Both the position numbers and the translations under genes were made by a program. The notes under the pieces are model-generated. The model had not been told where the DNA came from, did no database searches, and saw only the letters and a program-made list of their open reading frames with translations. A DNA stretch of 61,066 nucleotides from an uncultured Eubacteriales bacterium (lineage in GTDB: Bacteria; Bacillota; Clostridia; Christensenellales; Aristaeellaceae), in the NCBI GenBank assembly GCA_902789795.1, contig CADAPM010000011.1:1-61066 (forward strand). The letters are read 5' to 3'. This document shows, piece by piece, positions 1 to 61,066 of the stretch (its first letter is position 1; every line of letters begins with the position of its first letter).

Positions 1-1
1 G

Positions 2-754
2 GATATCAACAAGCGCGTGGCCGAGGCCCTGCACCACACAAGCCTGACGGGCCTCGAGACGGTGTTCCCCGGCGACCTGTCCGGCGGCCAGCAGCAGCGC
101 ATCGCGCTGGCCCGCGCCATCGTCACCAACCCGAAGGTCATGCTGCTGGACGAGCCCCTGTCCAACCTGGACCCCAAGCTGCGCGAGACCATGCGCTTTG
201 AGATCAAGGCCCTGCAGCGCAAGTTCAACTTCACCATCATCTTCGTGACCCATGACCAGAGCGAGGCCATGGCCATCTCCGACCGCATGATGGTCTGCGA
301 CATGGGCAAGATCATGCAGATCGACACGCCGGAAAACCTGTACAACAAGCCCTGCAACCGCTTTGTGCACAACTTCCTGGGCGAGAGCACCTTCATCAAC
401 GTGACCGTGAAGGACGGCAAGGCCTACCCCAAGGGCCACATGGAGCAGGCCCTGGACCTGCCCGTGCCCCCGGATGCCGCGGCGGAGATGGTGGTCGCCA
501 CCCGCCCCAACGAGATCGCCCTGACCGGCCCCGGCGAGGGCGGCTTTGCCACACACATTGAGAAGCGCATCTTCCTGACCGACCGCACCGAGTACCTCGT
601 GCCCGTGGGCGAGCAGCTGCTGAAGGTGCAGACCCCGCACCGCGTCACCTTCTCCCAGGGCGAAGCCTGCTGCGTCCACCTGGTGGAGCCCATGTGGTAC
701 CCCGCCGACGACGAGGCTGCCGAGAAGGAAAGGGCCCGGAGACAGCTGGTGTAA
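2..754 (+). CDS. ABC transporter ATP-binding protein (MalK/PotA class), 5' truncated
   Basis: The reading frame is open from the window edge, so the Walker A part lies outside; 250 residues are visible. They include the signature LSGGQQQRIALARA, Walker B with LLLDEPLSNLDPKLR, the H-loop VTHDQSEAM, and a C-terminal TOBE-like region of about 110 residues. This is the nucleotide-binding subunit of an importer that hydrolyses ATP on the cytoplasmic face. The family covers sugar, polyamine and ferric-ion importers, and the substrate cannot be read from this fragment. A clear terminator follows, so it is the last gene of its operon. The class is sure and the substrate unknown. Confidence 0.9.
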   Translation, partial: DINKRVAEALHHTSLTGLETVFPGDLSGGQQQRIALARAIVTNPKVMLLDEPLSNLDPKLRETMRFEIKALQRKFNFTIIFVTHDQSEAMAISDRMMVCDMGKIMQIDTPENLYNKPCNRFVHNFLGESTFINVTVKDGKAYPKGHMEQALDLPVPPDAAAEMVVATRPNEIALTGPGEGGFATHIEKRIFLTDRTEYLVPVGEQLLKVQTPHRVTFSQGEACCVHLVEPMWYPADDEAAEKERARRQLV

Positions 755-775
755 TAAGACATTTGATAAAGACAA

Positions 776-805
776 GGCCCGTCTGCGAAAGCAGGCGGGC
801 CTTTT
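776..805 (+). terminator. Rho-independent terminator after ABC ATPase gene
   Basis: An 11-bp stem (776-786 with 791-801, one G-U pair) has a GAAA loop and is followed by TTTT. It sits 22 bases after the stop codon. Confidence 0.9.
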
Positions 806-852
806 GAGGTGGTTGAGGTATAAGAGAGGTGGTTTTAACGGGCATTACACCG

Positions 853-1013
853 TTTACGCGCAACAGGGCGGGCGGGCCAGTGTCCCGCCCCTACAGTTTG
901 ACCATTGGTTGTTTCCGTTCCGACAAACAGGTTTCTACCCGTCATGGAAGAGGCGCACCAATGGTAACCTTGTAGGGGCGGGACACTGGCCCGCCCGCCC
1001 CGTAACGCGTAAA
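853..1013. repeat. Large palindromic MITE-like element
   Basis: A perfect 30-bp inverted repeat joins 866-895 and 971-1000 (each arm reads GGGCGGGCGGGCCAGTGTCC at its outer side). It extends outward by a further 8 bp (853-860 TTTACGCG with 1006-1013) after a short mismatch. A second inner pair, ACCATTGGT near 901 and ACCAATGGT near 957, lets the whole 161 bp fold into one long hairpin. It fills the gap between two converging genes. No ORF of its own is visible. It is either a MITE-like mobile sequence or a REP-like structured repeat. Confidence 0.8.
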
Positions 1014-1077
1014 TTCAATTCATCTTATCCGGCCCTCGTGTATTTGGCTATTTTTGCAATCCCATTTGATCCAAACC

Positions 1078-1668
1078 TCACCGCGCCGAATCAAGGTATT
1101 TCTCATTCACGTGCGCGTAGAAGACCCGCTTCGGGTGATGGGCCATCAGCAGTTCCCAGTCAGCCTTTAATTTCTCGTTATTTTCATAGGCGTCCAGGTA
1201 TTCGATCGGCTCCAGGTCGCCCACAAAGCAGTCCCCGTCGTCCAGGATCACGGAAACGCTGTCATCGCTGTGGCTGGGCGTGGGTATGATCTCCCCGGCG
1301 ATCCCCATTCCGGCCAGGAATCTCCGGCTGTCCTGACAGCGGATGAGCTCTGCGTTGGTCTCGTCGATCGGCTCGAAGGGGAGGCCGTCTCGGGCAAAGA
1401 TGCCGTCCGAAAAATGGACGGAAGCCGTCTGGACGTCCAAAAGCAGCAGCCGGACGCCCTGCTTCATCAAGCTGCCGATCAGGCCCATGTGATCCGGATG
1501 ATAATGGGTGGCCAGCACGAAGGCGATATCCTTTACCTGAAGGCCGTGGGCCTTGAGGGCCTGATAGAACGCCCGCTGCGTGCCGGCGTAATCGGTATCG
1601 ACCAGAAGCCCGCCGCTGCTGCCGGGGATATAAAATGTGTTCGTGTTGCCGTACTTGAGTTTGATCAT
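1078..1668 (-). CDS. MBL-fold metallo-hydrolase
   Basis: A 196-residue protein with the metallo-beta-lactamase-fold metal site THYHPDHMG (HxHxDH), a later SHSDDS histidine and GDLEPIEY. Family members are zinc or di-iron hydrolases of thioesters, lactones, cyclic nucleotides and similar bonds; the substrate here is unknown. The start at 1668 is chosen because GGGAG lies 7 bases upstream. The frame continues to an ATG at 1770, but that extra part has no ribosome binding site and overlaps the divergent promoter region. It is transcribed away from the GH42 operon and ends beside the palindromic element. There is no signal peptide, so it is cytoplasmic. Confidence 0.85.
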   Translation of the reverse strand: MIKLKYGNTNTFYIPGSSGGLLVDTDYAGTQRAFYQALKAHGLQVKDIAFVLATHYHPDHMGLIGSLMKQGVRLLLLDVQTASVHFSDGIFARDGLPFEPIDETNAELIRCQDSRRFLAGMGIAGEIIPTPSHSDDSVSVILDDGDCFVGDLEPIEYLDAYENNEKLKADWELLMAHHPKRVFYAHVNEKYLDSAR

Positions 1669-1776
1669 GGCGCATCTCCCGAAATTCCGTTTTACCGTCC
1701 CTGCGGTCACTGCAACTATAGCATAACCCGAAGACTTTTGAAAGAGAAAAGCCATGATAAGCATCAACAATCCCGC

Positions 1777-1805
1777 TTTTCATCCGGCCTGAACTATGCT
1801 ATAAT
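1777..1805 (+). promoter_or_regulatory. Promoter of GH42-lipase-GNAT operon
   Basis: TTTTCA (1777-1782), a 17-base spacer and TATAAT (1800-1805) stand 50 bases before the GH42 start. Confidence 0.7.
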
Positions 1806-1854
1806 CCTGCTGAAGCGAACGGCAAAAACAACGGAAGAACAGGGAGGCGCGATC

Positions 1855-3891
1855 ATGCAGTATCCACCCATCATGAAGGGTTTTCCGGAGCTCCTGCACG
1901 GCGGGGACTATAACCCCGAGCAGTGGCTGCGCTGGAAGGACGAGATCTGGCCCAAGGATATGGAGCTGGCGAAGGCGGCGGGGATCAACACCCTGTCGGT
2001 GGGCATCTTCTCCTGGGCGGTGCTGGAGCCCCGGGAAGGGGAATACGATTTCAGCTTCCTGGACGAGGTCATGGACCTGCTGGCCAAGAACGGCAGGAAG
2101 GCCGTGCTGGCCACGCCCAGCGGAGCCAAGCCCCAGTGGATGGCGGAAAAGTACCCTGAGGTGCTGCGCGTGGACGCGGAGCGCCGGCGGGCCCTGTACG
2201 GCACCCGGCACAACCACTGCCTGAGCTCGCCGGTGTACCGCGAGAAAGTGCGGGCCATCAACACCGCCCTGGCCGAACGGTATAAGGATCACCCGGCCCT
2301 GGGGCTGTGGCACGTCTCCAACGAGTACGGCGGTGAGTGCCATTGCCCGCTGTGCCAGGCGCGCTTCCACGAATGGCTCAAAGAAAAGTACGGCACCATC
2401 GAGCGGCTCAACGAGTCCTGGTGGAACTCCTTCTGGAGCCACCTCTATCCCTCCTTTGAGGCCATCGAGAGCCCGTCGCCCATCGGCGAGTGCGATAACC
2501 CGGCCCTGACCCTGAACTGGCGGCGCTTTACCTCGCACCAATTCCGGGATTTCTATGAGTGGGAGATCGCGCCCCTGAAGGCCATCACGCCGGACGTGCC
2601 CTGCACGGCCAACCTGATGGCCGCCTATCCCGGTATCGACTACTTCGACCTGGGCCGCGCCCTGGACGTGTCCTCCTGGGACAACTATCCCCAGTGGACC
2701 GGGGACAGCCGGGACGCGCGCGTACTGATGGACGCCGCCTTCAACCATGACCTGATGCGCGGCGTCGGCGGGCAGAAGCCCTTCATGATGATGGAATCCT
2801 CGCCCAGCGCCGTGAACTGGCAGCCGGTCAACCGCCTGCGCCAGCCCGGCGTGCTGATGCTGCAGGGCCTGCAGGCCATCGCCCACGGCTCGGACAGCGT
2901 GCAGTATTTCCAGTTCCGCAAGGGCCGCGGCGGCGCGGAGAAATTCCACGGCGCGGTGGTGGACCACGTGGGCACCCGGGAGACCCGCGTCTTCCGCGAG
3001 GTCGCCGAGGTGGGCCAGCGGCTCAGGCAGCTGAAGGCGGTGACCGGCAGCGCGCCGGAAAGCCGCATCGCCCTGATCTACGACTGGGAGAACCGCTGGG
3101 CCCTGGACCAGGCGGCCTTCGGGCACAAGAACCACCAGAAATATGAGGAGACCGTCCGCGCCCATTACCGCGCCCTGAAGGGGCTCGGCCATGACGTGGA
3201 CCTGATCGACCAGACCTGCGGGCTGGAGGGCTACACCGCGGTCATCGGCCCCATGACCTACCTGCTGAGGCCCGGCTTTGCCGAGCACGTCCAGCACTTC
3301 GTGGCGGAGGGCGGCGTGTACGTGGGCACCTATATCTCCGGCTGGGTGGATGAGGACGACAAGGCTTTCCCCGGCGGCTGGCCCGGCCCCCTCAAGGAGG
3401 TCTTCGGCCTCTGGGACGAGGAGACGGACACCCTGGACGAGACGCAGCACAACCACTTCGGCTGGAAGGGCAGGACCTACCAGGTGGACGATTACGCCGC
3501 CCTGGTGCACACCCGCGGCGCGGAGGTGCTGGCCCTGTATGACGAGAACTTTTACCGCGGCTATCCCGTGCTGACCCGCAACGTCTACGGCAAGGGAAAG
3601 GCATATTACATCGCCGCCCGCACGGGGGAGGATTTCCTCCGGGACTTTTACGCGGACCTGCTCAGCCGGTGCGGGCTCGATCCCCTGGTCAAGGGCCTGC
3701 CCGAAGGCGTGGACTGCGCCAGTCGTGCGGGAGATGCCGGGCGCTTCCTCTTCCTGATGAACGGCAATCCCCACGCCGTCACCGTCTGCCTGCCGGGCGG
3801 CGTGCGCGCGGAGGACGGCGAGGCCGTCTGCGGCCTGACGGAGCTCAGGCCCTGGGAGGTCCTCGCGCTGCGGCTCAACGAAGGAGCGTAA
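1855..3891 (+). CDS. Glycoside hydrolase family 42 beta-galactosidase
   Basis: A 678-residue intracellular enzyme (no signal peptide) expected to remove terminal beta-D-galactose from short oligosaccharides by a retaining mechanism. The N-terminal TIM barrel starts with HGGDYNPEQW. The acid/base is Glu157 in HVSNEYGGECHCPLC, where the cysteines match the GH42 zinc site. The nucleophile is Glu314 in MMMESSPSAVNWQ. Trimerisation and small C-terminal beta domains follow, and the length is normal for the family. The start at 1855 has GGGAGG upstream; the frame is open much further back, but that part overlaps the antisense MBL gene. It is the first gene of an operon with the lipase (6-bp gap) and the acetyltransferase. 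Confidence 0.95.
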   Translation: MQYPPIMKGFPELLHGGDYNPEQWLRWKDEIWPKDMELAKAAGINTLSVGIFSWAVLEPREGEYDFSFLDEVMDLLAKNGRKAVLATPSGAKPQWMAEKYPEVLRVDAERRRALYGTRHNHCLSSPVYREKVRAINTALAERYKDHPALGLWHVSNEYGGECHCPLCQARFHEWLKEKYGTIERLNESWWNSFWSHLYPSFEAIESPSPIGECDNPALTLNWRRFTSHQFRDFYEWEIAPLKAITPDVPCTANLMAAYPGIDYFDLGRALDVSSWDNYPQWTGDSRDARVLMDAAFNHDLMRGVGGQKPFMMMESSPSAVNWQPVNRLRQPGVLMLQGLQAIAHGSDSVQYFQFRKGRGGAEKFHGAVVDHVGTRETRVFREVAEVGQRLRQLKAVTGSAPESRIALIYDWENRWALDQAAFGHKNHQKYEETVRAHYRALKGLGHDVDLIDQTCGLEGYTAVIGPMTYLLRPGFAEHVQHFVAEGGVYVGTYISGWVDEDDKAFPGGWPGPLKEVFGLWDEETDTLDETQHNHFGWKGRTYQVDDYAALVHTRGAEVLALYDENFYRGYPVLTRNVYGKGKAYYIAARTGEDFLRDFYADLLSRCGLDPLVKGLPEGVDCASRAGDAGRFLFLMNGNPHAVTVCLPGGVRAEDGEAVCGLTELRPWEVLALRLNEGA

Positions 3892-3897
3892 CGGGCG

Positions 3898-4686
3898 ATG
3901 AAAACGCGCTATCCGCTGCTGCTGGTGCACGGCTTTGCCATGAAGGACACGTTTTTCATGCGCTCCTTCGGGAAGATCGACCGCATCCTGCGCATCCAGG
4001 GGTATCAGGTGTTCACCAGCCGGATCGACGCCGTCGGGAGCGTGGAAAGCAACGCGGCGCAGCTGAAGGAGGAGATCGAAAGGATCTGCACGGAGACCGG
4101 GGCGGAGAAGGTCAACATCATCGCCCATTCCAAGGGCGGTTTGGACGCCAAGTGCATGATCCAGGACCTGGGCATGTCGGGGCGGGTCGCGTCGCTGACG
4201 ACTTTGTGCACGCCCTTCCGCGGTTCGCCCATCGCCAGCTTCATCCTGCGCTTCCCGGAGTTCGCGGTGCGCTACGCTGCCTGGTGGGTCAACCTGGCCT
4301 ACCGCATCCTGGGCGACCGCTCGCCCGACAGCTTCACGGCCTGCCAGGAGATGCGCCGCGTGACGGACGAGAACACGGAGGCCCTGAACTGCTCCGGGGA
4401 CGTCTTCTGCCAGAGCTTTTCATCTGCGGTGCGCAAGGGCGAGAAGGGGCAGGACTTCGTCATGAGCATCCCGCTCATGTTCTCCCGCTGGATCGAAAAG
4501 GCGCACATCACCGACGGCCTGGTGCCCCGGGATTCCGCCATCTTCGGCGAGTACCGCGGCGACTGCGTGGATGGCTCCGTATCCCATACGGAGATCGTGG
4601 ACTTTATGACGGCGGACAAAAAGCGCGACCAGATCTACGCCTTCTGGTCCGCCCTCTGCGAAGAACTGGTGAATGCGGGGTACTGA
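3898..4686 (+). CDS. Alpha/beta-hydrolase (lipase-like)
   Basis: A 262-residue serine hydrolase. It starts with LLLVHGFAMKD (oxyanion region). The nucleophile elbow IIAHSKGG holds Ser78, DGLVPRDSA has the likely acid, and SHTEIVD near the end has the catalytic histidine. The pattern matches short triacylglycerol-lipase or esterase families; the substrate is not known. No signal peptide is seen. It begins 6 bases after the GH42 stop and is followed after 3 bases by the acetyltransferase, so the three are probably co-transcribed. GGAG lies about 12 bases before the ATG, which is a little far. Confidence 0.85.
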   Translation: MKTRYPLLLVHGFAMKDTFFMRSFGKIDRILRIQGYQVFTSRIDAVGSVESNAAQLKEEIERICTETGAEKVNIIAHSKGGLDAKCMIQDLGMSGRVASLTTLCTPFRGSPIASFILRFPEFAVRYAAWWVNLAYRILGDRSPDSFTACQEMRRVTDENTEALNCSGDVFCQSFSSAVRKGEKGQDFVMSIPLMFSRWIEKAHITDGLVPRDSAIFGEYRGDCVDGSVSHTEIVDFMTADKKRDQIYAFWSALCEELVNAGY

Positions 4687-4689
4687 CAG

Positions 4690-5256
4690 ATGGTCCGAAA
4701 CGCGGTTCTCTCCGACGCCGAGCGGCTGGCGGAGATCTATGCCTGGTATGTGGAGCGCACGGCCGTGACCTTTGAGTTCGCAGCCCCGTCCCCGGAGGAG
4801 TTCCGGGAGCGGATGCGCGGGATCATGGCCCGCTACCCCTACCTGGTCGTCGAGGAGGAGGACCGGGTGCTGGGCTACGCCTACGCGGGCCCCTTCAAGG
4901 GCCGGGCGGCCTACGACTGGTCCTGCGAGACCACCATCTATCTGGACCGGGAGGCGCGGGGACGCGGCCTGGGCCGGCAGCTGTATGAAGCGCTGGAAGC
5001 GCAGCTCCAGGCCATGGGCATCCTGAACCTGTACGCCTGCATCGCCGTGCCTGACCAGGAGGATGAATACCTGACCCACGCCAGCGAGCGCTTCCACGCC
5101 CATCTGGGCTACCGCCTGGCAGGCACCTTCCGGCAGTGCGCCTGCAAGTTCGGCCGCTGGTACAGCATGGTCTGGATGGAAAAGCATCTGGGCGAGCGCC
5201 GGAACGACCCGCCTTCCGTGCGGTGGCGGACGGAGGAACGGCAGCGGGACTGCTGA
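4690..5256 (+). CDS. GNAT N-acetyltransferase (phosphinothricin acetyltransferase-like)
   Basis: A 188-residue GNAT enzyme. It opens with VRNAVLSDAERLAEIYAWYV and carries the acetyl-CoA loop DREARGRGLGRQLYEAL. The ETTIYLD strand and the HLGYRLAGTFRQCACKFGRW tail are typical of the PAT/YwnH group, which acetylates the amino group of phosphinothricin-like or methionine-sulfoximine-like compounds. The true substrate here is unknown. It is the last gene of the GH42 operon and ends at a terminator shared with the converging lipase gene. Confidence 0.88.
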   Translation: MVRNAVLSDAERLAEIYAWYVERTAVTFEFAAPSPEEFRERMRGIMARYPYLVVEEEDRVLGYAYAGPFKGRAAYDWSCETTIYLDREARGRGLGRQLYEALEAQLQAMGILNLYACIAVPDQEDEYLTHASERFHAHLGYRLAGTFRQCACKFGRWYSMVWMEKHLGERRNDPPSVRWRTEERQRDC

Positions 5257-5276
5257 TGGACCGAATATAAGCAACG

Positions 5277-5318
5277 AAAAAGGCATCCTGATGGCCCGAT
5301 GGGGTCAGGATGCCTTTT
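5277..5318. terminator. Bidirectional terminator
   Basis: AGGCATCCTGA (5281-5291) pairs with TCAGGATGCCT (5305-5315), with A-rich and T-rich flanks. It lies between converging operons and can serve both. Confidence 0.9.
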
Positions 5319-5327
5319 CGTATGCCG

Positions 5328-6869
5328 TTATTTCCTTCTTTTCAGCGCGTGGGACGCGGCCAGCAGGCGCAGGGAGGCGGCATAGCGCCTGAGCCTTACG
5401 GCGGCCGCGTTGGGGAGCAAAGGCCGCGGTACGGCGGGGCGGTAGACGCGCTTGACGGCTTCCGGAGCCGTCGTCCCCCTGTCCAGGACCGCCGGCGGGG
5501 CGGAGGGGTCCGCCGCGGGGCGCAGCCGATCGAGGCCCTCGGTGACGATGTAAAAGTAGGAGGGGATCTCGTCCCCGGCCGCGTCGTACAGCCGGTGGGG
5601 CAGGATGCAGGCGTTCTTGATGCCCCGGATCCAGGCGGCGGCGCCGTGCTCCCGCAGCAGGGCCTCCCAGGCTCCGGTCAGGGCGGACAACCGCGCTTCG
5701 GGCAGGTCCGCTTCGCCGGAGACGTACAGGTATCCCTGCTCCAGCCGGCCGGCCACGCGGTCCAGCAGGCTCAGCACGCTGTCCTCGCCCGCGTTCAGCA
5801 GGTCGGTGAAGGGCATTTGCTCGGTCTCGCCCAGCACGCGCCGCAGGGTCGCCTCTGACTGCCGGCGCAGCACGCGCAGGATGGCGATGCCGTCCAGCAG
5901 GGCTTCCGGCGCGGTTTCGGCCTGTTCCAACAGGCGGCGGGCCTGCAGGGTGCAGGGGTCCTGGGCCGCGGGGCCGTACATCTTTGCCCGGTCGTCCTCC
6001 GCCGGGTCAAAGGCCAGGCATTCGCCCAGGTGCGCCCAGGCGCCGAGGCGGGGCACCAGGTCGTCCGCGTTCATGATATGGGTGATGGGGTAGCCGTCCG
6101 CCGGCAGAGGGCGCCCCGGATGGGCCACCGTGGGGGAGGCAAAGCCGAAGCCCCGCAGGTATTCCCTCCGCACGCCGTCCTGCAGCAGCCGGTCGATGAA
6201 GGTCTGCATCGCCGCGCCGCCCTGGCTGTGGCCGCATACCCACAGTCGGAAGGGGCTGCCGGGCTGCTTCAGCCCGTCGATGATCTCCCGCAGGCTCAGG
6301 TCCGGCTGTTTTAGGACGCCTGCCGCCCAGGGAAAACGGATCTGGGGCAGCTTTTCGATGAACTCCTGGGCCAGCTGCAGAAAGCCCTCGTGCAGCCCGT
6401 CCCGGACCGCCATGCGCAGGTTGGCCTCCCAGTCGCCCAGCTGTTTGCCGGTGCCCATGAAGCCCACGGCCACGATCATCTGCTCGCCCTGGGGCCGGAT
6501 CATCACGATGGCCTTGAGGGAGGCGGACTCCTGCTCGGGCTGGTGCAGGCTCATGACCTGCTCCACCGGATTCAGGGCGGACATCTTGAGCCGCGCGAAC
6601 TTCTGCAGGGCGGCGCGGGTCAGGCCGTTCAGGGGCGTACCGGAGCTGTTCAGCATTTCTCCGGTGATCACGCTGCGGTTCACCAGGAAAGAACAGTCCT
6701 GCCAGCCCGCCTGCAGCCAGCATCCGGGGTCCATAGTATAAGCCGCCGTCGCCAGCTCGTAGGAGAGGCGTACGGCGGCGGGAGAGAGCTCCGGCGCGTC
6801 GCCGGAAGCGGGGAAAAGGCAGGCAGTATCGGACAGATCGACGCCCGTCATTGGGGCCTTAACAGGCAT
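5328..6869 (-). CDS. Lipase-3-like alpha/beta hydrolase
   Basis: A 513-residue protein with the nucleophile elbow VCGHSQGGAAMQ followed by GFASPTVAHP and MNADDLVPRLG, the serine and aspartate surroundings of class 3 (fungal-type) lipases. The C-terminal 200 residues are rich in Arg, Ala and Leu, match nothing I recognise, and end in ALKRRK. No signal peptide is seen. The start at 6869 has AAGGAG 8 bases upstream. It is the third gene of an operon after the transglutaminase-like protein and CvpA (13-bp gap). The hydrolase fold is well supported; the lipid substrate is only inferred. Confidence 0.78.
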   Translation of the reverse strand: MPVKAPMTGVDLSDTACLFPASGDAPELSPAAVRLSYELATAAYTMDPGCWLQAGWQDCSFLVNRSVITGEMLNSSGTPLNGLTRAALQKFARLKMSALNPVEQVMSLHQPEQESASLKAIVMIRPQGEQMIVAVGFMGTGKQLGDWEANLRMAVRDGLHEGFLQLAQEFIEKLPQIRFPWAAGVLKQPDLSLREIIDGLKQPGSPFRLWVCGHSQGGAAMQTFIDRLLQDGVRREYLRGFGFASPTVAHPGRPLPADGYPITHIMNADDLVPRLGAWAHLGECLAFDPAEDDRAKMYGPAAQDPCTLQARRLLEQAETAPEALLDGIAILRVLRRQSEATLRRVLGETEQMPFTDLLNAGEDSVLSLLDRVAGRLEQGYLYVSGEADLPEARLSALTGAWEALLREHGAAAWIRGIKNACILPHRLYDAAGDEIPSYFYIVTEGLDRLRPAADPSAPPAVLDRGTTAPEAVKRVYRPAVPRPLLPNAAAVRLRRYAASLRLLAASHALKRRK

Positions 6870-6882
6870 AAAACGCTCCTTG

Positions 6883-7581
6883 TCAGCTGAAATAAATACC
6901 GGTAAAGAAGGGGATGCTCATGAAATGCCGAGCCATGGCGCTGCCGGACAGCAGGTCCTTGACCGCGTCCAGCGGGACCACGGTCAGCGCCAGCGGCACC
7001 AGCAGGAAGAACAGCGCCAGCAGCATCGCGCCCCGGGCGAGGCCGAACAGGCCCGCTGCCGCCCAGTCCACCCCCCGCAAAAGCGGGAAGTGGAACACGT
7101 AGTTGGCGAGGCTGATGATGAGCGCCAGCGCGATGTAGACGCCGAACACACAGATCAGGTAGCTCAGGATGCGGATGGCTGAGGCCAGCACCGCGCTCTG
7201 CACGTAATCGTTGACCGTTCGGTCGGATTCGATGCGCGCGCCGCTCTCCAGGTTGCGGCGCAGGATCGTGGCCAGGGCGTCCGGCAGGCCGGTGTTTTCG
7301 ACGACCAGGTCGATGGTCTCCGGCGAAATGCCGGTCACCGGCGTGTTGGCCAGCTCCACGTCGCCCACGCGGGCCAGGGCGTCCGTGTAGGTGAGCAGCT
7401 GGGAGGTAATGGCCGTGTTGCCCGCTACGGCGTCGGACAGCGGCACGCTCAGCGGGTACGCCAGCAGCACCGCCAGGATCAGCGCGCCCGTGTTCAGCAC
7501 GGTCTGCACCGCCCCGCGGTAGATGGCGTAGGCAACGCTCAAAAGCAGTACGGCCAGGATGGCAAGGTCAAAAACGTTCAT
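6883..7581 (-). CDS. CvpA family membrane protein
   Basis: A 232-residue integral membrane protein beginning VFDLAILAVLLLSVAYAIYRG, the typical first segment of the CvpA (colicin V production) family. There are about four hydrophobic segments with a long external loop at residues 60-130. The ending LLRGVDWAAAGLFGLARGAM fits the family's third and fourth segments. The cellular role is poorly defined; members affect envelope stress and colicin export. The gene begins 24 bp after the transglutaminase-like gene and is followed by the lipase gene. Confidence 0.85.
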   Translation of the reverse strand: MNVFDLAILAVLLLSVAYAIYRGAVQTVLNTGALILAVLLAYPLSVPLSDAVAGNTAITSQLLTYTDALARVGDVELANTPVTGISPETIDLVVENTGLPDALATILRRNLESGARIESDRTVNDYVQSAVLASAIRILSYLICVFGVYIALALIISLANYVFHFPLLRGVDWAAAGLFGLARGAMLLALFFLLVPLALTVVPLDAVKDLLSGSAMARHFMSIPFFTGIYFS

Positions 7582-7605
7582 GAAATGGATCCTTTAATCA
7601 TTTGC

Positions 7606-9144
7606 TCAAGGCGCGATCACGAGATAGCCGTGGTCGGCGGCGTATTGGATGGCGGCGGCGTTATCCGTCACGAAGATCAGCCGCTCGCAGCCGTCGAAGG
7701 CGTCGCTGGCGAGGTCAATATCATTGCCGGAGAAATACACCGTCCGTACGCTGCTGTCGGCAAAAGCTCTCGCGCCGACGGTGTTCAGCCGGGACGGGAA
7801 GGACACGATGGCGGCGTCCACCCCCAGGAAGGCCTGCTCCTCGACCGTTTCCGCGTCGTCTGGCAGGTCCAGGGTGCCGGGATCCGGGATGTTCCAGCCC
7901 GTCAGACGGAAGCAGAAGCCGTCGTCCGTCAAGCTGGCGCTGACAGTGGCGGGGCCGCCGTTTTCCAGCATGACGCCGTCCCGGCTGATGGCCCAGATCA
8001 GCAGCCTGGGTTTGATATTATAGCTGGAAGAGACCCAGCTGATTTCGTCACCGGACATTTCCCAAAGCGCGCCATCATATCCCGTGTCCTCATTCAGGTT
8101 CCAGACGGTTATATCCTGGTTGAAGGCATCATCCACCAAGGTGTATACAGGAGTAACGAACCCGCCAGTTGGTCCGTAATCGGAGAGCCCCCAATTTTTC
8201 CATTCCTCTGTGTAAATGTAGTAGTTGGCGTCCAGAGAAGTGCAGCTGGCCGCGTGGGCGCCGCTTTTGAGCTCGTGGGATTCGACGCTCTGCATGATGC
8301 TGCTGTTCAGGCAGAAGAATTCATGGCCTTCCCAGCCGCTGACTGGGCTGCCTTCCCCGGGCATGGCGGAATTCGGATCGTCCCAGGTAGGATCCGCCTG
8401 ATACCATTTCCCGTCGATATTCAGCGTGTTCCACGCATGAGAGCTGCTGAGCGCCCGCTCGACGGGGATGCCGGCCTCCTGGCACAGCAGCAAATAGTCC
8501 TTGCTGTAACTGTCGCAGACACCGTAACCGCGGAGGATGGCGTCGGGGCCGTAAAAGCTGTAGGATCCGTCATAGTACATGTGGTGCGTCAGCCAGTCAT
8601 ACAGGTTCAGCGCAGTCTGCCAGTCTGTGGACGCTCTGCAGCTGCTGACGACCTCTGCCACCTTTTTTTCGATCGTTTGGGTGCCGCCGACAGTGAAATC
8701 GATGTATTCCCATGCGATATTATTCTCGCCCTGATACACGTCCACCCAGCAGGCATAATGCCCGGCGCTGTAAAATGTATACGCGAGCTGCGCTTCTTCG
8801 GTTTCCTCTCCATAATATGTATACCCGGAAGGATCCCGCTCCACATCCTGGATCGCCCATATATATTTCAGACCGGATGGATCCTCCACGCCGGTCACGG
8901 TCGCAGTCAGAGTCACCGTTTCGCCGGAGGTCAGATCACCGGACAGGTCGATGCCCACAGACGGCGTGGCTTCCTGGACTGATTTGATGGATTTTACTTT
9001 CCTTGTCTTCAGGAGCTCCTGATGCCTTTTGAGCGATTTCAGCATCTCCTGCCGCCTCGGGTTCGTCGGGCCTGCTATCGCCGAAGCTGCGAACAGGAGC
9101 ACGAACACTGCCGCCAGGATCATGACTGCTGCTGCTTTCTTCAC
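7606..9144 (-). CDS. Secreted transglutaminase-like protein with leucine-rich-repeat end
   Basis: A 512-residue exported protein with a signal peptide (MKKAAAVMILAAVF... cut near ASAIAG). It has a linker with a coiled, Lys-rich stretch, a PKD/Ig-like region (about 60-155), and a transglutaminase-type cysteine-protease fold with Cys210 (GVCDSYSKDY), His236 (SSSHAWNTL) and Asp251 (YQADPTWDD). The last about 90 residues are BspA-type leucine-rich repeats. I prefer GTG at 9144: AAGG lies 8 bases upstream and it gives a classical signal peptide. The GTG at 9153 is too close to GGAG. It is the first gene of an operon with CvpA and the lipase. A cell-surface peptidase or cross-linking role is inferred. 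Confidence 0.85.
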   Translation of the reverse strand: MKKAAAVMILAAVFVLLFAASAIAGPTNPRRQEMLKSLKRHQELLKTRKVKSIKSVQEATPSVGIDLSGDLTSGETVTLTATVTGVEDPSGLKYIWAIQDVERDPSGYTYYGEETEEAQLAYTFYSAGHYACWVDVYQGENNIAWEYIDFTVGGTQTIEKKVAEVVSSCRASTDWQTALNLYDWLTHHMYYDGSYSFYGPDAILRGYGVCDSYSKDYLLLCQEAGIPVERALSSSHAWNTLNIDGKWYQADPTWDDPNSAMPGEGSPVSGWEGHEFFCLNSSIMQSVESHELKSGAHAASCTSLDANYYIYTEEWKNWGLSDYGPTGGFVTPVYTLVDDAFNQDITVWNLNEDTGYDGALWEMSGDEISWVSSSYNIKPRLLIWAISRDGVMLENGGPATVSASLTDDGFCFRLTGWNIPDPGTLDLPDDAETVEEQAFLGVDAAIVSFPSRLNTVGARAFADSSVRTVYFSGNDIDLASDAFDGCERLIFVTDNAAAIQYAADHGYLVIAP

Positions 9145-9189
9145 TGCGGTCACCTTCTCCGTTCATCAATGTGGGGTCAACTGAAAAGT

Positions 9190-9218
9190 ATTTTATCATA
9201 GAAACCCCGGCGGGTCAA
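9190..9218 (-). promoter_or_regulatory. Promoter of transglutaminase-CvpA-lipase operon
   Basis: On the minus strand TTGACC (9213-9218), 17 bases, TAAAAT (9190-9195), 46 bases before the GTG start. Confidence 0.75.
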
Positions 9219-9281
9219 TCGACACGCGGCGGTCTGGGGGATGTCCGTTCTGGACCATTCCGTCTTTTTTTCCAAATCCCC

Positions 9282-9311
9282 TGTACAAAACTGTGTCGGA
9301 TATGTTATAGT
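9282..9311 (+). promoter_or_regulatory. Probable promoter of GH3 gene
   Basis: TGTACA (9282-9287), 18 bases, TATAGT (9306-9311). It leaves a leader of about 80 bases. Confidence 0.55.
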
Positions 9312-9399
9312 TATTGCCGCAATAATCATGCCGCGCAGAATGATCCGGTATGAAGAACATATCGGTCGCTGGAGACGGCGTGAATAAGGAGCAACGAGT

Positions 9400-11826
9400 A
9401 TGAAGCATGAGGACATTATCTCCCAACTGACCCTGGAAGAAAAATGCCACCTCCTGTCGGGGCGGGATTTCTGGCAGACCCAGAGCGTGAAGCGCCTGGG
9501 CGTGGGGAACATGACCCTGTCTGACGGCCCCCACGGCATCCGCAAGCAGGAGGGCGCTGGCGACCAGCTGGGCCTGAACGGCTCCCTGCCGGCCACCTGC
9601 TACCCCACCGCGGCCACCATGGCCAACAGCTGGGACCCCGAGCTGGGCGAGCAGCTGGGCGAGCACCTGGGCGCGGAGGCGGCCAGCCAGGACGTGTGCG
9701 TTCTGCTGGGCCCGGGGCTGAACATCAAGCGCAACCCCTTCTGCGGCCGCAACTTTGAATACTTCTCCGAAGACCCCTATCTGGCGGGCAAGATGGCGGC
9801 GGGCTACATCCGCGGCATCCAGAAGAACGGCGTTTCCGCCTGCCCCAAGCACTTTGCCGCCAACAACACGGAATTGAGGCGCATGGCGTCCAACTCCGTC
9901 ATGGATGAGCGCACCCTGCGCGAGATCTACCTGACCAACTTCGAGATCGCCGTGCGCGAGGGGCACCCGAAGTCCATCATGAGCTCCTACAACATGGTGA
10001 ATGGCGTGTACGCCAACGAGAACGCCCACCTGCTGCAGGAGATCCTGCGCGACACCTGGGGCTTTGACGGCTTCGTGGTCTCCGACTGGGGCGCCTGCAA
10101 CGACTTCGTGGACGGCGTGCGCGCCGGCTCCCACCTGGAAATGCCCACCACCGGCGGCGACAGCCCCAACCAGCTGATGAAGGCCGTGTACGAGGGTCGC
10201 ATCAGCGAGGATGAAGTGGACGTCCGTGTGGATGAGCTGCTGGACGTGATACTGTCCACCCGCAAGGCCGTGGACCCGCTGAAGGGCAAGCCCTTCGACA
10301 AGGAGGCCCATCACCGCTTCGCCATGAAGTGCAGCGAGGAGTCCATCGTCCTGCTCAAGAACGAGGGCGGCATCCTGCCCCTGAAGAAGGGCGCGAAGGT
10401 GGCCGTCATCGGTGAGTTCGCCCAGAAGGCGCGCTACCAGGGCGCCGGCTCCTCCGTGGTCAACTGCACCAAGCTGGACAACACCATGGACGTGATCAAG
10501 GACTACGCCTTCGACGTGGCGGGCTTCGCGCCTGCGTATCCGCGCCACGGCGCGCCGGATCAGGCCCTGATCGCCGAGGCGGCGGAGCTGGCGAAGAAGG
10601 CGGATTATGTGCTCATGTACATCGGCCTGGACGAGATCGCCGAGTCCGAGGGCCTGGACCGCAGCACCCTGGCCCTGCCCGAGTGCCAGACCCAGGCGCT
10701 GAAGGCCGTGGCCCAGGCGAACCCCAACGTGATCGTGGTCATGTCCGCCGGTTCCGCGGTGGAGATGCCCTGGCTCGACCAGTGCAAGGCCCTGGTGCAC
10801 GGCTACCTGTGCGGCCAGGCCGGCGCAGGCGCGGTGCTCAAGGTGATCCTGGGCGACGTGAACCCCTCCGGCAAGCTGAGCGAGAGCTACCCGGTCAAGT
10901 ACGAGGACTGCTCCTCCGCGCCCTACTTCCCGGCCAAGGAGCGCAGCGTGGAATACCGCGAGGGCCTCTATGTGGGCTACCGCTACTATGAGACGGCCCA
11001 GGTGCCCGTCACCTTCCCCTTCGGCTTCGGCCTCTCCTACACCACCTTTGAATACAGCGATCTGAAGGCCACGGACAAGGAAGTCACCTTCACCCTGACC
11101 AACACCGGCTCCCGCGACGGCGCGGAAGTGGCGCAGCTGTACGTGCACGCCAAGGCGCCCAGCGTCTACCGCCCCGCGAAGGAGCTCAAGGGCTTCGCCA
11201 AGGTCTTCCTGAAGGCGGGCGAGAGCCGCCAGGTGACCATCCCGCTGGACGACAAGGCCTTCCGCTACTGGAACGACAAGACGGACAAGTTTGAGGTGGA
11301 CGGCGGCGAGTACACGCTGATGGTCGGCGCTTCCGTGGCGGATATCCGCCTCTGCGCAGACGTGACCGTGCAGGGCACCGACGCGCCGAAGTGCGAAGAC
11401 CTGAGCAAGCTGCCCAGCTATGCCAGCGGCAATATCAAGGCCGTGTCCGACGCGGAATTCACCGCCCTGCTGGGCCACGATATCCCCGACGGCAAGTGGA
11501 GCGGCACCATCCAGCCCAACGACGCCATCGCCCAGCTCTACTACGCCAAGAGCCTGAAAGCGCGCCTGGTGTGGAAGATCATGGACGGCATGCTCAAAAA
11601 GTCCATCGAAAAGGGCACGCCGGATCTGAACATCACCTTCATCTACAACATGCCCATCCGTGCCATCGGCAAGATGGCGGGTGGCATGGTGAGCCAGGAG
11701 ATGTGCGACGGCATCCTGGACATCGTGAACGGCCATGCCATCGGCTTCTTCAAGGGCCTGGGCAAGCTGATCGGCGGCTTCTTCAAGCAGCAGAAGATCG
11801 CCAAGAAAGCCAAAGCCCTGGAATAA
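9400..11826 (+). CDS. Glycoside hydrolase family 3 beta-glucosidase-like enzyme
   Basis: An 808-residue cytoplasmic enzyme. It has the GH3 N-terminal barrel (LTLEEKCHLLSG, LSDGPHGIRKQ), the nucleophile Asp229 in GFDGFVVSDWGA, a C-terminal alpha/beta sandwich (ESIVLLKNEGGILPLK), and a fibronectin-III-like domain (DGAEVAQLYVHA). It is expected to release beta-linked glucose or related sugars from oligosaccharides. About 130 further residues after the FnIII domain (from about residue 675) are not part of the standard architecture and end in a Lys-rich, possibly amphipathic tail. It is a single-gene unit with its own promoter and terminator; the RBS is GGAG 8 bases upstream. Confidence 0.93.
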   Translation: MKHEDIISQLTLEEKCHLLSGRDFWQTQSVKRLGVGNMTLSDGPHGIRKQEGAGDQLGLNGSLPATCYPTAATMANSWDPELGEQLGEHLGAEAASQDVCVLLGPGLNIKRNPFCGRNFEYFSEDPYLAGKMAAGYIRGIQKNGVSACPKHFAANNTELRRMASNSVMDERTLREIYLTNFEIAVREGHPKSIMSSYNMVNGVYANENAHLLQEILRDTWGFDGFVVSDWGACNDFVDGVRAGSHLEMPTTGGDSPNQLMKAVYEGRISEDEVDVRVDELLDVILSTRKAVDPLKGKPFDKEAHHRFAMKCSEESIVLLKNEGGILPLKKGAKVAVIGEFAQKARYQGAGSSVVNCTKLDNTMDVIKDYAFDVAGFAPAYPRHGAPDQALIAEAAELAKKADYVLMYIGLDEIAESEGLDRSTLALPECQTQALKAVAQANPNVIVVMSAGSAVEMPWLDQCKALVHGYLCGQAGAGAVLKVILGDVNPSGKLSESYPVKYEDCSSAPYFPAKERSVEYREGLYVGYRYYETAQVPVTFPFGFGLSYTTFEYSDLKATDKEVTFTLTNTGSRDGAEVAQLYVHAKAPSVYRPAKELKGFAKVFLKAGESRQVTIPLDDKAFRYWNDKTDKFEVDGGEYTLMVGASVADIRLCADVTVQGTDAPKCEDLSKLPSYASGNIKAVSDAEFTALLGHDIPDGKWSGTIQPNDAIAQLYYAKSLKARLVWKIMDGMLKKSIEKGTPDLNITFIYNMPIRAIGKMAGGMVSQEMCDGILDIVNGHAIGFFKGLGKLIGGFFKQQKIAKKAKALE

Positions 11827-11840
11827 AACCAGGTTTTTAC

Positions 11841-11870
11841 AAAAAGAGACGGGTCCGCCCGTCTCTTTTT
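11841..11870 (+). terminator. Terminator of GH3 gene
   Basis: AAAAAGAGACGGG pairs with CCCGTCTCTTTTT across a 4-base loop. Confidence 0.92.
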
Positions 11871-11970
11871 ACATCTTTCAGCGTGATAACGCACCGGAAA
11901 TGTGTTATACTGTTCCCGTAATCCTGGCAGGTAAGCTGCTGCTGTGCAGCGGAAAACGGAGGGAACCGGA

Positions 11971-12522
11971 ATGAAAAGGATCCTGGCACTCGCATTATGC
12001 CTGGCGCTCATGCTGCCGGCCGCTTCGGCCCTGGCGGCGGGGGATATAATGGGCACCCTGGCCGGTCTCAATTGGAGCTACAGCAGCGGCGCGGGCGGCT
12101 GGTCCACAGACCTGCGCATCCGCGCGGACGGCTCCTTCAGCGGGGCGTTCCACGACAGCGAGATCGGTGAGAGCGGCGAGGGCTACCCCTTCGGCACGGT
12201 CTATACCTGCTCCTTCACCGGCCGGATGAGCCTGGCGGGGCAGGCGGGCGAAAACTGCTGGCGCATCCGCATCGACGCGCTGACCCCGGACCAGGGCCAG
12301 GCCGAGACCATCGAGGACGGCGTCCGCTATGTGGCTGCGGCCCCCTACGGGCTCAGCGCGGGGGATGAGATGCTGCTCTACGCCCCCGGTACGCCGGTCA
12401 GCGCCCTGTCGAACGACATGGCCTACTGGGCGCACATCTGGCTGCAGGACGAGCCCTCCGCCGCGCTGGAGACCTGGTTTCTGTGGAGCGAGCTGAACGG
12501 CAGCGGATTCGTGGGAGAATAA
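11971..12522 (+). CDS. Small secreted protein of unknown function
   Basis: A 183-residue protein with a clear signal peptide (MKRILALALCLALMLPAASA, cut after ALA). The mature part is about 160 residues, acidic and rich in Gly, Trp and Ser, and looks all-beta (GTLAGLNWSYSSGAGGW, SFTGRMSLAG). I recognise no family. The ATG at 11971 is preferred because GGAGGG lies 8 bases upstream; an earlier in-frame ATG at 11944 lacks one. A TATACT box at 11906-11911 may belong to its promoter, with no convincing -35. Its transcript probably ends in the hairpin inside the heptad repeat element that follows. Confidence 0.75.
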   Translation: MKRILALALCLALMLPAASALAAGDIMGTLAGLNWSYSSGAGGWSTDLRIRADGSFSGAFHDSEIGESGEGYPFGTVYTCSFTGRMSLAGQAGENCWRIRIDALTPDQGQAETIEDGVRYVAAAPYGLSAGDEMLLYAPGTPVSALSNDMAYWAHIWLQDEPSAALETWFLWSELNGSGFVGE

Positions 12523-12525
12523 GAC

Positions 12526-12660
12526 AATTCGGAGTTCGGAATTCGGAATGCGGAATTAAATGATAAAAAGCGCTGGCTTCGCCGGCGCTTTTTGATGCTG
12601 CCCTCCGGGCATCCTCAAAGCATTATCTAATTCCGCATTCCGAATTCCGCATTCCTAATT
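12526..12660. repeat. Heptad-armed inverted-repeat element B
   Basis: The left arm is five 7-bp units (AATTCGG, AGTTCGG, AATTCGG, AATGCGG, AATTAAA; 12526-12560). The right arm read on the minus strand is AATTAGG, AATGCGG, AATTCGG, AATGCGG, AATTAGA (12626-12660). Between them lie two hairpins: a 13-bp stem at 12565-12593 and a shorter one at about 12599-12611 (TGCCC/GGGCA). It belongs to a family of five such elements in this window. The right arm supplies the last codon and stop of the ACT-domain gene. Confidence 0.85.
12565..12593. terminator. Hairpin inside element B, likely terminator
   Basis: AAAAAGCGCTGGC pairs with GCCGGCGCTTTTT across a 3-base loop. A/T tracts on both sides allow it to work in both directions between converging genes. 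Confidence 0.8.
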
Positions 12661-13020
12661 AACCTCGTATCCCTCTTTCTCCAGCGCTTCCAAGGCCCGG
12701 TCCAGGTTTTCCTTCTTGACCAGGATGTAGTCGGTGTTAAAGGTCGAAACGGCGAAGATGCCGATATTCCGGGCGGCGAGGATGGCGGAGATCCGGGCCA
12801 GGATGCCCACCAGGGAGAAGTCCAGCACGCCCTCGATGCGGAAGGCCCGCCAGCCGTCGCTGCGGGCGAGGGTGCGGGCCGGCGCGGCCTCCGTCTCGCA
12901 GACCAGGGAGAGCTCTTCGTCGGTCTTTCCGATAAAGCAGAGACCGGCCTTCAGGTCGATATCCGCGGCGTCCGCCACCTGGCAGATGGTCAGTTCAGCG
13001 TCCAGCACTTTCAGCTTCAT
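12655..13020 (-). CDS. ACT domain-containing protein
   Basis: A 121-residue protein of two ACT-like halves. The C-terminal half has the pattern VGILARISAILAARNIGIFAVSTF then TDYILVKKENLDRALEAL, as in the aspartokinase/CASTOR-type amino-acid-binding ACT fold. It is probably a small ligand-sensing or amino-acid-binding regulator; the ligand is unknown. The start at 13020 has GGAGGAAC upstream. The final Asn codon and the TAG stop are made by the right arm of repeat element B, so the present C-terminus was shaped by the element. Confidence 0.82.
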   Translation of the reverse strand: MKLKVLDAELTICQVADAADIDLKAGLCFIGKTDEELSLVCETEAAPARTLARSDGWRAFRIEGVLDFSLVGILARISAILAARNIGIFAVSTFNTDYILVKKENLDRALEALEKEGYEVN

Positions 13021-13104
13021 GGCGTTCCTCCGGGCGGTCGTTTTATCTATTCTACCACAGCCGGGAGCGTCCGGCAATCTTCAATCACATACTGTTCCGC
13101 TTGG

Positions 13105-13133
13105 TTGAAGGATTTGAAAATCGGGAGTATAAT
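13105..13133 (+). promoter_or_regulatory. Promoter of Tat redox protein gene
   Basis: TTGAAG (13105-13110), 17 bases, TATAAT (13128-13133). A small hairpin (CCTTTCGCC / GGCGGAAAGG) follows in the leader. Confidence 0.8.
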
Positions 13134-13185
13134 AATCAAAGACGGTCCTTTCGCCCTGAGGCGGAAAGGGAAAGGAGGAAATCAT

Positions 13186-14118
13186 ATGTCTAACAAAGAA
13201 CTGGATCGCCGTTCATTCCTGAAGGGCCTGGGTGCCGGCGCTGCGAGCTTCGCGGTGGCCAGCATGCTGCCCGCTGTGCCTGCTCTGGCGGACGATCCTG
13301 CGATCCCTGAGCATCCCTGGACCTGGCATCCCATCGACAAGCAGAAGGCGCTGGAGTACACCTACAAGCGCTGGTACCAGGTGGGCGGCTGCGGCGGCGG
13401 TGCCGTCGCGGGCATCATGGAGCTGCTGGCGGAGGAGTACGGCTATCCCTATAACATGATCCCGGCCAAGACCATGTCCCTGGCCGCGGGCGGCTACGGC
13501 TGCCAGACCCTGTGCGGCGCGCTGGCGGGCGCCTGCATGATGATCGGCTTCTTCTGCGAGCCTGCGGTGGCCGGCCAGCTGCGCAACCAGCTGTTCGACT
13601 GGTACCGCAAGGAGCCCTTCCCCACCTATCAGCCTGAATACAAGGCCATCACCACCGTGGCGGAGGACATCACCTGCAACGCTTCCGTCAACAAGTTCAT
13701 GAAGGCCAACAACCTGCAGATGGGCGACGACGCCCGCAAGGCCCGCTGCGCGGCGCTGACCGGCGAGGTCGTGTGCAAGACCATCGAGCTCTTGAACATC
13801 CAGTACGGCTATGAAGAGGCCGCTCCCGTGGTCGAGGAAGCCGCTCCCGAACTGGCCGCCAACGAGTACATCGGCACCAGCTCCACCAGCCGCGGCGAGC
13901 TGAAGGTCAAGGTGACCATGGACGGCGACAAGATCGCGAAGATCGAAGTGCTGAGCAGCAGCGAGACCCCCGGCATCTGCGACCCCGCGATGAACACCAT
14001 CCCCGACGCCATCGTCAAGGCCCAGTCTGCCTCTGTGGACGCCGTGTCCGGCGCGACCGAGACCTCCAAGGCCATCATGGCGGCTGTGGAAGACGCCCTG
14101 AGCCAGATCAAGAAATAA
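13186..14118 (+). CDS. Tat-exported C_GCAxxG_C_C redox protein with FMN-binding domain
   Basis: A 310-residue exported protein. It has a twin-arginine signal (LDRRSFLKGLG, then a hydrophobic stretch ending PALA). A Cys-rich domain (about 60-200) with GGCGGG, GYGCQTLCGALAGA and later single cysteines matches the C_GCAxxG_C_C family of putative redox-active, metal-binding proteins. After a Glu/Pro/Ala linker (EEAAPVVEEAAPEL) comes an FMN-binding domain with VDAVSGATETS, the site where flavin transferase ApbE attaches FMN to a Thr/Ser. It probably carries electrons outside the membrane; the partner is unknown. The RBS AAAGGAGG is strong, and a promoter and terminator frame it as a single-gene unit. 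Confidence 0.85.
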   Translation: MSNKELDRRSFLKGLGAGAASFAVASMLPAVPALADDPAIPEHPWTWHPIDKQKALEYTYKRWYQVGGCGGGAVAGIMELLAEEYGYPYNMIPAKTMSLAAGGYGCQTLCGALAGACMMIGFFCEPAVAGQLRNQLFDWYRKEPFPTYQPEYKAITTVAEDITCNASVNKFMKANNLQMGDDARKARCAALTGEVVCKTIELLNIQYGYEEAAPVVEEAAPELAANEYIGTSSTSRGELKVKVTMDGDKIAKIEVLSSSETPGICDPAMNTIPDAIVKAQSASVDAVSGATETSKAIMAAVEDALSQIKK

Positions 14119-14135
14119 TAACCCCATCAATCCCG

Positions 14136-14163
14136 GAAGCCGCCCGTTGGGCGGCTTCTTTCA
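14136..14163 (+). terminator. Terminator of Tat redox gene
   Basis: GAAGCCGCCC and GGGCGGCTTC with a 3-base loop are followed by a T-rich run. Confidence 0.88.
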
Positions 14164-14242
14164 ATGCCGGGAGACAAACTGTAACCCCAGGGGTTTTGAA
14201 GAGGGACGTGTTCCCCTGTCGAAGCTGAGCGAAAGCCTTATC

Positions 14243-14272
14243 TTGACATTTGTTTCACCGGGGAAGTATACT
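14243..14272 (+). promoter_or_regulatory. Promoter of altronate pathway genes
   Basis: TTGACA (14243-14248), 18 bases, TATACT (14267-14272), 50 bases before the tagaturonate reductase start. Confidence 0.75.
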
Positions 14273-14322
14273 GTGGGGAGGAATATAACACTTCCTGTGA
14301 AAGCAGAAGGAGGGCGGTCACT

Positions 14323-15813
14323 ATGGCTCAACTGAATTATGAGGTACTGAAGGCTTCCGGCTATAAGGGATACATCCTTGAAAAGGCGCCGGAGAAGGTG
14401 ATGCAGTTCGGCGAAGGCAATTTCCTGCGCGCCTTTGTGGACGATTTCATCGACATCGCCAACGAAAAGTCCGGCTATAACGGCAAGGTGGTGCTGGTGC
14501 AGCCCATCGCACCGGGCCTGGCGGACCTGATCAACGCGCAGGAGGGCCTGTACACCCTGTACCTGCGCGGCAGCGAAAAGGGCGTCAAGGTGGATGACAA
14601 GCGCGTCATCTCCGCCTGCAGCCGCTGCCTGAACCCCTACGGCGAGTGGGACAAGGTGCTGGACTTTGCCAAGAGCGACGACCTGGAGATCATCGTCTCC
14701 AACACCACCGAGGCGGGCATCGTGCACGACACGGAGAGCGCCTTCGGCCAGAACCCGCCGATCTCTTTCCCGGCGAAACTCACCCGCGTACTGTACGAGC
14801 GCTTCACCGCGGGCAAGAAGGGCATCATCATGCTGTCCTGCGAGCTCATCGACAACAACGGCAAGGAGCTGCTCAAGTGCGTCAACCAGTACATCGACGA
14901 CTGGAAGCTCTCGGACGAGTTCCGCGCCTGGGTCAACAACGAGAACATCTTCTGCTCCACCCTGGTGGACCGCATCGTGCCCGGCCGCATCCGCGACCCG
15001 CAGGAGGTCGCCCGCCTGAACGAGCAGAACGGCTATGAGGACCCGCTGACCGACGTGGGCGAGGTCTTCGGCATCTGGGTCATCGAGGGCCCGGAGGGGC
15101 TGGAGGACCGCCTGCCCTTCAAGGCCGCGGGCGTGCCCGTGATCGTGGTGCCCGACGTGACCCCCTACAAGAAGCGGAAGGTGCGCATCCTGAACGGTGC
15201 GCACACCGGCTTCGTGCTCGGCGCGTACCTGGCGGGCTTCGACATCGTGCGCGACTGCATGCATGACGACACCGTGCGCGGGTTCATGAACAAGATGCTC
15301 AACGAGGAGGTCATTCCCACCCTGCCGCTGGACAAGAAGGACCTGGACGACTTCGCCGCGGCGGTGCAGGACCGCTTCAACAACCCCTTCGTGAACCACG
15401 AGCTCATGAGCATCTCCCTGAACTCCACCTCCAAGTGGCGCGCCCGCAACATGCCCACCTTCCTGGACTATGTGGAGAAAAACGGCCAGCTGCCCAAGTG
15501 CCTGACCGCGAGCCTGGCGGCGTACATCGCCTTCTATTCCAACGACATCCAGGAGCTCAACGACAAGGGCCTGGTCTGCCGCCGCCCGAAGGGCAACGAC
15601 TACGTGGTCTCCGACGACCGCTGGGTGCTGGAATTCTACGCCGCCCGCAAGGACGCCGCCCCTGAAGCTCTGGTGCACGATGTGCTGACCAACGAGCAGA
15701 TGTGGGGCCAGGACCTGACCCAGGTCCCCGGCCTCGAGCCTGAGATCGTCCGCATCCTCAAGCTCATCCGCGAAAAGGGAGCGCTGGAAGCGTATAAAGA
15801 GGCTATTGCGTAA
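14323..15813 (+). CDS. uxaB: Tagaturonate reductase (altronate oxidoreductase)
   Basis: A 496-residue member of the mannitol dehydrogenase family. It begins EKVMQFGEGNFLRAFVDDFID, has VSNTTEAGI in the Rossmann part and PDVTPYKKRKVRILNGAHTG, the C-terminal catalytic region with the family's Lys and Asn/His. It reduces tagaturonate to altronate with NADH in galacturonate breakdown. Altronate dehydratase and KDPG aldolase genes follow in the same direction. Glucuronate isomerase (UxaC) and KDG kinase are not in the window. The RBS GGAGG is good. A repeat element lies in the gap to the next gene. Confidence 0.93.
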   Translation: MAQLNYEVLKASGYKGYILEKAPEKVMQFGEGNFLRAFVDDFIDIANEKSGYNGKVVLVQPIAPGLADLINAQEGLYTLYLRGSEKGVKVDDKRVISACSRCLNPYGEWDKVLDFAKSDDLEIIVSNTTEAGIVHDTESAFGQNPPISFPAKLTRVLYERFTAGKKGIIMLSCELIDNNGKELLKCVNQYIDDWKLSDEFRAWVNNENIFCSTLVDRIVPGRIRDPQEVARLNEQNGYEDPLTDVGEVFGIWVIEGPEGLEDRLPFKAAGVPVIVVPDVTPYKKRKVRILNGAHTGFVLGAYLAGFDIVRDCMHDDTVRGFMNKMLNEEVIPTLPLDKKDLDDFAAAVQDRFNNPFVNHELMSISLNSTSKWRARNMPTFLDYVEKNGQLPKCLTASLAAYIAFYSNDIQELNDKGLVCRRPKGNDYVVSDDRWVLEFYAARKDAAPEALVHDVLTNEQMWGQDLTQVPGLEPEIVRILKLIREKGALEAYKEAIA

Positions 15814-15832
15814 AATCGATTACGTTTTCATA

Positions 15833-15989
15833 AGTGTGAAGAGTGAAGTGTGAAGAGTGGAGTGAAGGAAAAAACTCTTCACCTTCGGTTCAGAGTTTTC
15901 AGGTTTTTGTTAGATCGTGCAAATAGAAGGAAACTGCGCTTGCGCAGTTTCTTCCACCACTTCACTCTCCACTCTTCACACTCCACACT
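15833..15989. repeat. Heptad-armed inverted-repeat element C
   Basis: The left arm is AGTGTGA, AGAGTGA, AGTGTGA, AGAGTGG, AGTGAAG (15833-15867). The right arm on the minus strand is AGTGTGG, AGTGTGA, AGAGTGG, AGAGTGA, AGTGGTG (15955-15989). Inside are two hairpins: AAAACTCT/AGAGTTTT (15871-15899) and a perfect 10-bp stem GAAACTGCGC/GCGCAGTTTC (15930-15951). It sits between two co-directional catabolic genes and ends 7 bases before the RBS of altronate dehydratase. Confidence 0.88.
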
Positions 15990-16006
15990 TGATTTGGAGG
16001 TTTCTC

Positions 16007-17491
16007 TTGAACAGACTATTAAAGATCACTCCCCGCGACATGGTCGCGGTGGCGCTGGAGCCGCTGAAGGCGGGGGAGAACGTGGCTTATGGCGGCGGGG
16101 AGATCGCCCTGACCGAAGACCTGCCCATGGGGCATAAAGTGGCCCTGCGGGACATCAAAGAGGGCGAGCCGGTCATCAAGTACGGCTATCCCATCGGGCG
16201 GGCGCTGGCGGATATTCCTGCCGGCGCGCATGTGCACACCCACAACCTGAAGACCCTGCTTTCCGGCGAGCTGGAATACACCTGGAACCCCATCGAGGTG
16301 CCAGAGAAGCACCTGCCGCCGCGCACCTTCATGGGCTATCCGCGGGCGGACCGCCGGCCCGGCATCCGCAACGAGCTGTGGATCATCCCCACTGTCGGCT
16401 GCGTGAACGACGTGGCCAAGACGCTGGCGCAGATGGCGCAGGACCTGGTGGGCGGGAGCATCGAAGGCGTGTACGCCTTCACCCACCCCTACGGCTGCTC
16501 CCAGCTGGCGCTGGACCAGGACAACACGCGCAAGGCCCTGGCGGACTTTGCCGTGCATCCCAACGCGGGCGGCGTGCTGCTCCTGGGCCTGGGCTGCGAG
16601 AACAGCGGCATCGCCCAGATCACGCCCTACATGGGGGACTATGACGAGAGCCGCGTGCGCATGCTGGTGTGCCAGAGCGTGGAGGACGAGCTGGCCGCAG
16701 GCATGGAGCTGATCCAGGAGCTGGCGGCCAAGATGCGCGGGGACAAGCGCGTGCCCTGCCCGGCGGACCAGCTGGTGGTCGGCCTCAAGTGCGGCGGCTC
16801 GGACGGCCTGTCCGGCATCACCGCGAACCCCACCATCGGCGTGTTCTCGGACCTGCTGACGGCCATGGGCGGCAGCACCATTCTGACCGAAGTGCCCGAG
16901 ATGTTCGGCGCGGAGACCATCCTCATGTCCCGCTGCGGCACGGAGGAGCTCTTCCAGAAGACGGTGCACCTGATCAACGACTTCAAGGGCTATTTCGAGA
17001 GCTATCACATGCCCGTGTACGAGAACCCGTCTCCCGGCAACAAGGCGGGCGGCATCACCACCCTGGAGGACAAGGCCCTGGGCTGCACCCAGAAGTCCGG
17101 TTCCTCCGCGGTCAAGGGCGTCCTCGGCTATGCCGAGCGCGTCACCGCCCCCGGATTGAACCTGCTGAGCGCGCCGGGCAACGACCTGGTCGCGTCCACG
17201 GCCCTTGCCGCCAGCGGCGCGCAGCTGGTGCTCTTCTCCACCGGCCGCGGCACGCCCTTCGGCAGCCCCGTGCCCACCATCAAGATCGCGTCCAACACGC
17301 CCCTGGCCACGAAAAAGCACAACTGGATCGACTTCAACGCCGGCCGCCTACTCTCCGGCATGACTCTTCCCCAGCTGGGCGAGGAGCTCATGACCCTCGT
17401 CCTCGAGATCGCCTCCGGCGAAAAGCTCGCCCGCAACGAGGAGAATGGGTTTAGGGAGATTGCGATATTTAAGCAAGGAGTAACATTGTAA
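16007..17491 (+). CDS. uxaA: Altronate dehydratase
   Basis: A 494-residue enzyme. It has an N-terminal SAF-like domain (about 1-90), then the UxaA/GarD catalytic domain with RNELWIIPTVGCVND, FTHPYGCSQL, GLGCENSGIAQ and LKCGGSDGLSGITANP. It dehydrates D-altronate to 2-keto-3-deoxygluconate. I choose the TTG at 16007 because GGAGG ends 6 bases upstream and the encoded N-terminus matches the family. The longer frame from 15917 runs through the repeat element and is not credible. The stop codon overlaps the first base of element D. Confidence 0.92.
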   Translation: MNRLLKITPRDMVAVALEPLKAGENVAYGGGEIALTEDLPMGHKVALRDIKEGEPVIKYGYPIGRALADIPAGAHVHTHNLKTLLSGELEYTWNPIEVPEKHLPPRTFMGYPRADRRPGIRNELWIIPTVGCVNDVAKTLAQMAQDLVGGSIEGVYAFTHPYGCSQLALDQDNTRKALADFAVHPNAGGVLLLGLGCENSGIAQITPYMGDYDESRVRMLVCQSVEDELAAGMELIQELAAKMRGDKRVPCPADQLVVGLKCGGSDGLSGITANPTIGVFSDLLTAMGGSTILTEVPEMFGAETILMSRCGTEELFQKTVHLINDFKGYFESYHMPVYENPSPGNKAGGITTLEDKALGCTQKSGSSAVKGVLGYAERVTAPGLNLLSAPGNDLVASTALAASGAQLVLFSTGRGTPFGSPVPTIKIASNTPLATKKHNWIDFNAGRLLSGMTLPQLGEELMTLVLEIASGEKLARNEENGFREIAIFKQGVTL

Positions 17492-18052
17492 GTGATAAGG
17501 GATGAGTGATAAGTGATAAGTTGTGGATGAAATCCTTCGCTTTGCTCAGGATTTCTCTGATTTGTACGGCGTGTTTTCCTGCTTGATCGTTTTAGTGGAG
17601 AAGTTTCATGAGTGGGATCGCATTGATCAAAAGTAAAAGATTTGCCATCCGTATCGTGCGTGTATATGACTATTTATGCAAAATCAAGCATGAATATGTT
17701 ATGTCCAAGCAGCTGCTGAAATGCGGCACATCCATAGGGGCGAATCTTGCGGAAGCTGAATATGCGATCTCACGAAACGACTTCCAATCCAAGGTCTACA
17801 TCGCACTGAAAGAAGCTTCAGAAACTCTGTACTGGCTGGAGCTGTTGAAGAACACGGGATACCTGACGGCGGAACAGTACGCAAGCTTGCGGACAGATGC
17901 GGATGATATCCACCGAATACTGATCTCATCCGCAAAGACACTCAAGTCATCGTCGACCGATGCTTGAAAAAGCGAGCTTAAATCAAAGAAATCTCGAGTA
18001 AAACGAGAGATTTCCACCTGAACTTATCACTTATCTCTTATCACTTATCACT
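17491..18052. mobile_element. Heptad-armed element D carrying a four-helix-bundle gene
   Basis: The left arm is AGTGATA, AGGGATG, AGTGATA, AGTGATA, AGTTGTG (17491-17525). The right arm on the minus strand is AGTGATA, AGTGATA, AGAGATA, AGTGATA, AGTTCAG (18018-18052). Inside each arm is a hairpin: GAAATCC/GGATTTC (17529-17555) and CTCG/CGAG with flanking AAAT/ATTT (17988-18014). The 119-codon gene at 17608-17967 lies between the hairpins. The arms match the 161-bp element at 27743-27903, which lacks a gene. The inverted ends around one gene suggest a mobile unit; no transposase is present, so mobility is inference. Confidence 0.7.
17608..17967 (+). CDS. Four-helix-bundle protein (23S rRNA intervening-sequence protein family)
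   Basis: A 119-residue all-helical protein with the family's hallmarks: RFAIRIVRVYDYLCK in helix 1, QLLKCGTSIGANLAEAEYAISRNDF, KVYIALKEASETLYWLELL and a final helix DADDIHRILISSAKTL. Such proteins (S23/IVP) were first known from intervening sequences flanked by inverted repeats in 23S rRNA of Leptospira and Coxiella. The same fold is found in Avd of diversity-generating retroelements. The molecular function is unclear; basic members bind nucleic acid. Here it sits in an intergenic, inverted-repeat element, not in an rRNA. GTGGAG upstream gives a fair RBS. No reverse transcriptase is nearby. Confidence 0.9.
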   Translation: MSGIALIKSKRFAIRIVRVYDYLCKIKHEYVMSKQLLKCGTSIGANLAEAEYAISRNDFQSKVYIALKEASETLYWLELLKNTGYLTAEQYASLRTDADDIHRILISSAKTLKSSSTDA

Positions 18053-18078
18053 GAAAAAAGTTCCGAAAGGAGCTTAAC

Positions 18079-19035
18079 ATGGATATCTTGGAAGCTCTCT
18101 CCCTCTCCGGTCTTGTCCCCGTCATCGCGATCAATGACACCGAGGACGCAGTGCCCTTGTGCAAAGCCCTGTCGTCTGGCGGTTTGCCTGTGGCGGAGAT
18201 CACCTTCCGGACTGCGGCGGCGGAGGAAGCGATCCGCCGGGTGCACGAAGAGCTGCCGGAGGTCGCTCTCTGCGCGGGCACGGTGCTGAGCACCGATCAG
18301 GCGGAGCGCGCGGTCAGGGCCGGCGCGGCGGCCATCGTCTCCCCGGGCTTCAACCCCGAGGTGGTGCGCTGGTGCGTCGACCGCGGCATCCCCGTGTGCC
18401 CCGGCACGTCGAACGCCACGGATATCGAGATGGCGCTGTCCTTCGGGCTCAAGGCCGTGAAGGTGTTCCCGGCGGAAGCCATCGGCGGCATCCGGCTGAT
18501 CAGGGCCCTGGCAGCGCCCTATGCGGACATGCGGTTCATGCCTACCGGCGGCATCAACGAGCAGAACATGCTGGACTACCTGAGCTTTGAGAAGGTGCTG
18601 TGCTGCGGCGGCAGCTGGATGGTGCCCGGCGACGCCGTGAAGGCCAAGGACTGGCAGCGGATCACGGACCTCACCCGCAGCGCGGTCAGCAGGATGCTCG
18701 GCTTCGAGCTTCGGCACATCGGCATCAATTCCGGCAGCCCCGAGCAGGCCCGAAAGGACGCGGAGCAGCTGGCCCGGCTGCTGGGCTGGCCCGTGAAGCC
18801 CGGCGAGACGAACTTCTTCGCCGGTGACGCCTTCGAGTGCATGAAGGAGATAGGCCGCGGCAAGCATGGCCACATCGCCGTCGCCACCAACGATATCCGC
18901 CGCGCCCGGTGGCACCTGGAGCAGCGCGGCTTCGTCTTCGACGAGAGCAGCATCAAGGAAGCGAACGGCAAAATGACGGTCATCTACCTGAAGGACGACA
19001 TCTGCGGCTTCGCCATCCACCTGCAGCAAAAGTAA
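18079..19035 (+). CDS. KDPG / KHG aldolase with C-terminal VOC-like domain
   Basis: A 318-residue protein. Residues 1-210 are a class I 2-keto-3-deoxy-6-phosphogluconate/4-hydroxy-2-oxoglutarate aldolase: Glu40 and Arg44 in VAEITFRT, GTVLSTDQAERAVRAGA, PGTSNATDIEMAL, the Schiff-base Lys128 in KVFPAE, and the phosphate loop MPTGGI. It splits KDPG into pyruvate and glyceraldehyde 3-phosphate, completing the altronate route. Residues about 215-318 (RHIGINSG..., GHIAVATNDIRRARWHLEQRGF, CGFAIHLQ) look like one vicinal-oxygen-chelate/glyoxalase unit fused to the aldolase; its role is unknown. Ordinary Eda is about 210 residues. The RBS AAAGGAG is strong. Confidence 0.88.
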   Translation: MDILEALSLSGLVPVIAINDTEDAVPLCKALSSGGLPVAEITFRTAAAEEAIRRVHEELPEVALCAGTVLSTDQAERAVRAGAAAIVSPGFNPEVVRWCVDRGIPVCPGTSNATDIEMALSFGLKAVKVFPAEAIGGIRLIRALAAPYADMRFMPTGGINEQNMLDYLSFEKVLCCGGSWMVPGDAVKAKDWQRITDLTRSAVSRMLGFELRHIGINSGSPEQARKDAEQLARLLGWPVKPGETNFFAGDAFECMKEIGRGKHGHIAVATNDIRRARWHLEQRGFVFDESSIKEANGKMTVIYLKDDICGFAIHLQQK

Positions 19036-19041
19036 GGTATT

Positions 19042-19080
19042 ACGCCTGCGGATCATCGGTATGCACCCGCGGGCGTTTTT
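19042..19080 (+). terminator. Terminator after KDPG aldolase
   Basis: ACGCCTGCGG pairs with CCGCGGGCGT (one wobble), followed by TTTT. Confidence 0.75.
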
Positions 19081-19094
19081 GTGAGGACGAAAGC

Positions 19095-19631
19095 ATGACG
19101 AGTTACGACGGCCCGGATCTCTTTGCCCACCTGTTCCCGGGCTTCTTTGAGGACACGGGCATCCGGGCGCTCCCGGCGGGAGAGACTTTCGTGGAAATGA
19201 TCCTGCCGCTGCGCGAAGGCGCGCTTCGCCCGGCACCGCAGCCTGACGGGATCGCCTATGGGATCTACGGCGGCGATCCTGCGCCCCTGCTGGAAGCGGT
19301 GCGCCAGGTCGAACCGGATTGGGTACAATACTTTGGAAACGGAGACCGGGTGCTCTGCGGGTTTGATGGAACCAGGCCGGTCAGCTTTTGCCTGCTCACC
19401 GATTTCGGACGCTACCACGGCCTGCGCGTCGGCGGCCCGGGCTGCGTCGGCACGCTGCCGGGCTATCGGGGCCGCGGCATCGGCCTTGGCATGGTGGCGG
19501 AGGCGACGGCGCTGCTGGGGGCGGAGGATTTCGACCTGTCCTACATCCACTATACGCATCTCGAGCGCTGGTACGCGAAGCTCGGTTACCGCACCATCCT
19601 GCGCTGGGACCGGCAGGGGATCGTCGGCTGA
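19095..19631 (+). CDS. GNAT family acetyltransferase
   Basis: A 178-residue protein whose C-terminal half has the acetyl-CoA site GTLPGYRGRGIGLGMVAEATAL and the ending YIHYTHLERWYAKLGYRTILR, the usual GNAT layout. The N-terminal part (FVEMILPLREGALRPAP) is not family-specific. Substrate unknown. The ATG at 19095 is the first after the terminator; the frame is open further upstream but overlaps the aldolase gene. It is followed after 48 bp by the phosphatase gene, perhaps co-transcribed. The RBS (GAGGACGAAAGC) is weak. Confidence 0.8.
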   Translation: MTSYDGPDLFAHLFPGFFEDTGIRALPAGETFVEMILPLREGALRPAPQPDGIAYGIYGGDPAPLLEAVRQVEPDWVQYFGNGDRVLCGFDGTRPVSFCLLTDFGRYHGLRVGGPGCVGTLPGYRGRGIGLGMVAEATALLGAEDFDLSYIHYTHLERWYAKLGYRTILRWDRQGIVG

Positions 19632-19679
19632 ACAGCCGCATTAAAACAGCCCGCACAGCGGGCCCGAAAAGGAGACGGC

Positions 19680-20387
19680 ATGAGGATCATCTTTGTCCGG
19701 CACGGAGAGCCGGATTACGAGAAGGACTGTCTGACGGAGACCGGGAAGAAGCAGGCGGCGGCCGCGGCTGTGCGCCTGGAGCGGGAAGGGATCACGGAGA
19801 TCTATTCCTCGCCCAACGGGCGCGCCGCGCAGACGGCGGGCTTTACCGCGGAGCGCCTGGGCCTCCCGGTGGAGACCCTCGATTATATGCACGAGATCTC
19901 CTGGGGCGGGCCTGGGATCCCGGAGGAGGGCCATCCCTGGACGCTGAGCGACTGGATGATCACCCGGGAGGACTTCGATTTCTACCACGCGGACTGGCGG
20001 CAGCACCCCTGGTTCAGGGACAACGTTGCCGTGCAGTATCAGAACCGGCTCGCCGCCGAGTTTGACGCGCTGCTCCTGCGCCAGGGCTACCGGCATGAGG
20101 GCACGCGCTATCTCTGCGAGACGGACCGGCAGAAGACCATCGCCGTCTTCAGCCACGGCGGTTCCGGCGCGTGCGTGCTGGCCCACCTGCTGGCGCTGCC
20201 CTTCCCGTACGTCTGCACGGTGATGCCCTATGACTTCACCTCGGTGATCATCCTGGAGTTTCCGGTGTGCAAGGGCGAGTACGTCCACCCGCGGATCGAG
20301 CTGTTCAACGACTGCGCCCATATCCGCGGCCTGTCCGACGGGATCAAATTCCAAAAGGATTCGGAGCCGGGAGAGCTGCCGGGCTGA
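19680..20387 (+). CDS. Histidine phosphatase family protein
   Basis: A 235-residue protein starting MRIIFVRHGEPDY, with the phospho-accepting His8 in the RHG motif, a YSSPNGRAAQTA arginine loop, and the second catalytic histidine in FSHGGSGA. These are phosphoglycerate-mutase-like phosphatases acting on phosphorylated metabolites or proteins; the substrate is unknown. The insert between residues 75 and 140 (GGPGIPEEGHPWTLSDW) is larger than in small cobC-type members. The RBS AAGGAG is good, and a terminator follows at 20411. Confidence 0.88.
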   Translation: MRIIFVRHGEPDYEKDCLTETGKKQAAAAAVRLEREGITEIYSSPNGRAAQTAGFTAERLGLPVETLDYMHEISWGGPGIPEEGHPWTLSDWMITREDFDFYHADWRQHPWFRDNVAVQYQNRLAAEFDALLLRQGYRHEGTRYLCETDRQKTIAVFSHGGSGACVLAHLLALPFPYVCTVMPYDFTSVIILEFPVCKGEYVHPRIELFNDCAHIRGLSDGIKFQKDSEPGELPG

Positions 20388-20410
20388 TCGAGTTCTGTTT
20401 CGACCATCAC

Positions 20411-20447
20411 AAACCCTTGAAAATGTTGAGTTTTCGAGGGATTTTTC
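20411..20447 (+). terminator. Terminator after histidine phosphatase
   Basis: AAACCCTTGAAAA pairs with TTTTCGAGGGATTT, running into TTTT. Confidence 0.75.
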
Positions 20448-20695
20448 ATTTTCTGAGGAAGCGCATATGTTCACTTGGGAGCGGGAAAAATGGATGGGAT
20501 TTTGTTACGCTATTCATATCAAAATGCAGGCATTTTGTGTTGTAGCATAGGATGTGACAAGATTGGTGTGGCATAAAGCCCGGAAATCGTGTATAACAAT
20601 GAGGTAGATTCAAAAGACCCATCCCGAAAAACTATTTTGAAAAATTTAAGTTTTGGTGCTGCACATCGTCTAAATGATTGAGGAGGTGATCAACA
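20448..20695. other. AT-rich leader region of sigma factor gene
   Basis: No gene is seen here. It holds a 16-bp palindrome AAAATGCAGGCATTTT (20521-20536), which could be an operator, and a TATAAC box (20592-20597) without a convincing -35. It ends with the near-ideal RBS AGGAGGTGAT (20681-20690). Base composition is clearly more AT-rich than in the flanking genes. Confidence 0.5.
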
Positions 20696-21220
20696 GTGGG
20701 AATGATTCAGGCGCCGAATCAAACCCCGGCAGACCGACTTGATCGAATGGTGCAGCAATATGAAAAGGACTTGCTTCGAATCTGCTGCATATATCTGAGG
20801 AATCGTACTGCTGCGGAGGATGTGGTGCAGGAAACATTTTTGAAGGCATTCAGAAATATTGATTCTTTTCGCGGTAAAAGCAACGAAAAGACTTGGCTGA
20901 TCCGAATAGCCATCAACTGCTGCCGGGATTACAGACGAAGCGCCTGGCATCGGTATATTGATTCTCGTGTTTCCATCGACCAGCTGCCCATCCTTTCCTC
21001 AGCGCCGCCAAGTGATGATCATATTGCGCTGACCATGGCGATCATGAAGCTGAAGCCTAAATATATGGAAGCCGTTCTGCTGTATTTTTATGAGGGCTAT
21101 CCCATCAAGGACATTGCAAATATGTTAAACCTGACGGAGGCTGCTGTTTCCAGCAGGATCCATAAGGCAAAGCAAAAACTAAAGGCTGAACTGGAAGGAG
21201 GCGAAGGCAATGAAAAGTGA
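20696..21220 (+). CDS. ECF-type RNA polymerase sigma factor
   Basis: A 174-residue sigma-70 family protein with region 2 (YEKDLLRICCIYLRNRTAAEDVVQETFLKAF, then TWLIRIAINCCRDYRR) and region 4 (LKPKYMEAVLLYFYEGYPIKDIANMLNLTEAAVSSRIHKAKQKL). Regions 1 and 3 are absent, as in ECF sigma factors. It directs RNA polymerase to a small set of stress or envelope promoters. GTG at 20696 is chosen because AGGAGG lies 9 bases upstream; the ATG at 20702 is possible. The gene overlaps the next one by 11 bp, so the pair is translationally coupled. Confidence 0.92.
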   Translation: MGMIQAPNQTPADRLDRMVQQYEKDLLRICCIYLRNRTAAEDVVQETFLKAFRNIDSFRGKSNEKTWLIRIAINCCRDYRRSAWHRYIDSRVSIDQLPILSSAPPSDDHIALTMAIMKLKPKYMEAVLLYFYEGYPIKDIANMLNLTEAAVSSRIHKAKQKLKAELEGGEGNEK

Positions 21221-22385
21221 TCAGGAAATCATGCAGCGCATTCGTGCCGCGATTAACGACTGTACTAAAGGAATAGATGCCGCGCCTTCGCTGCAATACC
21301 AGATTGCGCGAAAAGCGAAAGGAGAAGAACGCGTGGTCAAGAAAATATCTGCTTCTGCGATCCTCGTTATTACGCTTGTTATTGTTTCCATGACCGCTGC
21401 TCTTGCAGCCGGGCTTGGGTTATTTGGCGAACTGGCACAGAACCCGCGCGGGGACAGCAGACTTTCAGAAGTAGAAAAAGTAGCCGATCCTATCGGACTT
21501 GAATGGACGACAGAAGATGGTATCACCATCCGTATCGAGCAGGCATATTACGAAGGGAACCGTGTGTTTATTTCATATCGAAAGAGTGGGGATTGGACTT
21601 CAACCGTCCTCCATGATGGCGCTCCGGAAGGTGTGAGCACATGGGATTGGGTTGAAGAAAACATGATCGTTGCACAAACGATGATCAGCGATGAACCCGA
21701 ACGTCAGAAGGCATTCCTGCAGCTGGACGGTCATGATCGGCGATGGATTGAATGTACAGATAAAGGGTTGCTTGATGGGCTGAGTCTGGCAGACGGCACC
21801 TATCTGGATATTATTGGCGGGGATAATATCGTCCAGGAAGACGGCAGCGTCATCGGATGGAAAGAATGCGAAATTCCCGAAGACTGCCTGCAGGAAACGC
21901 TGACTTTCCAGGCAATGCTTTATCGCAATCACAGCATCATGTACCAGGACGGAACCACGTACCGGCAGTCGTCCGAGAAAGGTGAGAATACAATCTTTGA
22001 GTTTACTTTGACACAGAACAACGATCTGACACGGCTGAAAGGCAGCGGAAATGGCCCGAATTATACAGCTGTAGCTGAATTGATATCTGGGCATATTGAT
22101 TTGCGTGGAAGAATCACGGTCACCTGCCCGGATGCATGGATTCAAGTCTATAAGACATGGGAAAATCCAGATCAAATTGACATGATCGAAGATTGGTACC
22201 TATACTTCAATGGCGAGATGATATCAGAAAACGGGTTGCAAGGTGTTGGAGTGAACGGAGAAAACCAACTTATGTTTGAGGTAATGTTTGACGCCATGGA
22301 TGATTTGACTGGTATTACCCTGGTACCTGTTTACCAGAACCATCAACCGCACATGGAGGAAGCGATCACACTCAACATAGAGTAA
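21210..22385 (+). CDS. Membrane-anchored anti-sigma factor-like protein
   Basis: A 391-residue protein. Residues 1-45 are cytoplasmic and hydrophilic, one transmembrane segment follows (about 46-68, ISASAILVITLVIVSMTAALAAG), and about 320 residues lie outside. The layout matches anti-sigma factors with a DUF4179-like external domain that are coupled to ECF sigma genes in Firmicutes. The start overlaps the sigma gene, which supports that it holds the sigma factor at the membrane until an outside signal is sensed. The external domain has no recognisable enzyme motif. Codon use is less GC-biased than in neighbouring genes, suggesting the pair was acquired or is under different constraint. Confidence 0.75.
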   Translation: MKSDQEIMQRIRAAINDCTKGIDAAPSLQYQIARKAKGEERVVKKISASAILVITLVIVSMTAALAAGLGLFGELAQNPRGDSRLSEVEKVADPIGLEWTTEDGITIRIEQAYYEGNRVFISYRKSGDWTSTVLHDGAPEGVSTWDWVEENMIVAQTMISDEPERQKAFLQLDGHDRRWIECTDKGLLDGLSLADGTYLDIIGGDNIVQEDGSVIGWKECEIPEDCLQETLTFQAMLYRNHSIMYQDGTTYRQSSEKGENTIFEFTLTQNNDLTRLKGSGNGPNYTAVAELISGHIDLRGRITVTCPDAWIQVYKTWENPDQIDMIEDWYLYFNGEMISENGLQGVGVNGENQLMFEVMFDAMDDLTGITLVPVYQNHQPHMEEAITLNIE

Positions 22386-22398
22386 AAGACGTACACAC

Positions 22399-22425
22399 GC
22401 CCACGAGGTCCATCACCCCGTGGGC
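22399..22425. terminator. Hairpin between converging genes
   Basis: GCCCACG pairs with CGTGGGC around a 13-base loop. The T-run is poor, so the terminator role is uncertain. Confidence 0.5.
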
Positions 22426-22477
22426 ATTCGTGTTATTCGGTTTCTTTTAACATGGCCTTATAGGCCCAACAGCATCC

Positions 22478-24973
22478 TCAGATGAACCGCCCGGTCACGC
22501 TGCCGGGCGCGTTTTTGATGTCCTCGGGGGTGCCGGCGGCCACGATCTGGCCGCCCTGTTCGCCGCCGCCGGGGCCCATATCGATGATGTAGTCCGCGCT
22601 GCGGATCACGTCCAGGTCGTGCTCGATCACGATCACGGTGGCGCCGTTGTCGATCAGGGTCTGGAACACGGTCAGCAGGGTCTGCACGTCCAGCGGGTGC
22701 AGGCCGATAGTGGGCTCGTCGAACACGAAGACCGCGTCGGTCTGCAGCCGGCCCATCTCGCTGGCCAGCTTCAGGCGCTGGGCCTCGCCGCCGGAAAGGC
22801 TGGGGGTCTCCTCGCCCAGGGTCAGGTAGCCCAGGCCCAGGCTCTTGAGCACCTCGAGGCGGCCATAGACCGTCTTCATGTCCTTGCAGAAGTGAAGGGC
22901 GGTGTTCACGTCCATGTCCATGACCTCGGGCAGGGACTTCGCGTCGCCCGCCTTGTTGACGTGCCGGATCTGGTAGGCCTCCTTCGCGTAGCGGGAGCCG
23001 CGGCACTCGGGGCAGGGGATGTCCACATCCGGCAGGAACTGCACGTCCAGGCTCACCGCGCCGGTGCCGTCGCAGACGGGGCAGCGCAGGTCGCCGGTGT
23101 TGTAGGAGAAGGCGGAGGCCTTCCGCCCGCGGGCCTTGGCGTCAGGCGTCCGGGCGTAGATCTTGCGCAGCTCGTCGTGCACGTTGGCGTAGGTGGCTAC
23201 GGTGGAGCGGATGTTGATGCCGATGGGGGTCGCGTCGATCAGCTTCACGTGGGCGATGCCCTCGGCGGTGATCGCCTTTATGTGCGGGGGCAGCGGTTGG
23301 CCGGACGTCAGCGCAGCCAGGGCCGGGACCAGGCTTTCCAGGATCAGGGTGGTCTTCCCGGAGCCGGAAACGCCGGTGACCACCGTCAGGCGGCCCTTGG
23401 GCACGTCCACGGACAGGGGCTTCACCGTGTGCAGCGCGCCGGTCTCCAGGTGGATCGCGCCCTGGGCGAACAGCTCTGCCTCCGGAACGCGCTTGCGGGT
23501 GATGTCAGCCGTGCCCGCCAGGAAAGGCCCGATGCGGGAGGCGGGGTTGTCGGCGATCTCGGGGATCGTGCCCTCCGCCACCACACGCCCGCCGGCCGCG
23601 CCGGCCTCCGGGCCCATCTCGATCAGCCAGTCCGTTTCCTTCAGGATCTGGGTGTCGTGGTCTACCAGCAAGACGGAGTTGCCGTCCGCCACCAGGTCGT
23701 GCATGACGCCGGTCAGGCCCACGATATTCGCCGGGTGCAGGCCGATGGAGGGCTCGTCCAGCACGTACAGCACGCCGGTGGTGCGGTTGCGCACCGCCCG
23801 GGCCAATTGCATGCGCTGGCGCTCGCCGGTGGAGAGGGTGGACGCGGCGCGGTCCAGGGACAGGTAGGACAGGCCCAGGTCCATGAGCCGCTTCGCCACC
23901 AGATCAAAGGAGGCGCAGATGCTTTCCGCCATGGGGCGCATCTCTTGGGGCAGGGAGGCGGGCACGCCGCGCACCCATTCGCAGAGGTCGGAAAGCGCCA
24001 TCTGGCATACCTCGGCCAGGGAAAGCCCGCGCAGCCTCGGTGCCTGGGCGGCGTCGGACAGGCGGGTGCCGCCGCAGTCGGGGCAGGTCTCTTCCTTCAG
24101 GAATTTCTCCACTCGCGCCATGCCCTTTTCGTCGGTGACCTTGCTCAGGGCGTTCAGGACCGTCTGGGTGGCGCTGAAATAGGTGAAGTCCATCTCCGCC
24201 GCGGTCATGTGGTCCTGGTTCTTGGGGCGGTAGAAGATGTGCTTCTTGACCATCGGGCCGCGGAGCACGATCTCCTTCTCCTCGTCGGTCAGGTCATGGT
24301 AGGGCACGTCGGTGCGCACGCCCATGGCGCGGCACACGTCGGTCATCAGCGACCACATCAGGCTGTTCCAGGGCGCGACCGCGCCGCCGTCGATGGTCAG
24401 GGACTCGTCCGGGACCAGGGTGCGCTCGTCCACGGTGCGCACGATGCCCGTGCCGCCGCAGCGCTTGCACGCGCCCTGGCTGTTGAAGGCCAGCTCCTCG
24501 GCGCCGGGGCCGTAAAAGGAGACGCCGCACTCGGGGCAGACGGTCTCCCGCCCGGCGGCCACGTCCATGGAGGGCGGGCAGTAGTGCCCGTTGGGGCAGC
24601 GGTGGCTGGCCAGGCGCGAGAACATGAGGCGCAGGCCGTTCAGGAGCTCCGTGCCCGTGCCGAAGGTGGAGCGGATGCCCGGCACGCCGGGCCGCTGGTG
24701 CAGCGCCAGGGAGGCGGGCACGTACAGCACGTCGTCCACATCCGCCCGCGCCGCCTGGGTCATCCTGCGGCGGGTGTAGGTGGACAGGGACTCCAGGTAC
24801 CGCCGGGAGCCCTCGGCGTACAGCACGCCCAGGGCCAGGGAGGATTTGCCCGACCCCGACACGCCCGCGATCCCCACGATGCGGTTCAGCGGCACATCCA
24901 CATCGATATTTTTCAAATTATGCACCCTCGCCCCGCGGATGAGGATGGACTTAGGATTGTCGACAGATTTCAT
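22478..24973 (-). CDS. UvrA-like ABC ATPase lacking most of the UvrB-binding domain
   Basis: An 831-residue tandem ATPase of the UvrA family, with Walker A GVSGSGKSS near residue 37 and a second copy GVSGSGKTT, two signature motifs (STGERQRMQLARA, SLSGGEAQRLKLA), and DEPSIGLHP and DEPTIGLHP. CxxC zinc modules are present (CPECGVSFYG, CKRCGGTG; CPVCDGTG, CPECRGSR). Canonical UvrA is about 940 residues. The shortfall lies between the first ATP-binding part and the first zinc module, where UvrB binds. This is the UvrA2/DrrC type, linked to DNA-damage tolerance or drug resistance. The start at 24973 has GGAG 8 bases upstream. Element E lies just before it. Confidence 0.85.
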   Translation of the reverse strand: MKSVDNPKSILIRGARVHNLKNIDVDVPLNRIVGIAGVSGSGKSSLALGVLYAEGSRRYLESLSTYTRRRMTQAARADVDDVLYVPASLALHQRPGVPGIRSTFGTGTELLNGLRLMFSRLASHRCPNGHYCPPSMDVAAGRETVCPECGVSFYGPGAEELAFNSQGACKRCGGTGIVRTVDERTLVPDESLTIDGGAVAPWNSLMWSLMTDVCRAMGVRTDVPYHDLTDEEKEIVLRGPMVKKHIFYRPKNQDHMTAAEMDFTYFSATQTVLNALSKVTDEKGMARVEKFLKEETCPDCGGTRLSDAAQAPRLRGLSLAEVCQMALSDLCEWVRGVPASLPQEMRPMAESICASFDLVAKRLMDLGLSYLSLDRAASTLSTGERQRMQLARAVRNRTTGVLYVLDEPSIGLHPANIVGLTGVMHDLVADGNSVLLVDHDTQILKETDWLIEMGPEAGAAGGRVVAEGTIPEIADNPASRIGPFLAGTADITRKRVPEAELFAQGAIHLETGALHTVKPLSVDVPKGRLTVVTGVSGSGKTTLILESLVPALAALTSGQPLPPHIKAITAEGIAHVKLIDATPIGINIRSTVATYANVHDELRKIYARTPDAKARGRKASAFSYNTGDLRCPVCDGTGAVSLDVQFLPDVDIPCPECRGSRYAKEAYQIRHVNKAGDAKSLPEVMDMDVNTALHFCKDMKTVYGRLEVLKSLGLGYLTLGEETPSLSGGEAQRLKLASEMGRLQTDAVFVFDEPTIGLHPLDVQTLLTVFQTLIDNGATVIVIEHDLDVIRSADYIIDMGPGGGEQGGQIVAAGTPEDIKNAPGSVTGRFI

Positions 24974-25008
24974 TTGTATACTCCGGTTATGAATTGCAAG
25001 CGTAAAAA

Positions 25009-25141
25009 AGTAGGAAGGAAGAAGGAGAAAGTAGGAAGTAGAAAGTAGGAAGTAGGAAGTAAAGAATGTTTTGCAGTGGAATTTGTAACGCCGAGTGCGG
25101 GAGTAGAATTACTTCCTACTTCCTAACTCCTACTTCCTACT
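25009..25141. repeat. Heptad-armed inverted-repeat element E
   Basis: The left arm has eight 7-bp units, the last five being AGTAGGA, AGTAGAA, AGTAGGA, AGTAGGA, AGTAAAG (25030-25064). Three more degenerate units lie outside them (25009-25029). The right arm on the minus strand is AGTAGGA, AGTAGGA, GTTAGGA, AGTAGGA, AGTAATT (25107-25141). The 42-bp middle has no clear twin hairpins, unlike elements B, C, D and D2. It separates the Nudix stop codon (8 bp away) from the UvrA-like gene. Confidence 0.8.
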
Positions 25142-25149
25142 TAACTGTT

Positions 25150-25554
25150 TTATACCTCTCCACCCTCTTTCAGCCCTTTCTTTAACAGCTCAATCACCGA
25201 AAGGTCCGCCGGCAGCCACTCTACGCTGTCCAGCTCGTCGGCGGTGAGCCAGCGGGCGGATTCGTGCTCGAGGAGGGTCAGGCGGCCGGAGAGGATCTCG
25301 CACAGGTAGCAGCCCATGGACAGGTGGAAGTCCGGATAGTCGTATTCCACCTGGGCGAGCTTTTTTCCCACGGCGATCTCGGTGTCCAGCTCCTCGCGGA
25401 TCTCGCGGGCGAGGGCCGCTTCCGGGGTCTCGCCGGGCTCGATCTTCCCGCCGGGGAACTCCCACCCGTCCTTGAAAGCGCCGTAGCCCCGCTGGGTGGC
25501 AAAGATGCGTCCGTCCCTTTCGATGACGGCGGCGACGACCTGTATCGTTTTCAT
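25150..25554 (-). CDS. MutT-type Nudix hydrolase
   Basis: A 134-residue protein with the Nudix box GGKIEPGETPEAALAREIREEL (metal-binding Glu pair). It starts VVAAVIERDGRIFATQRGYG, as in MutT/8-oxo-dGTP diphosphatases, and ends LPADLSVIELLKKG. The conserved Gly near the end of the box is Asp here. It probably cleans oxidised nucleotides or the CTP-type substrates of the same group. It is the third gene of a minus-strand run MATE, TauE/SafE, Nudix with gaps of 12 and 16 bp. Confidence 0.9.
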   Translation of the reverse strand: MKTIQVVAAVIERDGRIFATQRGYGAFKDGWEFPGGKIEPGETPEAALAREIREELDTEIAVGKKLAQVEYDYPDFHLSMGCYLCEILSGRLTLLEHESARWLTADELDSVEWLPADLSVIELLKKGLKEGGEV

Positions 25555-25570
25555 CGGCTCTATCCCTTTA

Positions 25571-26293
25571 TCACAGATTGTTCAGGATCAGCGTGAGCCC
25601 GCTGCCTACGAGCACCAGGATGATGCACATGCGGACGCTGCGCTCGCTCAGCTTCCCGGCGCAGCGGATGCCCAGGAACAGCCCGAGGAGCATGGAGGGC
25701 ATCAGGATGAGCCCCTGCAGGGCCAGAGGCCCGGTGAGCAGGCCCGTCACGGCATAGATGATGACGCGCAGGACGTCGGTGGAGGCGTACACGGCGGAGA
25801 GGTTCGCTTTCAGCTCCTTGCTGTCCCGGGTCGTCTTGGTCAGGGCAGCGGCCATCAGCGCGCCGACGCCGAACATGCCGCTCAGGACGCCCGACAGGAC
25901 GATCGTGATCCAGTGCATGACCTTGGCGCGGCCGGTAGGCGCGGCGGGGGCCTTGTCCTTGCTGCGCAGCATGTCCAGGCTCAGGGCGAGCACCACGAAG
26001 CCGAAAATCAGCTTGACAGCGCGGCCGTCCATATTCCTGAGCAGCAGCGCGCCTGGGACCAGGAAGAGCCCGGATATCAGGGCCGCGGGCAGCCAGATCT
26101 TCTTGTCCAGCCACTGACGGTGCTTCCAGGTCATGGTCACGTTGGCGGGCAGCGTGAGCATGGAGTCCACCGGGGTGATGACCGCGTTATCCTTGAAAAA
26201 GGCCATAATGCCCGCGTGGATCAGGGAGTTCCCGAAGCCGGCGATGCCCTTGACGAAGTAGCCGGCGAATACTGCGATCTGCCAGATGATCAT
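25571..26293 (-). CDS. TauE/SafE family membrane transporter
   Basis: A 240-residue membrane protein with about seven hydrophobic segments and the family start AGYFVKGIAGFGNSLIHAGIMA (GxxGFGxg motif), repeated weakly as LSGMFGVGALMAAALTK in the second half. TauE/SafE proteins export sulfite, sulfoacetate or related organic anions; the substrate is not predictable here. It is slightly shorter than usual. The start at 26293 has GGAGG only 4 bases upstream. It lies in the middle of the MATE/TauE/Nudix run. Confidence 0.85.
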   Translation of the reverse strand: MIIWQIAVFAGYFVKGIAGFGNSLIHAGIMAFFKDNAVITPVDSMLTLPANVTMTWKHRQWLDKKIWLPAALISGLFLVPGALLLRNMDGRAVKLIFGFVVLALSLDMLRSKDKAPAAPTGRAKVMHWITIVLSGVLSGMFGVGALMAAALTKTTRDSKELKANLSAVYASTDVLRVIIYAVTGLLTGPLALQGLILMPSMLLGLFLGIRCAGKLSERSVRMCIILVLVGSGLTLILNNL

Positions 26294-26305
26294 GCTGCCT
26301 CCAAA

Positions 26306-27703
26306 TCAATCTCTCGCGCCGACGATATTGCGCACCCACACGCCCTTGCGCACCAGGTGCAGGCCAAAGAAGCACTTGACCAGCTCCGCGCAGTTCACGC
26401 ACACCAGCATCCACACGATGTACATGTCGGTATACCGGCTCAGCACGAAGGCGACGGGGATGCACAGCGCCCACAGGCAAACCGAGTCGAACAGGAAGGT
26501 GATCCAGGTCTTGCCGCCGGAGCGCAGGGTGAAATAGCAGGCGTTGTTGAAGGCGTTCAGGGGCATGAAGAGCGCGTTCACGATCATCAGCCGCGTCGCC
26601 AGGGCGCGGATGCTCTCCTCCGTCTGGTAGACCCGCGGGAAGAAGGGCGCGGCGCACACCAGCAGGATGCCGGTGCCCACGCTCATCAGGATCGACATCA
26701 CGATCAGCTTGCGCGCGTGATCCCGCGCCTCGTCCAGGCGGTTCGCGCCCAGGCGCTGGCCCAGGATGATGGCGATGGCCGTGCCCATGGAGATGAACAC
26801 CACGCTGAACAGGTTGGAGATGGTGGAGGAGATGTTCTGCGCCGTGACCACGCTGAGCCCGCGCATGGAGTAGCACTGGTTCAGGGTGGCGATGCCGCTG
26901 GACCAGAGCGCCTCGTTGATGAGCAGCGGGAAGCCCTTGCGGAAGAACTCCACCGCTCGGTCCAGGGGAATCCTGAGCGTGCGGTACAGCCCGACGACCC
27001 AGGGGTTGCGCTCCTTGTGCGCGTGGGTCCAGGTCACGACGATGAGCAGCTCCACATAGCGGCTCAGCACCGTGGCGATGGCCGCGCCGTCCACGCCCAG
27101 CTGGGGGAAGCCCCAGTGGCCGTAGATCAGCAGCCAGTTGCCGATCAGGTTCACCAGCACCGCGATGATGCCGGCGCGCATGGGCACCAGCGTCTCCCCG
27201 CATTCGCGCAGGCTGCTGGAGTACACCTGGGCCAGCATGAAGGCCGGCAGGCCCGCCAGCATGATGCGCAGGTAGGATTCACCATATTTGAGGGTGCTCA
27301 TAAGGTCGCCGCCCTCGGCGGATTCGTTCAGGTACAGGCTGATCAGCGGCCCGCCCGCCAGCAGGAACACCGCCGCGGCGCCCGCGCACAGCAGCATCCC
27401 GATCCACAGCTTGTAGCGGAAGGTCTGCCGGATGCCCTCCTGATCGCCCTGGCCGTAATACTGCGCGGTAAAGATGCCCGCGCCGGCGAGCCCGCCGAAA
27501 ATGCACAGGTTGAACACGAAGATCAGCTGGTTGACGATGGCCACGCCGGACATGGGCTCCGTGCCCACCTGCCCGACCATGATATTGTCCAGCAGGCTGA
27601 CGAAGTTGGTGATGCCGTTCTGCACCATGACCGGCACCGCGATCCTGAGCACCATGCGCAGGAACGACCGGTTGCCGAGATACTTTTGCTTAAGGTCAGT
27701 CAT
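26306..27703 (-). CDS. MATE family efflux transporter
   Basis: A 465-residue protein with twelve hydrophobic segments in two similar halves (LRIAVPVMVQNGITNFVSLLDNIMVGQVG in the first, FFRKGFPLLINEALWSSGIATLNQ in the second), the mark of Na+/H+-driven multidrug and toxin exporters. The length is normal. AAAGGAG precedes the ATG. It is first in the run with TauE/SafE and Nudix, and repeat element D2 lies 39 bp upstream, between it and the M16 peptidase gene. No own promoter is obvious outside D2, so it may depend on read-through. Confidence 0.92.
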   Translation of the reverse strand: MTDLKQKYLGNRSFLRMVLRIAVPVMVQNGITNFVSLLDNIMVGQVGTEPMSGVAIVNQLIFVFNLCIFGGLAGAGIFTAQYYGQGDQEGIRQTFRYKLWIGMLLCAGAAAVFLLAGGPLISLYLNESAEGGDLMSTLKYGESYLRIMLAGLPAFMLAQVYSSSLRECGETLVPMRAGIIAVLVNLIGNWLLIYGHWGFPQLGVDGAAIATVLSRYVELLIVVTWTHAHKERNPWVVGLYRTLRIPLDRAVEFFRKGFPLLINEALWSSGIATLNQCYSMRGLSVVTAQNISSTISNLFSVVFISMGTAIAIILGQRLGANRLDEARDHARKLIVMSILMSVGTGILLVCAAPFFPRVYQTEESIRALATRLMIVNALFMPLNAFNNACYFTLRSGGKTWITFLFDSVCLWALCIPVAFVLSRYTDMYIVWMLVCVNCAELVKCFFGLHLVRKGVWVRNIVGARD

Positions 27704-27742
27704 GCGGACTCCTTTAAGTCAGGTAGGAGTGAGGTAACGAAT

Positions 27743-27903
27743 AGTGATAAGTGATAAGAGATAAGTGATAAGTGGTGGTAGAAATTGCGCAGAGCGCAAT
27801 TTCATCTATTTCGCACGCAGTGCCGCAACAATCGTCCAAACTCCGTAACGCAGTGAAGGAGTTTGTTCCTGAACTTATCACTTATCTCTCATCATTTATC
27901 ACT
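27743..27903. repeat. Heptad-armed inverted-repeat element D2 (gene-less relative of D)
   Basis: The left arm is AGTGATA, AGTGATA, AGAGATA, AGTGATA, AGTGGTG (27743-27777). The right arm on the minus strand is AGTGATA, AATGATG, AGAGATA, AGTGATA, AGTTCAG (27869-27903). Inside are two hairpins: a perfect 10-bp stem GAAATTGCGC/GCGCAATTTC with a 3-base loop (27781-27803) and CAAACTCC/GGAGTTTG (about 27837-27865). The right arm matches that of element D almost base for base, including the AGTTCAG end. Only about 33 bp separate the hairpins, and no ORF is present. Confidence 0.88.
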
Positions 27904-27914
27904 GTTTTCCTGCA

Positions 27915-30803
27915 TTATGAGAGCGTCGTCACACTAAGCTCATCCCCGCACTTCTCGATCGCCTCTTTGTGGCCGATGACGCAGGTGGCGGCGTCGGCGG
28001 CGAAGGCGTCGAGGGCGGGGAGCCAGGCGGTCAGGTCGTCGGGGGTCATACTTAGGACGCGCTGGCGGTCGGCCTGGCGCTTTTCATCCGTGATGCCCTT
28101 GAACCAGCGCAGGTCGGCGATGCGACCCTTCTGGCGCGGCGTGCTCAGGGGCTCGCCGCCGCCGATGGTGGAGATGATGTAGGGGGTCAGCGTTTCACCG
28201 CTGTCCTTGAACCCGCGGATGAAGTCCGGGATCGCGCGGTAGGCCTCCAGGGTGTGGGCCGGGTTCGGATCCCGGTAGGAGGAGGCGGTCACGGCGCCGG
28301 AGGCGCGCAGGCTGAAATTGACGCCGTAAGCGCCGCCCTGCACGCGCACGGTGTTCCACAGATAGCCGAAGCTCAGAATGTTGGAGAGCACGGCGGCGGT
28401 GCTGTTGTAGGGCAGGCCGCCCTGGTACAGGGACCAGCCCATGGCCGCGTAGGCGATCTGGGCGGGCACCTGGAAGGCCTCCCGCAGTGGCGCTTCATAG
28501 GCGATGGTCCGGGTCGCCGGCGCGGGCGTGCCCCGGGTCAGGCCGTCCAGCAGCAGGCCGGGGTCGATGGCCTCGCCGGTCACGCTGACCGTCAGGCGGT
28601 CAAGGCAGACGCTCTCGCTAAGGACGCGCTGCCACAGCGCTTTCAGGCCGGGCAGGTGCCGGGGCAGGTCCGCGCAGATCTCGTGGGAGCGCTTCACCAG
28701 CGTCACGCCGTTCAGGTATTCGCCCGCGGCGGCCGCGGCGCTGTAGTGGGCGCTGACCCGCTGCGCGGCGTACCGGCTGCCGCCCATGATCACGGACTGG
28801 CGCAGGTCGTCGTCGGTCTGCAGCAGGATCTCGCGGATCAGCTGGTCGCTGGAGAAATCCGTCTCCGTCAGGATCTCCCGGAACAGCTGCGCGGCCTTTC
28901 CGGCGTTCTCCTTGAGCGCGGAGAAGGAGGCGGTCAGGCAGATGGCGCAGCGGTCGGGCTCCTCGTCCTTGGCCAGGGCTTCCAGCGCGAAGTCCAGGGA
29001 GCCGGTCACCAGCTTCAGTTCCCGCTGCAGCTCGGTCACCGTGTGCCGGGCCGTGGGCAGCTCGCCCAGCAGGTCGGGCAGCAGGGCCAGGTCGCTGAGC
29101 TCGGCGGGCGCCAGCTCGCCCAGCAGGTAGTACATGTTCACGTGCACGATGCCGGGGCAGGGCGCCTGGTGATAGAGCACCGTCACGCCGTTGCACTCGG
29201 ACACTTCCGTCATGGTCTTTTCGGGTACGGGATCGACCTCGGTCAGGGCCAGCTGGGGCAGGGTGGCCCGGGCCTCCGGGCTGTCGGGGGTCTGCTGCCA
29301 GGTGAGCAGGCGCTGATTGTCGCTGACGAGCTTCTCGAACGTGGTATCGTCCATCTGTTCGAGCCGCGCTTCCAGGCGCGCCTGTTCTTCCTCGCGCAAG
29401 CGCTCGTCCATGGCGGGATCCGGGGTCAGGACCACCTCGAGCGTGTCCTCGGGGGAGAGGAAGATCTGTTTGAGCAGCTGCTCATAGCCGTCGGTCTGTA
29501 GCATGTCCCGGAGCGCCTGCAGCTCCCGGTCGAAGGTCAGGTACAGGGCGGGATCGCCGCCGTACAGCCAGGCGTTCTGCGCCATCACGGCCCGCACCAG
29601 GCCCTGGGGCTCGGTGGGCTCCTTCAGGCGGAAGGCCAGGCGGTTGATGGAGGCTTCCAGGTCCTTGCGGTCCACGCCGTTTTTGACCAGGTCCTCCGCA
29701 GTCTTGCGCAGCGCGGCGCGGATGGCGTCCAGATTTTCCGGCTCCGTATTGCGGATCCACACGGCGGAATAGGTCTGCTGGGTGCCGTCCTGCAGGGTGG
29801 CGCTCAGGTCCTGGCCCAGCTCAGCGTCCAGGATGGCGCGTTTGAAGGGCGAGTCGTTCCCGCCTGCTACCGCGTCCAGCAGTACGGAGACCGCCAGGTC
29901 CTCGGTCTTGTCGGCCCAGCTGTGCAGCAGCCGCGCGAACAGGATGTGGGTCTTGTCCGCGGGGTCCTCGTCCTGGGCGATGGCGTACTGGGCGCGCACC
30001 TGCCGGGCAGGCCTGCGCTCCTGCGGGATGAGCTCGATCATCCTGCCGCTCACGCTGAAGCGGTTCAGGTAGCTCTCCAGCAGGGAGAAGGTCTCCTCCG
30101 CGGGGATATCGCCGTCCAGCCAGATCCGGGCGTTGTCCGGATGGTAATAGCGGCGGTATGTGTCGATGAACTTGTCATAGGTCAGCTCCGGGATCACCGT
30201 CGGGTCGCCGCCGGAGTTGAAGCCGTAGCAGTTGTCCGGGAACAGCGCGGTGGCCGTCACCTGCTCCATGACCTCGTCCACGGAGGACATGGCGCCCTTC
30301 ATCTCGTTCAGCACCACGCCCTTCAGGGACGCGGGCTTGTCCCGGCCCTCGGCCTCCACGTGCCAGCCCTCCTGCATGAAGATGCAGGGGTTGCGCAGGA
30401 TGGCGGGGGCGAACACGGCGTCCAGGTAGACCTCCGTCAGGTTCAGGAAGTCCCGCTCGTTGCGGCTGGACACCGGGTACATGGTCTTGTCCGCGAAGGT
30501 GATGGCGTTCAGAAAGGTGTTCATGGAGCCCTTCAGCAGCTCCACAAAGGGCTCCCGGACGGGAAATTTGTCGCTGCCGCAGAGCACCGAGTGCTCCAGG
30601 ATGTGGAACACGCCCGTGGAATCCTCCGGCAGGGTCTTGAAGGTCACGCAGAACAGCTTGTTCTGCTCGTCGCTTTTGCACCAGCACAGCTGCGCGCCGG
30701 ACTGTGTATGGGTCATCTCGATCAGGGTCGCGCGGATCTCGCTGAGCTCCCGCACCCGGGTCACGGTAAAACCGTGGTATCGATCGCCTGTTTTAAACTG
30801 CAT
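27915..30803 (-). CDS. M16C zinc metallopeptidase (presequence-protease type)
   Basis: A 962-residue protein with the inverted zinc motif HILEH at residues 67-71, followed by GSDKFPVREPFVELLKGSMNTFLNA, diagnostic of the M16C/PreP group. A second, inactive M16 half follows with the RxxxY-type region (GAYGVNFSLRASG, SYRDPNP). These enzymes form a closed chamber that degrades peptides of roughly 10-65 residues. No signal peptide, so cytosolic peptide clearance is likely. It has its own promoter (30861-30889). The stop lies 12 bp from element D2. Confidence 0.93.
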   Translation of the reverse strand: MQFKTGDRYHGFTVTRVRELSEIRATLIEMTHTQSGAQLCWCKSDEQNKLFCVTFKTLPEDSTGVFHILEHSVLCGSDKFPVREPFVELLKGSMNTFLNAITFADKTMYPVSSRNERDFLNLTEVYLDAVFAPAILRNPCIFMQEGWHVEAEGRDKPASLKGVVLNEMKGAMSSVDEVMEQVTATALFPDNCYGFNSGGDPTVIPELTYDKFIDTYRRYYHPDNARIWLDGDIPAEETFSLLESYLNRFSVSGRMIELIPQERRPARQVRAQYAIAQDEDPADKTHILFARLLHSWADKTEDLAVSVLLDAVAGGNDSPFKRAILDAELGQDLSATLQDGTQQTYSAVWIRNTEPENLDAIRAALRKTAEDLVKNGVDRKDLEASINRLAFRLKEPTEPQGLVRAVMAQNAWLYGGDPALYLTFDRELQALRDMLQTDGYEQLLKQIFLSPEDTLEVVLTPDPAMDERLREEEQARLEARLEQMDDTTFEKLVSDNQRLLTWQQTPDSPEARATLPQLALTEVDPVPEKTMTEVSECNGVTVLYHQAPCPGIVHVNMYYLLGELAPAELSDLALLPDLLGELPTARHTVTELQRELKLVTGSLDFALEALAKDEEPDRCAICLTASFSALKENAGKAAQLFREILTETDFSSDQLIREILLQTDDDLRQSVIMGGSRYAAQRVSAHYSAAAAAGEYLNGVTLVKRSHEICADLPRHLPGLKALWQRVLSESVCLDRLTVSVTGEAIDPGLLLDGLTRGTPAPATRTIAYEAPLREAFQVPAQIAYAAMGWSLYQGGLPYNSTAAVLSNILSFGYLWNTVRVQGGAYGVNFSLRASGAVTASSYRDPNPAHTLEAYRAIPDFIRGFKDSGETLTPYIISTIGGGEPLSTPRQKGRIADLRWFKGITDEKRQADRQRVLSMTPDDLTAWLPALDAFAADAATCVIGHKEAIEKCGDELSVTTLS

Positions 30804-30860
30804 GAAGGGCCTCCTGTCAGGTCATTTTTCCCGGCCGTCACCGGCCACGAAAACGCCCCT

Positions 30861-30889
30861 ATTGTAGCAGGAAAAGGGTAAATAAGCAA
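30861..30889 (-). promoter_or_regulatory. Promoter of M16 peptidase gene
   Basis: Minus strand: TTGCTT (30884-30889), 17 bases, TACAAT (30861-30866). Confidence 0.75.
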
Positions 30890-30913
30890 TCCCCGGCGGG
30901 GCCCAGTTTTTAC

Positions 30914-30942
30914 TTGTCAATCCACCCAGGATTGTGTAAAAT
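30914..30942 (+). promoter_or_regulatory. Promoter of acidic surface protein gene
   Basis: TTGTCA (30914-30919), 17 bases, TAAAAT (30937-30942). The transcript would start near the repeat fragment at 30956. Confidence 0.8.
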
Positions 30943-30955
30943 AACGGGGAATGAG

Positions 30956-30977
30956 AGCCTTGCGGATGAGGGCTGTC
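30956..30977 (+). repeat. Copy of the end of the 55.8-56.0 kb MITE-like element
   Basis: These 22 bases differ at one position from 56014-56035 (both contain GCGGATGAGGGCTGTC). The fragment lies in the 5' leader of the acidic surface protein gene. Confidence 0.65.
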
Positions 30978-31018
30978 TGAACCTGTACATGAGCGGAATG
31001 AAGGCGGTGAAAACGGGG

Positions 31019-33670
31019 ATGAAACGGTGGCTGGCGATGGTGCTGACGGCGGCGCTGGTGTTTACCAGTGCCGGCTCTCGCTTATCCCGCGCGTCGGAAG
31101 CCGCGCCGGAGGCGATAGAGGAACCTGCCGTCATTGAAACGGTGCCGGAGATCATTCCGGACGAACTGCCGGTCGAAGCCCCGGTGCAGGAGTCTGCGGT
31201 GCAGCCGGATGAGGGGGAGGAAACGGCCCTGCCCGCGGCAGAGGAACCGCCCGTGCCGGAAGCGCCCGCGGACCTGGAGCCGGAACCGCCCGCCGAACCG
31301 GAGACGCCGGACGAGGAAGCCCCGGCGGAGGAAGCGGTCGAAGTGCCTTTGGAAGAAGCGATCGAACTGCCGGAAGATCCCGTTGAACCGGAAGAAGTAC
31401 CTGAGCTCCCGCCTGAGGCAGAGGAACCGCCGGAAGCAGAGGCCATCCCCATCGACGTCACGGACATCACGAAGGACCTGATCGTTTCGGAAGAGCCTGC
31501 CGAAGGCACGGAAACAACTGATATAACAGACATAATAGATATTGACGAGATGCCGGAAGAAGCTCCGGAAGCGGAGGAAGCCCCGGAGGCCGCGCCTGAC
31601 GCTCCCGCGCCTGAACCGGAGGAAATTATACCCGAAGAACCCCTCCTGGACATCGGGGAGGACGAGATCATCGCGGAGTTCGAGGCGGAGCTGGAGGCGA
31701 TCCTGCCGGACCTCAACTCGGACAACGCCGATGAGCTGCTGAACGCCTATGTGGAAAAGCTGCTGGCGGCGGCGGTCCGGCACCCGGGCCTGCTGCGCGC
31801 CATCCGGGTGGACGGTCGGCTGGACGAGGTGGGCTATGCCCTGTACCAGAGCCTCAAGCCCCGGATCGAGGCCATTGCGGCGGGCGACCAGAGCAGCACG
31901 GTCCTGAGCGTGGGCTATGCGGATCTCGGCCTGCCCACCCGTTTCACCGCCGCGGAGCTGGGCCTGGATATCCAGACCACGGAGGATATCTACGCCGGCG
32001 TGGACCTGGTTGCCCAGCAGCTGAAGGTCAATTACGCGCTGGTGCAGCTGGCCCTGCTGGCCAACTGCCCCTACGAATTGTACTGGTACGACAAGAGCAT
32101 CGGTGCGCGAACGACCTCGACCCCGGGCATGCGCGTCCGCCGGGTGAACGGCGAGTACGTATACGAGATCACCTCGGACTACACGGTGCGCATGACCGTC
32201 TCCGAGGACTACAGCGCCGAGACCTACGCGGTGGACACCTCCGTGGGCCAGAAGGTGCGGCACTCGGTCAGCACCGCCCAGCAGATCGTGGAGAAATACC
32301 GCAGCCTCAACGACCTGGAGAAGCTGGAGGCCTACCGCGACGAGATCTGCCGCCTGGTCAGCTATAACGGGGCTGCCGCCGGCGGGGGACAGGCCTATGG
32401 CGATCCCTGGCAGATCGTGTATGTCTTTGACGAGGACAGCGGCACCAACGTGGTGTGCGAGGGCTATGCGAAGGCCTTCCAATACCTCTGTGACATGACT
32501 GATTTTGACGGCGATGTCAACTGCTATACCGTCCAGGGCCGCATGGACTGGGGCACCGGCGAGGGCGCGCACATGTGGAACATCGTCACCATGTCCGACG
32601 GGCAGAACTACCTGGTGGACCTGACCAACAGCGATGCGGGCACCCTGGGCGCGGACGGCTCCCTCTTCCTGACCGGAGACGCCGAGGACGCCGACGGCGC
32701 GCTGATCTTCCGCAATGAGAAGGGTCAGCCCATCCGCTACCAGTACAACGCGGACACCACCAGCCTCTATACCCAAGAGGAGCTGACCCTGTCCGGAAAG
32801 AAGTATGAAGTCACCTGCCACCTGGACCTGTACCCCTATCACACGCTGAAAGAGGTCCCGGCGGTCCCGCCGACCTGTGAGACGCCGGGCCGCGCCGCCC
32901 ACTGGGTCTGCGAGCAGGACAGAGGCCTTTATGCCGACGCCAGAGGCGCGGAAGTGGTGACGGAGGAAGCCCTGGTCCTCCCCGCTTTGGGCCATGCCTA
33001 TGGGGACTGGACCGTGACCGCCGCGCCCACCTGCGAGGAGGACGGCGAGGAGCGGCGGGTGTGCGCCCACGACCCAGCGCACGCGGAGACGCGGCCCGTG
33101 CAGAAGCTGGGACACCAGCTGACCTATGTGCCCGCCCGGGAGCCCACCTATACTGCCGAAGGCGCGGTCGGGCACTGGGTTTGCGAGACCTGCGGCAGCC
33201 TGTTTGCGGACGCCGAAGGCACCGTCCCGCTGTCGCCCGAGGACATCCCCGTCCCGAAGAAAAAGCGGCCCGCCGATTCCGCCCAGCGCCTCAGCGCCGC
33301 GGACATCAGCGCCCTGACCGGCTGGCGGATTGCGCGGATCGAGGAGCTGCTGAACGATGAGGAAACGGCCGCTTTTGCCGCCCTGCCCCTGTACGACCAG
33401 CTGACTGTTCTGGCCGCTGTATTGACCGGAGACGCCCGCCCCGCAGAATCGGCTCCAGCCGCCGAATTAGCGGCTCAAATCTCCGCAGTCCCGGACCGCA
33501 TTGAATCCTTCCGCGCCGTCTATCCGTCCGTCCGGCGCAAGCTCTCCATCCCCTTCCCCTCCCCGGCCCGGGAAGTACGCTTGGTCAGCACCGCCGATCC
33601 TTCCCAAACAAAGCTGCTCCTGCTGGCGGTGCAGCAGAATGGTCAAATGCAGGTAGCGGAGATCAAATGA
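31019..33670 (+). CDS. Large secreted acidic protein with transglutaminase-like domain
   Basis: An 883-residue exported protein. A signal peptide (MKRWLAMVLTAALVFTSAGS) is followed by about 200 residues almost wholly Glu, Pro, Ala and Asp, then a helical region. The transglutaminase/protease-like domain has Cys480 (VVCEGYAKAFQYLC), His518 (GAHMWNIV) and Asp534 (YLVDLTNSD). Two Cys-paired repeats follow (APTCEEDGEERRVC, HWVCETCGSLFADAEG, with GHAYGDW spacers), then a C-terminal helical part. No LPxTG or SLH motif is visible. The start at 31019 is chosen because AAGGCGGTGA, one mismatch from the ideal RBS, ends 8 bases upstream; ATGs at 30989 and 30998 lack this. A wall-associated role is inferred. 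Confidence 0.83.
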   Translation: MKRWLAMVLTAALVFTSAGSRLSRASEAAPEAIEEPAVIETVPEIIPDELPVEAPVQESAVQPDEGEETALPAAEEPPVPEAPADLEPEPPAEPETPDEEAPAEEAVEVPLEEAIELPEDPVEPEEVPELPPEAEEPPEAEAIPIDVTDITKDLIVSEEPAEGTETTDITDIIDIDEMPEEAPEAEEAPEAAPDAPAPEPEEIIPEEPLLDIGEDEIIAEFEAELEAILPDLNSDNADELLNAYVEKLLAAAVRHPGLLRAIRVDGRLDEVGYALYQSLKPRIEAIAAGDQSSTVLSVGYADLGLPTRFTAAELGLDIQTTEDIYAGVDLVAQQLKVNYALVQLALLANCPYELYWYDKSIGARTTSTPGMRVRRVNGEYVYEITSDYTVRMTVSEDYSAETYAVDTSVGQKVRHSVSTAQQIVEKYRSLNDLEKLEAYRDEICRLVSYNGAAAGGGQAYGDPWQIVYVFDEDSGTNVVCEGYAKAFQYLCDMTDFDGDVNCYTVQGRMDWGTGEGAHMWNIVTMSDGQNYLVDLTNSDAGTLGADGSLFLTGDAEDADGALIFRNEKGQPIRYQYNADTTSLYTQEELTLSGKKYEVTCHLDLYPYHTLKEVPAVPPTCETPGRAAHWVCEQDRGLYADARGAEVVTEEALVLPALGHAYGDWTVTAAPTCEEDGEERRVCAHDPAHAETRPVQKLGHQLTYVPAREPTYTAEGAVGHWVCETCGSLFADAEGTVPLSPEDIPVPKKKRPADSAQRLSAADISALTGWRIARIEELLNDEETAAFAALPLYDQLTVLAAVLTGDARPAESAPAAELAAQISAVPDRIESFRAVYPSVRRKLSIPFPSPAREVRLVSTADPSQTKLLLLAVQQNGQMQVAEIK

Positions 33671-33680
33671 TAATCTGAGC

Positions 33681-33710
33681 CTCCCCCAGGTGACCGGGGG
33701 AGACTTTGTT
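33681..33710. terminator. Terminator between converging genes
   Basis: CTCCCCC pairs with GGGGGAG, with an inner GGT/ACC extension and T-rich sequence after it. It serves the + gene and perhaps the ABC operon. Confidence 0.75.
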
Positions 33711-33795
33711 ATGCCCGCGTTATGCAGATAGCAACAAAAGAGGACGCCGCATTTTGCGGCACCCTCGAAGCTTTGGTGCTTGAAAGCTGGGTGTG

Positions 33796-34659
33796 TTACC
33801 CCTTCACCGCGCCGGCGATAAAGCTGTCCTGGATGCGGCGGCTCAGGAAGATGTAGACTATCAGCGTGGGGATGGTCGCGATGGACAGGGCAGCGCCAAT
33901 GGGGCCCCACTCTGTCGTGTACTGGCCTGACAGGGCCTGGACGCCGACAGGCAGTGTTCTCCACTGCGGGGCGGTCACGAATACGTTAGCGAACATCAGC
34001 TCGTTCCAGCATTGCAGGAATGTGTAGATGCCCACAGTGGCAACTGCCGGGGTCATCAGCGGCGCGATCACGCGGAAGAAGATGCCCCATACGCCGCAGC
34101 CGTCCAGGAAGGCGGCTTCGTCCAGGTCATAGGGGATATCGCCCATGAAACCGGTGGCGATCAGGATGCCCATGGCCAGGGAGAAGGCAGAATAGGGGAT
34201 GATCAGCGCCCAAAGCGTGTTGAGCAGGTGAACCTTGGACAAAGTCGTGTACAGTGGTACGATGGACGCGTGGATCGGAACGGTCAGACCCAGCATGAAG
34301 AACTTGTTCATGCGCTTGCGGTTCTTCCATTCCAGGCGGGTCATGGCATACGTGGCCATGACGGAGGCGACCAGCGTGATCATGATGGTGGAAACCGCGA
34401 CGATCAGGCTGTTCAGGAAATAGCGCGGCATGTTGCCCGTATTCAGCGCCCGGTCATAGTTGGCCCACACCCAGTATTTGGGCAGGCCCATGACGTTCTC
34501 GCCGAAGATCTCGGGATTGGTTTTCAGGGAGAAAGTCAGCATCCAGTATACCGGGAACAAGCTGATCAGCGCCCAGATGACCAGGATGGCATAGGCGGTT
34601 GCGGACTGCCATGTGATCTTCCGCGGGGCGTCGGGAGCGCGGTAAGCTTTTTTACTCAT
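33796..34659 (-). CDS. Carbohydrate ABC transporter permease (MalG type)
   Basis: A 287-residue inner-membrane permease with six hydrophobic segments and the EAA loop DEAAFLDGCGVWGIFFRVIAPL that docks to the ATPase. The C-terminus SRRIQDSFIAGAVKG is typical of MalG-like CUT1 permeases. It forms the channel with the MalF-type partner, whose gene overlaps by 4 bp (ATGA-type coupling). No ATPase gene is in this operon; a shared MsmX/MalK-type ATPase encoded elsewhere is expected. The truncated ATPase at the window start is one candidate. Confidence 0.93.
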   Translation of the reverse strand: MSKKAYRAPDAPRKITWQSATAYAILVIWALISLFPVYWMLTFSLKTNPEIFGENVMGLPKYWVWANYDRALNTGNMPRYFLNSLIVAVSTIMITLVASVMATYAMTRLEWKNRKRMNKFFMLGLTVPIHASIVPLYTTLSKVHLLNTLWALIIPYSAFSLAMGILIATGFMGDIPYDLDEAAFLDGCGVWGIFFRVIAPLMTPAVATVGIYTFLQCWNELMFANVFVTAPQWRTLPVGVQALSGQYTTEWGPIGAALSIATIPTLIVYIFLSRRIQDSFIAGAVKG

Positions 34660-35540
34660 CTTCCCTTCTCCTCCTTAAACGCCATATTGATCAGCAGCGC
34701 GAACACGAAGCACAGTACGATCAGCATGACCGCGATGGTAGAGCCCATGCCGTAACGGTTGCGCAGGAACAGCATGTTGATCATCAGCGTGCTGGGCACC
34801 TCAGTGGCATGGTTCGGGCCGCCGTTGGTCAGCACGTAGATCAGGTCGAAGGATTTGAGCGAGCCCGTGACCGCGAAGATCACGCTGACGCGCAGGATTG
34901 GCCGGATATAGGGGATAACGATGTAACGGCTGACCTGGCCGGGCGTGCACCCGTCCAGCATGGCGGCCTCGCTGAGTTCGGGCGGCACGCCCTTGATGCC
35001 CGCAAACATCAGCAGCATGTGATAGCCTACGTACTGCCACAGGATGGGGACGAAGGCCGCGCCGAGGGCCGTATCTTTGCTGCCGAGCCAGACGCGCGTC
35101 CACTTCTCCAGCCCCAGCGAGCGCAAAAGCAGGTTCAGCACGCCGTAATCCGGGTTGTAGATCTTCAGCCATAATTGACCGATGACCACCGTGGAGATCA
35201 GGACGGGCATAAAGAATACGGACAGGAAGAAACGCCCGCCTTTAACGCCGCGCGCCAGGCGCAGCGCCAGCCACAGAGCAAAGGGCAGCTGGATGAAGCA
35301 GGAAAAAACCGCCAGCAGCATGGCGTTTTTGAGAGCCCGTGTGATATTGATGGACTTGCTGGTGAACAGTTCCACATAGTTCTTGAAACCGATGAATTCC
35401 GGAGTCGTCAGTCCGTTCCAGTTGTGGAAGCTGTAGTACGTGGACACGATGATCGGGGCGATCAGCACACCGACGAACAGGGCCAGTGCGGGCAGAAGGA
35501 ATATAAATATATTCAGCTTGTAGCTAAACGGACGTTTCAT
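34656..35540 (-). CDS. Carbohydrate ABC transporter permease (MalF type)
   Basis: A 294-residue permease with six hydrophobic segments. It starts YKLNIFIFLLPALALFVGVLIAPII and has the EAA loop SEAAMLDGCTPGQVSRYIVIPYI. The ending DLIYVLTNGGPNHATEVPSTLMI is typical of the CUT1 family for di- and oligosaccharides. It is second in the operon, 110 bp after the binding-protein gene and separated from it by a hairpin. It overlaps the MalG-type gene by 4 bp. Confidence 0.93.
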   Translation of the reverse strand: MKRPFSYKLNIFIFLLPALALFVGVLIAPIIVSTYYSFHNWNGLTTPEFIGFKNYVELFTSKSINITRALKNAMLLAVFSCFIQLPFALWLALRLARGVKGGRFFLSVFFMPVLISTVVIGQLWLKIYNPDYGVLNLLLRSLGLEKWTRVWLGSKDTALGAAFVPILWQYVGYHMLLMFAGIKGVPPELSEAAMLDGCTPGQVSRYIVIPYIRPILRVSVIFAVTGSLKSFDLIYVLTNGGPNHATEVPSTLMINMLFLRNRYGMGSTIAVMLIVLCFVFALLINMAFKEEKGR

Positions 35541-35573
35541 CGTTAGCCTTCCTTTTCAGTAAAAAGGAGGAAA

Positions 35574-35616
35574 GGCGGTCCTTTCCGGGTCCTTGTGCAA
35601 CCCTTCGAGGACCGCC
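35574..35616 (-). promoter_or_regulatory. Stem-loop between binding protein and permease genes
   Basis: GGCGGTCC (35574-35581) and GGACCGCC (35609-35616) form a perfect 8-bp stem. In importer operons such a structure commonly stabilises the binding-protein mRNA or reduces read-through to the permeases. Confidence 0.65.
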
Positions 35617-35650
35617 CTTCCTGAAAACTATGACTCGAGATCAAGCTCGA

Positions 35651-36889
35651 TCAGTTGCCCAGATCGTTGGCCAGGCCTTCGGCATACTCGGCAGGAGTGA
35701 TCTCGCCAGCCCAAGCCAGACCGATGTAGTCCAGATAGGTGTTGGCGGCGTCGGCGCTCAGGAAGTTGTCGCCGAACAGGACCATGTCCTCAGCCTTGGC
35801 AGCCATGTCAGCCGCAGCCTGGATCAGGTCGTTGACCTTCGCTTCGGGATCCGCAGCCCAGCAGGGCAGGTTGGCACCGGACTTGTAGTCGGCGTCAGAG
35901 AAGAACTTGGCCAGTTCGAAAGCGGCCTGCACAGCCAGTTCCTTGTTGGGGGAGGATTCGGTCACGGCCAGGGTGTTGTTGGGGCCGCCGATCATGGCAT
36001 ACAGGGAAGCGTTGTCGGGATCCAGCACCGGGAAGGTACCGGCCTTGACGGCAAACTTGGCCTGCTCGCCGATGTCCTTGTTGTTCCAGGAGCCGTTCTG
36101 ATAGAACGCATACTTGCCGGCGATGAAGTTGTTCTTCACCTCGTCGTTGCCCAGAGCGTCAGCGCTCGGATCGAAGTAGCCCTTCGCCTTCATGTTCTGG
36201 AAAGCTTCGATGGCTTTGACGACGCCGGGGTCATTCCAGGAAGCCACGCCGTTGTAGATGTCCTTGAGCTTCTGGCCACCGATGGACTTGATGGTCAGGG
36301 GCTCGACATACTCAGACAGGCACCACAGTTCCTTGCCGGAAACGCCGAAGGGGATCTTGCCGGCGGCAACCAGTTTGTCGCAGCAAGCCATCATGTCTTC
36401 GTAGGTGGCGGGGATATCATCGTAGCCGACTTCCTTCAGGATGTCCAGGTTCGCATACAGGGTGACTAGGGACATGGTGTAGGGAACGCCGAACATTTTG
36501 CCGTCATAGCGGACGTTCACGGTCATGGGTTCAGGCAGCTCATTCTTGTAAGCTTCGTATTCCGCATCCACGCAGTAAACGCGCTTGGCATTTACGAATT
36601 CGCCCAGGAAGCCCATGCCCCAGGTGAAGAAGATGTCCGGCAGGTTTTCGCCGGAGCTCATGGCGGACTTGATCAGGGTCTTGTAAGCTTCGTTTTCCGT
36701 GGCGACATGTTCGATCTTCACACCGGGATGGTCAGCTTCGAACTTGGCAATAGCGTCCACGAACGCCTGATGGCTGGAATCGCTCTCGGTAGCAATGGAC
36801 CACAGGGTCAGGGTCACATCCTCAGCGAACGCGGCGGTCACAGACAGGACCATCATCGCTGCCAGAATCAGGGCTAACGCCTTCTTCAT
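35651..36889 (-). CDS. Sugar ABC transporter extracellular solute-binding protein
   Basis: A 412-residue family 1 binding protein with a signal peptide MKKALALILAAMMVLSVTAA cut near AFAEDV. It has the family patterns FEADHPGVKIEHVATENEAYKTLIKSAM, LPDIFFTWG and KYAFYQNGSWNNKDIG. It captures an oligosaccharide for the two downstream permeases. There is no lipobox cysteine, so it is not a lipoprotein, which is unusual for a single-membrane Gram-positive. The start at 36889 has GGAGGAA upstream; the frame is open to 36958 without an RBS. It has its own promoter downstream of the LacI gene. Confidence 0.92.
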   Translation of the reverse strand: MKKALALILAAMMVLSVTAAFAEDVTLTLWSIATESDSSHQAFVDAIAKFEADHPGVKIEHVATENEAYKTLIKSAMSSGENLPDIFFTWGMGFLGEFVNAKRVYCVDAEYEAYKNELPEPMTVNVRYDGKMFGVPYTMSLVTLYANLDILKEVGYDDIPATYEDMMACCDKLVAAGKIPFGVSGKELWCLSEYVEPLTIKSIGGQKLKDIYNGVASWNDPGVVKAIEAFQNMKAKGYFDPSADALGNDEVKNNFIAGKYAFYQNGSWNNKDIGEQAKFAVKAGTFPVLDPDNASLYAMIGGPNNTLAVTESSPNKELAVQAAFELAKFFSDADYKSGANLPCWAADPEAKVNDLIQAAADMAAKAEDMVLFGDNFLSADAANTYLDYIGLAWAGEITPAEYAEGLANDLGN

Positions 36890-37024
36890 AATAGGGTTCC
36901 TCCTTTTATGCGGCTTTGCCGCTATTTTCTCAAGGCGGTCTTCCCGCCGGGAGATCATTTTATTCAGTCATAACAGTAATAAACCTGAATGGCTGAAGAT
37001 GGAAGATAAGTTTCAATCACTATC

Positions 37025-37053
37025 ATTATATCCGATAGCCGTCGTCATTTCAA
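37025..37053 (-). promoter_or_regulatory. Promoter of sugar ABC importer operon
   Basis: Minus strand: TTGAAA (37048-37053), 17 bases, TATAAT (37025-37030), giving a leader of about 130 bases. Confidence 0.82.
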
Positions 37054-37062
37054 GCAGAAATG
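37046..37062. promoter_or_regulatory. Candidate operator over the -35 of the importer promoter
   Basis: CATTTC, AAGCA, GAAATG form an inverted repeat with 6-bp arms that covers the -35 hexamer. The neighbouring LacI-type protein or another regulator could bind here. Confidence 0.5.
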
Positions 37063-37107
37063 TGTCATTTGTTGCTCTGACCTTCTCAAAATTTGACAAA
37101 CTAGTGA

Positions 37108-38124
37108 TCATTCGTTGTTTTTTGTTACCTTCCGCACGGTCCCGCCGGGGATCAGGCGGGCGGGGATGGTGCGCGTTTCGGGCGGAGCGCCCTCGATCTG
37201 GTCGATCAGCAGGCAGGCGGCGGTCTGGCCGATCCGGTCCGCGTCCTGATCCACTGTGGTCAGGCGGGGGAAGAAGTTGCTGAGCCACCCGATGCCGTCA
37301 TAGCCCGCCACGGACAGGTCCTCCGGGACCCGGAGCGACGCGGCCCGGGCGGCCTGCAGCGCGCCGGAGGATGAGTAGTCATCGCTGACCAGAATGCAGG
37401 TGGGGCGGTCCTCGAGGCGGATCATCCGCTCGGCGGCCTCATAGCAGCTCTGGGGCTCGTTGTAGGCGCACTGGCCCAGGTATTCGGGCGGCACCTGCAG
37501 GCCGTGCCGGGCAGCCGTCTCCAGGAAAGCGCTGATCCTCAGGTCGGTGACGGCGCTGGCGGGGCCGTGGATGTAGCCGATCTTGCGGTGGCCGCAGCCG
37601 ATCACGTATTCCATCAGCTGGGTCATGCCGCCCCGGTTGTCCGCCAGCACGCAGCCGCGCCCGGGGAAGGGGTTGTCGATGGTGACCAGCGGGAGCTCGG
37701 ATTGGATCAGCATCTGGACCTCCTCGACGGAGAAGTCCGTGTTGGCGATGCATACGCCGTCCAACTCGCGGGATCGGCAGTGGTCCAGGTAGGTGATCCT
37801 GCCCCCGCCGATGCGGTGGCCGATGAAGGTGATGTCGTACCCGCGCTCCTCGGCTTCCTTCTTGAAGCTTTCCAGCACCACCGAGAAGAAGGGGTGGGTC
37901 AGGCCGGACTGGCTGTCGTCCGAAAAGAGGACACCCAGGTTGTAGCTGCGCTTGGATTTGAGCGCCCGGGCATGCACGTTGGGGGTGTAGTTCAGCTCCC
38001 GCGCCGCTTTGATCACGGCCTTGCGGGTGCTCTCGCTGACGTCCGAATAGCCGTTCAGCGCCTTGCTGACCGCCGACATGGACAGCCCTACATGTTTTGC
38101 AAGATCGCGAATCGTGACGGACAT
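37108..38124 (-). CDS. LacI family transcriptional regulator
   Basis: A 338-residue repressor. The N-terminal helix-turn-helix and hinge are TIRDLAKHVGLSMSAVSKALNGYSDVSESTRKAVIKAARELNYTPN. The periplasmic-binding-protein-like sugar domain has SYNLGVLFSD, CILVSDDYSSSGALQAAR and GYDGIGWLSNFFPRLTTVDQD. It probably represses the adjacent sugar importer until the sugar binds. ATG at 38124 has GGAGG 7 bases upstream; the GTG at 38127 is too close. Its own promoter carries an AAAACGTTTT palindrome just downstream of the -10, so self-repression is likely. Confidence 0.92.
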   Translation of the reverse strand: MSVTIRDLAKHVGLSMSAVSKALNGYSDVSESTRKAVIKAARELNYTPNVHARALKSKRSYNLGVLFSDDSQSGLTHPFFSVVLESFKKEAEERGYDITFIGHRIGGGRITYLDHCRSRELDGVCIANTDFSVEEVQMLIQSELPLVTIDNPFPGRGCVLADNRGGMTQLMEYVIGCGHRKIGYIHGPASAVTDLRISAFLETAARHGLQVPPEYLGQCAYNEPQSCYEAAERMIRLEDRPTCILVSDDYSSSGALQAARAASLRVPEDLSVAGYDGIGWLSNFFPRLTTVDQDADRIGQTAACLLIDQIEGAPPETRTIPARLIPGGTVRKVTKNNE

Positions 38125-38144
38125 CACAATGCCTCCTGCGGTAA

Positions 38145-38160
38145 TCTAAAACGTTTTCGA
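38145..38160. promoter_or_regulatory. LacI-type operator in front of the lacI-family gene
   Basis: A 10-bp perfect core AAAACGTTTT (38148-38157) with outer TC/GA pairs and the central CG of LacI/CcpA-class operators. It lies between the -10 box and the start codon. Confidence 0.72.
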
Positions 38161-38164
38161 ATAT

Positions 38165-38193
38165 AAAATATCACAACGCCGACCGATTGTCAA
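38165..38193 (-). promoter_or_regulatory. Promoter of LacI-type regulator gene
   Basis: Minus strand: TTGACA (38188-38193), 17 bases, TATTTT (38165-38170). Confidence 0.8.
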
Positions 38194-38265
38194 CCGTTTT
38201 TTACAGGCGATTTTTGTTTTTTTCCGGTTTTCTGTCCGTCTCGTCACTGTTTCAGGGCAAAAACC

Positions 38266-38294
38266 TTGATTCTGTCAGGGTTTTGTGCTATAAT
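38266..38294 (+). promoter_or_regulatory. Promoter of the MoxR/VWA module
   Basis: TTGATT (38266-38271), 17 bases, TATAAT (38289-38294). The leader to the first gene is about 160 bases and has no other gene. Confidence 0.8.
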
Positions 38295-38459
38295 CCAAAA
38301 TATATAAGGGAAATAGGATCATTCCGGATGAAAAAGAAGCGGCATGCCGCAGTTTTTGTGGTACGAGCCCGCTGAAATGGGGAGAATAGATCGATCGACA
38401 GGCCCGGGCGGCAGACGGTGCCGCCAGGGGGAAACATTGAACAAGGAAAGGGGCGGAAC

Positions 38460-38753
38460 ATGGAGCAGAAGCAGCTGCTGGCCTTCATCCAGCGCATCAT
38501 CAGGACCAGCCCCAATGAGTATGCGGCCCAGCAGGCCCTGGAGCAGCTCATCCGGGCCCTCGGGCAGGAGCCGAGCGCGGAGGAGATGGCGCTGTTCACC
38601 ATCGCCAAAGCGGGCATGCAGAGCAGCTTCAGCGTCATGCGCGAGCAGCTTCCCGAGCCTTTGGAGGACGCCGCGCAGCTGAGGACCGCCGCGCAGCGGG
38701 CGTATCAGCAGCACCTAAAGAACGAGGCGGTGGAGCCTGATTGGAGGCACTGA
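38460..38753 (+). CDS. Small helical protein, first gene of MoxR/VWA module
   Basis: A 97-residue protein of unknown function, predicted mostly helical (MEQKQLLAFIQRIIRT, EYAAQQALEQLIRALGQ, SAEEMALFTIAKAGM, AAQRAYQQHL). No motif is recognised. The ATG at 38460 follows a purine-rich AAGGAAAGGGGCGGA stretch. The gene ends inside the RBS region of the next gene, so all four genes at 38460-42155 are probably one operon. A subunit or adaptor of the ATPase/VWA system is a guess from position only. Confidence 0.65.
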   Translation: MEQKQLLAFIQRIIRTSPNEYAAQQALEQLIRALGQEPSAEEMALFTIAKAGMQSSFSVMREQLPEPLEDAAQLRTAAQRAYQQHLKNEAVEPDWRH

Positions 38754-38758
38754 AGGCC

Positions 38759-39721
38759 GTGGCGATCAAGACGTACATGGATGACGGCCTGCTGGCGGCG
38801 GACCATACGCTGATCAGGTGCAGCCGGTCGGGGGAGAGCGTCACCGTGCCCTCCCGCGCGGGCGGGCTGCGGCTCACCGAAGCCGGCTCCGGCGCCATCG
38901 TCACCCGGAACACCAAGCGCCTGGTCCTGGAGGAGGGGTATATCCGGCTGAACGCCGCCTGCGTGATCCCGGATCAGGAGCTCGCCAGCATCGAGCTGCC
39001 GGCCACCGTGACGGAGATCGTGCCCGGCTTCCTGCGCAGCGCGGACCTGCAGGAGATCGAGCTGTGCCAGCAGGCGGATGAGCGTACCATTGGGCAGCTG
39101 CAGGCGGCCTCCTTCCCGCTGAAGGACGGGCAGTCGCTGTTCGTCCCCGCCCTGACCGGCACCCGGGCCCTCGATAATATCACCGCGGCGGCTGCGTCCC
39201 TGGCCCCGCCGCTCCCGGCCCTGGGCAGGGAGATGCGCGTCCTGTTCGAGTGGGAGGACGGCGTGGGGCTCACAGCGCCCCGGACCTGCTATGACCTGAC
39301 CGGCCGCGCGGACCGGATGGATGAATGGACCGCGGTGATGGACATGATCCGCGCGGGGGATCTGGGCTGGCAGCACCTCCAGGCGGAACGGCGCAGCGAC
39401 TACCGGATCAAGAGCCACGGCTTTCACATCCCCTGGGGCAAGCTGTGCTTTGCCCTGTGCCCCACGGCGGACCTGGCGCCCGGCGCGGGGGAGCGGCTCA
39501 AGGTCCGGCTGATCGGGCACAAGCTGTTCACGCCTCGGCTGCTGCCGATCCGCTGGCAGGGCCGCCAGTATTACCTGTACAGCCGGAATCACCTGGCCGC
39601 GAACAGGAATGCGCCTTACTGGCGGGAGGACGTGGGCGTTTTTGACGGGAATGGATTGGTGACGGAGCAGAGCGCCTCGGAGGCGGTCTATGCCAAGGCC
39701 CGGCTGCTCATGTTCCTTTGA
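38759..39721 (+). CDS. Unknown protein, second gene of MoxR/VWA module
   Basis: A 320-residue cytoplasmic protein I do not recognise. A stretch near residues 75-95 (LPATVTEIVPGFLRSADLQEIEL) resembles one BspA-type leucine-rich repeat. The C-terminal half (LKVRLIGHKLFTPRLLPIRWQGRQYYLYSRN) looks beta-rich. Start choice is uncertain: GTG 38759 has GGAGG 11 bases upstream and follows the previous stop, while TTG 38741 and ATG 38777 are alternatives. It is placed between the small helical protein and the VWA protein, with a 30-bp gap to the latter. Confidence 0.65.
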   Translation: MAIKTYMDDGLLAADHTLIRCSRSGESVTVPSRAGGLRLTEAGSGAIVTRNTKRLVLEEGYIRLNAACVIPDQELASIELPATVTEIVPGFLRSADLQEIELCQQADERTIGQLQAASFPLKDGQSLFVPALTGTRALDNITAAAASLAPPLPALGREMRVLFEWEDGVGLTAPRTCYDLTGRADRMDEWTAVMDMIRAGDLGWQHLQAERRSDYRIKSHGFHIPWGKLCFALCPTADLAPGAGERLKVRLIGHKLFTPRLLPIRWQGRQYYLYSRNHLAANRNAPYWREDVGVFDGNGLVTEQSASEAVYAKARLLMFL

Positions 39722-39751
39722 GCGCGGAGAGAGCGTGGGGAGGTGAAGCGC

Positions 39752-41011
39752 GTGGCCGGTGAGAGCATCGAGGCCGAACTGCACAGGTTCAAGGCCGGTA
39801 TGTTGATCAGCTATCCCTTTTACGGGGATATCCTGCTCCGGCTGCCCATCCTCCGGGACGATACCGTCCCCACCGCCTGCACGGACGGGCGCGCCATCCG
39901 CTGGAGTACCAGTTTTTTCCTGCCGCTCTTGCCGGAGGAACAGCGGTATGTGCTGATGCACGAGGTCTTTCACACCCTGCTGGGCCACCCGCTGCGCGCG
40001 GCGGGGAGGGATCCGGCGGTCTGGAACGTGGCGGCGGACATCATCGTGAACAATATGTGCGACGCCCTGGCCCACACCGTGGCGTCCAACCCCGCGCTGC
40101 GGCTCAAACGGCCCGACAGCGCCGTCTTCTGCAGCGTTCCGCCTGAGGAGACGGCGGAGAACCTGTACGGGAAGATCCTGTCGGACAACCGGCAGAGGGA
40201 GCGCGGCGGGCTGCTGGTGCGCCGGGATTACCGTAAAGCCCCGGATGCCGGGAACGACCGCCTGATCCCGGCGGACATCCCCGTCCCCGATCTGCTGAAG
40301 GGCGCGCCTGGCGGGCCGCCGCTCAGTACGGAGGAGCGGGAAGCCGCGGAGCAGCTGGCCGCCTCCCTGATCCGCCATGCGGCATCCGAGGCCGGGCACA
40401 GCGAATACGGGTCCTTCAAGATCCCCGCGCCGCTGCTGAAGCTGGCCAAGCCCAAGCCCCTGAACTGGTGGAAGGCGCTCAAGGATTTCCTGAGCGAGGC
40501 CCAGTCCGACGAGACCTCCTACGCCACGCCGGAGCGCAAGTATCTGCACATGGACCTGATCCTGCCCGGGCACGGCCTGTCGGAGAACGGCGAGCTGGAG
40601 AGCGTCTGGGCCTTCGTGGACAGCTCCGGCTCCATCGGTGGGGAGGACCTGAGCCAGTTTTTGACCCAGCTGTACCGGATCGTCAAGGATTTCCGGTGCG
40701 AGATGAACGTGGCCTACTGGGACGCGCGGGTCACGGACGTGTATACGAAGCTCCGCGGCGGAAAGCAGGTGGCGGCCGCCCGGCCCGGCCACTCCGGCGG
40801 CACGGACATCAACTGCGTGTACCGCTACGTCCGGGATCACCACCTGCATCCCTGGGTGGCGCTGATCCTGACCGACGGTTATTTCGGCACCCCGGATCCG
40901 CAGCTGAAAAGGACGCTGCGGGCGGACCGAACCATCCTGGTGCTCTGCAACCGATCGGAAAACCCTGTCTATGAGACCATTGGCCGGGTCTGCCGGCTGA
41001 CCGACTTGTGA
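39752..41011 (+). CDS. VWA-like domain protein with putative metallopeptidase domain (DUF2201 type)
   Basis: A 419-residue protein. The N-terminal half has the zinc-protease-like HEVFH at 70-74 (VLMHEVFHTLLGH) plus AADIIVNN, as in DUF2201 N-terminal putative metallopeptidases. The C-terminal VWA-like domain has the MIDAS-type FVDSSGSIGGEDL, SGGTDIN and LILTDGYFG. Such proteins are almost always paired with a MoxR-type AAA ATPase, encoded here 10 bp downstream. The pair is thought to act as a chaperone or remodelling machine on an unknown target. GTG 39752 is preferred, with GGAGG 8 bases upstream; GTG 39743 lies inside the RBS. Confidence 0.85.
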   Translation: MAGESIEAELHRFKAGMLISYPFYGDILLRLPILRDDTVPTACTDGRAIRWSTSFFLPLLPEEQRYVLMHEVFHTLLGHPLRAAGRDPAVWNVAADIIVNNMCDALAHTVASNPALRLKRPDSAVFCSVPPEETAENLYGKILSDNRQRERGGLLVRRDYRKAPDAGNDRLIPADIPVPDLLKGAPGGPPLSTEEREAAEQLAASLIRHAASEAGHSEYGSFKIPAPLLKLAKPKPLNWWKALKDFLSEAQSDETSYATPERKYLHMDLILPGHGLSENGELESVWAFVDSSGSIGGEDLSQFLTQLYRIVKDFRCEMNVAYWDARVTDVYTKLRGGKQVAAARPGHSGGTDINCVYRYVRDHHLHPWVALILTDGYFGTPDPQLKRTLRADRTILVLCNRSENPVYETIGRVCRLTDL

Positions 41012-41021
41012 GGAGGATGCC

Positions 41022-42155
41022 ATGAATATCCGCGAATTCCAGGAGACGGTCGAATTCAATATTGAGCACAACATCAAGCACTCCATCCTGGGCCTGGGCG
41101 CGCCGGGCGTGGGCAAGTCCGAGGTCATCCGCCAGATCGGGAAGAAGCACGGCTTCAAGGTCATCGACGTCCGGCTGGCGCAGATGAGCGAGGTGGAGAT
41201 CGGCGGCCTGATCTATCCCAATGCGGAGCGCACCCGCACGGTCTGGCTGGCGCCGGATATCCTGCCTAACGAGGAGCGGGACGGCAAGAACACCATCCTC
41301 CTGCTGGACGAGATCACCTCCTGCGCCAAGCGCGTGCAGGTGGCGGCCTATCAGCTGATCCTGGACCGCCGCATCGGCCAGTACACGCTGCCAGAGGGCA
41401 CCTTCGTGGTGGCGCTGGGCAACCGGGAGGACGACGACGGCGTCTACATCCACCTGGCGGGCCCGCTGGCGGACCGCTTCGAGATCCACTACATCGACTC
41501 CGATTTCGAGAGCTGGAAGGACAATTTCGCCCTCAAGCACGGCATCCACCCCTATGTCATCGACTACCTGACCTTCAAGCCCTCCGACCTGCACACCCAG
41601 GACCCGGACAGCGGGGTCATGGTGTTCGCCACCCCGCGCTCCTGGGAGCGGGTCAGCGATATCCTGAATATTGACAGCGACGTCACCAAGCCCGTTATCC
41701 GCAACAAGATCATCGGCAACGTCGGCGTGGCGGTGGGCACCCAGTTCGTGGAGTTCTGCAAAAAGCAGCGGCCCGTCATAACCGTTCAGGACCTGCTGAG
41801 CGGGAAGCGGCAGCCCCCCGAAGCCCCCGAGGAGCTGGCCCTGCTGGTAGACCGCTTCGCCCACGAGGCGGATTTCCTGACCCGCGCAGACGGCAGGCCC
41901 TTGACCCAAGAGGAGCAGGAGCGGCTGGAGCAGGTGATCGAGGCCTACACCCGCCTGCCTCAGGCGGAATACACCATGCTGGGCCTCAAAAAGCTGTTGG
42001 ACATGGACCGGGAGACCGTCAAGGCCGCCTTCGCCCGGATGGACAGCCCGGCGGTCAACAGCTTCATCGAGCATAACCTGTACGCCCTGGGCCTCGAAAA
42101 GAACAACCCCGACCGGAGCGACCAGAAGAATAACTGGATGAGCTTGTGGAAGTAA
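41022..42155 (+). CDS. MoxR-type AAA+ ATPase
   Basis: A 377-residue ATPase with Walker A GAPGVGKS (26-33), Walker B ILLLDE ending at Glu97, a sensor-1 region VVALGNREDDDGVYIHLAGPLADRF with the arginine finger, and the family's helical lid. The last 100 residues are variable. It uses ATP hydrolysis to remodel a client, most likely together with the VWA protein encoded just upstream. RBS AGGAGG. The gene closes the four-gene operon and is followed by a strong terminator. Confidence 0.9.
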   Translation: MNIREFQETVEFNIEHNIKHSILGLGAPGVGKSEVIRQIGKKHGFKVIDVRLAQMSEVEIGGLIYPNAERTRTVWLAPDILPNEERDGKNTILLLDEITSCAKRVQVAAYQLILDRRIGQYTLPEGTFVVALGNREDDDGVYIHLAGPLADRFEIHYIDSDFESWKDNFALKHGIHPYVIDYLTFKPSDLHTQDPDSGVMVFATPRSWERVSDILNIDSDVTKPVIRNKIIGNVGVAVGTQFVEFCKKQRPVITVQDLLSGKRQPPEAPEELALLVDRFAHEADFLTRADGRPLTQEEQERLEQVIEAYTRLPQAEYTMLGLKKLLDMDRETVKAAFARMDSPAVNSFIEHNLYALGLEKNNPDRSDQKNNWMSLWK

Positions 42156-42166
42156 TACCGCAAATA

Positions 42167-42199
42167 AAATCAGCCCTGCCGATCGGCGGGGCTGATTTT
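42167..42199. terminator. Terminator after MoxR gene
   Basis: AAAATCAGCCC pairs with GGGCTGATTTT around a G/C-rich loop. It is usable by both converging genes. Confidence 0.92.
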
Positions 42200-42222
42200 G
42201 TGCTTCTGTTCAAATGTAAAAC

Positions 42223-42864
42223 TCAGAACGACGAGATCCCGTAGCTGTTGACCATGGCATCCAGCTTGATGCCGGCCTTGCACAGGGGGCAGTCGTGGGA
42301 GGGGCGGCTCTCGTAGTCGGGCAGGATCGTCTTCTTGGTATAGACGCTCTTGACGGGGAAGCCCTCGCATTCGTCCACGCAGCTGAAGATGCAGCTGATG
42401 CCTACAGGGATGCCCATATAGTAGCGGATCGCCTCCACGGCGGCCTGCACCGTGTAGCCTGTGGTCACGGAAGCGGCCAGGACCAGCACGTGCTTGCCCA
42501 CGATCATGGGCGCGATGTTCTCGCGGAAGATGAGCTGGCTGCCCGAGGTGTGCTCCGGCGTCGTCACGTAGATGGTGCGGTGGGCGTTCATGTTGGTATA
42601 GCCCGCGCGGGTCAGCTCGCTGGCCATGCACGCGCCGATCACCTCGGTGCCATCCAGGCAGAGGATGGTATCGATGATGGTGGAGGCGGAATAGGCCGCG
42701 CACAGCTGCTTGGCCACCTGGCGCGCCTCGGACAGGCGGTGCTTGGTCATGGTCAGATCGACGTAGTAATTGATGTGGCTGTGACTGGTGGCAAAGTGGC
42801 CCCTCGCCAGGCGCAGCGGCACATTGTTGGACCCGCTCCGGGTCTCCACGAGCTGGATAGCCAT
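42223..42864 (-). CDS. Phosphoribosyltransferase (orotate PRT-like) with C-terminal Cys cluster
   Basis: A 213-residue type I phosphoribosyltransferase. The PRPP loop is HVLVLAASVTTGYTVQAAVEAI (the two acidic residues of the classic VDD motif are replaced by Ala/Ser), with a flexible loop around TTPEHTSGSQ. The C-terminal part carries CIFSCVDEC and DCPLCKAG, possible metal-binding cysteines not found in OMP synthase. The substrate is therefore uncertain and it may be a regulator-like member. RBS GAGGAGG. It lies 47 bp downstream of the MreB-like gene on the same strand. Confidence 0.78.
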   Translation of the reverse strand: MAIQLVETRSGSNNVPLRLARGHFATSHSHINYYVDLTMTKHRLSEARQVAKQLCAAYSASTIIDTILCLDGTEVIGACMASELTRAGYTNMNAHRTIYVTTPEHTSGSQLIFRENIAPMIVGKHVLVLAASVTTGYTVQAAVEAIRYYMGIPVGISCIFSCVDECEGFPVKSVYTKKTILPDYESRPSHDCPLCKAGIKLDAMVNSYGISSF

Positions 42865-42911
42865 CTTTCAGATCCTCCTCGTCTATAATGAATATCTGAT
42901 GGACTGCGTGT

Positions 42912-43934
42912 TTATTTGCGCTTGCGGCTGGCGGCCAGGTAGTGGCCCAGCTCGCTGAACTTCTCCATGGTCAGGCCGCAGCCGCGGGCGATGCACTCCT
43001 GGGGCTGGTCGGCTACCCGGCAGTTGATCTTGAGGGCGATGGACACCGCGTCGGCCAGGCCGTCCAGCAGGGCGCCGCCGCCGCTCAGCACGATGCCATT
43101 GTCGAAGATGTCCGCCGCCAGCTCCGCCGGGGTGCGCTCCAATACGGAGTGGATGACCTCGATCAGCTCCTGCAGCGGCTCTTCCATGGCTTCCAGCACC
43201 TCGTCGGAGGTGATGCGCAGGGTCTTGGGCAGGCCGCTGATCAGGTCGCGGCCGGTGATGTCCAGGTACAGGTCGTCGCGCCTTGGCATGACGGAGCCGA
43301 TGCGGATCTTGATCTCCTCCGCCGTGATCTCGCCGATCAGCAGGTTGTGCTTGCGGCGGATGTAGCGGGCGATGGCGTCGTCAAAGGAGTCCCCGCCCAG
43401 GGGCACGTTTTCGCTGACCACGGCGTTGCCCATGGAGAGGACGGCGATGTCGGTCAGGCTGCCGCCGATATCCACGATCATGGAGCCGTAGGCTTCGCCA
43501 ATGGGCAGGTCCGCGCCCAGGGCGGCGGCGATATTGCGGTTGATGATCTGGGTGCGGCGCGCGCCGGTCTCAAACAGGGAGCCGGACAGGGTGCGGCGCT
43601 CGGATTCGTTGAGGGTGGAGGGGACGCTCAGGACGATGTGCGGGCCGTTGATCAGGTGCTTGCCGTTGGCGGCAATGACGAAGCGGAGCAGCATCGCGCC
43701 GACCAGGTGCAGGTCCTTGCCCACCGAGCCGTTGCGCAGCACGCGCTTCACCTCGATGCTCCCCGGGGCGCGGCCAAGCATCCGGTGCGCCTCCTCGCCC
43801 AGGGCGATGATCGCGCCGGTATCGCGGTTTTGGGCCAGCACTGCCGGCTCCTTATAGATGATCCCGCGGCCGCGTCCGTAGATCAGGACGTTGGATGTGC
43901 CCAGGTCGATACCCAGGTCGGAAGAGTGACGCAT
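42912..43934 (-). CDS. MreB/Mbl-family rod-shape protein
   Basis: A 340-residue bacterial actin. It has phosphate 1 LGIDLGTSNVLIYGRGRG, IINRNIAAALGADLP, phosphate 2 MIVDIGGSLTDIAVLS, and the adenosine site GIVLSGGGALLDGL. It polymerises on the inner membrane face and guides cell-wall synthesis along the rod. No mreC or mreD follows, so it is probably the orphan Mbl/MreBH-type paralogue. AAAGGAG is 8 bases before the ATG. Confidence 0.93.
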   Translation of the reverse strand: MRHSSDLGIDLGTSNVLIYGRGRGIIYKEPAVLAQNRDTGAIIALGEEAHRMLGRAPGSIEVKRVLRNGSVGKDLHLVGAMLLRFVIAANGKHLINGPHIVLSVPSTLNESERRTLSGSLFETGARRTQIINRNIAAALGADLPIGEAYGSMIVDIGGSLTDIAVLSMGNAVVSENVPLGGDSFDDAIARYIRRKHNLLIGEITAEEIKIRIGSVMPRRDDLYLDITGRDLISGLPKTLRITSDEVLEAMEEPLQELIEVIHSVLERTPAELAADIFDNGIVLSGGGALLDGLADAVSIALKINCRVADQPQECIARGCGLTMEKFSELGHYLAASRKRK

Positions 43935-44118
43935 GAACCGTCTCCTTTACCTTGCCCGCGCTAAGAAATCCGCATTCGTCGGGCAGTTTTCGCGTGCCCC
44001 GCCCCGAAATGGGCTTTTCTGGGAACGCGTATCTTGTTTTATTCTGCAAAAAGCGGATAAATCCTTCTTTTTGCCCTTTCAGTGGGAACGATACCCCACT
44101 TTTTTGGTGTTTGGCGGA
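43935..44118. other. Gap between plsC and mreB-like genes
   Basis: No gene is seen. It contains AGTGGG/CCCACT (44090-44102), a possible weak end signal for plsC, and AT-rich sequence that should hold the mreB-like promoter. I could not fix hexamers with confidence. Confidence 0.4.
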
Positions 44119-44760
44119 TCAAACTTGCTTCCCGGCGCCACTATCGGCCAGAGCGAGGATGCCGGCGCGGATCCGTTCGTTCACCTTTTCCGCCGTTTCC
44201 GCGGACAGGCCCTCGGCGGCCAGGTCCGAAATGTCGATGGGCGGGCCGTAGGTGACGTGCACCGGGCGGAACAGCTTGCAGGGCCGGTCGATCAGCACGG
44301 GCAGCAGGGGCACCTTGGCGCGCAGCGCGATGAAGGCGCAGCCTGTTTCCATATGCTCGAGCAGGGTATCGGGGCAGCGGGTGCCCTCCGGGAAGATGCC
44401 CAGCACGTGGCCGTCGCGCACCACCTGCACGCATTCGCGCATGGCCTTCAGGTCGCTGTTGTGCCGGTCCACCACGATCATGTGCAGCTTGCCCAGGATC
44501 CACTCCCCGATCTTGGTCTTCACCAGCTCCTTCTTGCCCAGGAAACGCACCTCATACTTCAGGATGCCGGTGCCGATGATCAGCGGGTCGAGCCAGTGCT
44601 TATGGTTGGACACGAGGATGAAGGGCGCCTCCAGGTCCGCGTAGGCGCGGCCGGAATAGCGCACGGGGTAGATCGTGTGTCCCAGGAGCCAGGTGAATCC
44701 CCGCGCCATCGTGAACCAGAAGGTCCGCTTTTCCCGCTTGGATGCTTTCTTTTCAGACAT
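44119..44760 (-). CDS. plsC: 1-acyl-sn-glycerol-3-phosphate acyltransferase
   Basis: A 213-residue membrane-associated enzyme with acyltransferase motif I NHKHWLD (52-58), motif III IFPEGTRCPD and motif IV VPLLPVLID. It transfers an acyl chain to lysophosphatidate to form phosphatidate in phospholipid synthesis. The N-terminal hydrophobic stretch FTWLLGHTIYPV anchors it. The start overlaps the end of cmk by 8 bp, the cmk-plsC pairing common in Clostridia. Confidence 0.93.
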   Translation of the reverse strand: MSEKKASKREKRTFWFTMARGFTWLLGHTIYPVRYSGRAYADLEAPFILVSNHKHWLDPLIIGTGILKYEVRFLGKKELVKTKIGEWILGKLHMIVVDRHNSDLKAMRECVQVVRDGHVLGIFPEGTRCPDTLLEHMETGCAFIALRAKVPLLPVLIDRPCKLFRPVHVTYGPPIDISDLAAEGLSAETAEKVNERIRAGILALADSGAGKQV

Positions 44761-45469
44761 GGAGGGCCTCCTTCTGCATGGCAGTGCGGACCAGCGCCAA
44801 GATGGCGTCCACCGTCTCGTCGAAGCTCAGGTCAGAGCTGTCCACGACCACGGCGTCTTCGGCCTGGCGCAGGGGATCCGCCTCCCGGTGCATGTCCTGG
44901 TAGTCCCGGGCGTTCACGGCTTTGAGCACTTCCTCGAAGGTGTGCTCCTCGCCCTGCTCCCGGTACTGGAGCAGGCGGCGCTGGGCGCGGGCTTCCGCCG
45001 AGGCGGTCAGGTAAATCTTGACCGGCGCGTCCTTGAGCACTACGGTGCCGATATCCCGGCCGTCCATCAGCATGGGCGTGGATTCGGCCAGCTTCCGCTG
45101 GGCCGCCACAAGCTGCGCGCGCACGCCCGGGTGCTTGGAGACGGCGCTGGCCGCGTCGGAGACCTCCGGCGTGCGGATCAGGCCGGTCACATCTTCGCCG
45201 TTGAGCAGGGTCTGCTGGGCGCCGTCCGCGTAGCGCACGCTGATCTCCGCCTGGCTCACAGCGGCTTCGGAGGCCGCCTGGTCATGGGGGTCGAGGCCCA
45301 GGCGCTGCACGTACAGGCCGGCCGCGCGGTACATGGCGCCGGTATCCAGGTGCAGGATGCCCAGGCGGCGGGCGACCTCGTCGCTGATGGAGGATTTGCC
45401 CGCGCCCACCGGCCCGTCGATGGCGATCAGCAGGGGGCGGGGTTGGATGGAGGTATGTTCAGAGGACAT
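44753..45469 (-). CDS. cmk: Cytidylate kinase
   Basis: A 238-residue kinase that phosphorylates CMP and dCMP. It has P-loop IDGPVGAGKSS near residue 19, LDTGAMYRAAGLY, the insert region around QLVAAQRKLAE, MDGRDIGTVVL and NARDYQDMHREADPL. The start at 45469 has GGAGGAGACC upstream. A frame open to 45505 lacks an RBS. It is first in the operon with plsC and has a clear promoter at 45542-45570. Confidence 0.94.
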   Translation of the reverse strand: MSSEHTSIQPRPLLIAIDGPVGAGKSSISDEVARRLGILHLDTGAMYRAAGLYVQRLGLDPHDQAASEAAVSQAEISVRYADGAQQTLLNGEDVTGLIRTPEVSDAASAVSKHPGVRAQLVAAQRKLAESTPMLMDGRDIGTVVLKDAPVKIYLTASAEARAQRRLLQYREQGEEHTFEEVLKAVNARDYQDMHREADPLRQAEDAVVVDSSDLSFDETVDAILALVRTAMQKEALHV

Positions 45470-45541
45470 AGGGTCTCCTCCCTGTTTCAGTTTTTGACGG
45501 CTCACGGCCGCAATTTCCTTGGCGTTTCACCGTCTGTAACA

Positions 45542-45570
45542 ATTATAGCACGAATGCGCCGCTTATACAA
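45542..45570 (-). promoter_or_regulatory. Promoter of cmk-plsC
   Basis: Minus strand: TTGTAT (45565-45570), 17 bases, TATAAT (45542-45547). Confidence 0.8.
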
Positions 45571-45586
45571 TATTTCACCCGTTTCA

Positions 45587-45615
45587 TTGAAAAACGCGGC
45601 ATTGCGTGGTAGGAT
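45587..45615 (+). promoter_or_regulatory. Probable promoter of LysR gene
   Basis: TTGAAA (45587-45592), 17 bases, TAGGAT (45610-45615). It is divergent from cmk. Confidence 0.5.
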
Positions 45616-45646
45616 AATCATATAGAAAAATCGTCGTACAGCGAAA

Positions 45647-45663
45647 GGGCCCGTCACGGGCCC
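45647..45663. promoter_or_regulatory. 17-bp perfect palindrome before LysR gene
   Basis: GGGCCCGT, C, ACGGGCCC lies between promoter and RBS. It could be an autoregulatory site or an RNA hairpin close to the start codon. Confidence 0.5.
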
Positions 45664-45679
45664 AAGGGGAGGGACAAGG

Positions 45680-46576
45680 GTGGATCTGCAGCAATTGCGC
45701 TTTCTGGTCACTGTCAGCAAGACGCTGAATTTCTCCAAGGCGGCGGAGGAACTGTACATCTCCCAGCCCACCCTGTCCCACCAGATCCGCAGGCTGGAGG
45801 ATGAATTGGGCGTCCGCCTCCTGGAGCGCTCCACCCGGAATGTGGAACTGACCGCCGTGGGGCGGCAGTGCGTGAACCTGGCGGAGCAGATCGTGGAACT
45901 GTCGGACCAGATCATCCAGGTCACCCAGGATGAGAGCCGGCGCTTCGCCAAGCGGCTGAACATCGGCGTGCTGGCGGTCTATCCCCAGCTGAACATCAGC
46001 TCCGTGATTACGGAGTTCACGGCCCTGCACCTGAACGAGACCATCAACATCCGCTTTGACTGGAGCGCGAAGCTGATGGAGCGCCTGCTGCAGAAAAAAA
46101 CGGACGTGATCATCTCCAATGTGGATATCGACGGGCTGGAAAACGCGGTCCGGGAGCAGCTGGAGATCCACCCCTTCATCGCCGACTGCCTGTACCTGAT
46201 CGTCAGCGAGAACAATCCGCTGGCCGCTCAGGAGACGGTCACCCTGGAGCAGGTGCTCGGCCAGCGCCTGTTCATGCCCGGCCGCACCAGCAGCGCCAAC
46301 ATGTTCCTGGTCAAGGCCGTCACGTCCGCGGGCTACCAGCTGCCGGACTTCGTGGAGTGCCAGAGCATCATGAACGCCTTCAACTTTGTGAGCACCGGCA
46401 GCGGCGCTTCCGTGCTGAGCGGCCATGTGTCGGAATCCTACATGCGGCCCGGCATGAAAAAGTTGAGGATCGTGCCCGAGATCGCCACCTATACGGCGGT
46501 CATCACCCGGAAGGAGCTCTTGAAGCGCCCGCTGGTCAATGAGTTCATCCGCTTTTTCCTGGAACGTCAGGAATAA
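45680..46576 (+). CDS. LysR family transcriptional regulator
   Basis: A 298-residue regulator with the N-terminal winged helix-turn-helix MDLQQLRFLVTVSKTLNFSK, AAEELYISQPTLSHQIRRLE and an effector-binding domain (residues 90-295) with LNISSVITEF and a C-terminal GSGASVLSG loop. It stands just upstream of the TAXI-TRAP importer on the same strand and probably controls it in response to the imported organic acid. GTG start with GGGAGGG upstream. A terminator follows, so it is transcribed separately from the importer. Confidence 0.92.
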   Translation: MDLQQLRFLVTVSKTLNFSKAAEELYISQPTLSHQIRRLEDELGVRLLERSTRNVELTAVGRQCVNLAEQIVELSDQIIQVTQDESRRFAKRLNIGVLAVYPQLNISSVITEFTALHLNETINIRFDWSAKLMERLLQKKTDVIISNVDIDGLENAVREQLEIHPFIADCLYLIVSENNPLAAQETVTLEQVLGQRLFMPGRTSSANMFLVKAVTSAGYQLPDFVECQSIMNAFNFVSTGSGASVLSGHVSESYMRPGMKKLRIVPEIATYTAVITRKELLKRPLVNEFIRFFLERQE

Positions 46577-46590
46577 GCTTCTGTGATTTA

Positions 46591-46628
46591 CCGATCGGGA
46601 AGATAAATGCCCGATCGGTTATTTATTT
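46591..46628 (+). terminator. Terminator of LysR gene
   Basis: CCGATCGGG and CCCGATCGG around a 10-base loop, followed by TTATTTATTT. Confidence 0.85.
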
Positions 46629-46660
46629 AGAAGTTAAATAAAATTATAATAAATCCGTAT

Positions 46661-46689
46661 TTCACAAATCCTCATTGGGTTGGTATAAT
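46661..46689 (+). promoter_or_regulatory. Promoter of TAXI-TRAP operon
   Basis: TTCACA (46661-46666), 17 bases, TATAAT (46684-46689). Confidence 0.82.
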
Positions 46690-46757
46690 GCAATCGTCAA
46701 AAGGGAAGAGCGTTCCCGCAGCTTTACAAACATCGTTACCAGAAAGGAAGGAATCCC

Positions 46758-47726
46758 ATGAAAAAGATCATTGCTGTCGCACTGACCCTGATCATGTGCC
46801 TGGGCGCCGTTTCCGCTATGGCCGCGACCAAGTACATCACCATCGGCACCGCCGGTACCGCCGGCGCGCTGTATCCCATGGGCATCGCCATGGCCCAGAC
46901 CATCACCGACCATGTGGAAGGCATGTCTGCCACCGGCGAAGCGACCGCCGCTTCCATCCAGAACCTGCGCGACCTGCACGAAGGCAACAGCGAGCTGGGC
47001 ATCAGCCAGTCCGAAGTCGCCTACTACGCCTACAACGGCCAGATGGACTACGAAGGCAACGCCTTCACCGACATCCGCGCCCTGTACTCCACCATCTACA
47101 ACTACCTGCAGGTGTTCGTGGCCGCTGACAGCGATATCAACAGCATCGCGGACCTGAAGGGCAAGACCGTGAGCATGGGCTCTGCCGGCTCCGGCGGCGA
47201 AATGGCTGCCCGCGCCCTGCTGAGCGCCTATGACCTCGACTACACCACCGTGAACGCCCAGTTCATGGGCGAGAGCGACGGCGCCTCCGCCCTGAAGGAC
47301 GGCAAGATCGACGCCATGATCGCCACCCACCCGCTGGCCTCCGCCGCCCTGACCGAGCTGACCACCTCCATGAACGTGAAGATGATCGAGATCCCCGCCG
47401 GCGACAAGTTCTATGAGGTCTATCCGCTGTACACCCCCTATGTGGTCCCGGTCGGCACCTACAACGGCGTGGACGTCGAAGTGACCACCCCCCGTTCCCG
47501 CATCATCATGTGCACCTCCACCAACTCCGGCCTGACCGACGATGACATCTACAACATCGTGAAGGCCGTGTGGGAAAACCGCGACGAGTGGGCCGGCTCT
47601 GCCAAGTCCGTTGAAAAGCAGGCCGTCATCGAGCACGTGCTCGAGGAGATCGCCATCCCGCTGCATCCCGGCGCTATCCGCTACTTCGAGGAGATCGGCA
47701 TCACCGTTCCTGAGAACCTGAAGTAA
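46758..47726 (+). CDS. TRAP transporter solute-binding protein, TAXI family
   Basis: A 322-residue exported protein with a signal peptide MKKIIAVALTLIMCLGAVSA, cut after AMA. The mature part starts KYITIGTAGTAGALYPMGIAMA, the TAXI family hallmark, and continues SELGISQSEVAYYAYNG and VSMGSAGSGGEMAARALL. It binds an organic acid or amino acid for the TRAP permease encoded next. The single Cys in the signal is preceded by LIM, not a lipobox, so a soluble form is expected. The gap to the permease gene has a strong attenuator-like hairpin, which would keep the binding protein in excess. Confidence 0.93.
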   Translation: MKKIIAVALTLIMCLGAVSAMAATKYITIGTAGTAGALYPMGIAMAQTITDHVEGMSATGEATAASIQNLRDLHEGNSELGISQSEVAYYAYNGQMDYEGNAFTDIRALYSTIYNYLQVFVAADSDINSIADLKGKTVSMGSAGSGGEMAARALLSAYDLDYTTVNAQFMGESDGASALKDGKIDAMIATHPLASAALTELTTSMNVKMIEIPAGDKFYEVYPLYTPYVVPVGTYNGVDVEVTTPRSRIIMCTSTNSGLTDDDIYNIVKAVWENRDEWAGSAKSVEKQAVIEHVLEEIAIPLHPGAIRYFEEIGITVPENLK

Positions 47727-47741
47727 TCTGTCACAACCGGA

Positions 47742-47793
47742 CTGCCGGAAAGCGTCCGTTACCAACAGCGAGCACTTTCCGGCAGGTTTTTTA
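47742..47793 (+). terminator. Attenuator-type hairpin between TAXI and TRAP permease genes
   Basis: CTGCCGGAAAG (47742-47752) pairs with CTTTCCGGCAG (47775-47785), then GTTTTTT. It probably allows partial read-through into the permease gene. Confidence 0.85.
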
Positions 47794-47823
47794 TACCCAA
47801 AACGGCTGTAAGGAGGCCTTACA

Positions 47824-49653
47824 ATGCAAGCAACCCCGGCTAAACCGCAGAAAAGCGGCGCGGCGAAGATCATCAGCTGGGTCCTGGCGGGCCTGTGCAT
47901 CCTGGTTTCGCTGTTCCACATCTTTGTGGCCGTCAATTCTTCCATTTCCGTGGTGCAGCAGCGCGTCATCCACGTGATGGCGATCCTGCTGGTGTACTTC
48001 CTGACCAACATGGACAAGCTGATCGCCAAGTCCAAATGGCGCACGATCGTCAACGGCGTGCTCTTTATCCTGGCCGTCGTGCTGGCGGTGTACTTTATCA
48101 AGGGCAATACCCTGTCCGCCCTGTCCCAGCGCGGCGTGCGCGGCATCACCCAGACGGATATGGTCTTCGGCATCATCCTGATCGTCACCATCCTGTTCGT
48201 GGGCTGGCGGTCCGTGGGCCCGGCGCTGACCATCCTGTCCCTGATCTTCCTGGCCTACGCCTACTTTGGTCGCTCCATGCCGGATATGATCGCGCACAAG
48301 GGCTACTCCGTCAAAAAGATCACCGACTACGTGGCCTGGACCAGCGAGTCCATCTTCGGCAGCTGCATCGGCGCCAGCGCCTCCTTCGTCGCCCTGTACA
48401 TCATCTTCGGCGAGCTGCTCAACTCCTTCGGCGCGGGTCAGTTCTTCATTGACATCGCCTACGCCCTGACCGGAAAGATGAAGGGCGGCCCCGCGGAAGC
48501 CAGCGTCGTGTCCTCCGCGCTGATGGGCTCCATCAACGGCTCAGCGGTGGCGAACGTGGTCACCACCGGCACCTTCACCATCCCGCTGATGAAGAAGGTG
48601 GGCTACTCGCCCGAATTCGCCGGCGCGGTCGAGGCCGTGGCCTCCACCGGCGGCCAGATCCTGCCGCCTGTCATGGGCGCCGCCGCCTTCGTCATGGCGG
48701 ACCTGACCGGCATCCCTTACTCCACCATCATCATCGCGGCCATCGTGCCCGGCCTGCTCTACTACCTGAGCCTGGGCATCGCCGTTTACCTGCAGGCCTG
48801 CAAGAAGGGCCTGGACAGCGAGGAAGCCGGCCGCCTGCCCGTGGTCAAGGAAGTGCTCAAAAAGGGCTGGTACCACGCGATCCCCATCGTGGTGCTGATC
48901 GTGGCCCTGCTCGGCTTCGGCCTGAGCCCCAACACCTCCGCCATCTATGCCATGGCCTGCCTGCTGGTGATCGGCATCATCAACAGCCTGCGCAAGGAAA
49001 AGCGCCTGCCCATCAAGGAGATCGGTGAAGCGCTGGTCTCCGCGGCCAAGACCACGGTGCCCGTCGCCATCGCCTGCGCCTGCGCCGGCATCGTCATCGG
49101 CATCGTCAGCATGACCGGCATCGGCGTCAAGTTCACCACCATCGTCTTCCGTGTGTCCGGCGGCAACCTGTTCGCCATGCTGCTGATGATCATGCTGGCC
49201 TGCATCATCATGGGCATGGGCCTGCCCTCCACGGCGGCCTACATCATCGCGGCCTCCATCGGCGCCCCGCCCGTCGCCATGTCCGCCTATGCTGCCGCAG
49301 GTCTGGCCAAGAGCAGCACGGGCAAGACCGGACTGCTGGCCTTCATGCTGGGCCTTGCGGGCTTCGTGATCCCCTTCTTCTACGCCTACCGTCCGGCGCT
49401 GCTGCTGGTGGACGCCCCCGCGGGCGAGGCGATCTGGTGCGTCATCGTGGCCACCGTCGCGACCATCAACATGTCCGTGGCCGTCATCGGCTACCTGAAA
49501 AAGAACCTGAACCCGGTCATCCGTATTGTGCTCGGCGTAGCCGCCTTCCTGCTGGTGCTGCCCCTGACCTGGGGCGACGTCGCCGGCCTCGCCATCAGCG
49601 CCGCCATCTACGCCTACTGCTTCTTTGGAAATAAACTGACTGCAAAACAGTAA
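47824..49653 (+). CDS. TRAP transporter fused permease (4TM/12TM type)
   Basis: A 609-residue membrane protein. The first about 130 residues are a four-segment DctQ-like part. The rest is a DctM-like large permease with EASVVSSALMGSINGSAVANVVTTG, GAVEAVASTGGQILPPVMGAAAFVMAD and IMGMGLPSTAAYI. The fused form is normal for TAXI-type importers. It moves the bound solute inward with Na+ or H+. RBS AAGGAGG. The damaged aroA follows after 14 bp. Confidence 0.93.
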   Translation: MQATPAKPQKSGAAKIISWVLAGLCILVSLFHIFVAVNSSISVVQQRVIHVMAILLVYFLTNMDKLIAKSKWRTIVNGVLFILAVVLAVYFIKGNTLSALSQRGVRGITQTDMVFGIILIVTILFVGWRSVGPALTILSLIFLAYAYFGRSMPDMIAHKGYSVKKITDYVAWTSESIFGSCIGASASFVALYIIFGELLNSFGAGQFFIDIAYALTGKMKGGPAEASVVSSALMGSINGSAVANVVTTGTFTIPLMKKVGYSPEFAGAVEAVASTGGQILPPVMGAAAFVMADLTGIPYSTIIIAAIVPGLLYYLSLGIAVYLQACKKGLDSEEAGRLPVVKEVLKKGWYHAIPIVVLIVALLGFGLSPNTSAIYAMACLLVIGIINSLRKEKRLPIKEIGEALVSAAKTTVPVAIACACAGIVIGIVSMTGIGVKFTTIVFRVSGGNLFAMLLMIMLACIIMGMGLPSTAAYIIAASIGAPPVAMSAYAAAGLAKSSTGKTGLLAFMLGLAGFVIPFFYAYRPALLLVDAPAGEAIWCVIVATVATINMSVAVIGYLKKNLNPVIRIVLGVAAFLLVLPLTWGDVAGLAISAAIYAYCFFGNKLTAKQ

Positions 49654-49667
49654 CTGGAGGTAACACC

Positions 49668-50914
49668 ATGTATTATTTAGTCCATCCCACCACTTCCCTC
49701 GAAGGCGTCGTCAAGGTTCCCGGCTCCAAGTCCCAGACTGCCCGCGGCCTGATCCTGGGCACTCTGGCCAAGGGCGTGACCCGCGTGCAGCACCCCATGC
49801 TGAACTGTGACAACTATGACATCGCCGAATGCTGCCGCCTGTTGGGCGCAGACGTGGATACCTCCAACGATGAAGAGTGGGTCATCACCTCTCCCGGCCT
49901 GGAAGGCCTGCACGTGCCCGCCAACGTGCTGAACGTGGGCAACTCCGGCACCGGCTTCTACTTCATCACCACCCTGGCCGGCATGCTGAAGGGCAAGAGC
50001 GTCGTGACCGGCGACTACCAGATCTGCTACCGCCCCATCAAGCCCCTGCTGGACGCCATGCGCGAGATGGGCGCCAAGTGCACCTCCACCCGGGACAATG
50101 ACCTGGCGCCCCTGATGATCGAAGGCCCGCTGGAAGGCGGCCACACCGTGCACCTGGGCGGCAAGAACGTGCAGTGGGGCATCGGCCTGATGGTCTGCTG
50201 CCCGGCCCTGGACGGCGACACCACCATCATCTATGACACCACCCTGGGCGAGCGGCCCTATGCCAACCTGACCATGGACTGGATGAAGGCCGCCGGCGTC
50301 CACCTGATCAACAACAACTACGAGAGCTTCGTGATCCCCGGCAACCAGCAGTACCATCCCTTCACCAAGAAGACCGCGGCTGACTGGTGCTCCGCCAGCT
50401 ATCCCATGGTTGCCGCCGCCATCATGAAGGAAAAGAAGACCATCCGCCTGGACGGCCTGGACATCAACGACTTCATGGGCGAGCGCCACTATGTGGACTG
50501 GATCAACGAGATGGGCGGCAAGGTGACCGTGGTGGACGAAGGCCGCGCGCGGTGCCTGCGCTGTCTGTCCTGGGCGCGTACTGCACCTCCGGCAAAATGC
50601 GGCTGTACAATATCGCCGCCTGCCGCATGAAGGAGACCGACCGCGCCAAGTCCATCGCCTGCGAGCTGCGCAAGATGGGCGCGAAGATCGAAGAGGGCGA
50701 GGATGACATGATCATCTATCCCTCCAAGCTGCACGGCGCGTCCCTGGATGGCCATCATGACCACCGCATCGTCATGGCGTCTGCCTGCGCTGCCCTGGCC
50801 GCCGAAGGCGACAGCTTCATCTGCGACGCGGAGAGCGTCAACGTGTCCTTCCCGCGCTTCTTCGAGGAAATGCGGAACATCAAGGCGACCATCGAGCGCC
50901 TGTCTGAAAAGTAA
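49668..50914 (+). pseudogene. aroA: 3-phosphoshikimate 1-carboxyvinyltransferase (EPSP synthase) homologue, frameshifted
   Basis: Two overlapping frames carry one EPSP synthase. Frame one (from 49668) has PGSKSQTARGLILGTLA, GNSGTGFYFITTLAG, YRPIKPLLDAMREMGAK and up to about KVTVVDEG; left alone it stops at 50630. Frame two continues VPALSVLGAYCTSGKMRLYNIAACRMKETDRAKSI to 50914. The join lies near 50541-50552 in a GC-repeat. The segment that normally contains D.n..PD before VPAL, about 20 residues with the catalytic Asp, is missing, so an internal out-of-frame deletion fits better than a one-base error. The usual Ser-Ser-Gln of the shikimate site reads Asn-Val-Gln. It is the last gene of the TRAP operon and probably inactive if the sequence is right. 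Confidence 0.8.
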
Positions 50915-50927
50915 TAACCAGAACAAC

Positions 50928-50959
50928 AAGGAGCAGAGCGCAGCGCCCTGCTCCTTTTT
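50928..50959 (+). terminator. Terminator of TAXI-TRAP-aroA operon
   Basis: AAGGAGCAG pairs with CTGCTCCTT around an 11-base loop, then TTTT. Confidence 0.9.
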
Positions 50960-50983
50960 GCTGTCCCGGCGGAAAGGATTGTC

Positions 50984-51012
50984 TTGCTCCTGTCCCGGGT
51001 TGATGTTATAAT
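50984..51012 (+). promoter_or_regulatory. Probable promoter of rluB-mnmM genes
   Basis: TTGCTC (50984-50989), 17 bases, TATAAT (51007-51012). Confidence 0.65.
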
Positions 51013-51070
51013 CAGACAAGAGGCCCGGTGAGACCGCTGCGGCTTCATCGGCACTGAGGAGGACATACCA

Positions 51071-51781
51071 TTGAGGTTACAGAAATATCTGGCGGAATGC
51101 GGCGTCGCCAGCCGCAGGCATGCGGAAGAGATGATCCGCGCCGGGCGCGTGACCGTGAACGGCACGACCGTCACGGAAATGGGCACCCAGGTGGAGGAAG
51201 GCGACAAGGTGATGGTGGACGGCAGGGCCGTGCGCCAGGAGAGCACCAAACGCTACATCATGTATCATAAGCCCGCCGGCGAGGTCACCACGGCCTCCGA
51301 TCCGGAAGGGCGCAAGACTGTGCTGGACCATTTCGCCAACCTGAAGCAGCGCCTCTATCCCGTGGGCCGGCTGGACTACGACAGCGAGGGTCTGCTGCTT
51401 TTGACCAACGACGGCGAGCTGACCAACCGGCTGCTGCACCCGCGCAACGAGGTGGATAAGACCTATGTGGCCCGGGTGGGCGGCACCGTGACCCGCGAGC
51501 AGGTGAAGACCCTGAGCGGCGGCGTGGTGCTGGACGAGCGCCGCACCTCTCCCGCCCGGGTGCGCGTCACCAAGCAGGAGGCGGAATACTGCTATGTGAC
51601 CGTCACGATCCATGAGGGCCGCAACCGCCAGGTGCGCCGCATGTTCGAGGAGGTCGGCCTGCAGGTGCTGGCCCTCAAGCGCGTGGGCTTCGGCCCCCTG
51701 ACCCTGGGCGAGCTCAAGCGCGGCCAGTGGCGGGACCTGACGCCGGAGGAAGTGGCAAAGCTGAGGGACCTCGATGCCTGA
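51071..51781 (+). CDS. rRNA pseudouridine synthase (RluB/RsuA family)
   Basis: A 236-residue enzyme with an S4 RNA-binding domain at the N-terminus (RLQKYLAECGVASRRHAEEMI) and a catalytic domain with GRLDYDSEGLLLLTNDGEL, whose first Asp is the nucleophile. HEGRNRQVRRMFEEVG is the family's last motif. It converts a uridine in large or small subunit rRNA to pseudouridine; RluB-type is more likely than RsuA from the S4 domain and length. TTG start at 51071 with AGGAGG about 9 bases upstream. It overlaps the methyltransferase gene by 8 bp. Confidence 0.92.
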   Translation: MRLQKYLAECGVASRRHAEEMIRAGRVTVNGTTVTEMGTQVEEGDKVMVDGRAVRQESTKRYIMYHKPAGEVTTASDPEGRKTVLDHFANLKQRLYPVGRLDYDSEGLLLLTNDGELTNRLLHPRNEVDKTYVARVGGTVTREQVKTLSGGVVLDERRTSPARVRVTKQEAEYCYVTVTIHEGRNRQVRRMFEEVGLQVLALKRVGFGPLTLGELKRGQWRDLTPEEVAKLRDLDA

Positions 51782-52352
51782 CCCCATCCTGCGCTCCGCG
51801 CGCTGGGTCGCGGCGGGCTATATGGCGCAGGTGCTGCGGCCGGGGGACCTGGCGGTGGACGCCACCATGGGCAACGGCCACGATACCGAGCGCCTGGCGG
51901 AGCTGGTGGGCCCCAAGGGCCGCGTGATTGCCTTCGATATCCAGGCCCAGGCCGTGGAGAGCACCCGGGCGCGACTTGAGGCTGCCGGCCTCCTGAACCG
52001 GGTGACCCTGGTGCAGGACAGCCACGCGAACATGGCAGCCCATGTGGATCAGCCGCCCAGGCTCATCGCCTTCAACCTGGGCTTCCTGCCCGGGGGAGAC
52101 AAGCAGGTGACGACCCTGCTCGATTCGACGTTGGCCGCTGTGCGCGCCGCCATGGAGCTGCTGCAGCCCGGCGGAATGCTGCTGGTGTGCAGCTATCCTG
52201 GCCACGCCGAGGGCCAGCGGGAACTGGACGCCCTGCGGGACCTCTTTGCCGCCGTGCCGCCCCAGGCCTTCAACATCCTGGAGCACCGCTTCCTGAACGC
52301 CGGCCCCGGCGCGCCGGTGTGCTTCGCGGCGGAAAAGCAGATGATTTTCTGA
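51774..52352 (+). CDS. SAM-dependent methyltransferase, YtqB/MnmM type
   Basis: A 192-residue class I methyltransferase with the SAM motif VDATMGNGHDTERLAELVG, IAFDIQAQAVESTRARL, and the family-specific FNLGFLPGGDKQVTT and VCSYPGHAEGQRE. These match YtqB/MnmM proteins, which methylate the wobble 5-aminomethyl-2-thiouridine of certain tRNAs. Translational coupling with the pseudouridine synthase (8-bp overlap) fits an RNA-modification pair. The terminator at 52369 ends the unit. Confidence 0.87.
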   Translation: MPDPILRSARWVAAGYMAQVLRPGDLAVDATMGNGHDTERLAELVGPKGRVIAFDIQAQAVESTRARLEAAGLLNRVTLVQDSHANMAAHVDQPPRLIAFNLGFLPGGDKQVTTLLDSTLAAVRAAMELLQPGGMLLVCSYPGHAEGQRELDALRDLFAAVPPQAFNILEHRFLNAGPGAPVCFAAEKQMIF

Positions 52353-52368
52353 TACAGTATTGACGAAC

Positions 52369-52410
52369 AAACAGCCTCCCGTGAGGATTGATCACGGAAG
52401 GCTGTTTTTG
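52369..52410. terminator. Bidirectional terminator
   Basis: AAACAGCC/GGCTGTTT plus CCGTGA/TCACGG form a long stem with T-runs on both sides, between converging genes. Confidence 0.92.
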
Positions 52411-52425
52411 TTGCTATATTAGCGC

Positions 52426-53886
52426 TCAGTTATCCGCCAGGTTATACCCGTTCTTCATGTGCTTGCTGGCTTCCAGCAGGATCTTGTTCAGGGTGTCGGT
52501 GGTCCGCTCCTTCGCCATGGCCGCGAGCTTCTCGTTGGCCTCGGCGATCAGGGCTTCGTCGCCCGTTTCCGCGATCTTGCGGTCATATTCGCGCACGATC
52601 TGCCGCCCCTTCACGGCCACGGCGTTCTGGTAGCGCTCGATCTGCTGGATGCCGGCAGCGTAGATCGGATCGACCAAGGCGCCGATCAGGCGGCTGCCCC
52701 AGTAAAAGTTCTCGGTGGAGGTGTCCAGGGTCACGTCGCTCAGGTACTTCGGCATCCGGGCGGCGTTGGGGTAGACCGGCAGCAGGGCGGAGAAGGTGGT
52801 GGAGCCGAAGCAGACCCACTCCAGGGCCTTGACGGGCTCCGCCGCGTAGCCGCGCACCTGGCAGACCGTGGTCACGCCGGTGCGGTTGATGCCGATGGAG
52901 CGGTACTTGCCGCGCACGCCGGTGTCCTGGCTGGTGTAGGGGTTAAAGGGCGTACCCTGGTAGTGGCCGGAGAGCAGGTAGTGCACGTCCTCCACGGCCA
53001 GCTTTCTTTCGGGGCGCAGCGCCCAGGGCAGGTCGTCGCTTTCCGGGGTGAAATCGGCGTTCTCGCCCTCCCAGCGGCAGGCCTTGGGGGCCAGGTACCG
53101 GCCCATGAACCAGGCGCGGGGCGTGTTGTAGACGTGGTCCATATCCGTGTGGGAGCCGAAAATGTCCCGCGGATTGAACCTGCCGTCCTGGTTCAGGTCC
53201 AGGAAGTTGTCCGCGATGAACTCCCGCAGGTCCGCAGAGCACAGGTGCGCTTCTTTGGCCCCGAAGGCATCCTCCAGGTCAAAGCTGTCCATGCCGAACT
53301 GGTTGGGCATCATCACGCACACGTCGTCGGGCACGCGCTTGGCCATCCAGTGGTGTCCGCCGATGGTCTCCAGCCACCAGACCTCGTTCTCGTCGTTGAA
53401 GGCGATGCCGTTGGACTCATAGGTGCCGTACTTTTCCAGCAGAGCGCCCAGGCGCAGGACGCCTTCCCGGGCGGAGCGGATGTAGGGCAGCACCAGCACC
53501 ACGATGTCCTCTTCGCCGATGCCGCCGGGGATCTCCTTCTCCCGGCCATGGGCCTTTTGGAGCTCCACCAGCGGGTCCGCCGCAAGCACGCGCGGGTTGG
53601 AGGTGATGGTCTCCGTGGCGGTCATGCCCACGTTGGCTTCGTTCATGCCGGTGGCGGCCCAGAGGCCCTCCTTCTTATCCACGTTGGGGCAGGCGGTATA
53701 GCGCAGGGGCTGCTCCGGCAGCTCGACCTCCACATGGGAGATGACGCTCTTATACTTTTTCGGCTGTTTGTCCGGCGTCACGACGATGAGCTTCTTGACG
53801 TCAAAGTGTCCGTCGTCCGTGCGCGCGATCATGGTCGAGCCGTCGTTGCTCGCTTTTTTTCCGACCAGTACGGTTGTGCAGGGCAT
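52426..53886 (-). CDS. C69 family dipeptidase
   Basis: A 486-residue peptidase of the PepD/U34 type. It begins MPCTTVLVGKKASNDGSTM, with Cys3 as the N-terminal nucleophile after processing. It also has GLWAATGMNEANVGMTATE, YGTYESNGIAFNDENEVWWLE and ESIGGHHW-like WLETIGGHHWMAKRVPDD. It cleaves a wide range of dipeptides in the cytosol; no signal peptide. The start at 53886 is preferred (AAGGAGAG upstream and the conserved N-terminal Cys); the frame runs to 53952 without support. It has its own promoter at 53924-53952. Confidence 0.93.
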   Translation of the reverse strand: MPCTTVLVGKKASNDGSTMIARTDDGHFDVKKLIVVTPDKQPKKYKSVISHVEVELPEQPLRYTACPNVDKKEGLWAATGMNEANVGMTATETITSNPRVLAADPLVELQKAHGREKEIPGGIGEEDIVVLVLPYIRSAREGVLRLGALLEKYGTYESNGIAFNDENEVWWLETIGGHHWMAKRVPDDVCVMMPNQFGMDSFDLEDAFGAKEAHLCSADLREFIADNFLDLNQDGRFNPRDIFGSHTDMDHVYNTPRAWFMGRYLAPKACRWEGENADFTPESDDLPWALRPERKLAVEDVHYLLSGHYQGTPFNPYTSQDTGVRGKYRSIGINRTGVTTVCQVRGYAAEPVKALEWVCFGSTTFSALLPVYPNAARMPKYLSDVTLDTSTENFYWGSRLIGALVDPIYAAGIQQIERYQNAVAVKGRQIVREYDRKIAETGDEALIAEANEKLAAMAKERTTDTLNKILLEASKHMKNGYNLADN

Positions 53887-53923
53887 AATGATCTCTCCTT
53901 CTGAATCAAATGATACAGGCAGT

Positions 53924-53952
53924 ATTTTAGCACAAAGCCTCCGTCCCTTCAA
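53924..53952 (-). promoter_or_regulatory. Promoter of C69 dipeptidase gene
   Basis: Minus strand: TTGAAG (53947-53952), 17 bases, TAAAAT (53924-53929). Confidence 0.78.
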
Positions 53953-54032
53953 CCCGCGGGCGTAAACAGGGCGTCATGCGGCTGCTTTTGCGGTGTACTT
54001 TTCTTTCCTGTGCAAATGTATCGTAGTTTTTA

Positions 54033-54062
54033 CTTGATTTAACGGTCAATCAAGGGTATAAT
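54033..54062 (+). promoter_or_regulatory. Promoter of AraC gene with built-in palindrome
   Basis: TTGATT (54034-54039), 17 bases, TATAAT (54057-54062). CTTGATT (54033-54039) and AATCAAG (54048-54054) form an inverted repeat spanning -35 and spacer, a likely operator. Confidence 0.75.
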
Positions 54063-54104
54063 GGGCTTAGATTACAGATTATTTGATGACCGCGGAGGGC
54101 AGAT

Positions 54105-54932
54105 ATGACCGAACGTGTACTGGAAACGCTGGACAGGGTGCATGTGAACACGAGGGTGCGGGAAACCGGCTTTGAATCAGAATACCATCACTGCCACAGC
54201 TTTTGCCAGCTGTTGTACGTGGAGACCGGCGTCTGCCAGTTCCTGATCGACGGGGTGATCTACGACCTTCATCCCGGCGATTTCATCCTCGTGCCGGCCA
54301 TGGCCCTGCACAACACGCGCTATGAAGCGGGCCGCTGCAAGCGCACCATGGTCTTCTTCCGGGAAGAGGATATCTCCGAGGAGGTCATGGCGACCATGCC
54401 CCAGGGCCGGGAGTTCCTGCGCTCTGTGCGGATCTTCCAGACGCCCGCCGGCAACCGGGAGCTCATCCAGAGCTGTCTGGAGCAGATGCTGAGCGAGGAA
54501 AGGATCAACGACGAGCGTACGCCCCTGATGCTGAAGGGCCAGCTGGCGGGCCTGATCCTCTTCTGCGGGCGGGTGTGCATCCTGCTCAACGATCCGCCCG
54601 AGGATATCCGCTCCTCCGACCGGCAGATCCAGGCGGCGGCCCAATACATCAACGAGCATTATACGGAGCCCCTGACCACCGCGGATATCGCCCGGGTGGT
54701 GGGCTTCAGCCCCAATTACCTGAGCCGCAAGTTCCACAGCTCCGCCGGCATCGGCCTGCACGAATACCTGGTGTTCGTGCGCCTGCGCCACGCCGCCCTG
54801 GAGCTGGCCACCACCCATGATTCCATCACGGCCATCGCCCTTCGGTGCGGCTTCTCGGACAGCAATTACTTCAAGGACTGCTTCAAGAGCAAGTATGGCG
54901 TGACGCCGAGGGAATACCGCAAATCTGTATAA
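54105..54932 (+). CDS. AraC family transcriptional regulator
   Basis: A 275-residue regulator. It has an N-terminal cupin ligand domain (YHHCHSFCQLLYVETGVCQFLIDG, LHPGDFILVPAMALHN) and a C-terminal double helix-turn-helix (YINEHYTEPLTTADIARVVG, SPNYLSRKFHSSAGIGLHEY, then ITAIALRCGFSDSNYFKDCFK and KYGVTPREYRK). It probably controls the SDR gene that begins 15 bp downstream and itself. The ligand is likely a sugar or sugar acid by family analogy. Confidence 0.93.
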   Translation: MTERVLETLDRVHVNTRVRETGFESEYHHCHSFCQLLYVETGVCQFLIDGVIYDLHPGDFILVPAMALHNTRYEAGRCKRTMVFFREEDISEEVMATMPQGREFLRSVRIFQTPAGNRELIQSCLEQMLSEERINDERTPLMLKGQLAGLILFCGRVCILLNDPPEDIRSSDRQIQAAAQYINEHYTEPLTTADIARVVGFSPNYLSRKFHSSAGIGLHEYLVFVRLRHAALELATTHDSITAIALRCGFSDSNYFKDCFKSKYGVTPREYRKSV

Positions 54933-54947
54933 AACAGGGGAGGCAGC

Positions 54948-55660
54948 ATGTTCAAGGATAAGGTGGCCGTCATCACCGGCGGCGCCCGGGGCATCGGGAA
55001 AGCGGTGGCGGAGGCCTTCCGAAGGGAAGGCGCGATCGTACACATCATCGACATCCTGCCCGGGGACTGGTTCGTGGGCGACGTAGGCTGCCGGGAGGAC
55101 CTGGAGCGCTTCGCCGAAGCCGTGATCCGGCAGTCGGGCCACGTGGACGTGCTGGTCAACAATGCCCTGCCCCTGATGAAGGGATTGGATGATTGCAGCT
55201 ACGAGGACTTCTCCCGCGCCCTGGCCGTGGGCGTCACCGCGCCGTTCTACCTGACCAGGCTGCTGGCGCCGCACTTCGGGCCGGGGGCGGCGGTCATCAA
55301 TATCTCCTCCTCCCGGGATCGGATGAGCCAGCCTGGAACCGAGAGCTATACGGCGGCCAAGGGCGGCATCGCCGCGCTGACCCACGCGCTGGCGGTCACC
55401 CTGGCGGGGAAGGCCCGGGTCAACAGCATCTCCCCGGGCTGGATCGACACCACGGCAGCGAGATCACGGGGCCGGACGCCACCCAGCAGCCCGTGGGCCG
55501 GGTCGGCAAGCCGGAGGACATCGCCGAGGCGGTGCTCTTCCTCTGCTCGGAAAAAGCCGGCTTCATCACCGGCGAAAACCTCTGTGTGGACGGCGGCATG
55601 ACGCGGCTGATGATCTACCACGGCGACCACGGCTGGACCTACAGCGGGGGAGAGGGCTGA
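54948..55660 (+). pseudogene. SDR family oxidoreductase, frameshifted
   Basis: A short-chain dehydrogenase with the cofactor loop TGGARGIGKAVAEAF, catalytic [12 protein letters not shown] (Ser) and YTAAKGG (Tyr/Lys). Frame one reads correctly to SPGWIDT and then becomes nonsense, stopping at 55601. The true C-terminus [47 protein letters not shown] continues in another frame to 55660. One base appears lost at a C-run near 55450 (ACC where ACCC would restore the frame). No residues seem missing, so this is either a very recent mutation or a sequencing or assembly error. It follows the AraC gene by 15 bp. Confidence 0.82.
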
Positions 55661-55686
55661 GCCGCTGGTCTGTTCCGAAAGAAATC

Positions 55687-55727
55687 AAAAATCCGGATCT
55701 ATTTGCATGGATCCGGGTTTTGTTTTT
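55687..55727 (+). terminator. Terminator after SDR gene
   Basis: AAAATCCGGATC pairs with GATCCGGGTTTT (one wobble), then a T-rich run. Confidence 0.85.
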
Positions 55728-55776
55728 TATTCTTCACAGAGAGTTAGGGAATGGCGGAAAGAGAACGAAGTTAACC

Positions 55777-56031
55777 GCCCTCATCCGCCTCACTGCGCTC
55801 GGCACCTTCCCCCATAAACGGGGGAAGGCTTTTGGAGGGGTGCTGTTTAGGACTAAACGCCTATGATAGCAGTGCGTTTGTTTGCTCAATCAAGTAGAGG
55901 AACGCGCCAGAGCCTTCCCCCGATTTCGGGGGGCTCTGAACGCCCGGAGATCGGTCCGGTGGACCGATCTCAGTGAAGAGCGGGCCGGCAGGCCCAGGTG
56001 TGTGTCAGGCGATAGCCTGGCGGATGAGGGC
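55777..56031. repeat. MITE-like element with 13-bp terminal inverted repeats
   Basis: GCCCTCATCCGCC (55777-55789) is the exact inverse of 56019-56031. Inside are several hairpins: CCTTCCCCC/GGGGGAAGG (about 55807-55830), a CCCCCGA/TCGGGGG stem near 55920, and GATCGGTCC/GGACCGATC (about 55950). It has no ORF of its own and fills the gap between the SDR terminator and the ABC-F stop codon. A near-copy of its right end is at 30956-30977. Confidence 0.75.
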
Positions 56032-56043
56032 TGTCAACTCGTT

Positions 56044-57957
56044 TTATTCAGCCAGTGCCTCTTCCGCTGCTTCCCACTCGGTGTAGGCGGCGTCGAGGGC
56101 TCGTTTCAGCTCCGTATAGCGGGCGGTGGTGGCGTCGCTGGCCTCCTTGTCCTGATAGGCCTCGGGGGTCTGCATGTACTGCTCGTACTCCTGCAGGGCG
56201 GCCTCGGCCTTGCTCACGGCCTGCTCGGCCTGGCGCAGGCGCTTCTTGGCCTCCTGGACGCTCTTCTGCTCGTCGCGCAGCTTCCGTTTCTCCTTGCGCT
56301 GCTCGGTCAGGGTCTGGCCGGCTGCGAGCGGATCCTCCGTGGGGTCCAGCTCCCGGGCCTTGGCCTGGAGATAGTCGTCGTAATTGCCCTGGTACATCCT
56401 GAGGCCGTCGGGCGTCAGCTCCATCACGCGGGTCGCGAAACGGTTGATGAAATAGCGGTCGTGGCTGATGGCCAGGATCGTGCCCTCGAAGCTCTCCAGG
56501 GCCGATTCCAGCACCTCGCGGCTGTTCATGTCCAGGTGGTTGGTGGGCTCGTCCAGGAGCAGCAGGTTGTCCTGGCGCAGCATCAGCTTGGTCAGGGCCA
56601 CCCGGCCCCGCTCGCCGCCGGACAGGGTCTTGATTTGGGCGAACACGTCCTCGCCGGTAAAGAGGAACTGGCCCAAAGCGGAGCGGATCTGGGTCTGGTC
56701 CATCCGGGGGAAGGCATCCCAGACCTCGTCCAGGATGGTCTTTTCCGGGGACAGCCCGCGCTGGTGCTGGTCGTAGTAGCCGATGTCCACGTTCGCGCCG
56801 TAGACCACCGCGCCGCTGTCCGGGGCCTCCTCGCCGGTGATCAGCCGGAACAGGGTGGTCTTGCCGATGCCGTTCTGGCCGATCAGCGCCACCCGGTCGC
56901 CGCGCCGCAGCTCGAAGGAGAGGCCGTCAAACAGCAGCCGGCCGTCAAAGCTCTTGCGCAGGCCGCGGACGCTCAGCACGTCGTCGCCGGTGCGCTGCCG
57001 GGCCGTGAAGGTGAAAAAGACCTGCTTTTCCTCCTCGGGGCGCTCCAGCAGGGTGATCTTGTCCAGCACCTTCTCCCGGCTTTCGGCGCGCTTGATGGAC
57101 TTTTCCCGGTTGAAGGACCGGAGGCGGCGGATGACTTCCAGCTGCCGCGCGATCTCCTTCTGCTGCGCGTCATAGGCGCGCTCCCGGGTGAGCCAGCGCT
57201 CGGCGCGCAGGTCCAGGTAGCGGGAGTAATTGCCCGGGTACTGTTCGGTGCGGCCGAAGGCCATCTCCACGATGCCGTCGCAGACCTTGTCCAGGAAGAA
57301 GCGGTCATGGCTGACCACCAGCACGCTGCCGGGATAGTCAGCCAGGTAGCCTTCCAGCCAGCTCAGGGCCGCCAGGTCCAGGTGGTTGGTGGGCTCGTCC
57401 AGGAGCAGGATATCGGGCCGGGACAAAAGCAGCCTTGCCAGGTAGAGGCGCGTGCGCTCACCGCCGGACAGGAGCTCTGCGTCCTGCTGCTGCATATTTT
57501 CGTCGAAGCCGAGCCCCCTCAGCACGCCCTGGATGCGGGAGCGGTAGTCGTAGCCGCCCGCGTCCTCAAAGGCCGTGTTGAGCCGGGTATACTGTTCTCC
57601 CAGCCGGGCGAGCTCCTGCTCGTCCGAGCCCGCCATGCGGGCCTCCAGGTCGCGCAGGCGGGCTTCCATTTCCCGGACAGGCTCAAAGACCGCGTCCATC
57701 ACCTGGTACACGGTCTGGCCGCTGATCAGGGGGGACTGCTGGGCGAGATACCCCAGCCGCAGCTGCTTGGCCATGCTGATGGTGCCGCTGTCGGCCTGCA
57801 GTTCCCCGGTCAGGATCTTCAGGAAGGTGCTCTTCCCGCAGCCGTTCACGCCCACCAGGCCGATGCGCTCCCGCTGCTGCAGGGTGACGGACGCATCCTT
57901 CAGGATGTCCGTCCCGCCGAAGGCCTTGGCGACGTGCTGTGCCGAGAGTACGATCAT
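56044..57957 (-). CDS. ABC-F family ATPase (Uup-like)
   Basis: A 637-residue cytosolic tandem ATPase without membrane segments. It has Walker A GVNGCGKST and GQNGIGKTT, signatures LLSGGERTRLYLA and TLSGGERGRVALT, and LLLDEPTNHLD in both halves. The linker between the domains is Arg/Lys-rich (REKSIKRAESREKVLDKI), and a C-terminal coiled coil (residues about 545-637) resembles Uup. ABC-F proteins act on the ribosome E site, in translation control or antibiotic protection. The secG terminator hairpin lies in its leader and could act as an attenuator. RBS TAGGAG. Confidence 0.93.
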   Translation of the reverse strand: MIVLSAQHVAKAFGGTDILKDASVTLQQRERIGLVGVNGCGKSTFLKILTGELQADSGTISMAKQLRLGYLAQQSPLISGQTVYQVMDAVFEPVREMEARLRDLEARMAGSDEQELARLGEQYTRLNTAFEDAGGYDYRSRIQGVLRGLGFDENMQQQDAELLSGGERTRLYLARLLLSRPDILLLDEPTNHLDLAALSWLEGYLADYPGSVLVVSHDRFFLDKVCDGIVEMAFGRTEQYPGNYSRYLDLRAERWLTRERAYDAQQKEIARQLEVIRRLRSFNREKSIKRAESREKVLDKITLLERPEEEKQVFFTFTARQRTGDDVLSVRGLRKSFDGRLLFDGLSFELRRGDRVALIGQNGIGKTTLFRLITGEEAPDSGAVVYGANVDIGYYDQHQRGLSPEKTILDEVWDAFPRMDQTQIRSALGQFLFTGEDVFAQIKTLSGGERGRVALTKLMLRQDNLLLLDEPTNHLDMNSREVLESALESFEGTILAISHDRYFINRFATRVMELTPDGLRMYQGNYDDYLQAKARELDPTEDPLAAGQTLTEQRKEKRKLRDEQKSVQEAKKRLRQAEQAVSKAEAALQEYEQYMQTPEAYQDKEASDATTARYTELKRALDAAYTEWEAAEEALAE

Positions 57958-57970
57958 GTCTAAGCTCCTA

Positions 57971-58021
57971 CAAAATCAAAAGGGATATGCGTTTTTCAGG
58001 AATGATCAACGCATATCCCTT
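57971..58021 (-). terminator. Terminator of secG / possible attenuator of ABC-F gene
   Basis: Minus strand: AAGGGATATGCGTT and AACGCATATCCCTT form a perfect 14-bp stem with a 14-base loop, followed by TTTTGATTTTG. It ends 14 bases before the ABC-F start codon. Confidence 0.85.
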
Positions 58022-58057
58022 GAGTGGCTTGTTATGACTGCGCAGCGCGGTGCTTCA

Positions 58058-58285
58058 TCAGGCGACGATCATGATGATGATCGCCAGCACCACAAATACT
58101 GCGGCGGAAATCTTGGTGATCAGCGCAAGCTTGCCCTCCAGGGTAGACGTCTGATTCTTCCCGAAGAAGGTATCGCTGTTGCCGCCAGTCAGAGCACTGA
58201 CGCCGTCGCTGTCAGACTTCTGCAGCATGACAGAGCCGATCAGAACGATCGAAGCGATAGCAATCAAAATTTGAAGCACTAACAT
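58058..58285 (-). CDS. secG: Preprotein translocase subunit SecG
   Basis: A 75-residue protein with two transmembrane segments (LQILIAIASIVLIGSVML and ISAAVFVVLAIIIMIVA) around the loop QKSDSDGVSALTGGNSDTFFGKN, the SecG signature. It assists SecYE in export. ATG 58285 is chosen, with GGAGG 7 bases upstream; a TTG at 58291 is too near the RBS. It lies 28 bp downstream of rplA, an uncommon position for secG, and may be read through from the ribosomal operon. Confidence 0.93.
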   Translation of the reverse strand: MLVLQILIAIASIVLIGSVMLQKSDSDGVSALTGGNSDTFFGKNQTSTLEGKLALITKISAAVFVVLAIIIMIVA

Positions 58286-58313
58286 ATCCAAACCTCCGTC
58301 TATACTGCGTTCA

Positions 58314-59003
58314 TCAGAACTTGAGGCTGTTCAGGCGGATGGACGGACCCATGGTGGAGCTCATGTACAGAGAACGCACATAGGTGCCCTTCGCGGTGGC
58401 GGGCTTGGCCTTGATGATCGCTTCCATCAGCACGCGCAGGTTCTCATTCAGCTGCTCCTCGGTGAAGGAAGCCTTGCCGATGGGGCAGTGGCAGATGGAG
58501 GTCTTGTCCACACGATACTCGACCTTACCGGCTTTGATATCGTGGATAGCCTTGGTGACGTCCTGAGTCACGGTGCCGGACTTGGGGTTCGGCATCAGGC
58601 CTTTGGGGCCCAGCAGACGGGCGATGCGGCCGATAACGGGCATCATGTCGGGGGTGGCGACGCAGGCGTCAAAGTCGAACCAGTTTTCGCTCTGGATCTT
58701 GGCGACCAGGTCAGCATCACCGACGTAATCCGCGCCGGCGGCTTCGGCTTCCTTCGCCTTGTCAGCCTTGGCGAATACGAGCACCTTCACCTTTTTGCCG
58801 GTGCCATGGGGCAGGACCACGGTGCCGCGGACCTGCTGGTCAGCATGGCGGGGGTCAACGCCCAGGCGGATGGACATTTCGATGGTCTCATCGAACTTGG
58901 CTTTGCTGAGCTGCTTGACGAGGGAGACGGCTTCTTCCGGGTCGTACAGCTTCGTGGCGTCGATCAGCTTTTTCGCGTCGGTATATTTCTTACCGTGTTT
59001 CAT
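58314..59003 (-). CDS. rplA: 50S ribosomal protein L1
   Basis: A 229-residue L1 protein with [52 protein letters not shown] and [14 protein letters not shown]. It binds the L1 stalk of 23S rRNA and usually represses its own operon by binding the rplK-rplA leader. It is preceded by rplK (53-bp gap). RBS GAGGAGG. Confidence 0.97.
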
Positions 59004-59056
59004 TTTATATTCCTCCTCGTGGTGATAGCGGCACGATGTCCTCCCACTTTAGTTGA

Positions 59057-59485
59057 TTATTCCTCTGCGACGGTGACGCCCATGGAGCGGGCGGTACCCT
59101 TGACCATGCTCATGGCGGCCTCGATGCTGCCGGCGTTCAGGTCGGGCATCTTGGTGGTCGCGATCTCGCGCACCTGAGCCTGGGTCAGCTGGCCAACCTT
59201 GGTCTTGTTCGGAACACCGGAGGCCTTGGACAGGTTCAGCGCCTTCTTGATCAGCACGGGAGCGGGCGGCGTCTTGGTGATAAAGGTGAAAGAACGGTCA
59301 GAATACACGGTGATGACGACCGGGATGATCAGGCCTTCCTGATGCGCGGTACGGGCATTGAAATCCTTGCAGAAACCAGGGATGTTCACGCCAGCCTGGC
59401 CCAGAGCGGGACCGATAGGCGGGGCGGGGGTTGCCTTCGCGGCAGGGACCTGCAGCTTGATGACGGCGGTAATTTTCTTTGCCAT
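59057..59485 (-). CDS. rplK: 50S ribosomal protein L11
   Basis: A 142-residue L11 with [33 protein letters not shown] and the C-terminal RNA-binding part [20 protein letters not shown]. It forms the GTPase-associated centre. The start at 59485 has AAGGAGGTG upstream; a frame open to 59545 covers the leader hairpin and is not coding. Confidence 0.97.
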
Positions 59486-59510
59486 GGGGTATGGCACCTC
59501 CTTAAGACTT

Positions 59511-59545
59511 GTGGTATTGGCGGCAGGGGCGCACCCGCCTCCCAC
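59511..59545 (-). promoter_or_regulatory. Candidate ribosomal-protein leader before rplK
   Basis: Minus strand: GTGGGAGG (59538-59545) and ATACCAC (59511-59517) bracket a G/C-rich stretch and can pair by GTGG/CCAC just before the rplK RBS. This GTGGGAG...CCAC layout is common between nusG and rplK and is a plausible L1-binding autoregulatory site. Confidence 0.5.
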
Positions 59546-59595
59546 CGGGGAACAAGAAATGAGCTTCGATCCGGCTTAACCGGGGCGCCTGAAAC

Positions 59596-60150
59596 TCATT
59601 CGTCGGATTCCAGTTTGTCGACCTGGTCCAGGTCGACCTCCACCTGCATTTCGCGGCCGAGGAACATCTTGACGCGCACGGTCATCTTCTCGCGCACGGT
59701 ATCGATCTCCTCCACCATACCGGTGAAGTTTTCGAGGGGGCCGGACAGGATGCGGACTTCTTCGCCCACCTGGATCTTGTAATCGACCCGGCTGATGGGG
59801 TTGTTCAGCATCACGTCCAATTCCTCGGGCGTCAGCGGCACGGGCTTGCTTTCGGGACCGACAAAGCCGGTCACGCCGCGCGTGTTGCGGACCACGTACC
59901 AGCTTTCGTTGGTAATGATCATATGCACCAGCACGTAACCCGGGAACGTTTTGCGCTGTGAGATCTTGCGCTTGCCGTTCTTGATCTCCACGACCTCTTC
60001 CACCGGCACGCGCACATCCTTGATCAGGTCCTGCATGCCGTTGTTCTCAACGGCCTTTTCCAGGTTGTCCTTGACCTTGTTTTCGTAGCCGGAATAGGTA
60101 TGTACCACATACCATTCAAGCGTTCCGGGACGATCGCTCTTGTCTGCCAT
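59596..60150 (-). CDS. nusG: Transcription termination/antitermination protein NusG
   Basis: A 184-residue NusG with the N-terminal domain WYVVHTYSGYENKVKDNLEKAVE, PGYVLVHMIITNESWYVVRNTRGVTGFVG, and the C-terminal KOW domain VGEEVRILSGPLENFTGMVEEID. It binds RNA polymerase and links it to Rho or the ribosome. It lies between secE and rplK as usual. Confidence 0.97.
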   Translation of the reverse strand: MADKSDRPGTLEWYVVHTYSGYENKVKDNLEKAVENNGMQDLIKDVRVPVEEVVEIKNGKRKISQRKTFPGYVLVHMIITNESWYVVRNTRGVTGFVGPESKPVPLTPEELDVMLNNPISRVDYKIQVGEEVRILSGPLENFTGMVEEIDTVREKMTVRVKMFLGREMQVEVDLDQVDKLESDE

Positions 60151-60185
60151 TTTGACGCTCCTCGTCTAATTAAGTAGGGGGACCT

Positions 60186-60210
60186 GCCGGCCGGATGTGC
60201 TCCGGCCGGC
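60186..60210 (-). promoter_or_regulatory. G/C-rich stem-loop between secE and nusG
   Basis: GCCGGCCGG and CCGGCCGGC form a perfect 9-bp stem with a 7-base loop and no T-run. A very similar stem lies at 60727-60750 after tuf. It is probably an RNA-processing or stability element. Confidence 0.6.
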
Positions 60211-60221
60211 GTTTGGACTGA

Positions 60222-60494
60222 TCAGATCCTGATCAGCAGCCTGACCAGCTCGCTCGAGCCGAGGTCCAGCAGGCCGATTACAACACCCATGAACACGATG
60301 AAGGCCAGCACGATCAGCGAGTAGTTGATCAGGTCCTTCTTGGAAGGCCAGGTGACCTTCTTGAGTTCATGCCACATGTCACGGAACGGCCGGACAATAT
60401 TCGCCGGCAGGTTCTTGAAGAAATTGACGAACTTGTTGCCGGAAGCAGCCGGCTTGTTCTCCGCTTTCTTCTGTACGCTCTTTTCGTCTGCCAT
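60222..60494 (-). CDS. secE: Preprotein translocase subunit SecE
   Basis: A 90-residue protein with a polar N-terminus (VQKKAENKPAASG) and the conserved amphipathic helix FRDMWHELKKVTWPSKKDLIN before one transmembrane segment (YSLIVLAFIVFMGVVIGLLDLG). It clamps SecY in the translocon. It follows rpmG by 16 bp. Confidence 0.96.
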   Translation of the reverse strand: MADEKSVQKKAENKPAASGNKFVNFFKNLPANIVRPFRDMWHELKKVTWPSKKDLINYSLIVLAFIVFMGVVIGLLDLGSSELVRLLIRI

Positions 60495-60510
60495 GACTTA
60501 TGCCCTCCCG

Positions 60511-60675
60511 TTACTTCGTTTCGCGATGAACGGTATGCTTCCTGCAGAAACGGCAGTACTTCTTCAGCTCAACACGGTCCGGAGTATTCTTGCGGTTTTT
60601 CTTGGTGTTGTAATTGCGCTGTTTGCATTCGGTGCACGCCAGCACAATATTGGCGCGGGCTTCTTTCGCTGCCAT
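60511..60675 (-). CDS. rpmG: 50S ribosomal protein L33
   Basis: A 54-residue L33 with the zinc-binding pairs CTECKQRNY and CRFCRKH, so the zinc-containing (C+) form. ATG 60675 is used. Just upstream a 19-bp block including the AGAGGTG ribosome binding site is present twice in tandem. It is first gene of the rpmG-secE-nusG-rplK-rplA run after tuf. Confidence 0.96.
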
Positions 60676-60676
60676 G

Positions 60677-60714
60677 GTGATAACACCTCTTTCGTGTGAT
60701 AACACCTCTTTCGT
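60677..60714 (-). repeat. Tandem duplication of the rpmG ribosome binding site
   Basis: Two perfect 19-bp copies, 60677-60695 and 60696-60714 (forward strand GTGATAACACCTCTTTCGT). Each contains AGAGGTG on the minus strand. The copy next to the gene is at normal distance from the ATG. Confidence 0.92.
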
Positions 60715-60726
60715 TTGACTGCTCAT

Positions 60727-60750
60727 CCCGGCCGGTTTAAGCCGGCCGGG
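60727..60750 (-). promoter_or_regulatory. Stem-loop after tuf
   Basis: CCCGGCCGG and CCGGCCGGG with a 6-base loop. The lack of a T-run makes full termination doubtful, so read-through into rpmG is possible. Confidence 0.6.
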
Positions 60751-60762
60751 CGGGGGAGAGGA

Positions 60763-61066
60763 TTATTCCTCGGTGCGGGTAACGGAACCGGCGCCAACGG
60801 TGTGGCCGCCTTCGCGGATAGCGAAGCGGAGACCCTTTTCGATGGCGATCGGGGTGATCAGTTCGACTTCCATTTCGACGTTGTCGCCCGGCATGACCAT
60901 TTCAGTGCCTTCCGGCAGCTTGATGGTGCCCGTCACGTCGGTGGTGCGGAAGTAGAACTGCGGACGATAGTTGTTGAAGAACGGAGTGTGGCGGCCGCCT
61001 TCTTCCTTCTTCAGCACGTACACCTGACCCCAGAAGTGGGTGTGGGGCTTGATCGTGCCCGGCTTC
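60763..61066 (-). CDS. tuf: Elongation factor Tu, C-terminal part
   Basis: About 100 residues are in the window, the gene continuing past its end. [39 protein letters not shown] and [25 protein letters not shown] form domain III of EF-Tu, which binds tRNA and EF-Ts. It brings aminoacyl-tRNA to the ribosome. Its place before rpmG-secE-nusG is standard. Confidence 0.97.

Follow-up and report, generated by a model that had tools for sequence, protein, structure and literature searches.

The five intergenic elements of the window (the whole 61,066-nucleotide stretch of DNA that was analysed) belong to a large population of elements bounded by inverted arms of tandem heptamers, and arms of the same kind flank genes for IVP, a four-helix-bundle protein, in many distant bacteria. 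These elements are probably dispersed selfish intervening-sequence elements and their miniature derivatives, with a period set by IVP binding, and would represent the intergenic form of a class whose known member is the 23S rRNA intervening sequence (IVS); we infer both the binding and the movement. The family of five originally proposed (Table 1) is real, has far more than five members, and includes one copy with an IVP gene that had been overlooked.

Table 1. Positions of the five elements in the window, with their arms, hairpins and coding sequence.
Feature	Position	Strand	Description	IVP gene
Element 1	12526..12660	.	AATTCGG-type arms, 12526-12556 and 12630-12660	absent
Element 1 hairpins	12565-12593 and 12594-12613		adjacent pair occupying the core of the 12.5-kb element	
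Element 2	15833..15989	.	AGTGTGA/AGAGTGA-type arms, 15833-15863 and 15959-15989	absent
Element 2 hairpins	near 15871-15899 and 15929-15952			
Element 3 (IVP-coding form)	17491..18052	+	AGTGATA arms, 17491-17521 and 18022-18052	present
IVP / four helix bundle protein, 119 aa	17608..17967	+	within element 3	
Element 3 hairpins	17529-17555 and 17988-18014			
Element 4	25009..25141	.	AGTAGGA arms, left array 25008-25061 and right arm 25111-25141; without hairpins	absent
Element 5	27743..27903	.	AGTGATA arms, 27743-27773 and 27873-27903	absent
Element 5 hairpins	27781-27803 and 27837-27865			

A scan of the window for lag-7 runs (at least 17 of 21 matches) returned nine, every one an arm of the five elements, with four inverted pairs; the tenth arm (27873-27903) lay under the threshold. 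The other periods from 5 to 13 gave 0-1 runs and no pairs, the harmonic period 14 gave six runs and one pair, and 100 order-1 shuffles gave no period-7 run or pair; the predicted coordinates were right. When the outer 31 nt of left and right arms were compared as reverse complements, 28, 26, 28, 25 and 29 of 31 positions matched in elements 1-5, a terminal inverted repeat stem (25-29 of 31 positions complementary) as in the 23S IVS. The "about five units per arm" of the original prediction resolved into four heptamers plus 3 nt, or five copies of an ART-like trinucleotide, and its longer arm at 25.0 kb is a left array of 7.7 copies (TRF). A hairpin inside each arm, expected in four elements, was found at 15.8, 17.5 and 27.7 kb; the 12.5-kb element has two adjacent hairpins filling its core instead, and the 25.0-kb element has none. 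Arms and core of element 2 were matched elsewhere in the same genome at C3:32875, C4:128868 and C4:241108. An Rfam search of positions 12000-28500 gave no match, which ruled out a known RNA family, and the elements do not lie inside an rRNA gene.

The population in the genome was sampled in 400 kb, comprising 20 stretches partly picked near pattern matches, which biases the density upward. This sample held 87 period-7 runs and 33 inverted pairs, nested and arm-sharing ones included; merged, these made 29 elements shorter than 650 bp. Other periods from 4 to 13 gave 0-7 runs and no pairs, the harmonic period 14 gave 44 runs and eight pairs, and a Markov shuffle of the sample gave none. Arms arising as often by chance, or loci failing to recur in this genome and its relatives, had been named as grounds for dropping the idea; the 33 pairs against none in the shuffle, the 87 runs and the armed IVP loci of the family described below speak against both. 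A pattern for the AGTGATA pair matched 87 times in this genome and not at all in seven relatives, a lineage-specific expansion. Reversing the pattern did not give a valid control for such searches, as it only rotates the unit, and the pattern ARTNNNN was too loose to count elements (144 matches versus 83 in the control). A second element type, with motif chains separated by hairpins, was also noticed. Detection of these chains was unspecific, since chains of at least four also turned up in coding regions and 7 of the 54 shuffled segments, and the type is therefore given as noticed only.

The 119-aa protein of element 3 matched the S23/IVP four-helix-bundle families PF05635 (E=9e-26) and TIGR02436 (E=2e-28). 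Its AlphaFold model (mean pLDDT 95.1) was closest in fold to 2rld and 2gsc, solved relatives with five chains each (A-E in 2gsc). 2gsc is Xcc0516, the IVP relative encoded by X. campestris, whose paper reportedly speaks in its title of "five four-helix bundles". Only the 17.5-kb element, alone among the five, encodes an IVP/S23 protein as an IVS does; a genome-wide PF05635 search found no other IVP gene in the window, and for four of the six named arm families of this genome a matching IVP is absent from the assembly. The elements carry no transposase or reverse transcriptase. As to the proposed copying mechanism that favours the period, neither a heptamer-writing enzyme nor an RVT_1 reverse transcriptase was found in this genome (assembly 88% complete), and reverse transcription in this host was rejected on the latter result. 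A viral origin was also rejected, as one scan of viral_contigs with this single protein query gave no relative and both phage-borne IVPs found were without arms (0/2).

Inverted period-7 arms flanked the IVP gene in 48 of 75 loci of the same taxonomic family, taken from the matches listed, and 61 of 82 IVP ORFs from a GTDB scan, of whose 590 candidates the best 80 loci were kept. With thresholds unchanged, 122 loci scored later had arms at 82 of 127 ORFs (30/40 from 40 further family loci, 41/76 from the phylum and 11/11 from plasmids). This later set was not blind for 12 plasmid loci, whose arms had already been seen and one of which (L292) has no intact IVP ORF; excluding them, 71 of 116 were armed. 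Detectable tandem arms were missing from 27/75, 21/82 and 45/127 IVP ORFs in the family, GTDB and later sets, where periods 5, 6, 8, 9 and 10 pooled gave 1, 1 and 0 matches. Random pseudo-ORFs were armed in 16 of 1500 cases in our own genome sample, where both arms never fell within 250 bp, and in 2 of 151 cases over the same span of the GTDB loci, compared to 61 of 82 IVPs. The arms sit close to the IVP, at a median of 51 nt upstream of the domain and 12 nt downstream.

Heptamer arms were present at all 12 plasmid IVP loci read, out of 25 matches; eight are cyanobacterial, and the plasmid IVP genes of Nostoc, Dolichospermum, Planktothrix, Gloeocapsa and Euhalothece have inverted arms. A methylase gene is another site of IVP insertion. 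Armed IVP copies also lie inside 23S (LSU) rRNA at four loci and inside RNase P RNA at one; 17 of the 20 loci searched with Rfam had already been seen to have arms, so these counts give no arm frequency for rRNA IVPs. The class extends beyond Clostridia.

Arm length is concentrated at 31-33 nt (132 of 294 arms, with 180 at 28-34 nt), a length that accommodates five copies of a short motif spaced 7 nt apart; the 294 include 76 from our own sample, among which a shared arm is counted again for each pair. The peak recurred in the later set (80/164 and 108/164) and with a short detection window (65/146 and 89/146), and was weakest in the GTDB set (40/122 and 57/122). Exceptions include arms of 25 nt, arms above 40 nt and very long arrays of up to 157 nt. 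The unit itself is hypervariable, with 68 different heptamers among 105 elements at a constant period of 7, as anticipated by the idea of a conserved architecture with changing sequence. Unit distance was 0.12 between the left and right arms of one element and 0.45 between elements. The shared A(A/G)TNNNN pattern also recurred, with ART in the units of 79 of the 105 IVP elements; it is likewise present in 52% of shuffled units.

IVP divergence correlated with unit divergence across the 105 elements (Mantel r = 0.35, 0/5000 permutations as high; one of 106, L203, was removed as it shares a contig with L119), and did so again in 80 of the 82 later elements (r = 0.23, 0/3000). Shared descent alone could be a sufficient cause. 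A residue-base code, seen in training, was mostly lost on later data and was rejected. In the 78 of 105 elements used for training (those with ARTK units), R/K52 occurred with C5 in 21/25 versus 1/53 (p = 5e-14); in 44 of the 82 later elements this was not upheld (4/7 versus 9/37, p = 0.17), and Q/N/H52-G5 and I54-G2 likewise failed. The sole association repeated in the later elements was S/T109 with G6 (14/18 versus 9/26, p = 0.0065).

In the form that we propose, the coding element has its IVP gene enclosed by a pair of inverted arms, and the short forms would be miniature derivatives, mostly hairpin-cored. Judging from its solved relatives, IVP could form a pentameric ring in which each of the five subunits would grip one motif copy of a single-stranded arm in a TRAP-like wrap; by analogy, the motif count and the five chains of 2rld and 2gsc are consistent with one motif copy per subunit. 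With one motif per subunit, protein geometry would set both the copy number of five and the period of 7 nt, leaving the letters free to drift, and whole-unit slippage together with copying between inverted arms might stop an array and its partner from diverging. A concerted contraction is seen in Nostoc, where both arms of the C057 plasmid copy are shorter by one heptamer than those of the N6 and ATCC 53789 copies. In a transcript, the arms would pair into a stem of ~31 bp, a possible RNase III substrate, and cutting of this stem would let structured RNAs and sites between cistrons tolerate an insertion. The number seven would thus be accounted for by a testable geometry of five motif copies and five subunits, which predicts that binding of an IVP to its own arm is confined to 7-nt spacing. 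If this is right, more than 100 natural protein-heptamer pairs would be available for reading a possible recognition code.

More tentatively, and with somewhat less than even confidence, IVP may be a pentameric ring of evolvable sequence specificity, each subunit of which reads a motif placed exactly 7 nt from the next, and may, with its five-fold arms, define a single RNA-excisable selfish class across bacteria. That class would unite the 23S and RNase P intervening sequences, cyanobacterial STRRs, Xanthomonas GGGAATC, Beggiatoa TAACTGA and the window elements, with protein and arms holding mutual register while the letters turn over.

In a tree of 72 rows (75 loci, three identical copies dropped), the IVPs of this genome and of its relative G007 are sisters (100/95) at the same operon site, with AGTGATA versus AGTGAGG arms. 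Eight element sites were sought in G007, and the 12.5-kb and L108:6831 sites were omitted as a single flank was found; of the six alignable sites, five have an element of a different heptamer and one has none. In the empty-site comparison suggested originally, the 27.7-kb site is without an element in G007, G003 and G001, as is the L108:16082 site in G003 and G001.

These element-free sites would also be expected of ordinary MITEs driven by a conventional transposase, with IVP a passenger or regulator in some copies. The window elements are short and non-coding with inverted termini and many copies, as MITEs are, and there are short non-coding derivatives and lineage-specific expansions. We nevertheless consider this account unlikely. 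The arms enclose IVP genes in many distant bacteria, and one transposase binding site would not yield varied units at one fixed period. No target-site duplication was established at the six diverged alignable sites or in Nostoc plasmids, where the insertion replaced 328 bp of target.

A still less likely account treats the arms as RNA sites through which IVP would regulate a set of genes in cis (a regulon), by 3'-end protection, termination or translational control. Neighbouring genes were co-directional for 23 of 34 elements in this genome (eight convergent, one divergent, one inside an ORF, one at an edge; background gaps 119/41/41 co-directional/convergent/divergent), and 17 of the 23 begin no more than 16 nt from the stop codon of the gene upstream. 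Strong RNA folds (z = -10.5, for element 5, and -7.4) and MacGregor's proposal of translational regulation by TAACTGA heptamers (PMC4679880) point the same way. However, sites are kept without their sequence, five of six in G007 having another heptamer and one none; IVP copies also lie in a methylase gene, 23S rRNA and RNase P RNA; and proximity to stop codons could be mere tolerance. Simple slippage arrays paired by chance, with no binding partner, are very improbable and already disfavoured: whole-unit indels among Nostoc copies, partly also among Planktothrix plasmids, and some very long arrays (157 nt) fit slippage, but the near-exclusive period 7, inverted pairing, 31-33 nt peak and tight IVP flanking would be left unexplained.

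Like REPIN/RAYT and other bacterial MITEs, the elements are small, palindromic and dispersed, with hairpins; unlike them, they have period-7 arrays of variable sequence and a partner protein that is no known transposase. IVP has the same fold as Avd of diversity-generating retroelements (8ub7 and 4dwl were among the weaker Foldseek matches to the IVP model, E 0.03-0.04), which differ in that RVT_1 was not found in our genome (88% complete). STRR are heptamer repeats of heterocystous cyanobacteria, reportedly found in RNase P RNA as well (Vioque 1997, by its title), and our literature search found no STRR-IVP link. STRR are tandem heptanucleotide arrays, a pattern seen in the window and at the eight cyanobacterial plasmid loci, where inverted arms flank IVPs. 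The original prediction had cited STRR and named no described equivalent with this architecture in Clostridia; because 12 of 12 plasmid IVP loci, eight of them cyanobacterial, are armed, the heptamers of cyanobacteria and the window arms are probably of one kind rather than analogous.

Like the window's coding form, the 23S rRNA IVS holds an IVP gene within a terminal inverted stem, and four 23S loci have period-7 arms; the IVS of Coxiella (PMC4990558) has a terminal stem of 28 bp with tandem heptamers upstream of the S23 ORF and is reported to be excised from RNA by RNase III. The window elements differ in lying between protein genes, four of five without an IVP gene, and in having many dispersed copies, with several families of heptamer in one genome. 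The GGGAATC heptamers of Xanthomonas, mostly of four units, likewise form inverted pairs (70 and 75 in two genomes) and lie close to the 5' neighbouring ORF; X. campestris also encodes Xcc0516. They were treated as G-quadruplex repeats, and the main text of PMC4692102 does not contain "S23", "four helix" or "intervening". The Beggiatoaceae TAACTGA heptamers are intergenic with a strain-specific distribution and, unlike the arms here, occur predominantly as direct sets (169 beside one indirect repeat in one genome), and "S23" and "four helix" are absent from the main text of PMC4679880. AGTTATC, a rotation of the TAACTGA reverse complement, flanks IVPs in two cyanobacterial MAGs (L231, L245). 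The pieces (23S IVS, STRR and Xanthomonas GGGAATC) are already known separately, heptamer repeats under several names with their mechanism unsettled and S23/IVP widely annotated without a function, and the association of IVP with the arms supplies a partner to both.

The original prediction placed five elements with inverted arms of 7-nt units in the window, and a re-scan confirmed their positions. A lag-7 scan returned nine runs, every one within the arms of the five elements; other periods from 5 to 13 gave at most one run each, and 100 shuffles of the window gave zero period-7 runs. Hairpins just inside the arms were likewise found in four of the five. Each arm had been described as about five units long, which does not hold for full units but does for motif copies: an arm holds four complete heptamers and the opening trinucleotide (ART-like) of a fifth, which gives five copies of that trinucleotide spaced 7 nt apart. 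The left arm of the 25.0-kb element exceeds this usual length. Not noticed in the original prediction, the 17.5-kb element encodes an IVP/S23-family four-helix-bundle protein of 119 aa.

With IVP genes as centres, inverted period-7 arrays were sought on either side. Such arms flanked 48/75 IVP loci from the same taxonomic family and 61/82 IVP ORFs in a GTDB scan (best 80 of 590 loci), in which armed records by title include Clostridia, Bacteroidales, cyanobacteria, and Alcanivorax, as well as a Verrucomicrobia, Thermoflexus, and Pyrinomonadaceae. With thresholds unchanged, 82/127 ORFs were armed in a later set of 122 loci (family 30/40, phylum 41/76, plasmid 11/11), which was not blind for 12 plasmid loci whose arms had been seen before scoring. 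Control periods of 5, 6, 8, 9, and 10 gave two hits in total across three IVP sets. Among random pseudo-ORFs, 16/1500 were armed in a sample of the source genome, in no case with the two arms both at 250 bp or closer, and 2/151 in GTDB loci.

IVP loci without tandem arms in other clades (L190, L196, L186, L165, L176, L154, and L172) had what may be a second architecture, in which a motif of 6-7 nt (ATTTCAY, AATTCAT, GTGAAA, ATATCAC) recurs about five times, not in tandem but with small hairpins between copies. Separately, four plasmid IVP genes (L288, L290, L292, and L294) had an annotated helicase or specificity-subunit gene on one side and methylase or nuclease genes on the other, of restriction-modification, DISARM, or BREX type.

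The source assembly (64 contigs totalling 2.59 Mb, 88% complete) contains two IVP genes, one in the window and one on contig C6, both flanked by inverted heptamer arms but with different units (AGTGATA and AGGTTGA). A 400-kb sample of this genome, picked partly near pattern hits, held 87 period-7 runs and 33 inverted pairs, with 8 pairs at the harmonic period 14 and zero at other periods from 4 to 13. The numbers of runs and pairs suggest solo arms. After pair merging, 29 elements shorter than 650 bp remained, or 34 including the window's five, and several discrete arm families are present in the genome (TGATAAG, TAGGAAG, GTGGAG, TGAGGAG, TTCGGAA, and GGTTGAA types). Nesting or in-phase fusion was seen in some arrays.

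Coordinates of individual features noted during the analysis
Source	Coordinates	Strand	Feature
Window	60677-60718		19-bp tandem repeat GTGATAACACCTCTTTCGT, 2.2 copies; no evident heptamer connection
L094	16593-17488		Different heptamer families nested/fused in phase
L095	16408-16746		Different heptamer families nested/fused in phase
L108	11765-11991		Different heptamer families nested/fused in phase
G627:C150	4002-8790		Four IVP genes within 5 kb
G612:C1	31043-35436		Three IVP genes within 5 kb
L393	973-1747	minus	IVP element in RNase P RNA, same-phylum member; helix lengthened by arms

With genes called by a simple rule, the neighbours of the 34 elements are co-directional in 23 cases, convergent in 8, and divergent in 1, with 1 element inside an ORF and 1 at an edge; element-free gaps were 119/41/41, respectively. 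Of the co-directional elements, 17/23 start within 16 nt of the upstream stop codon. With a 7-nt period and many units that include stop codons, ribosomes running into the 5' arm would often terminate early whichever frame they read, which would make gene ends tolerant targets. A similar remark on TAACTGA was made by MacGregor (PMC4679880).

The 17.5-kb site, between what we take to be altronate dehydratase-like and KDPG-aldolase-like genes, also carries IVP elements in relatives G007 (arms AGTGAGG) and G001 (AGTGTGG), a remnant in G003, and a short gap in G017. Since the window and G007 IVPs are sisters (100/95) and 71% identical, both arms seem to have changed units without the element leaving its site. 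Of six alignable sites, five hold an element in G007, with a different heptamer every time, and the 27.7-kb site holds none. The AGTGATA pattern had 87 hits in the source genome and 0 in seven relatives. In Nostoc plasmids, the same IVP element lies within a cytosine methylase gene whose copies on other plasmids are intact, with 328 bp of target replaced and no duplication visible in the plasmid comparison; one plasmid copy has one heptamer fewer in each of both arms.

Arm lengths peak at 31-33 nt, with 132 of 294 arms in this range (180 at 28-34 nt), 80 of 164 in the later set (108), and 65 of 146 with a short detection window that lowers the cut-off (89). The peak was sharpest in the own family (56/96) and weaker in the GTDB set (40/122). 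Units are diverse, with 68 consensus heptamers in 105 elements; ART occurs in 79/105 units, and in 52% of shuffled units, ARTK in 78/105, and C makes up only 6.6% of the inward strand. Left-right arm distance was 0.12 within an element versus 0.45 between elements, an agreement favoured by detection through complementarity. Similar IVPs had similar units (Mantel r = 0.35; later set, 0.23), a correlation that common descent alone could explain. A residue-level code pairing R/K52 with C at position 5 looked strong in 78 training elements and failed in 44 later ones, where the sole pairing to repeat was S/T109 with G at position 6.

An AlphaFold model of the window IVP (mean pLDDT 95.1) matched 2rld (B. 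thetaiotaomicron BT_0352) and 2gsc (Xanthomonas Xcc0516), both of which were listed with five chains, and, more weakly, Avd of a retroelement. By its title, the Xcc0516 paper reportedly describes five four-helix bundles. The number five, common to motif copies and subunits, suggests that each IVP subunit may take one copy. Earlier reports describe PF05635 as resembling Avd (PMC10053308) and list a 23S rRNA IVP domain among CRISPR-associated candidates (PMC10910872).

An Rfam run on 20 later loci, 17 of them already known to be armed, located four IVPs within 23S rRNA and one (L393) within RNase P RNA, in a helix that is presumably P12. Arms were read at all five, which, as chosen loci, give no frequency estimate. 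Locus L397 is a candidate like L393, with arms read.

STRR heptamers reportedly lie within cyanobacterial RNase P RNA, by the title of a paper by Vioque. In Coxiella, heptamers are reported upstream of the S23 ORF of the IVS, together with excision of the IVS by RNase III (PMC4990558). Among the matches listed in a search covering few subscription journals, no paper linked IVP genes with inverted heptamer arms. Separate pieces were already known, namely the 23S IVS, Xanthomonas GGGAATC (PMC4692102), TAACTGA (PMC4679880), and STRR, and we therefore interpret the present elements as a variant of these, dispersed heptamer-armed IVS elements with miniature derivatives and a proposed geometry.
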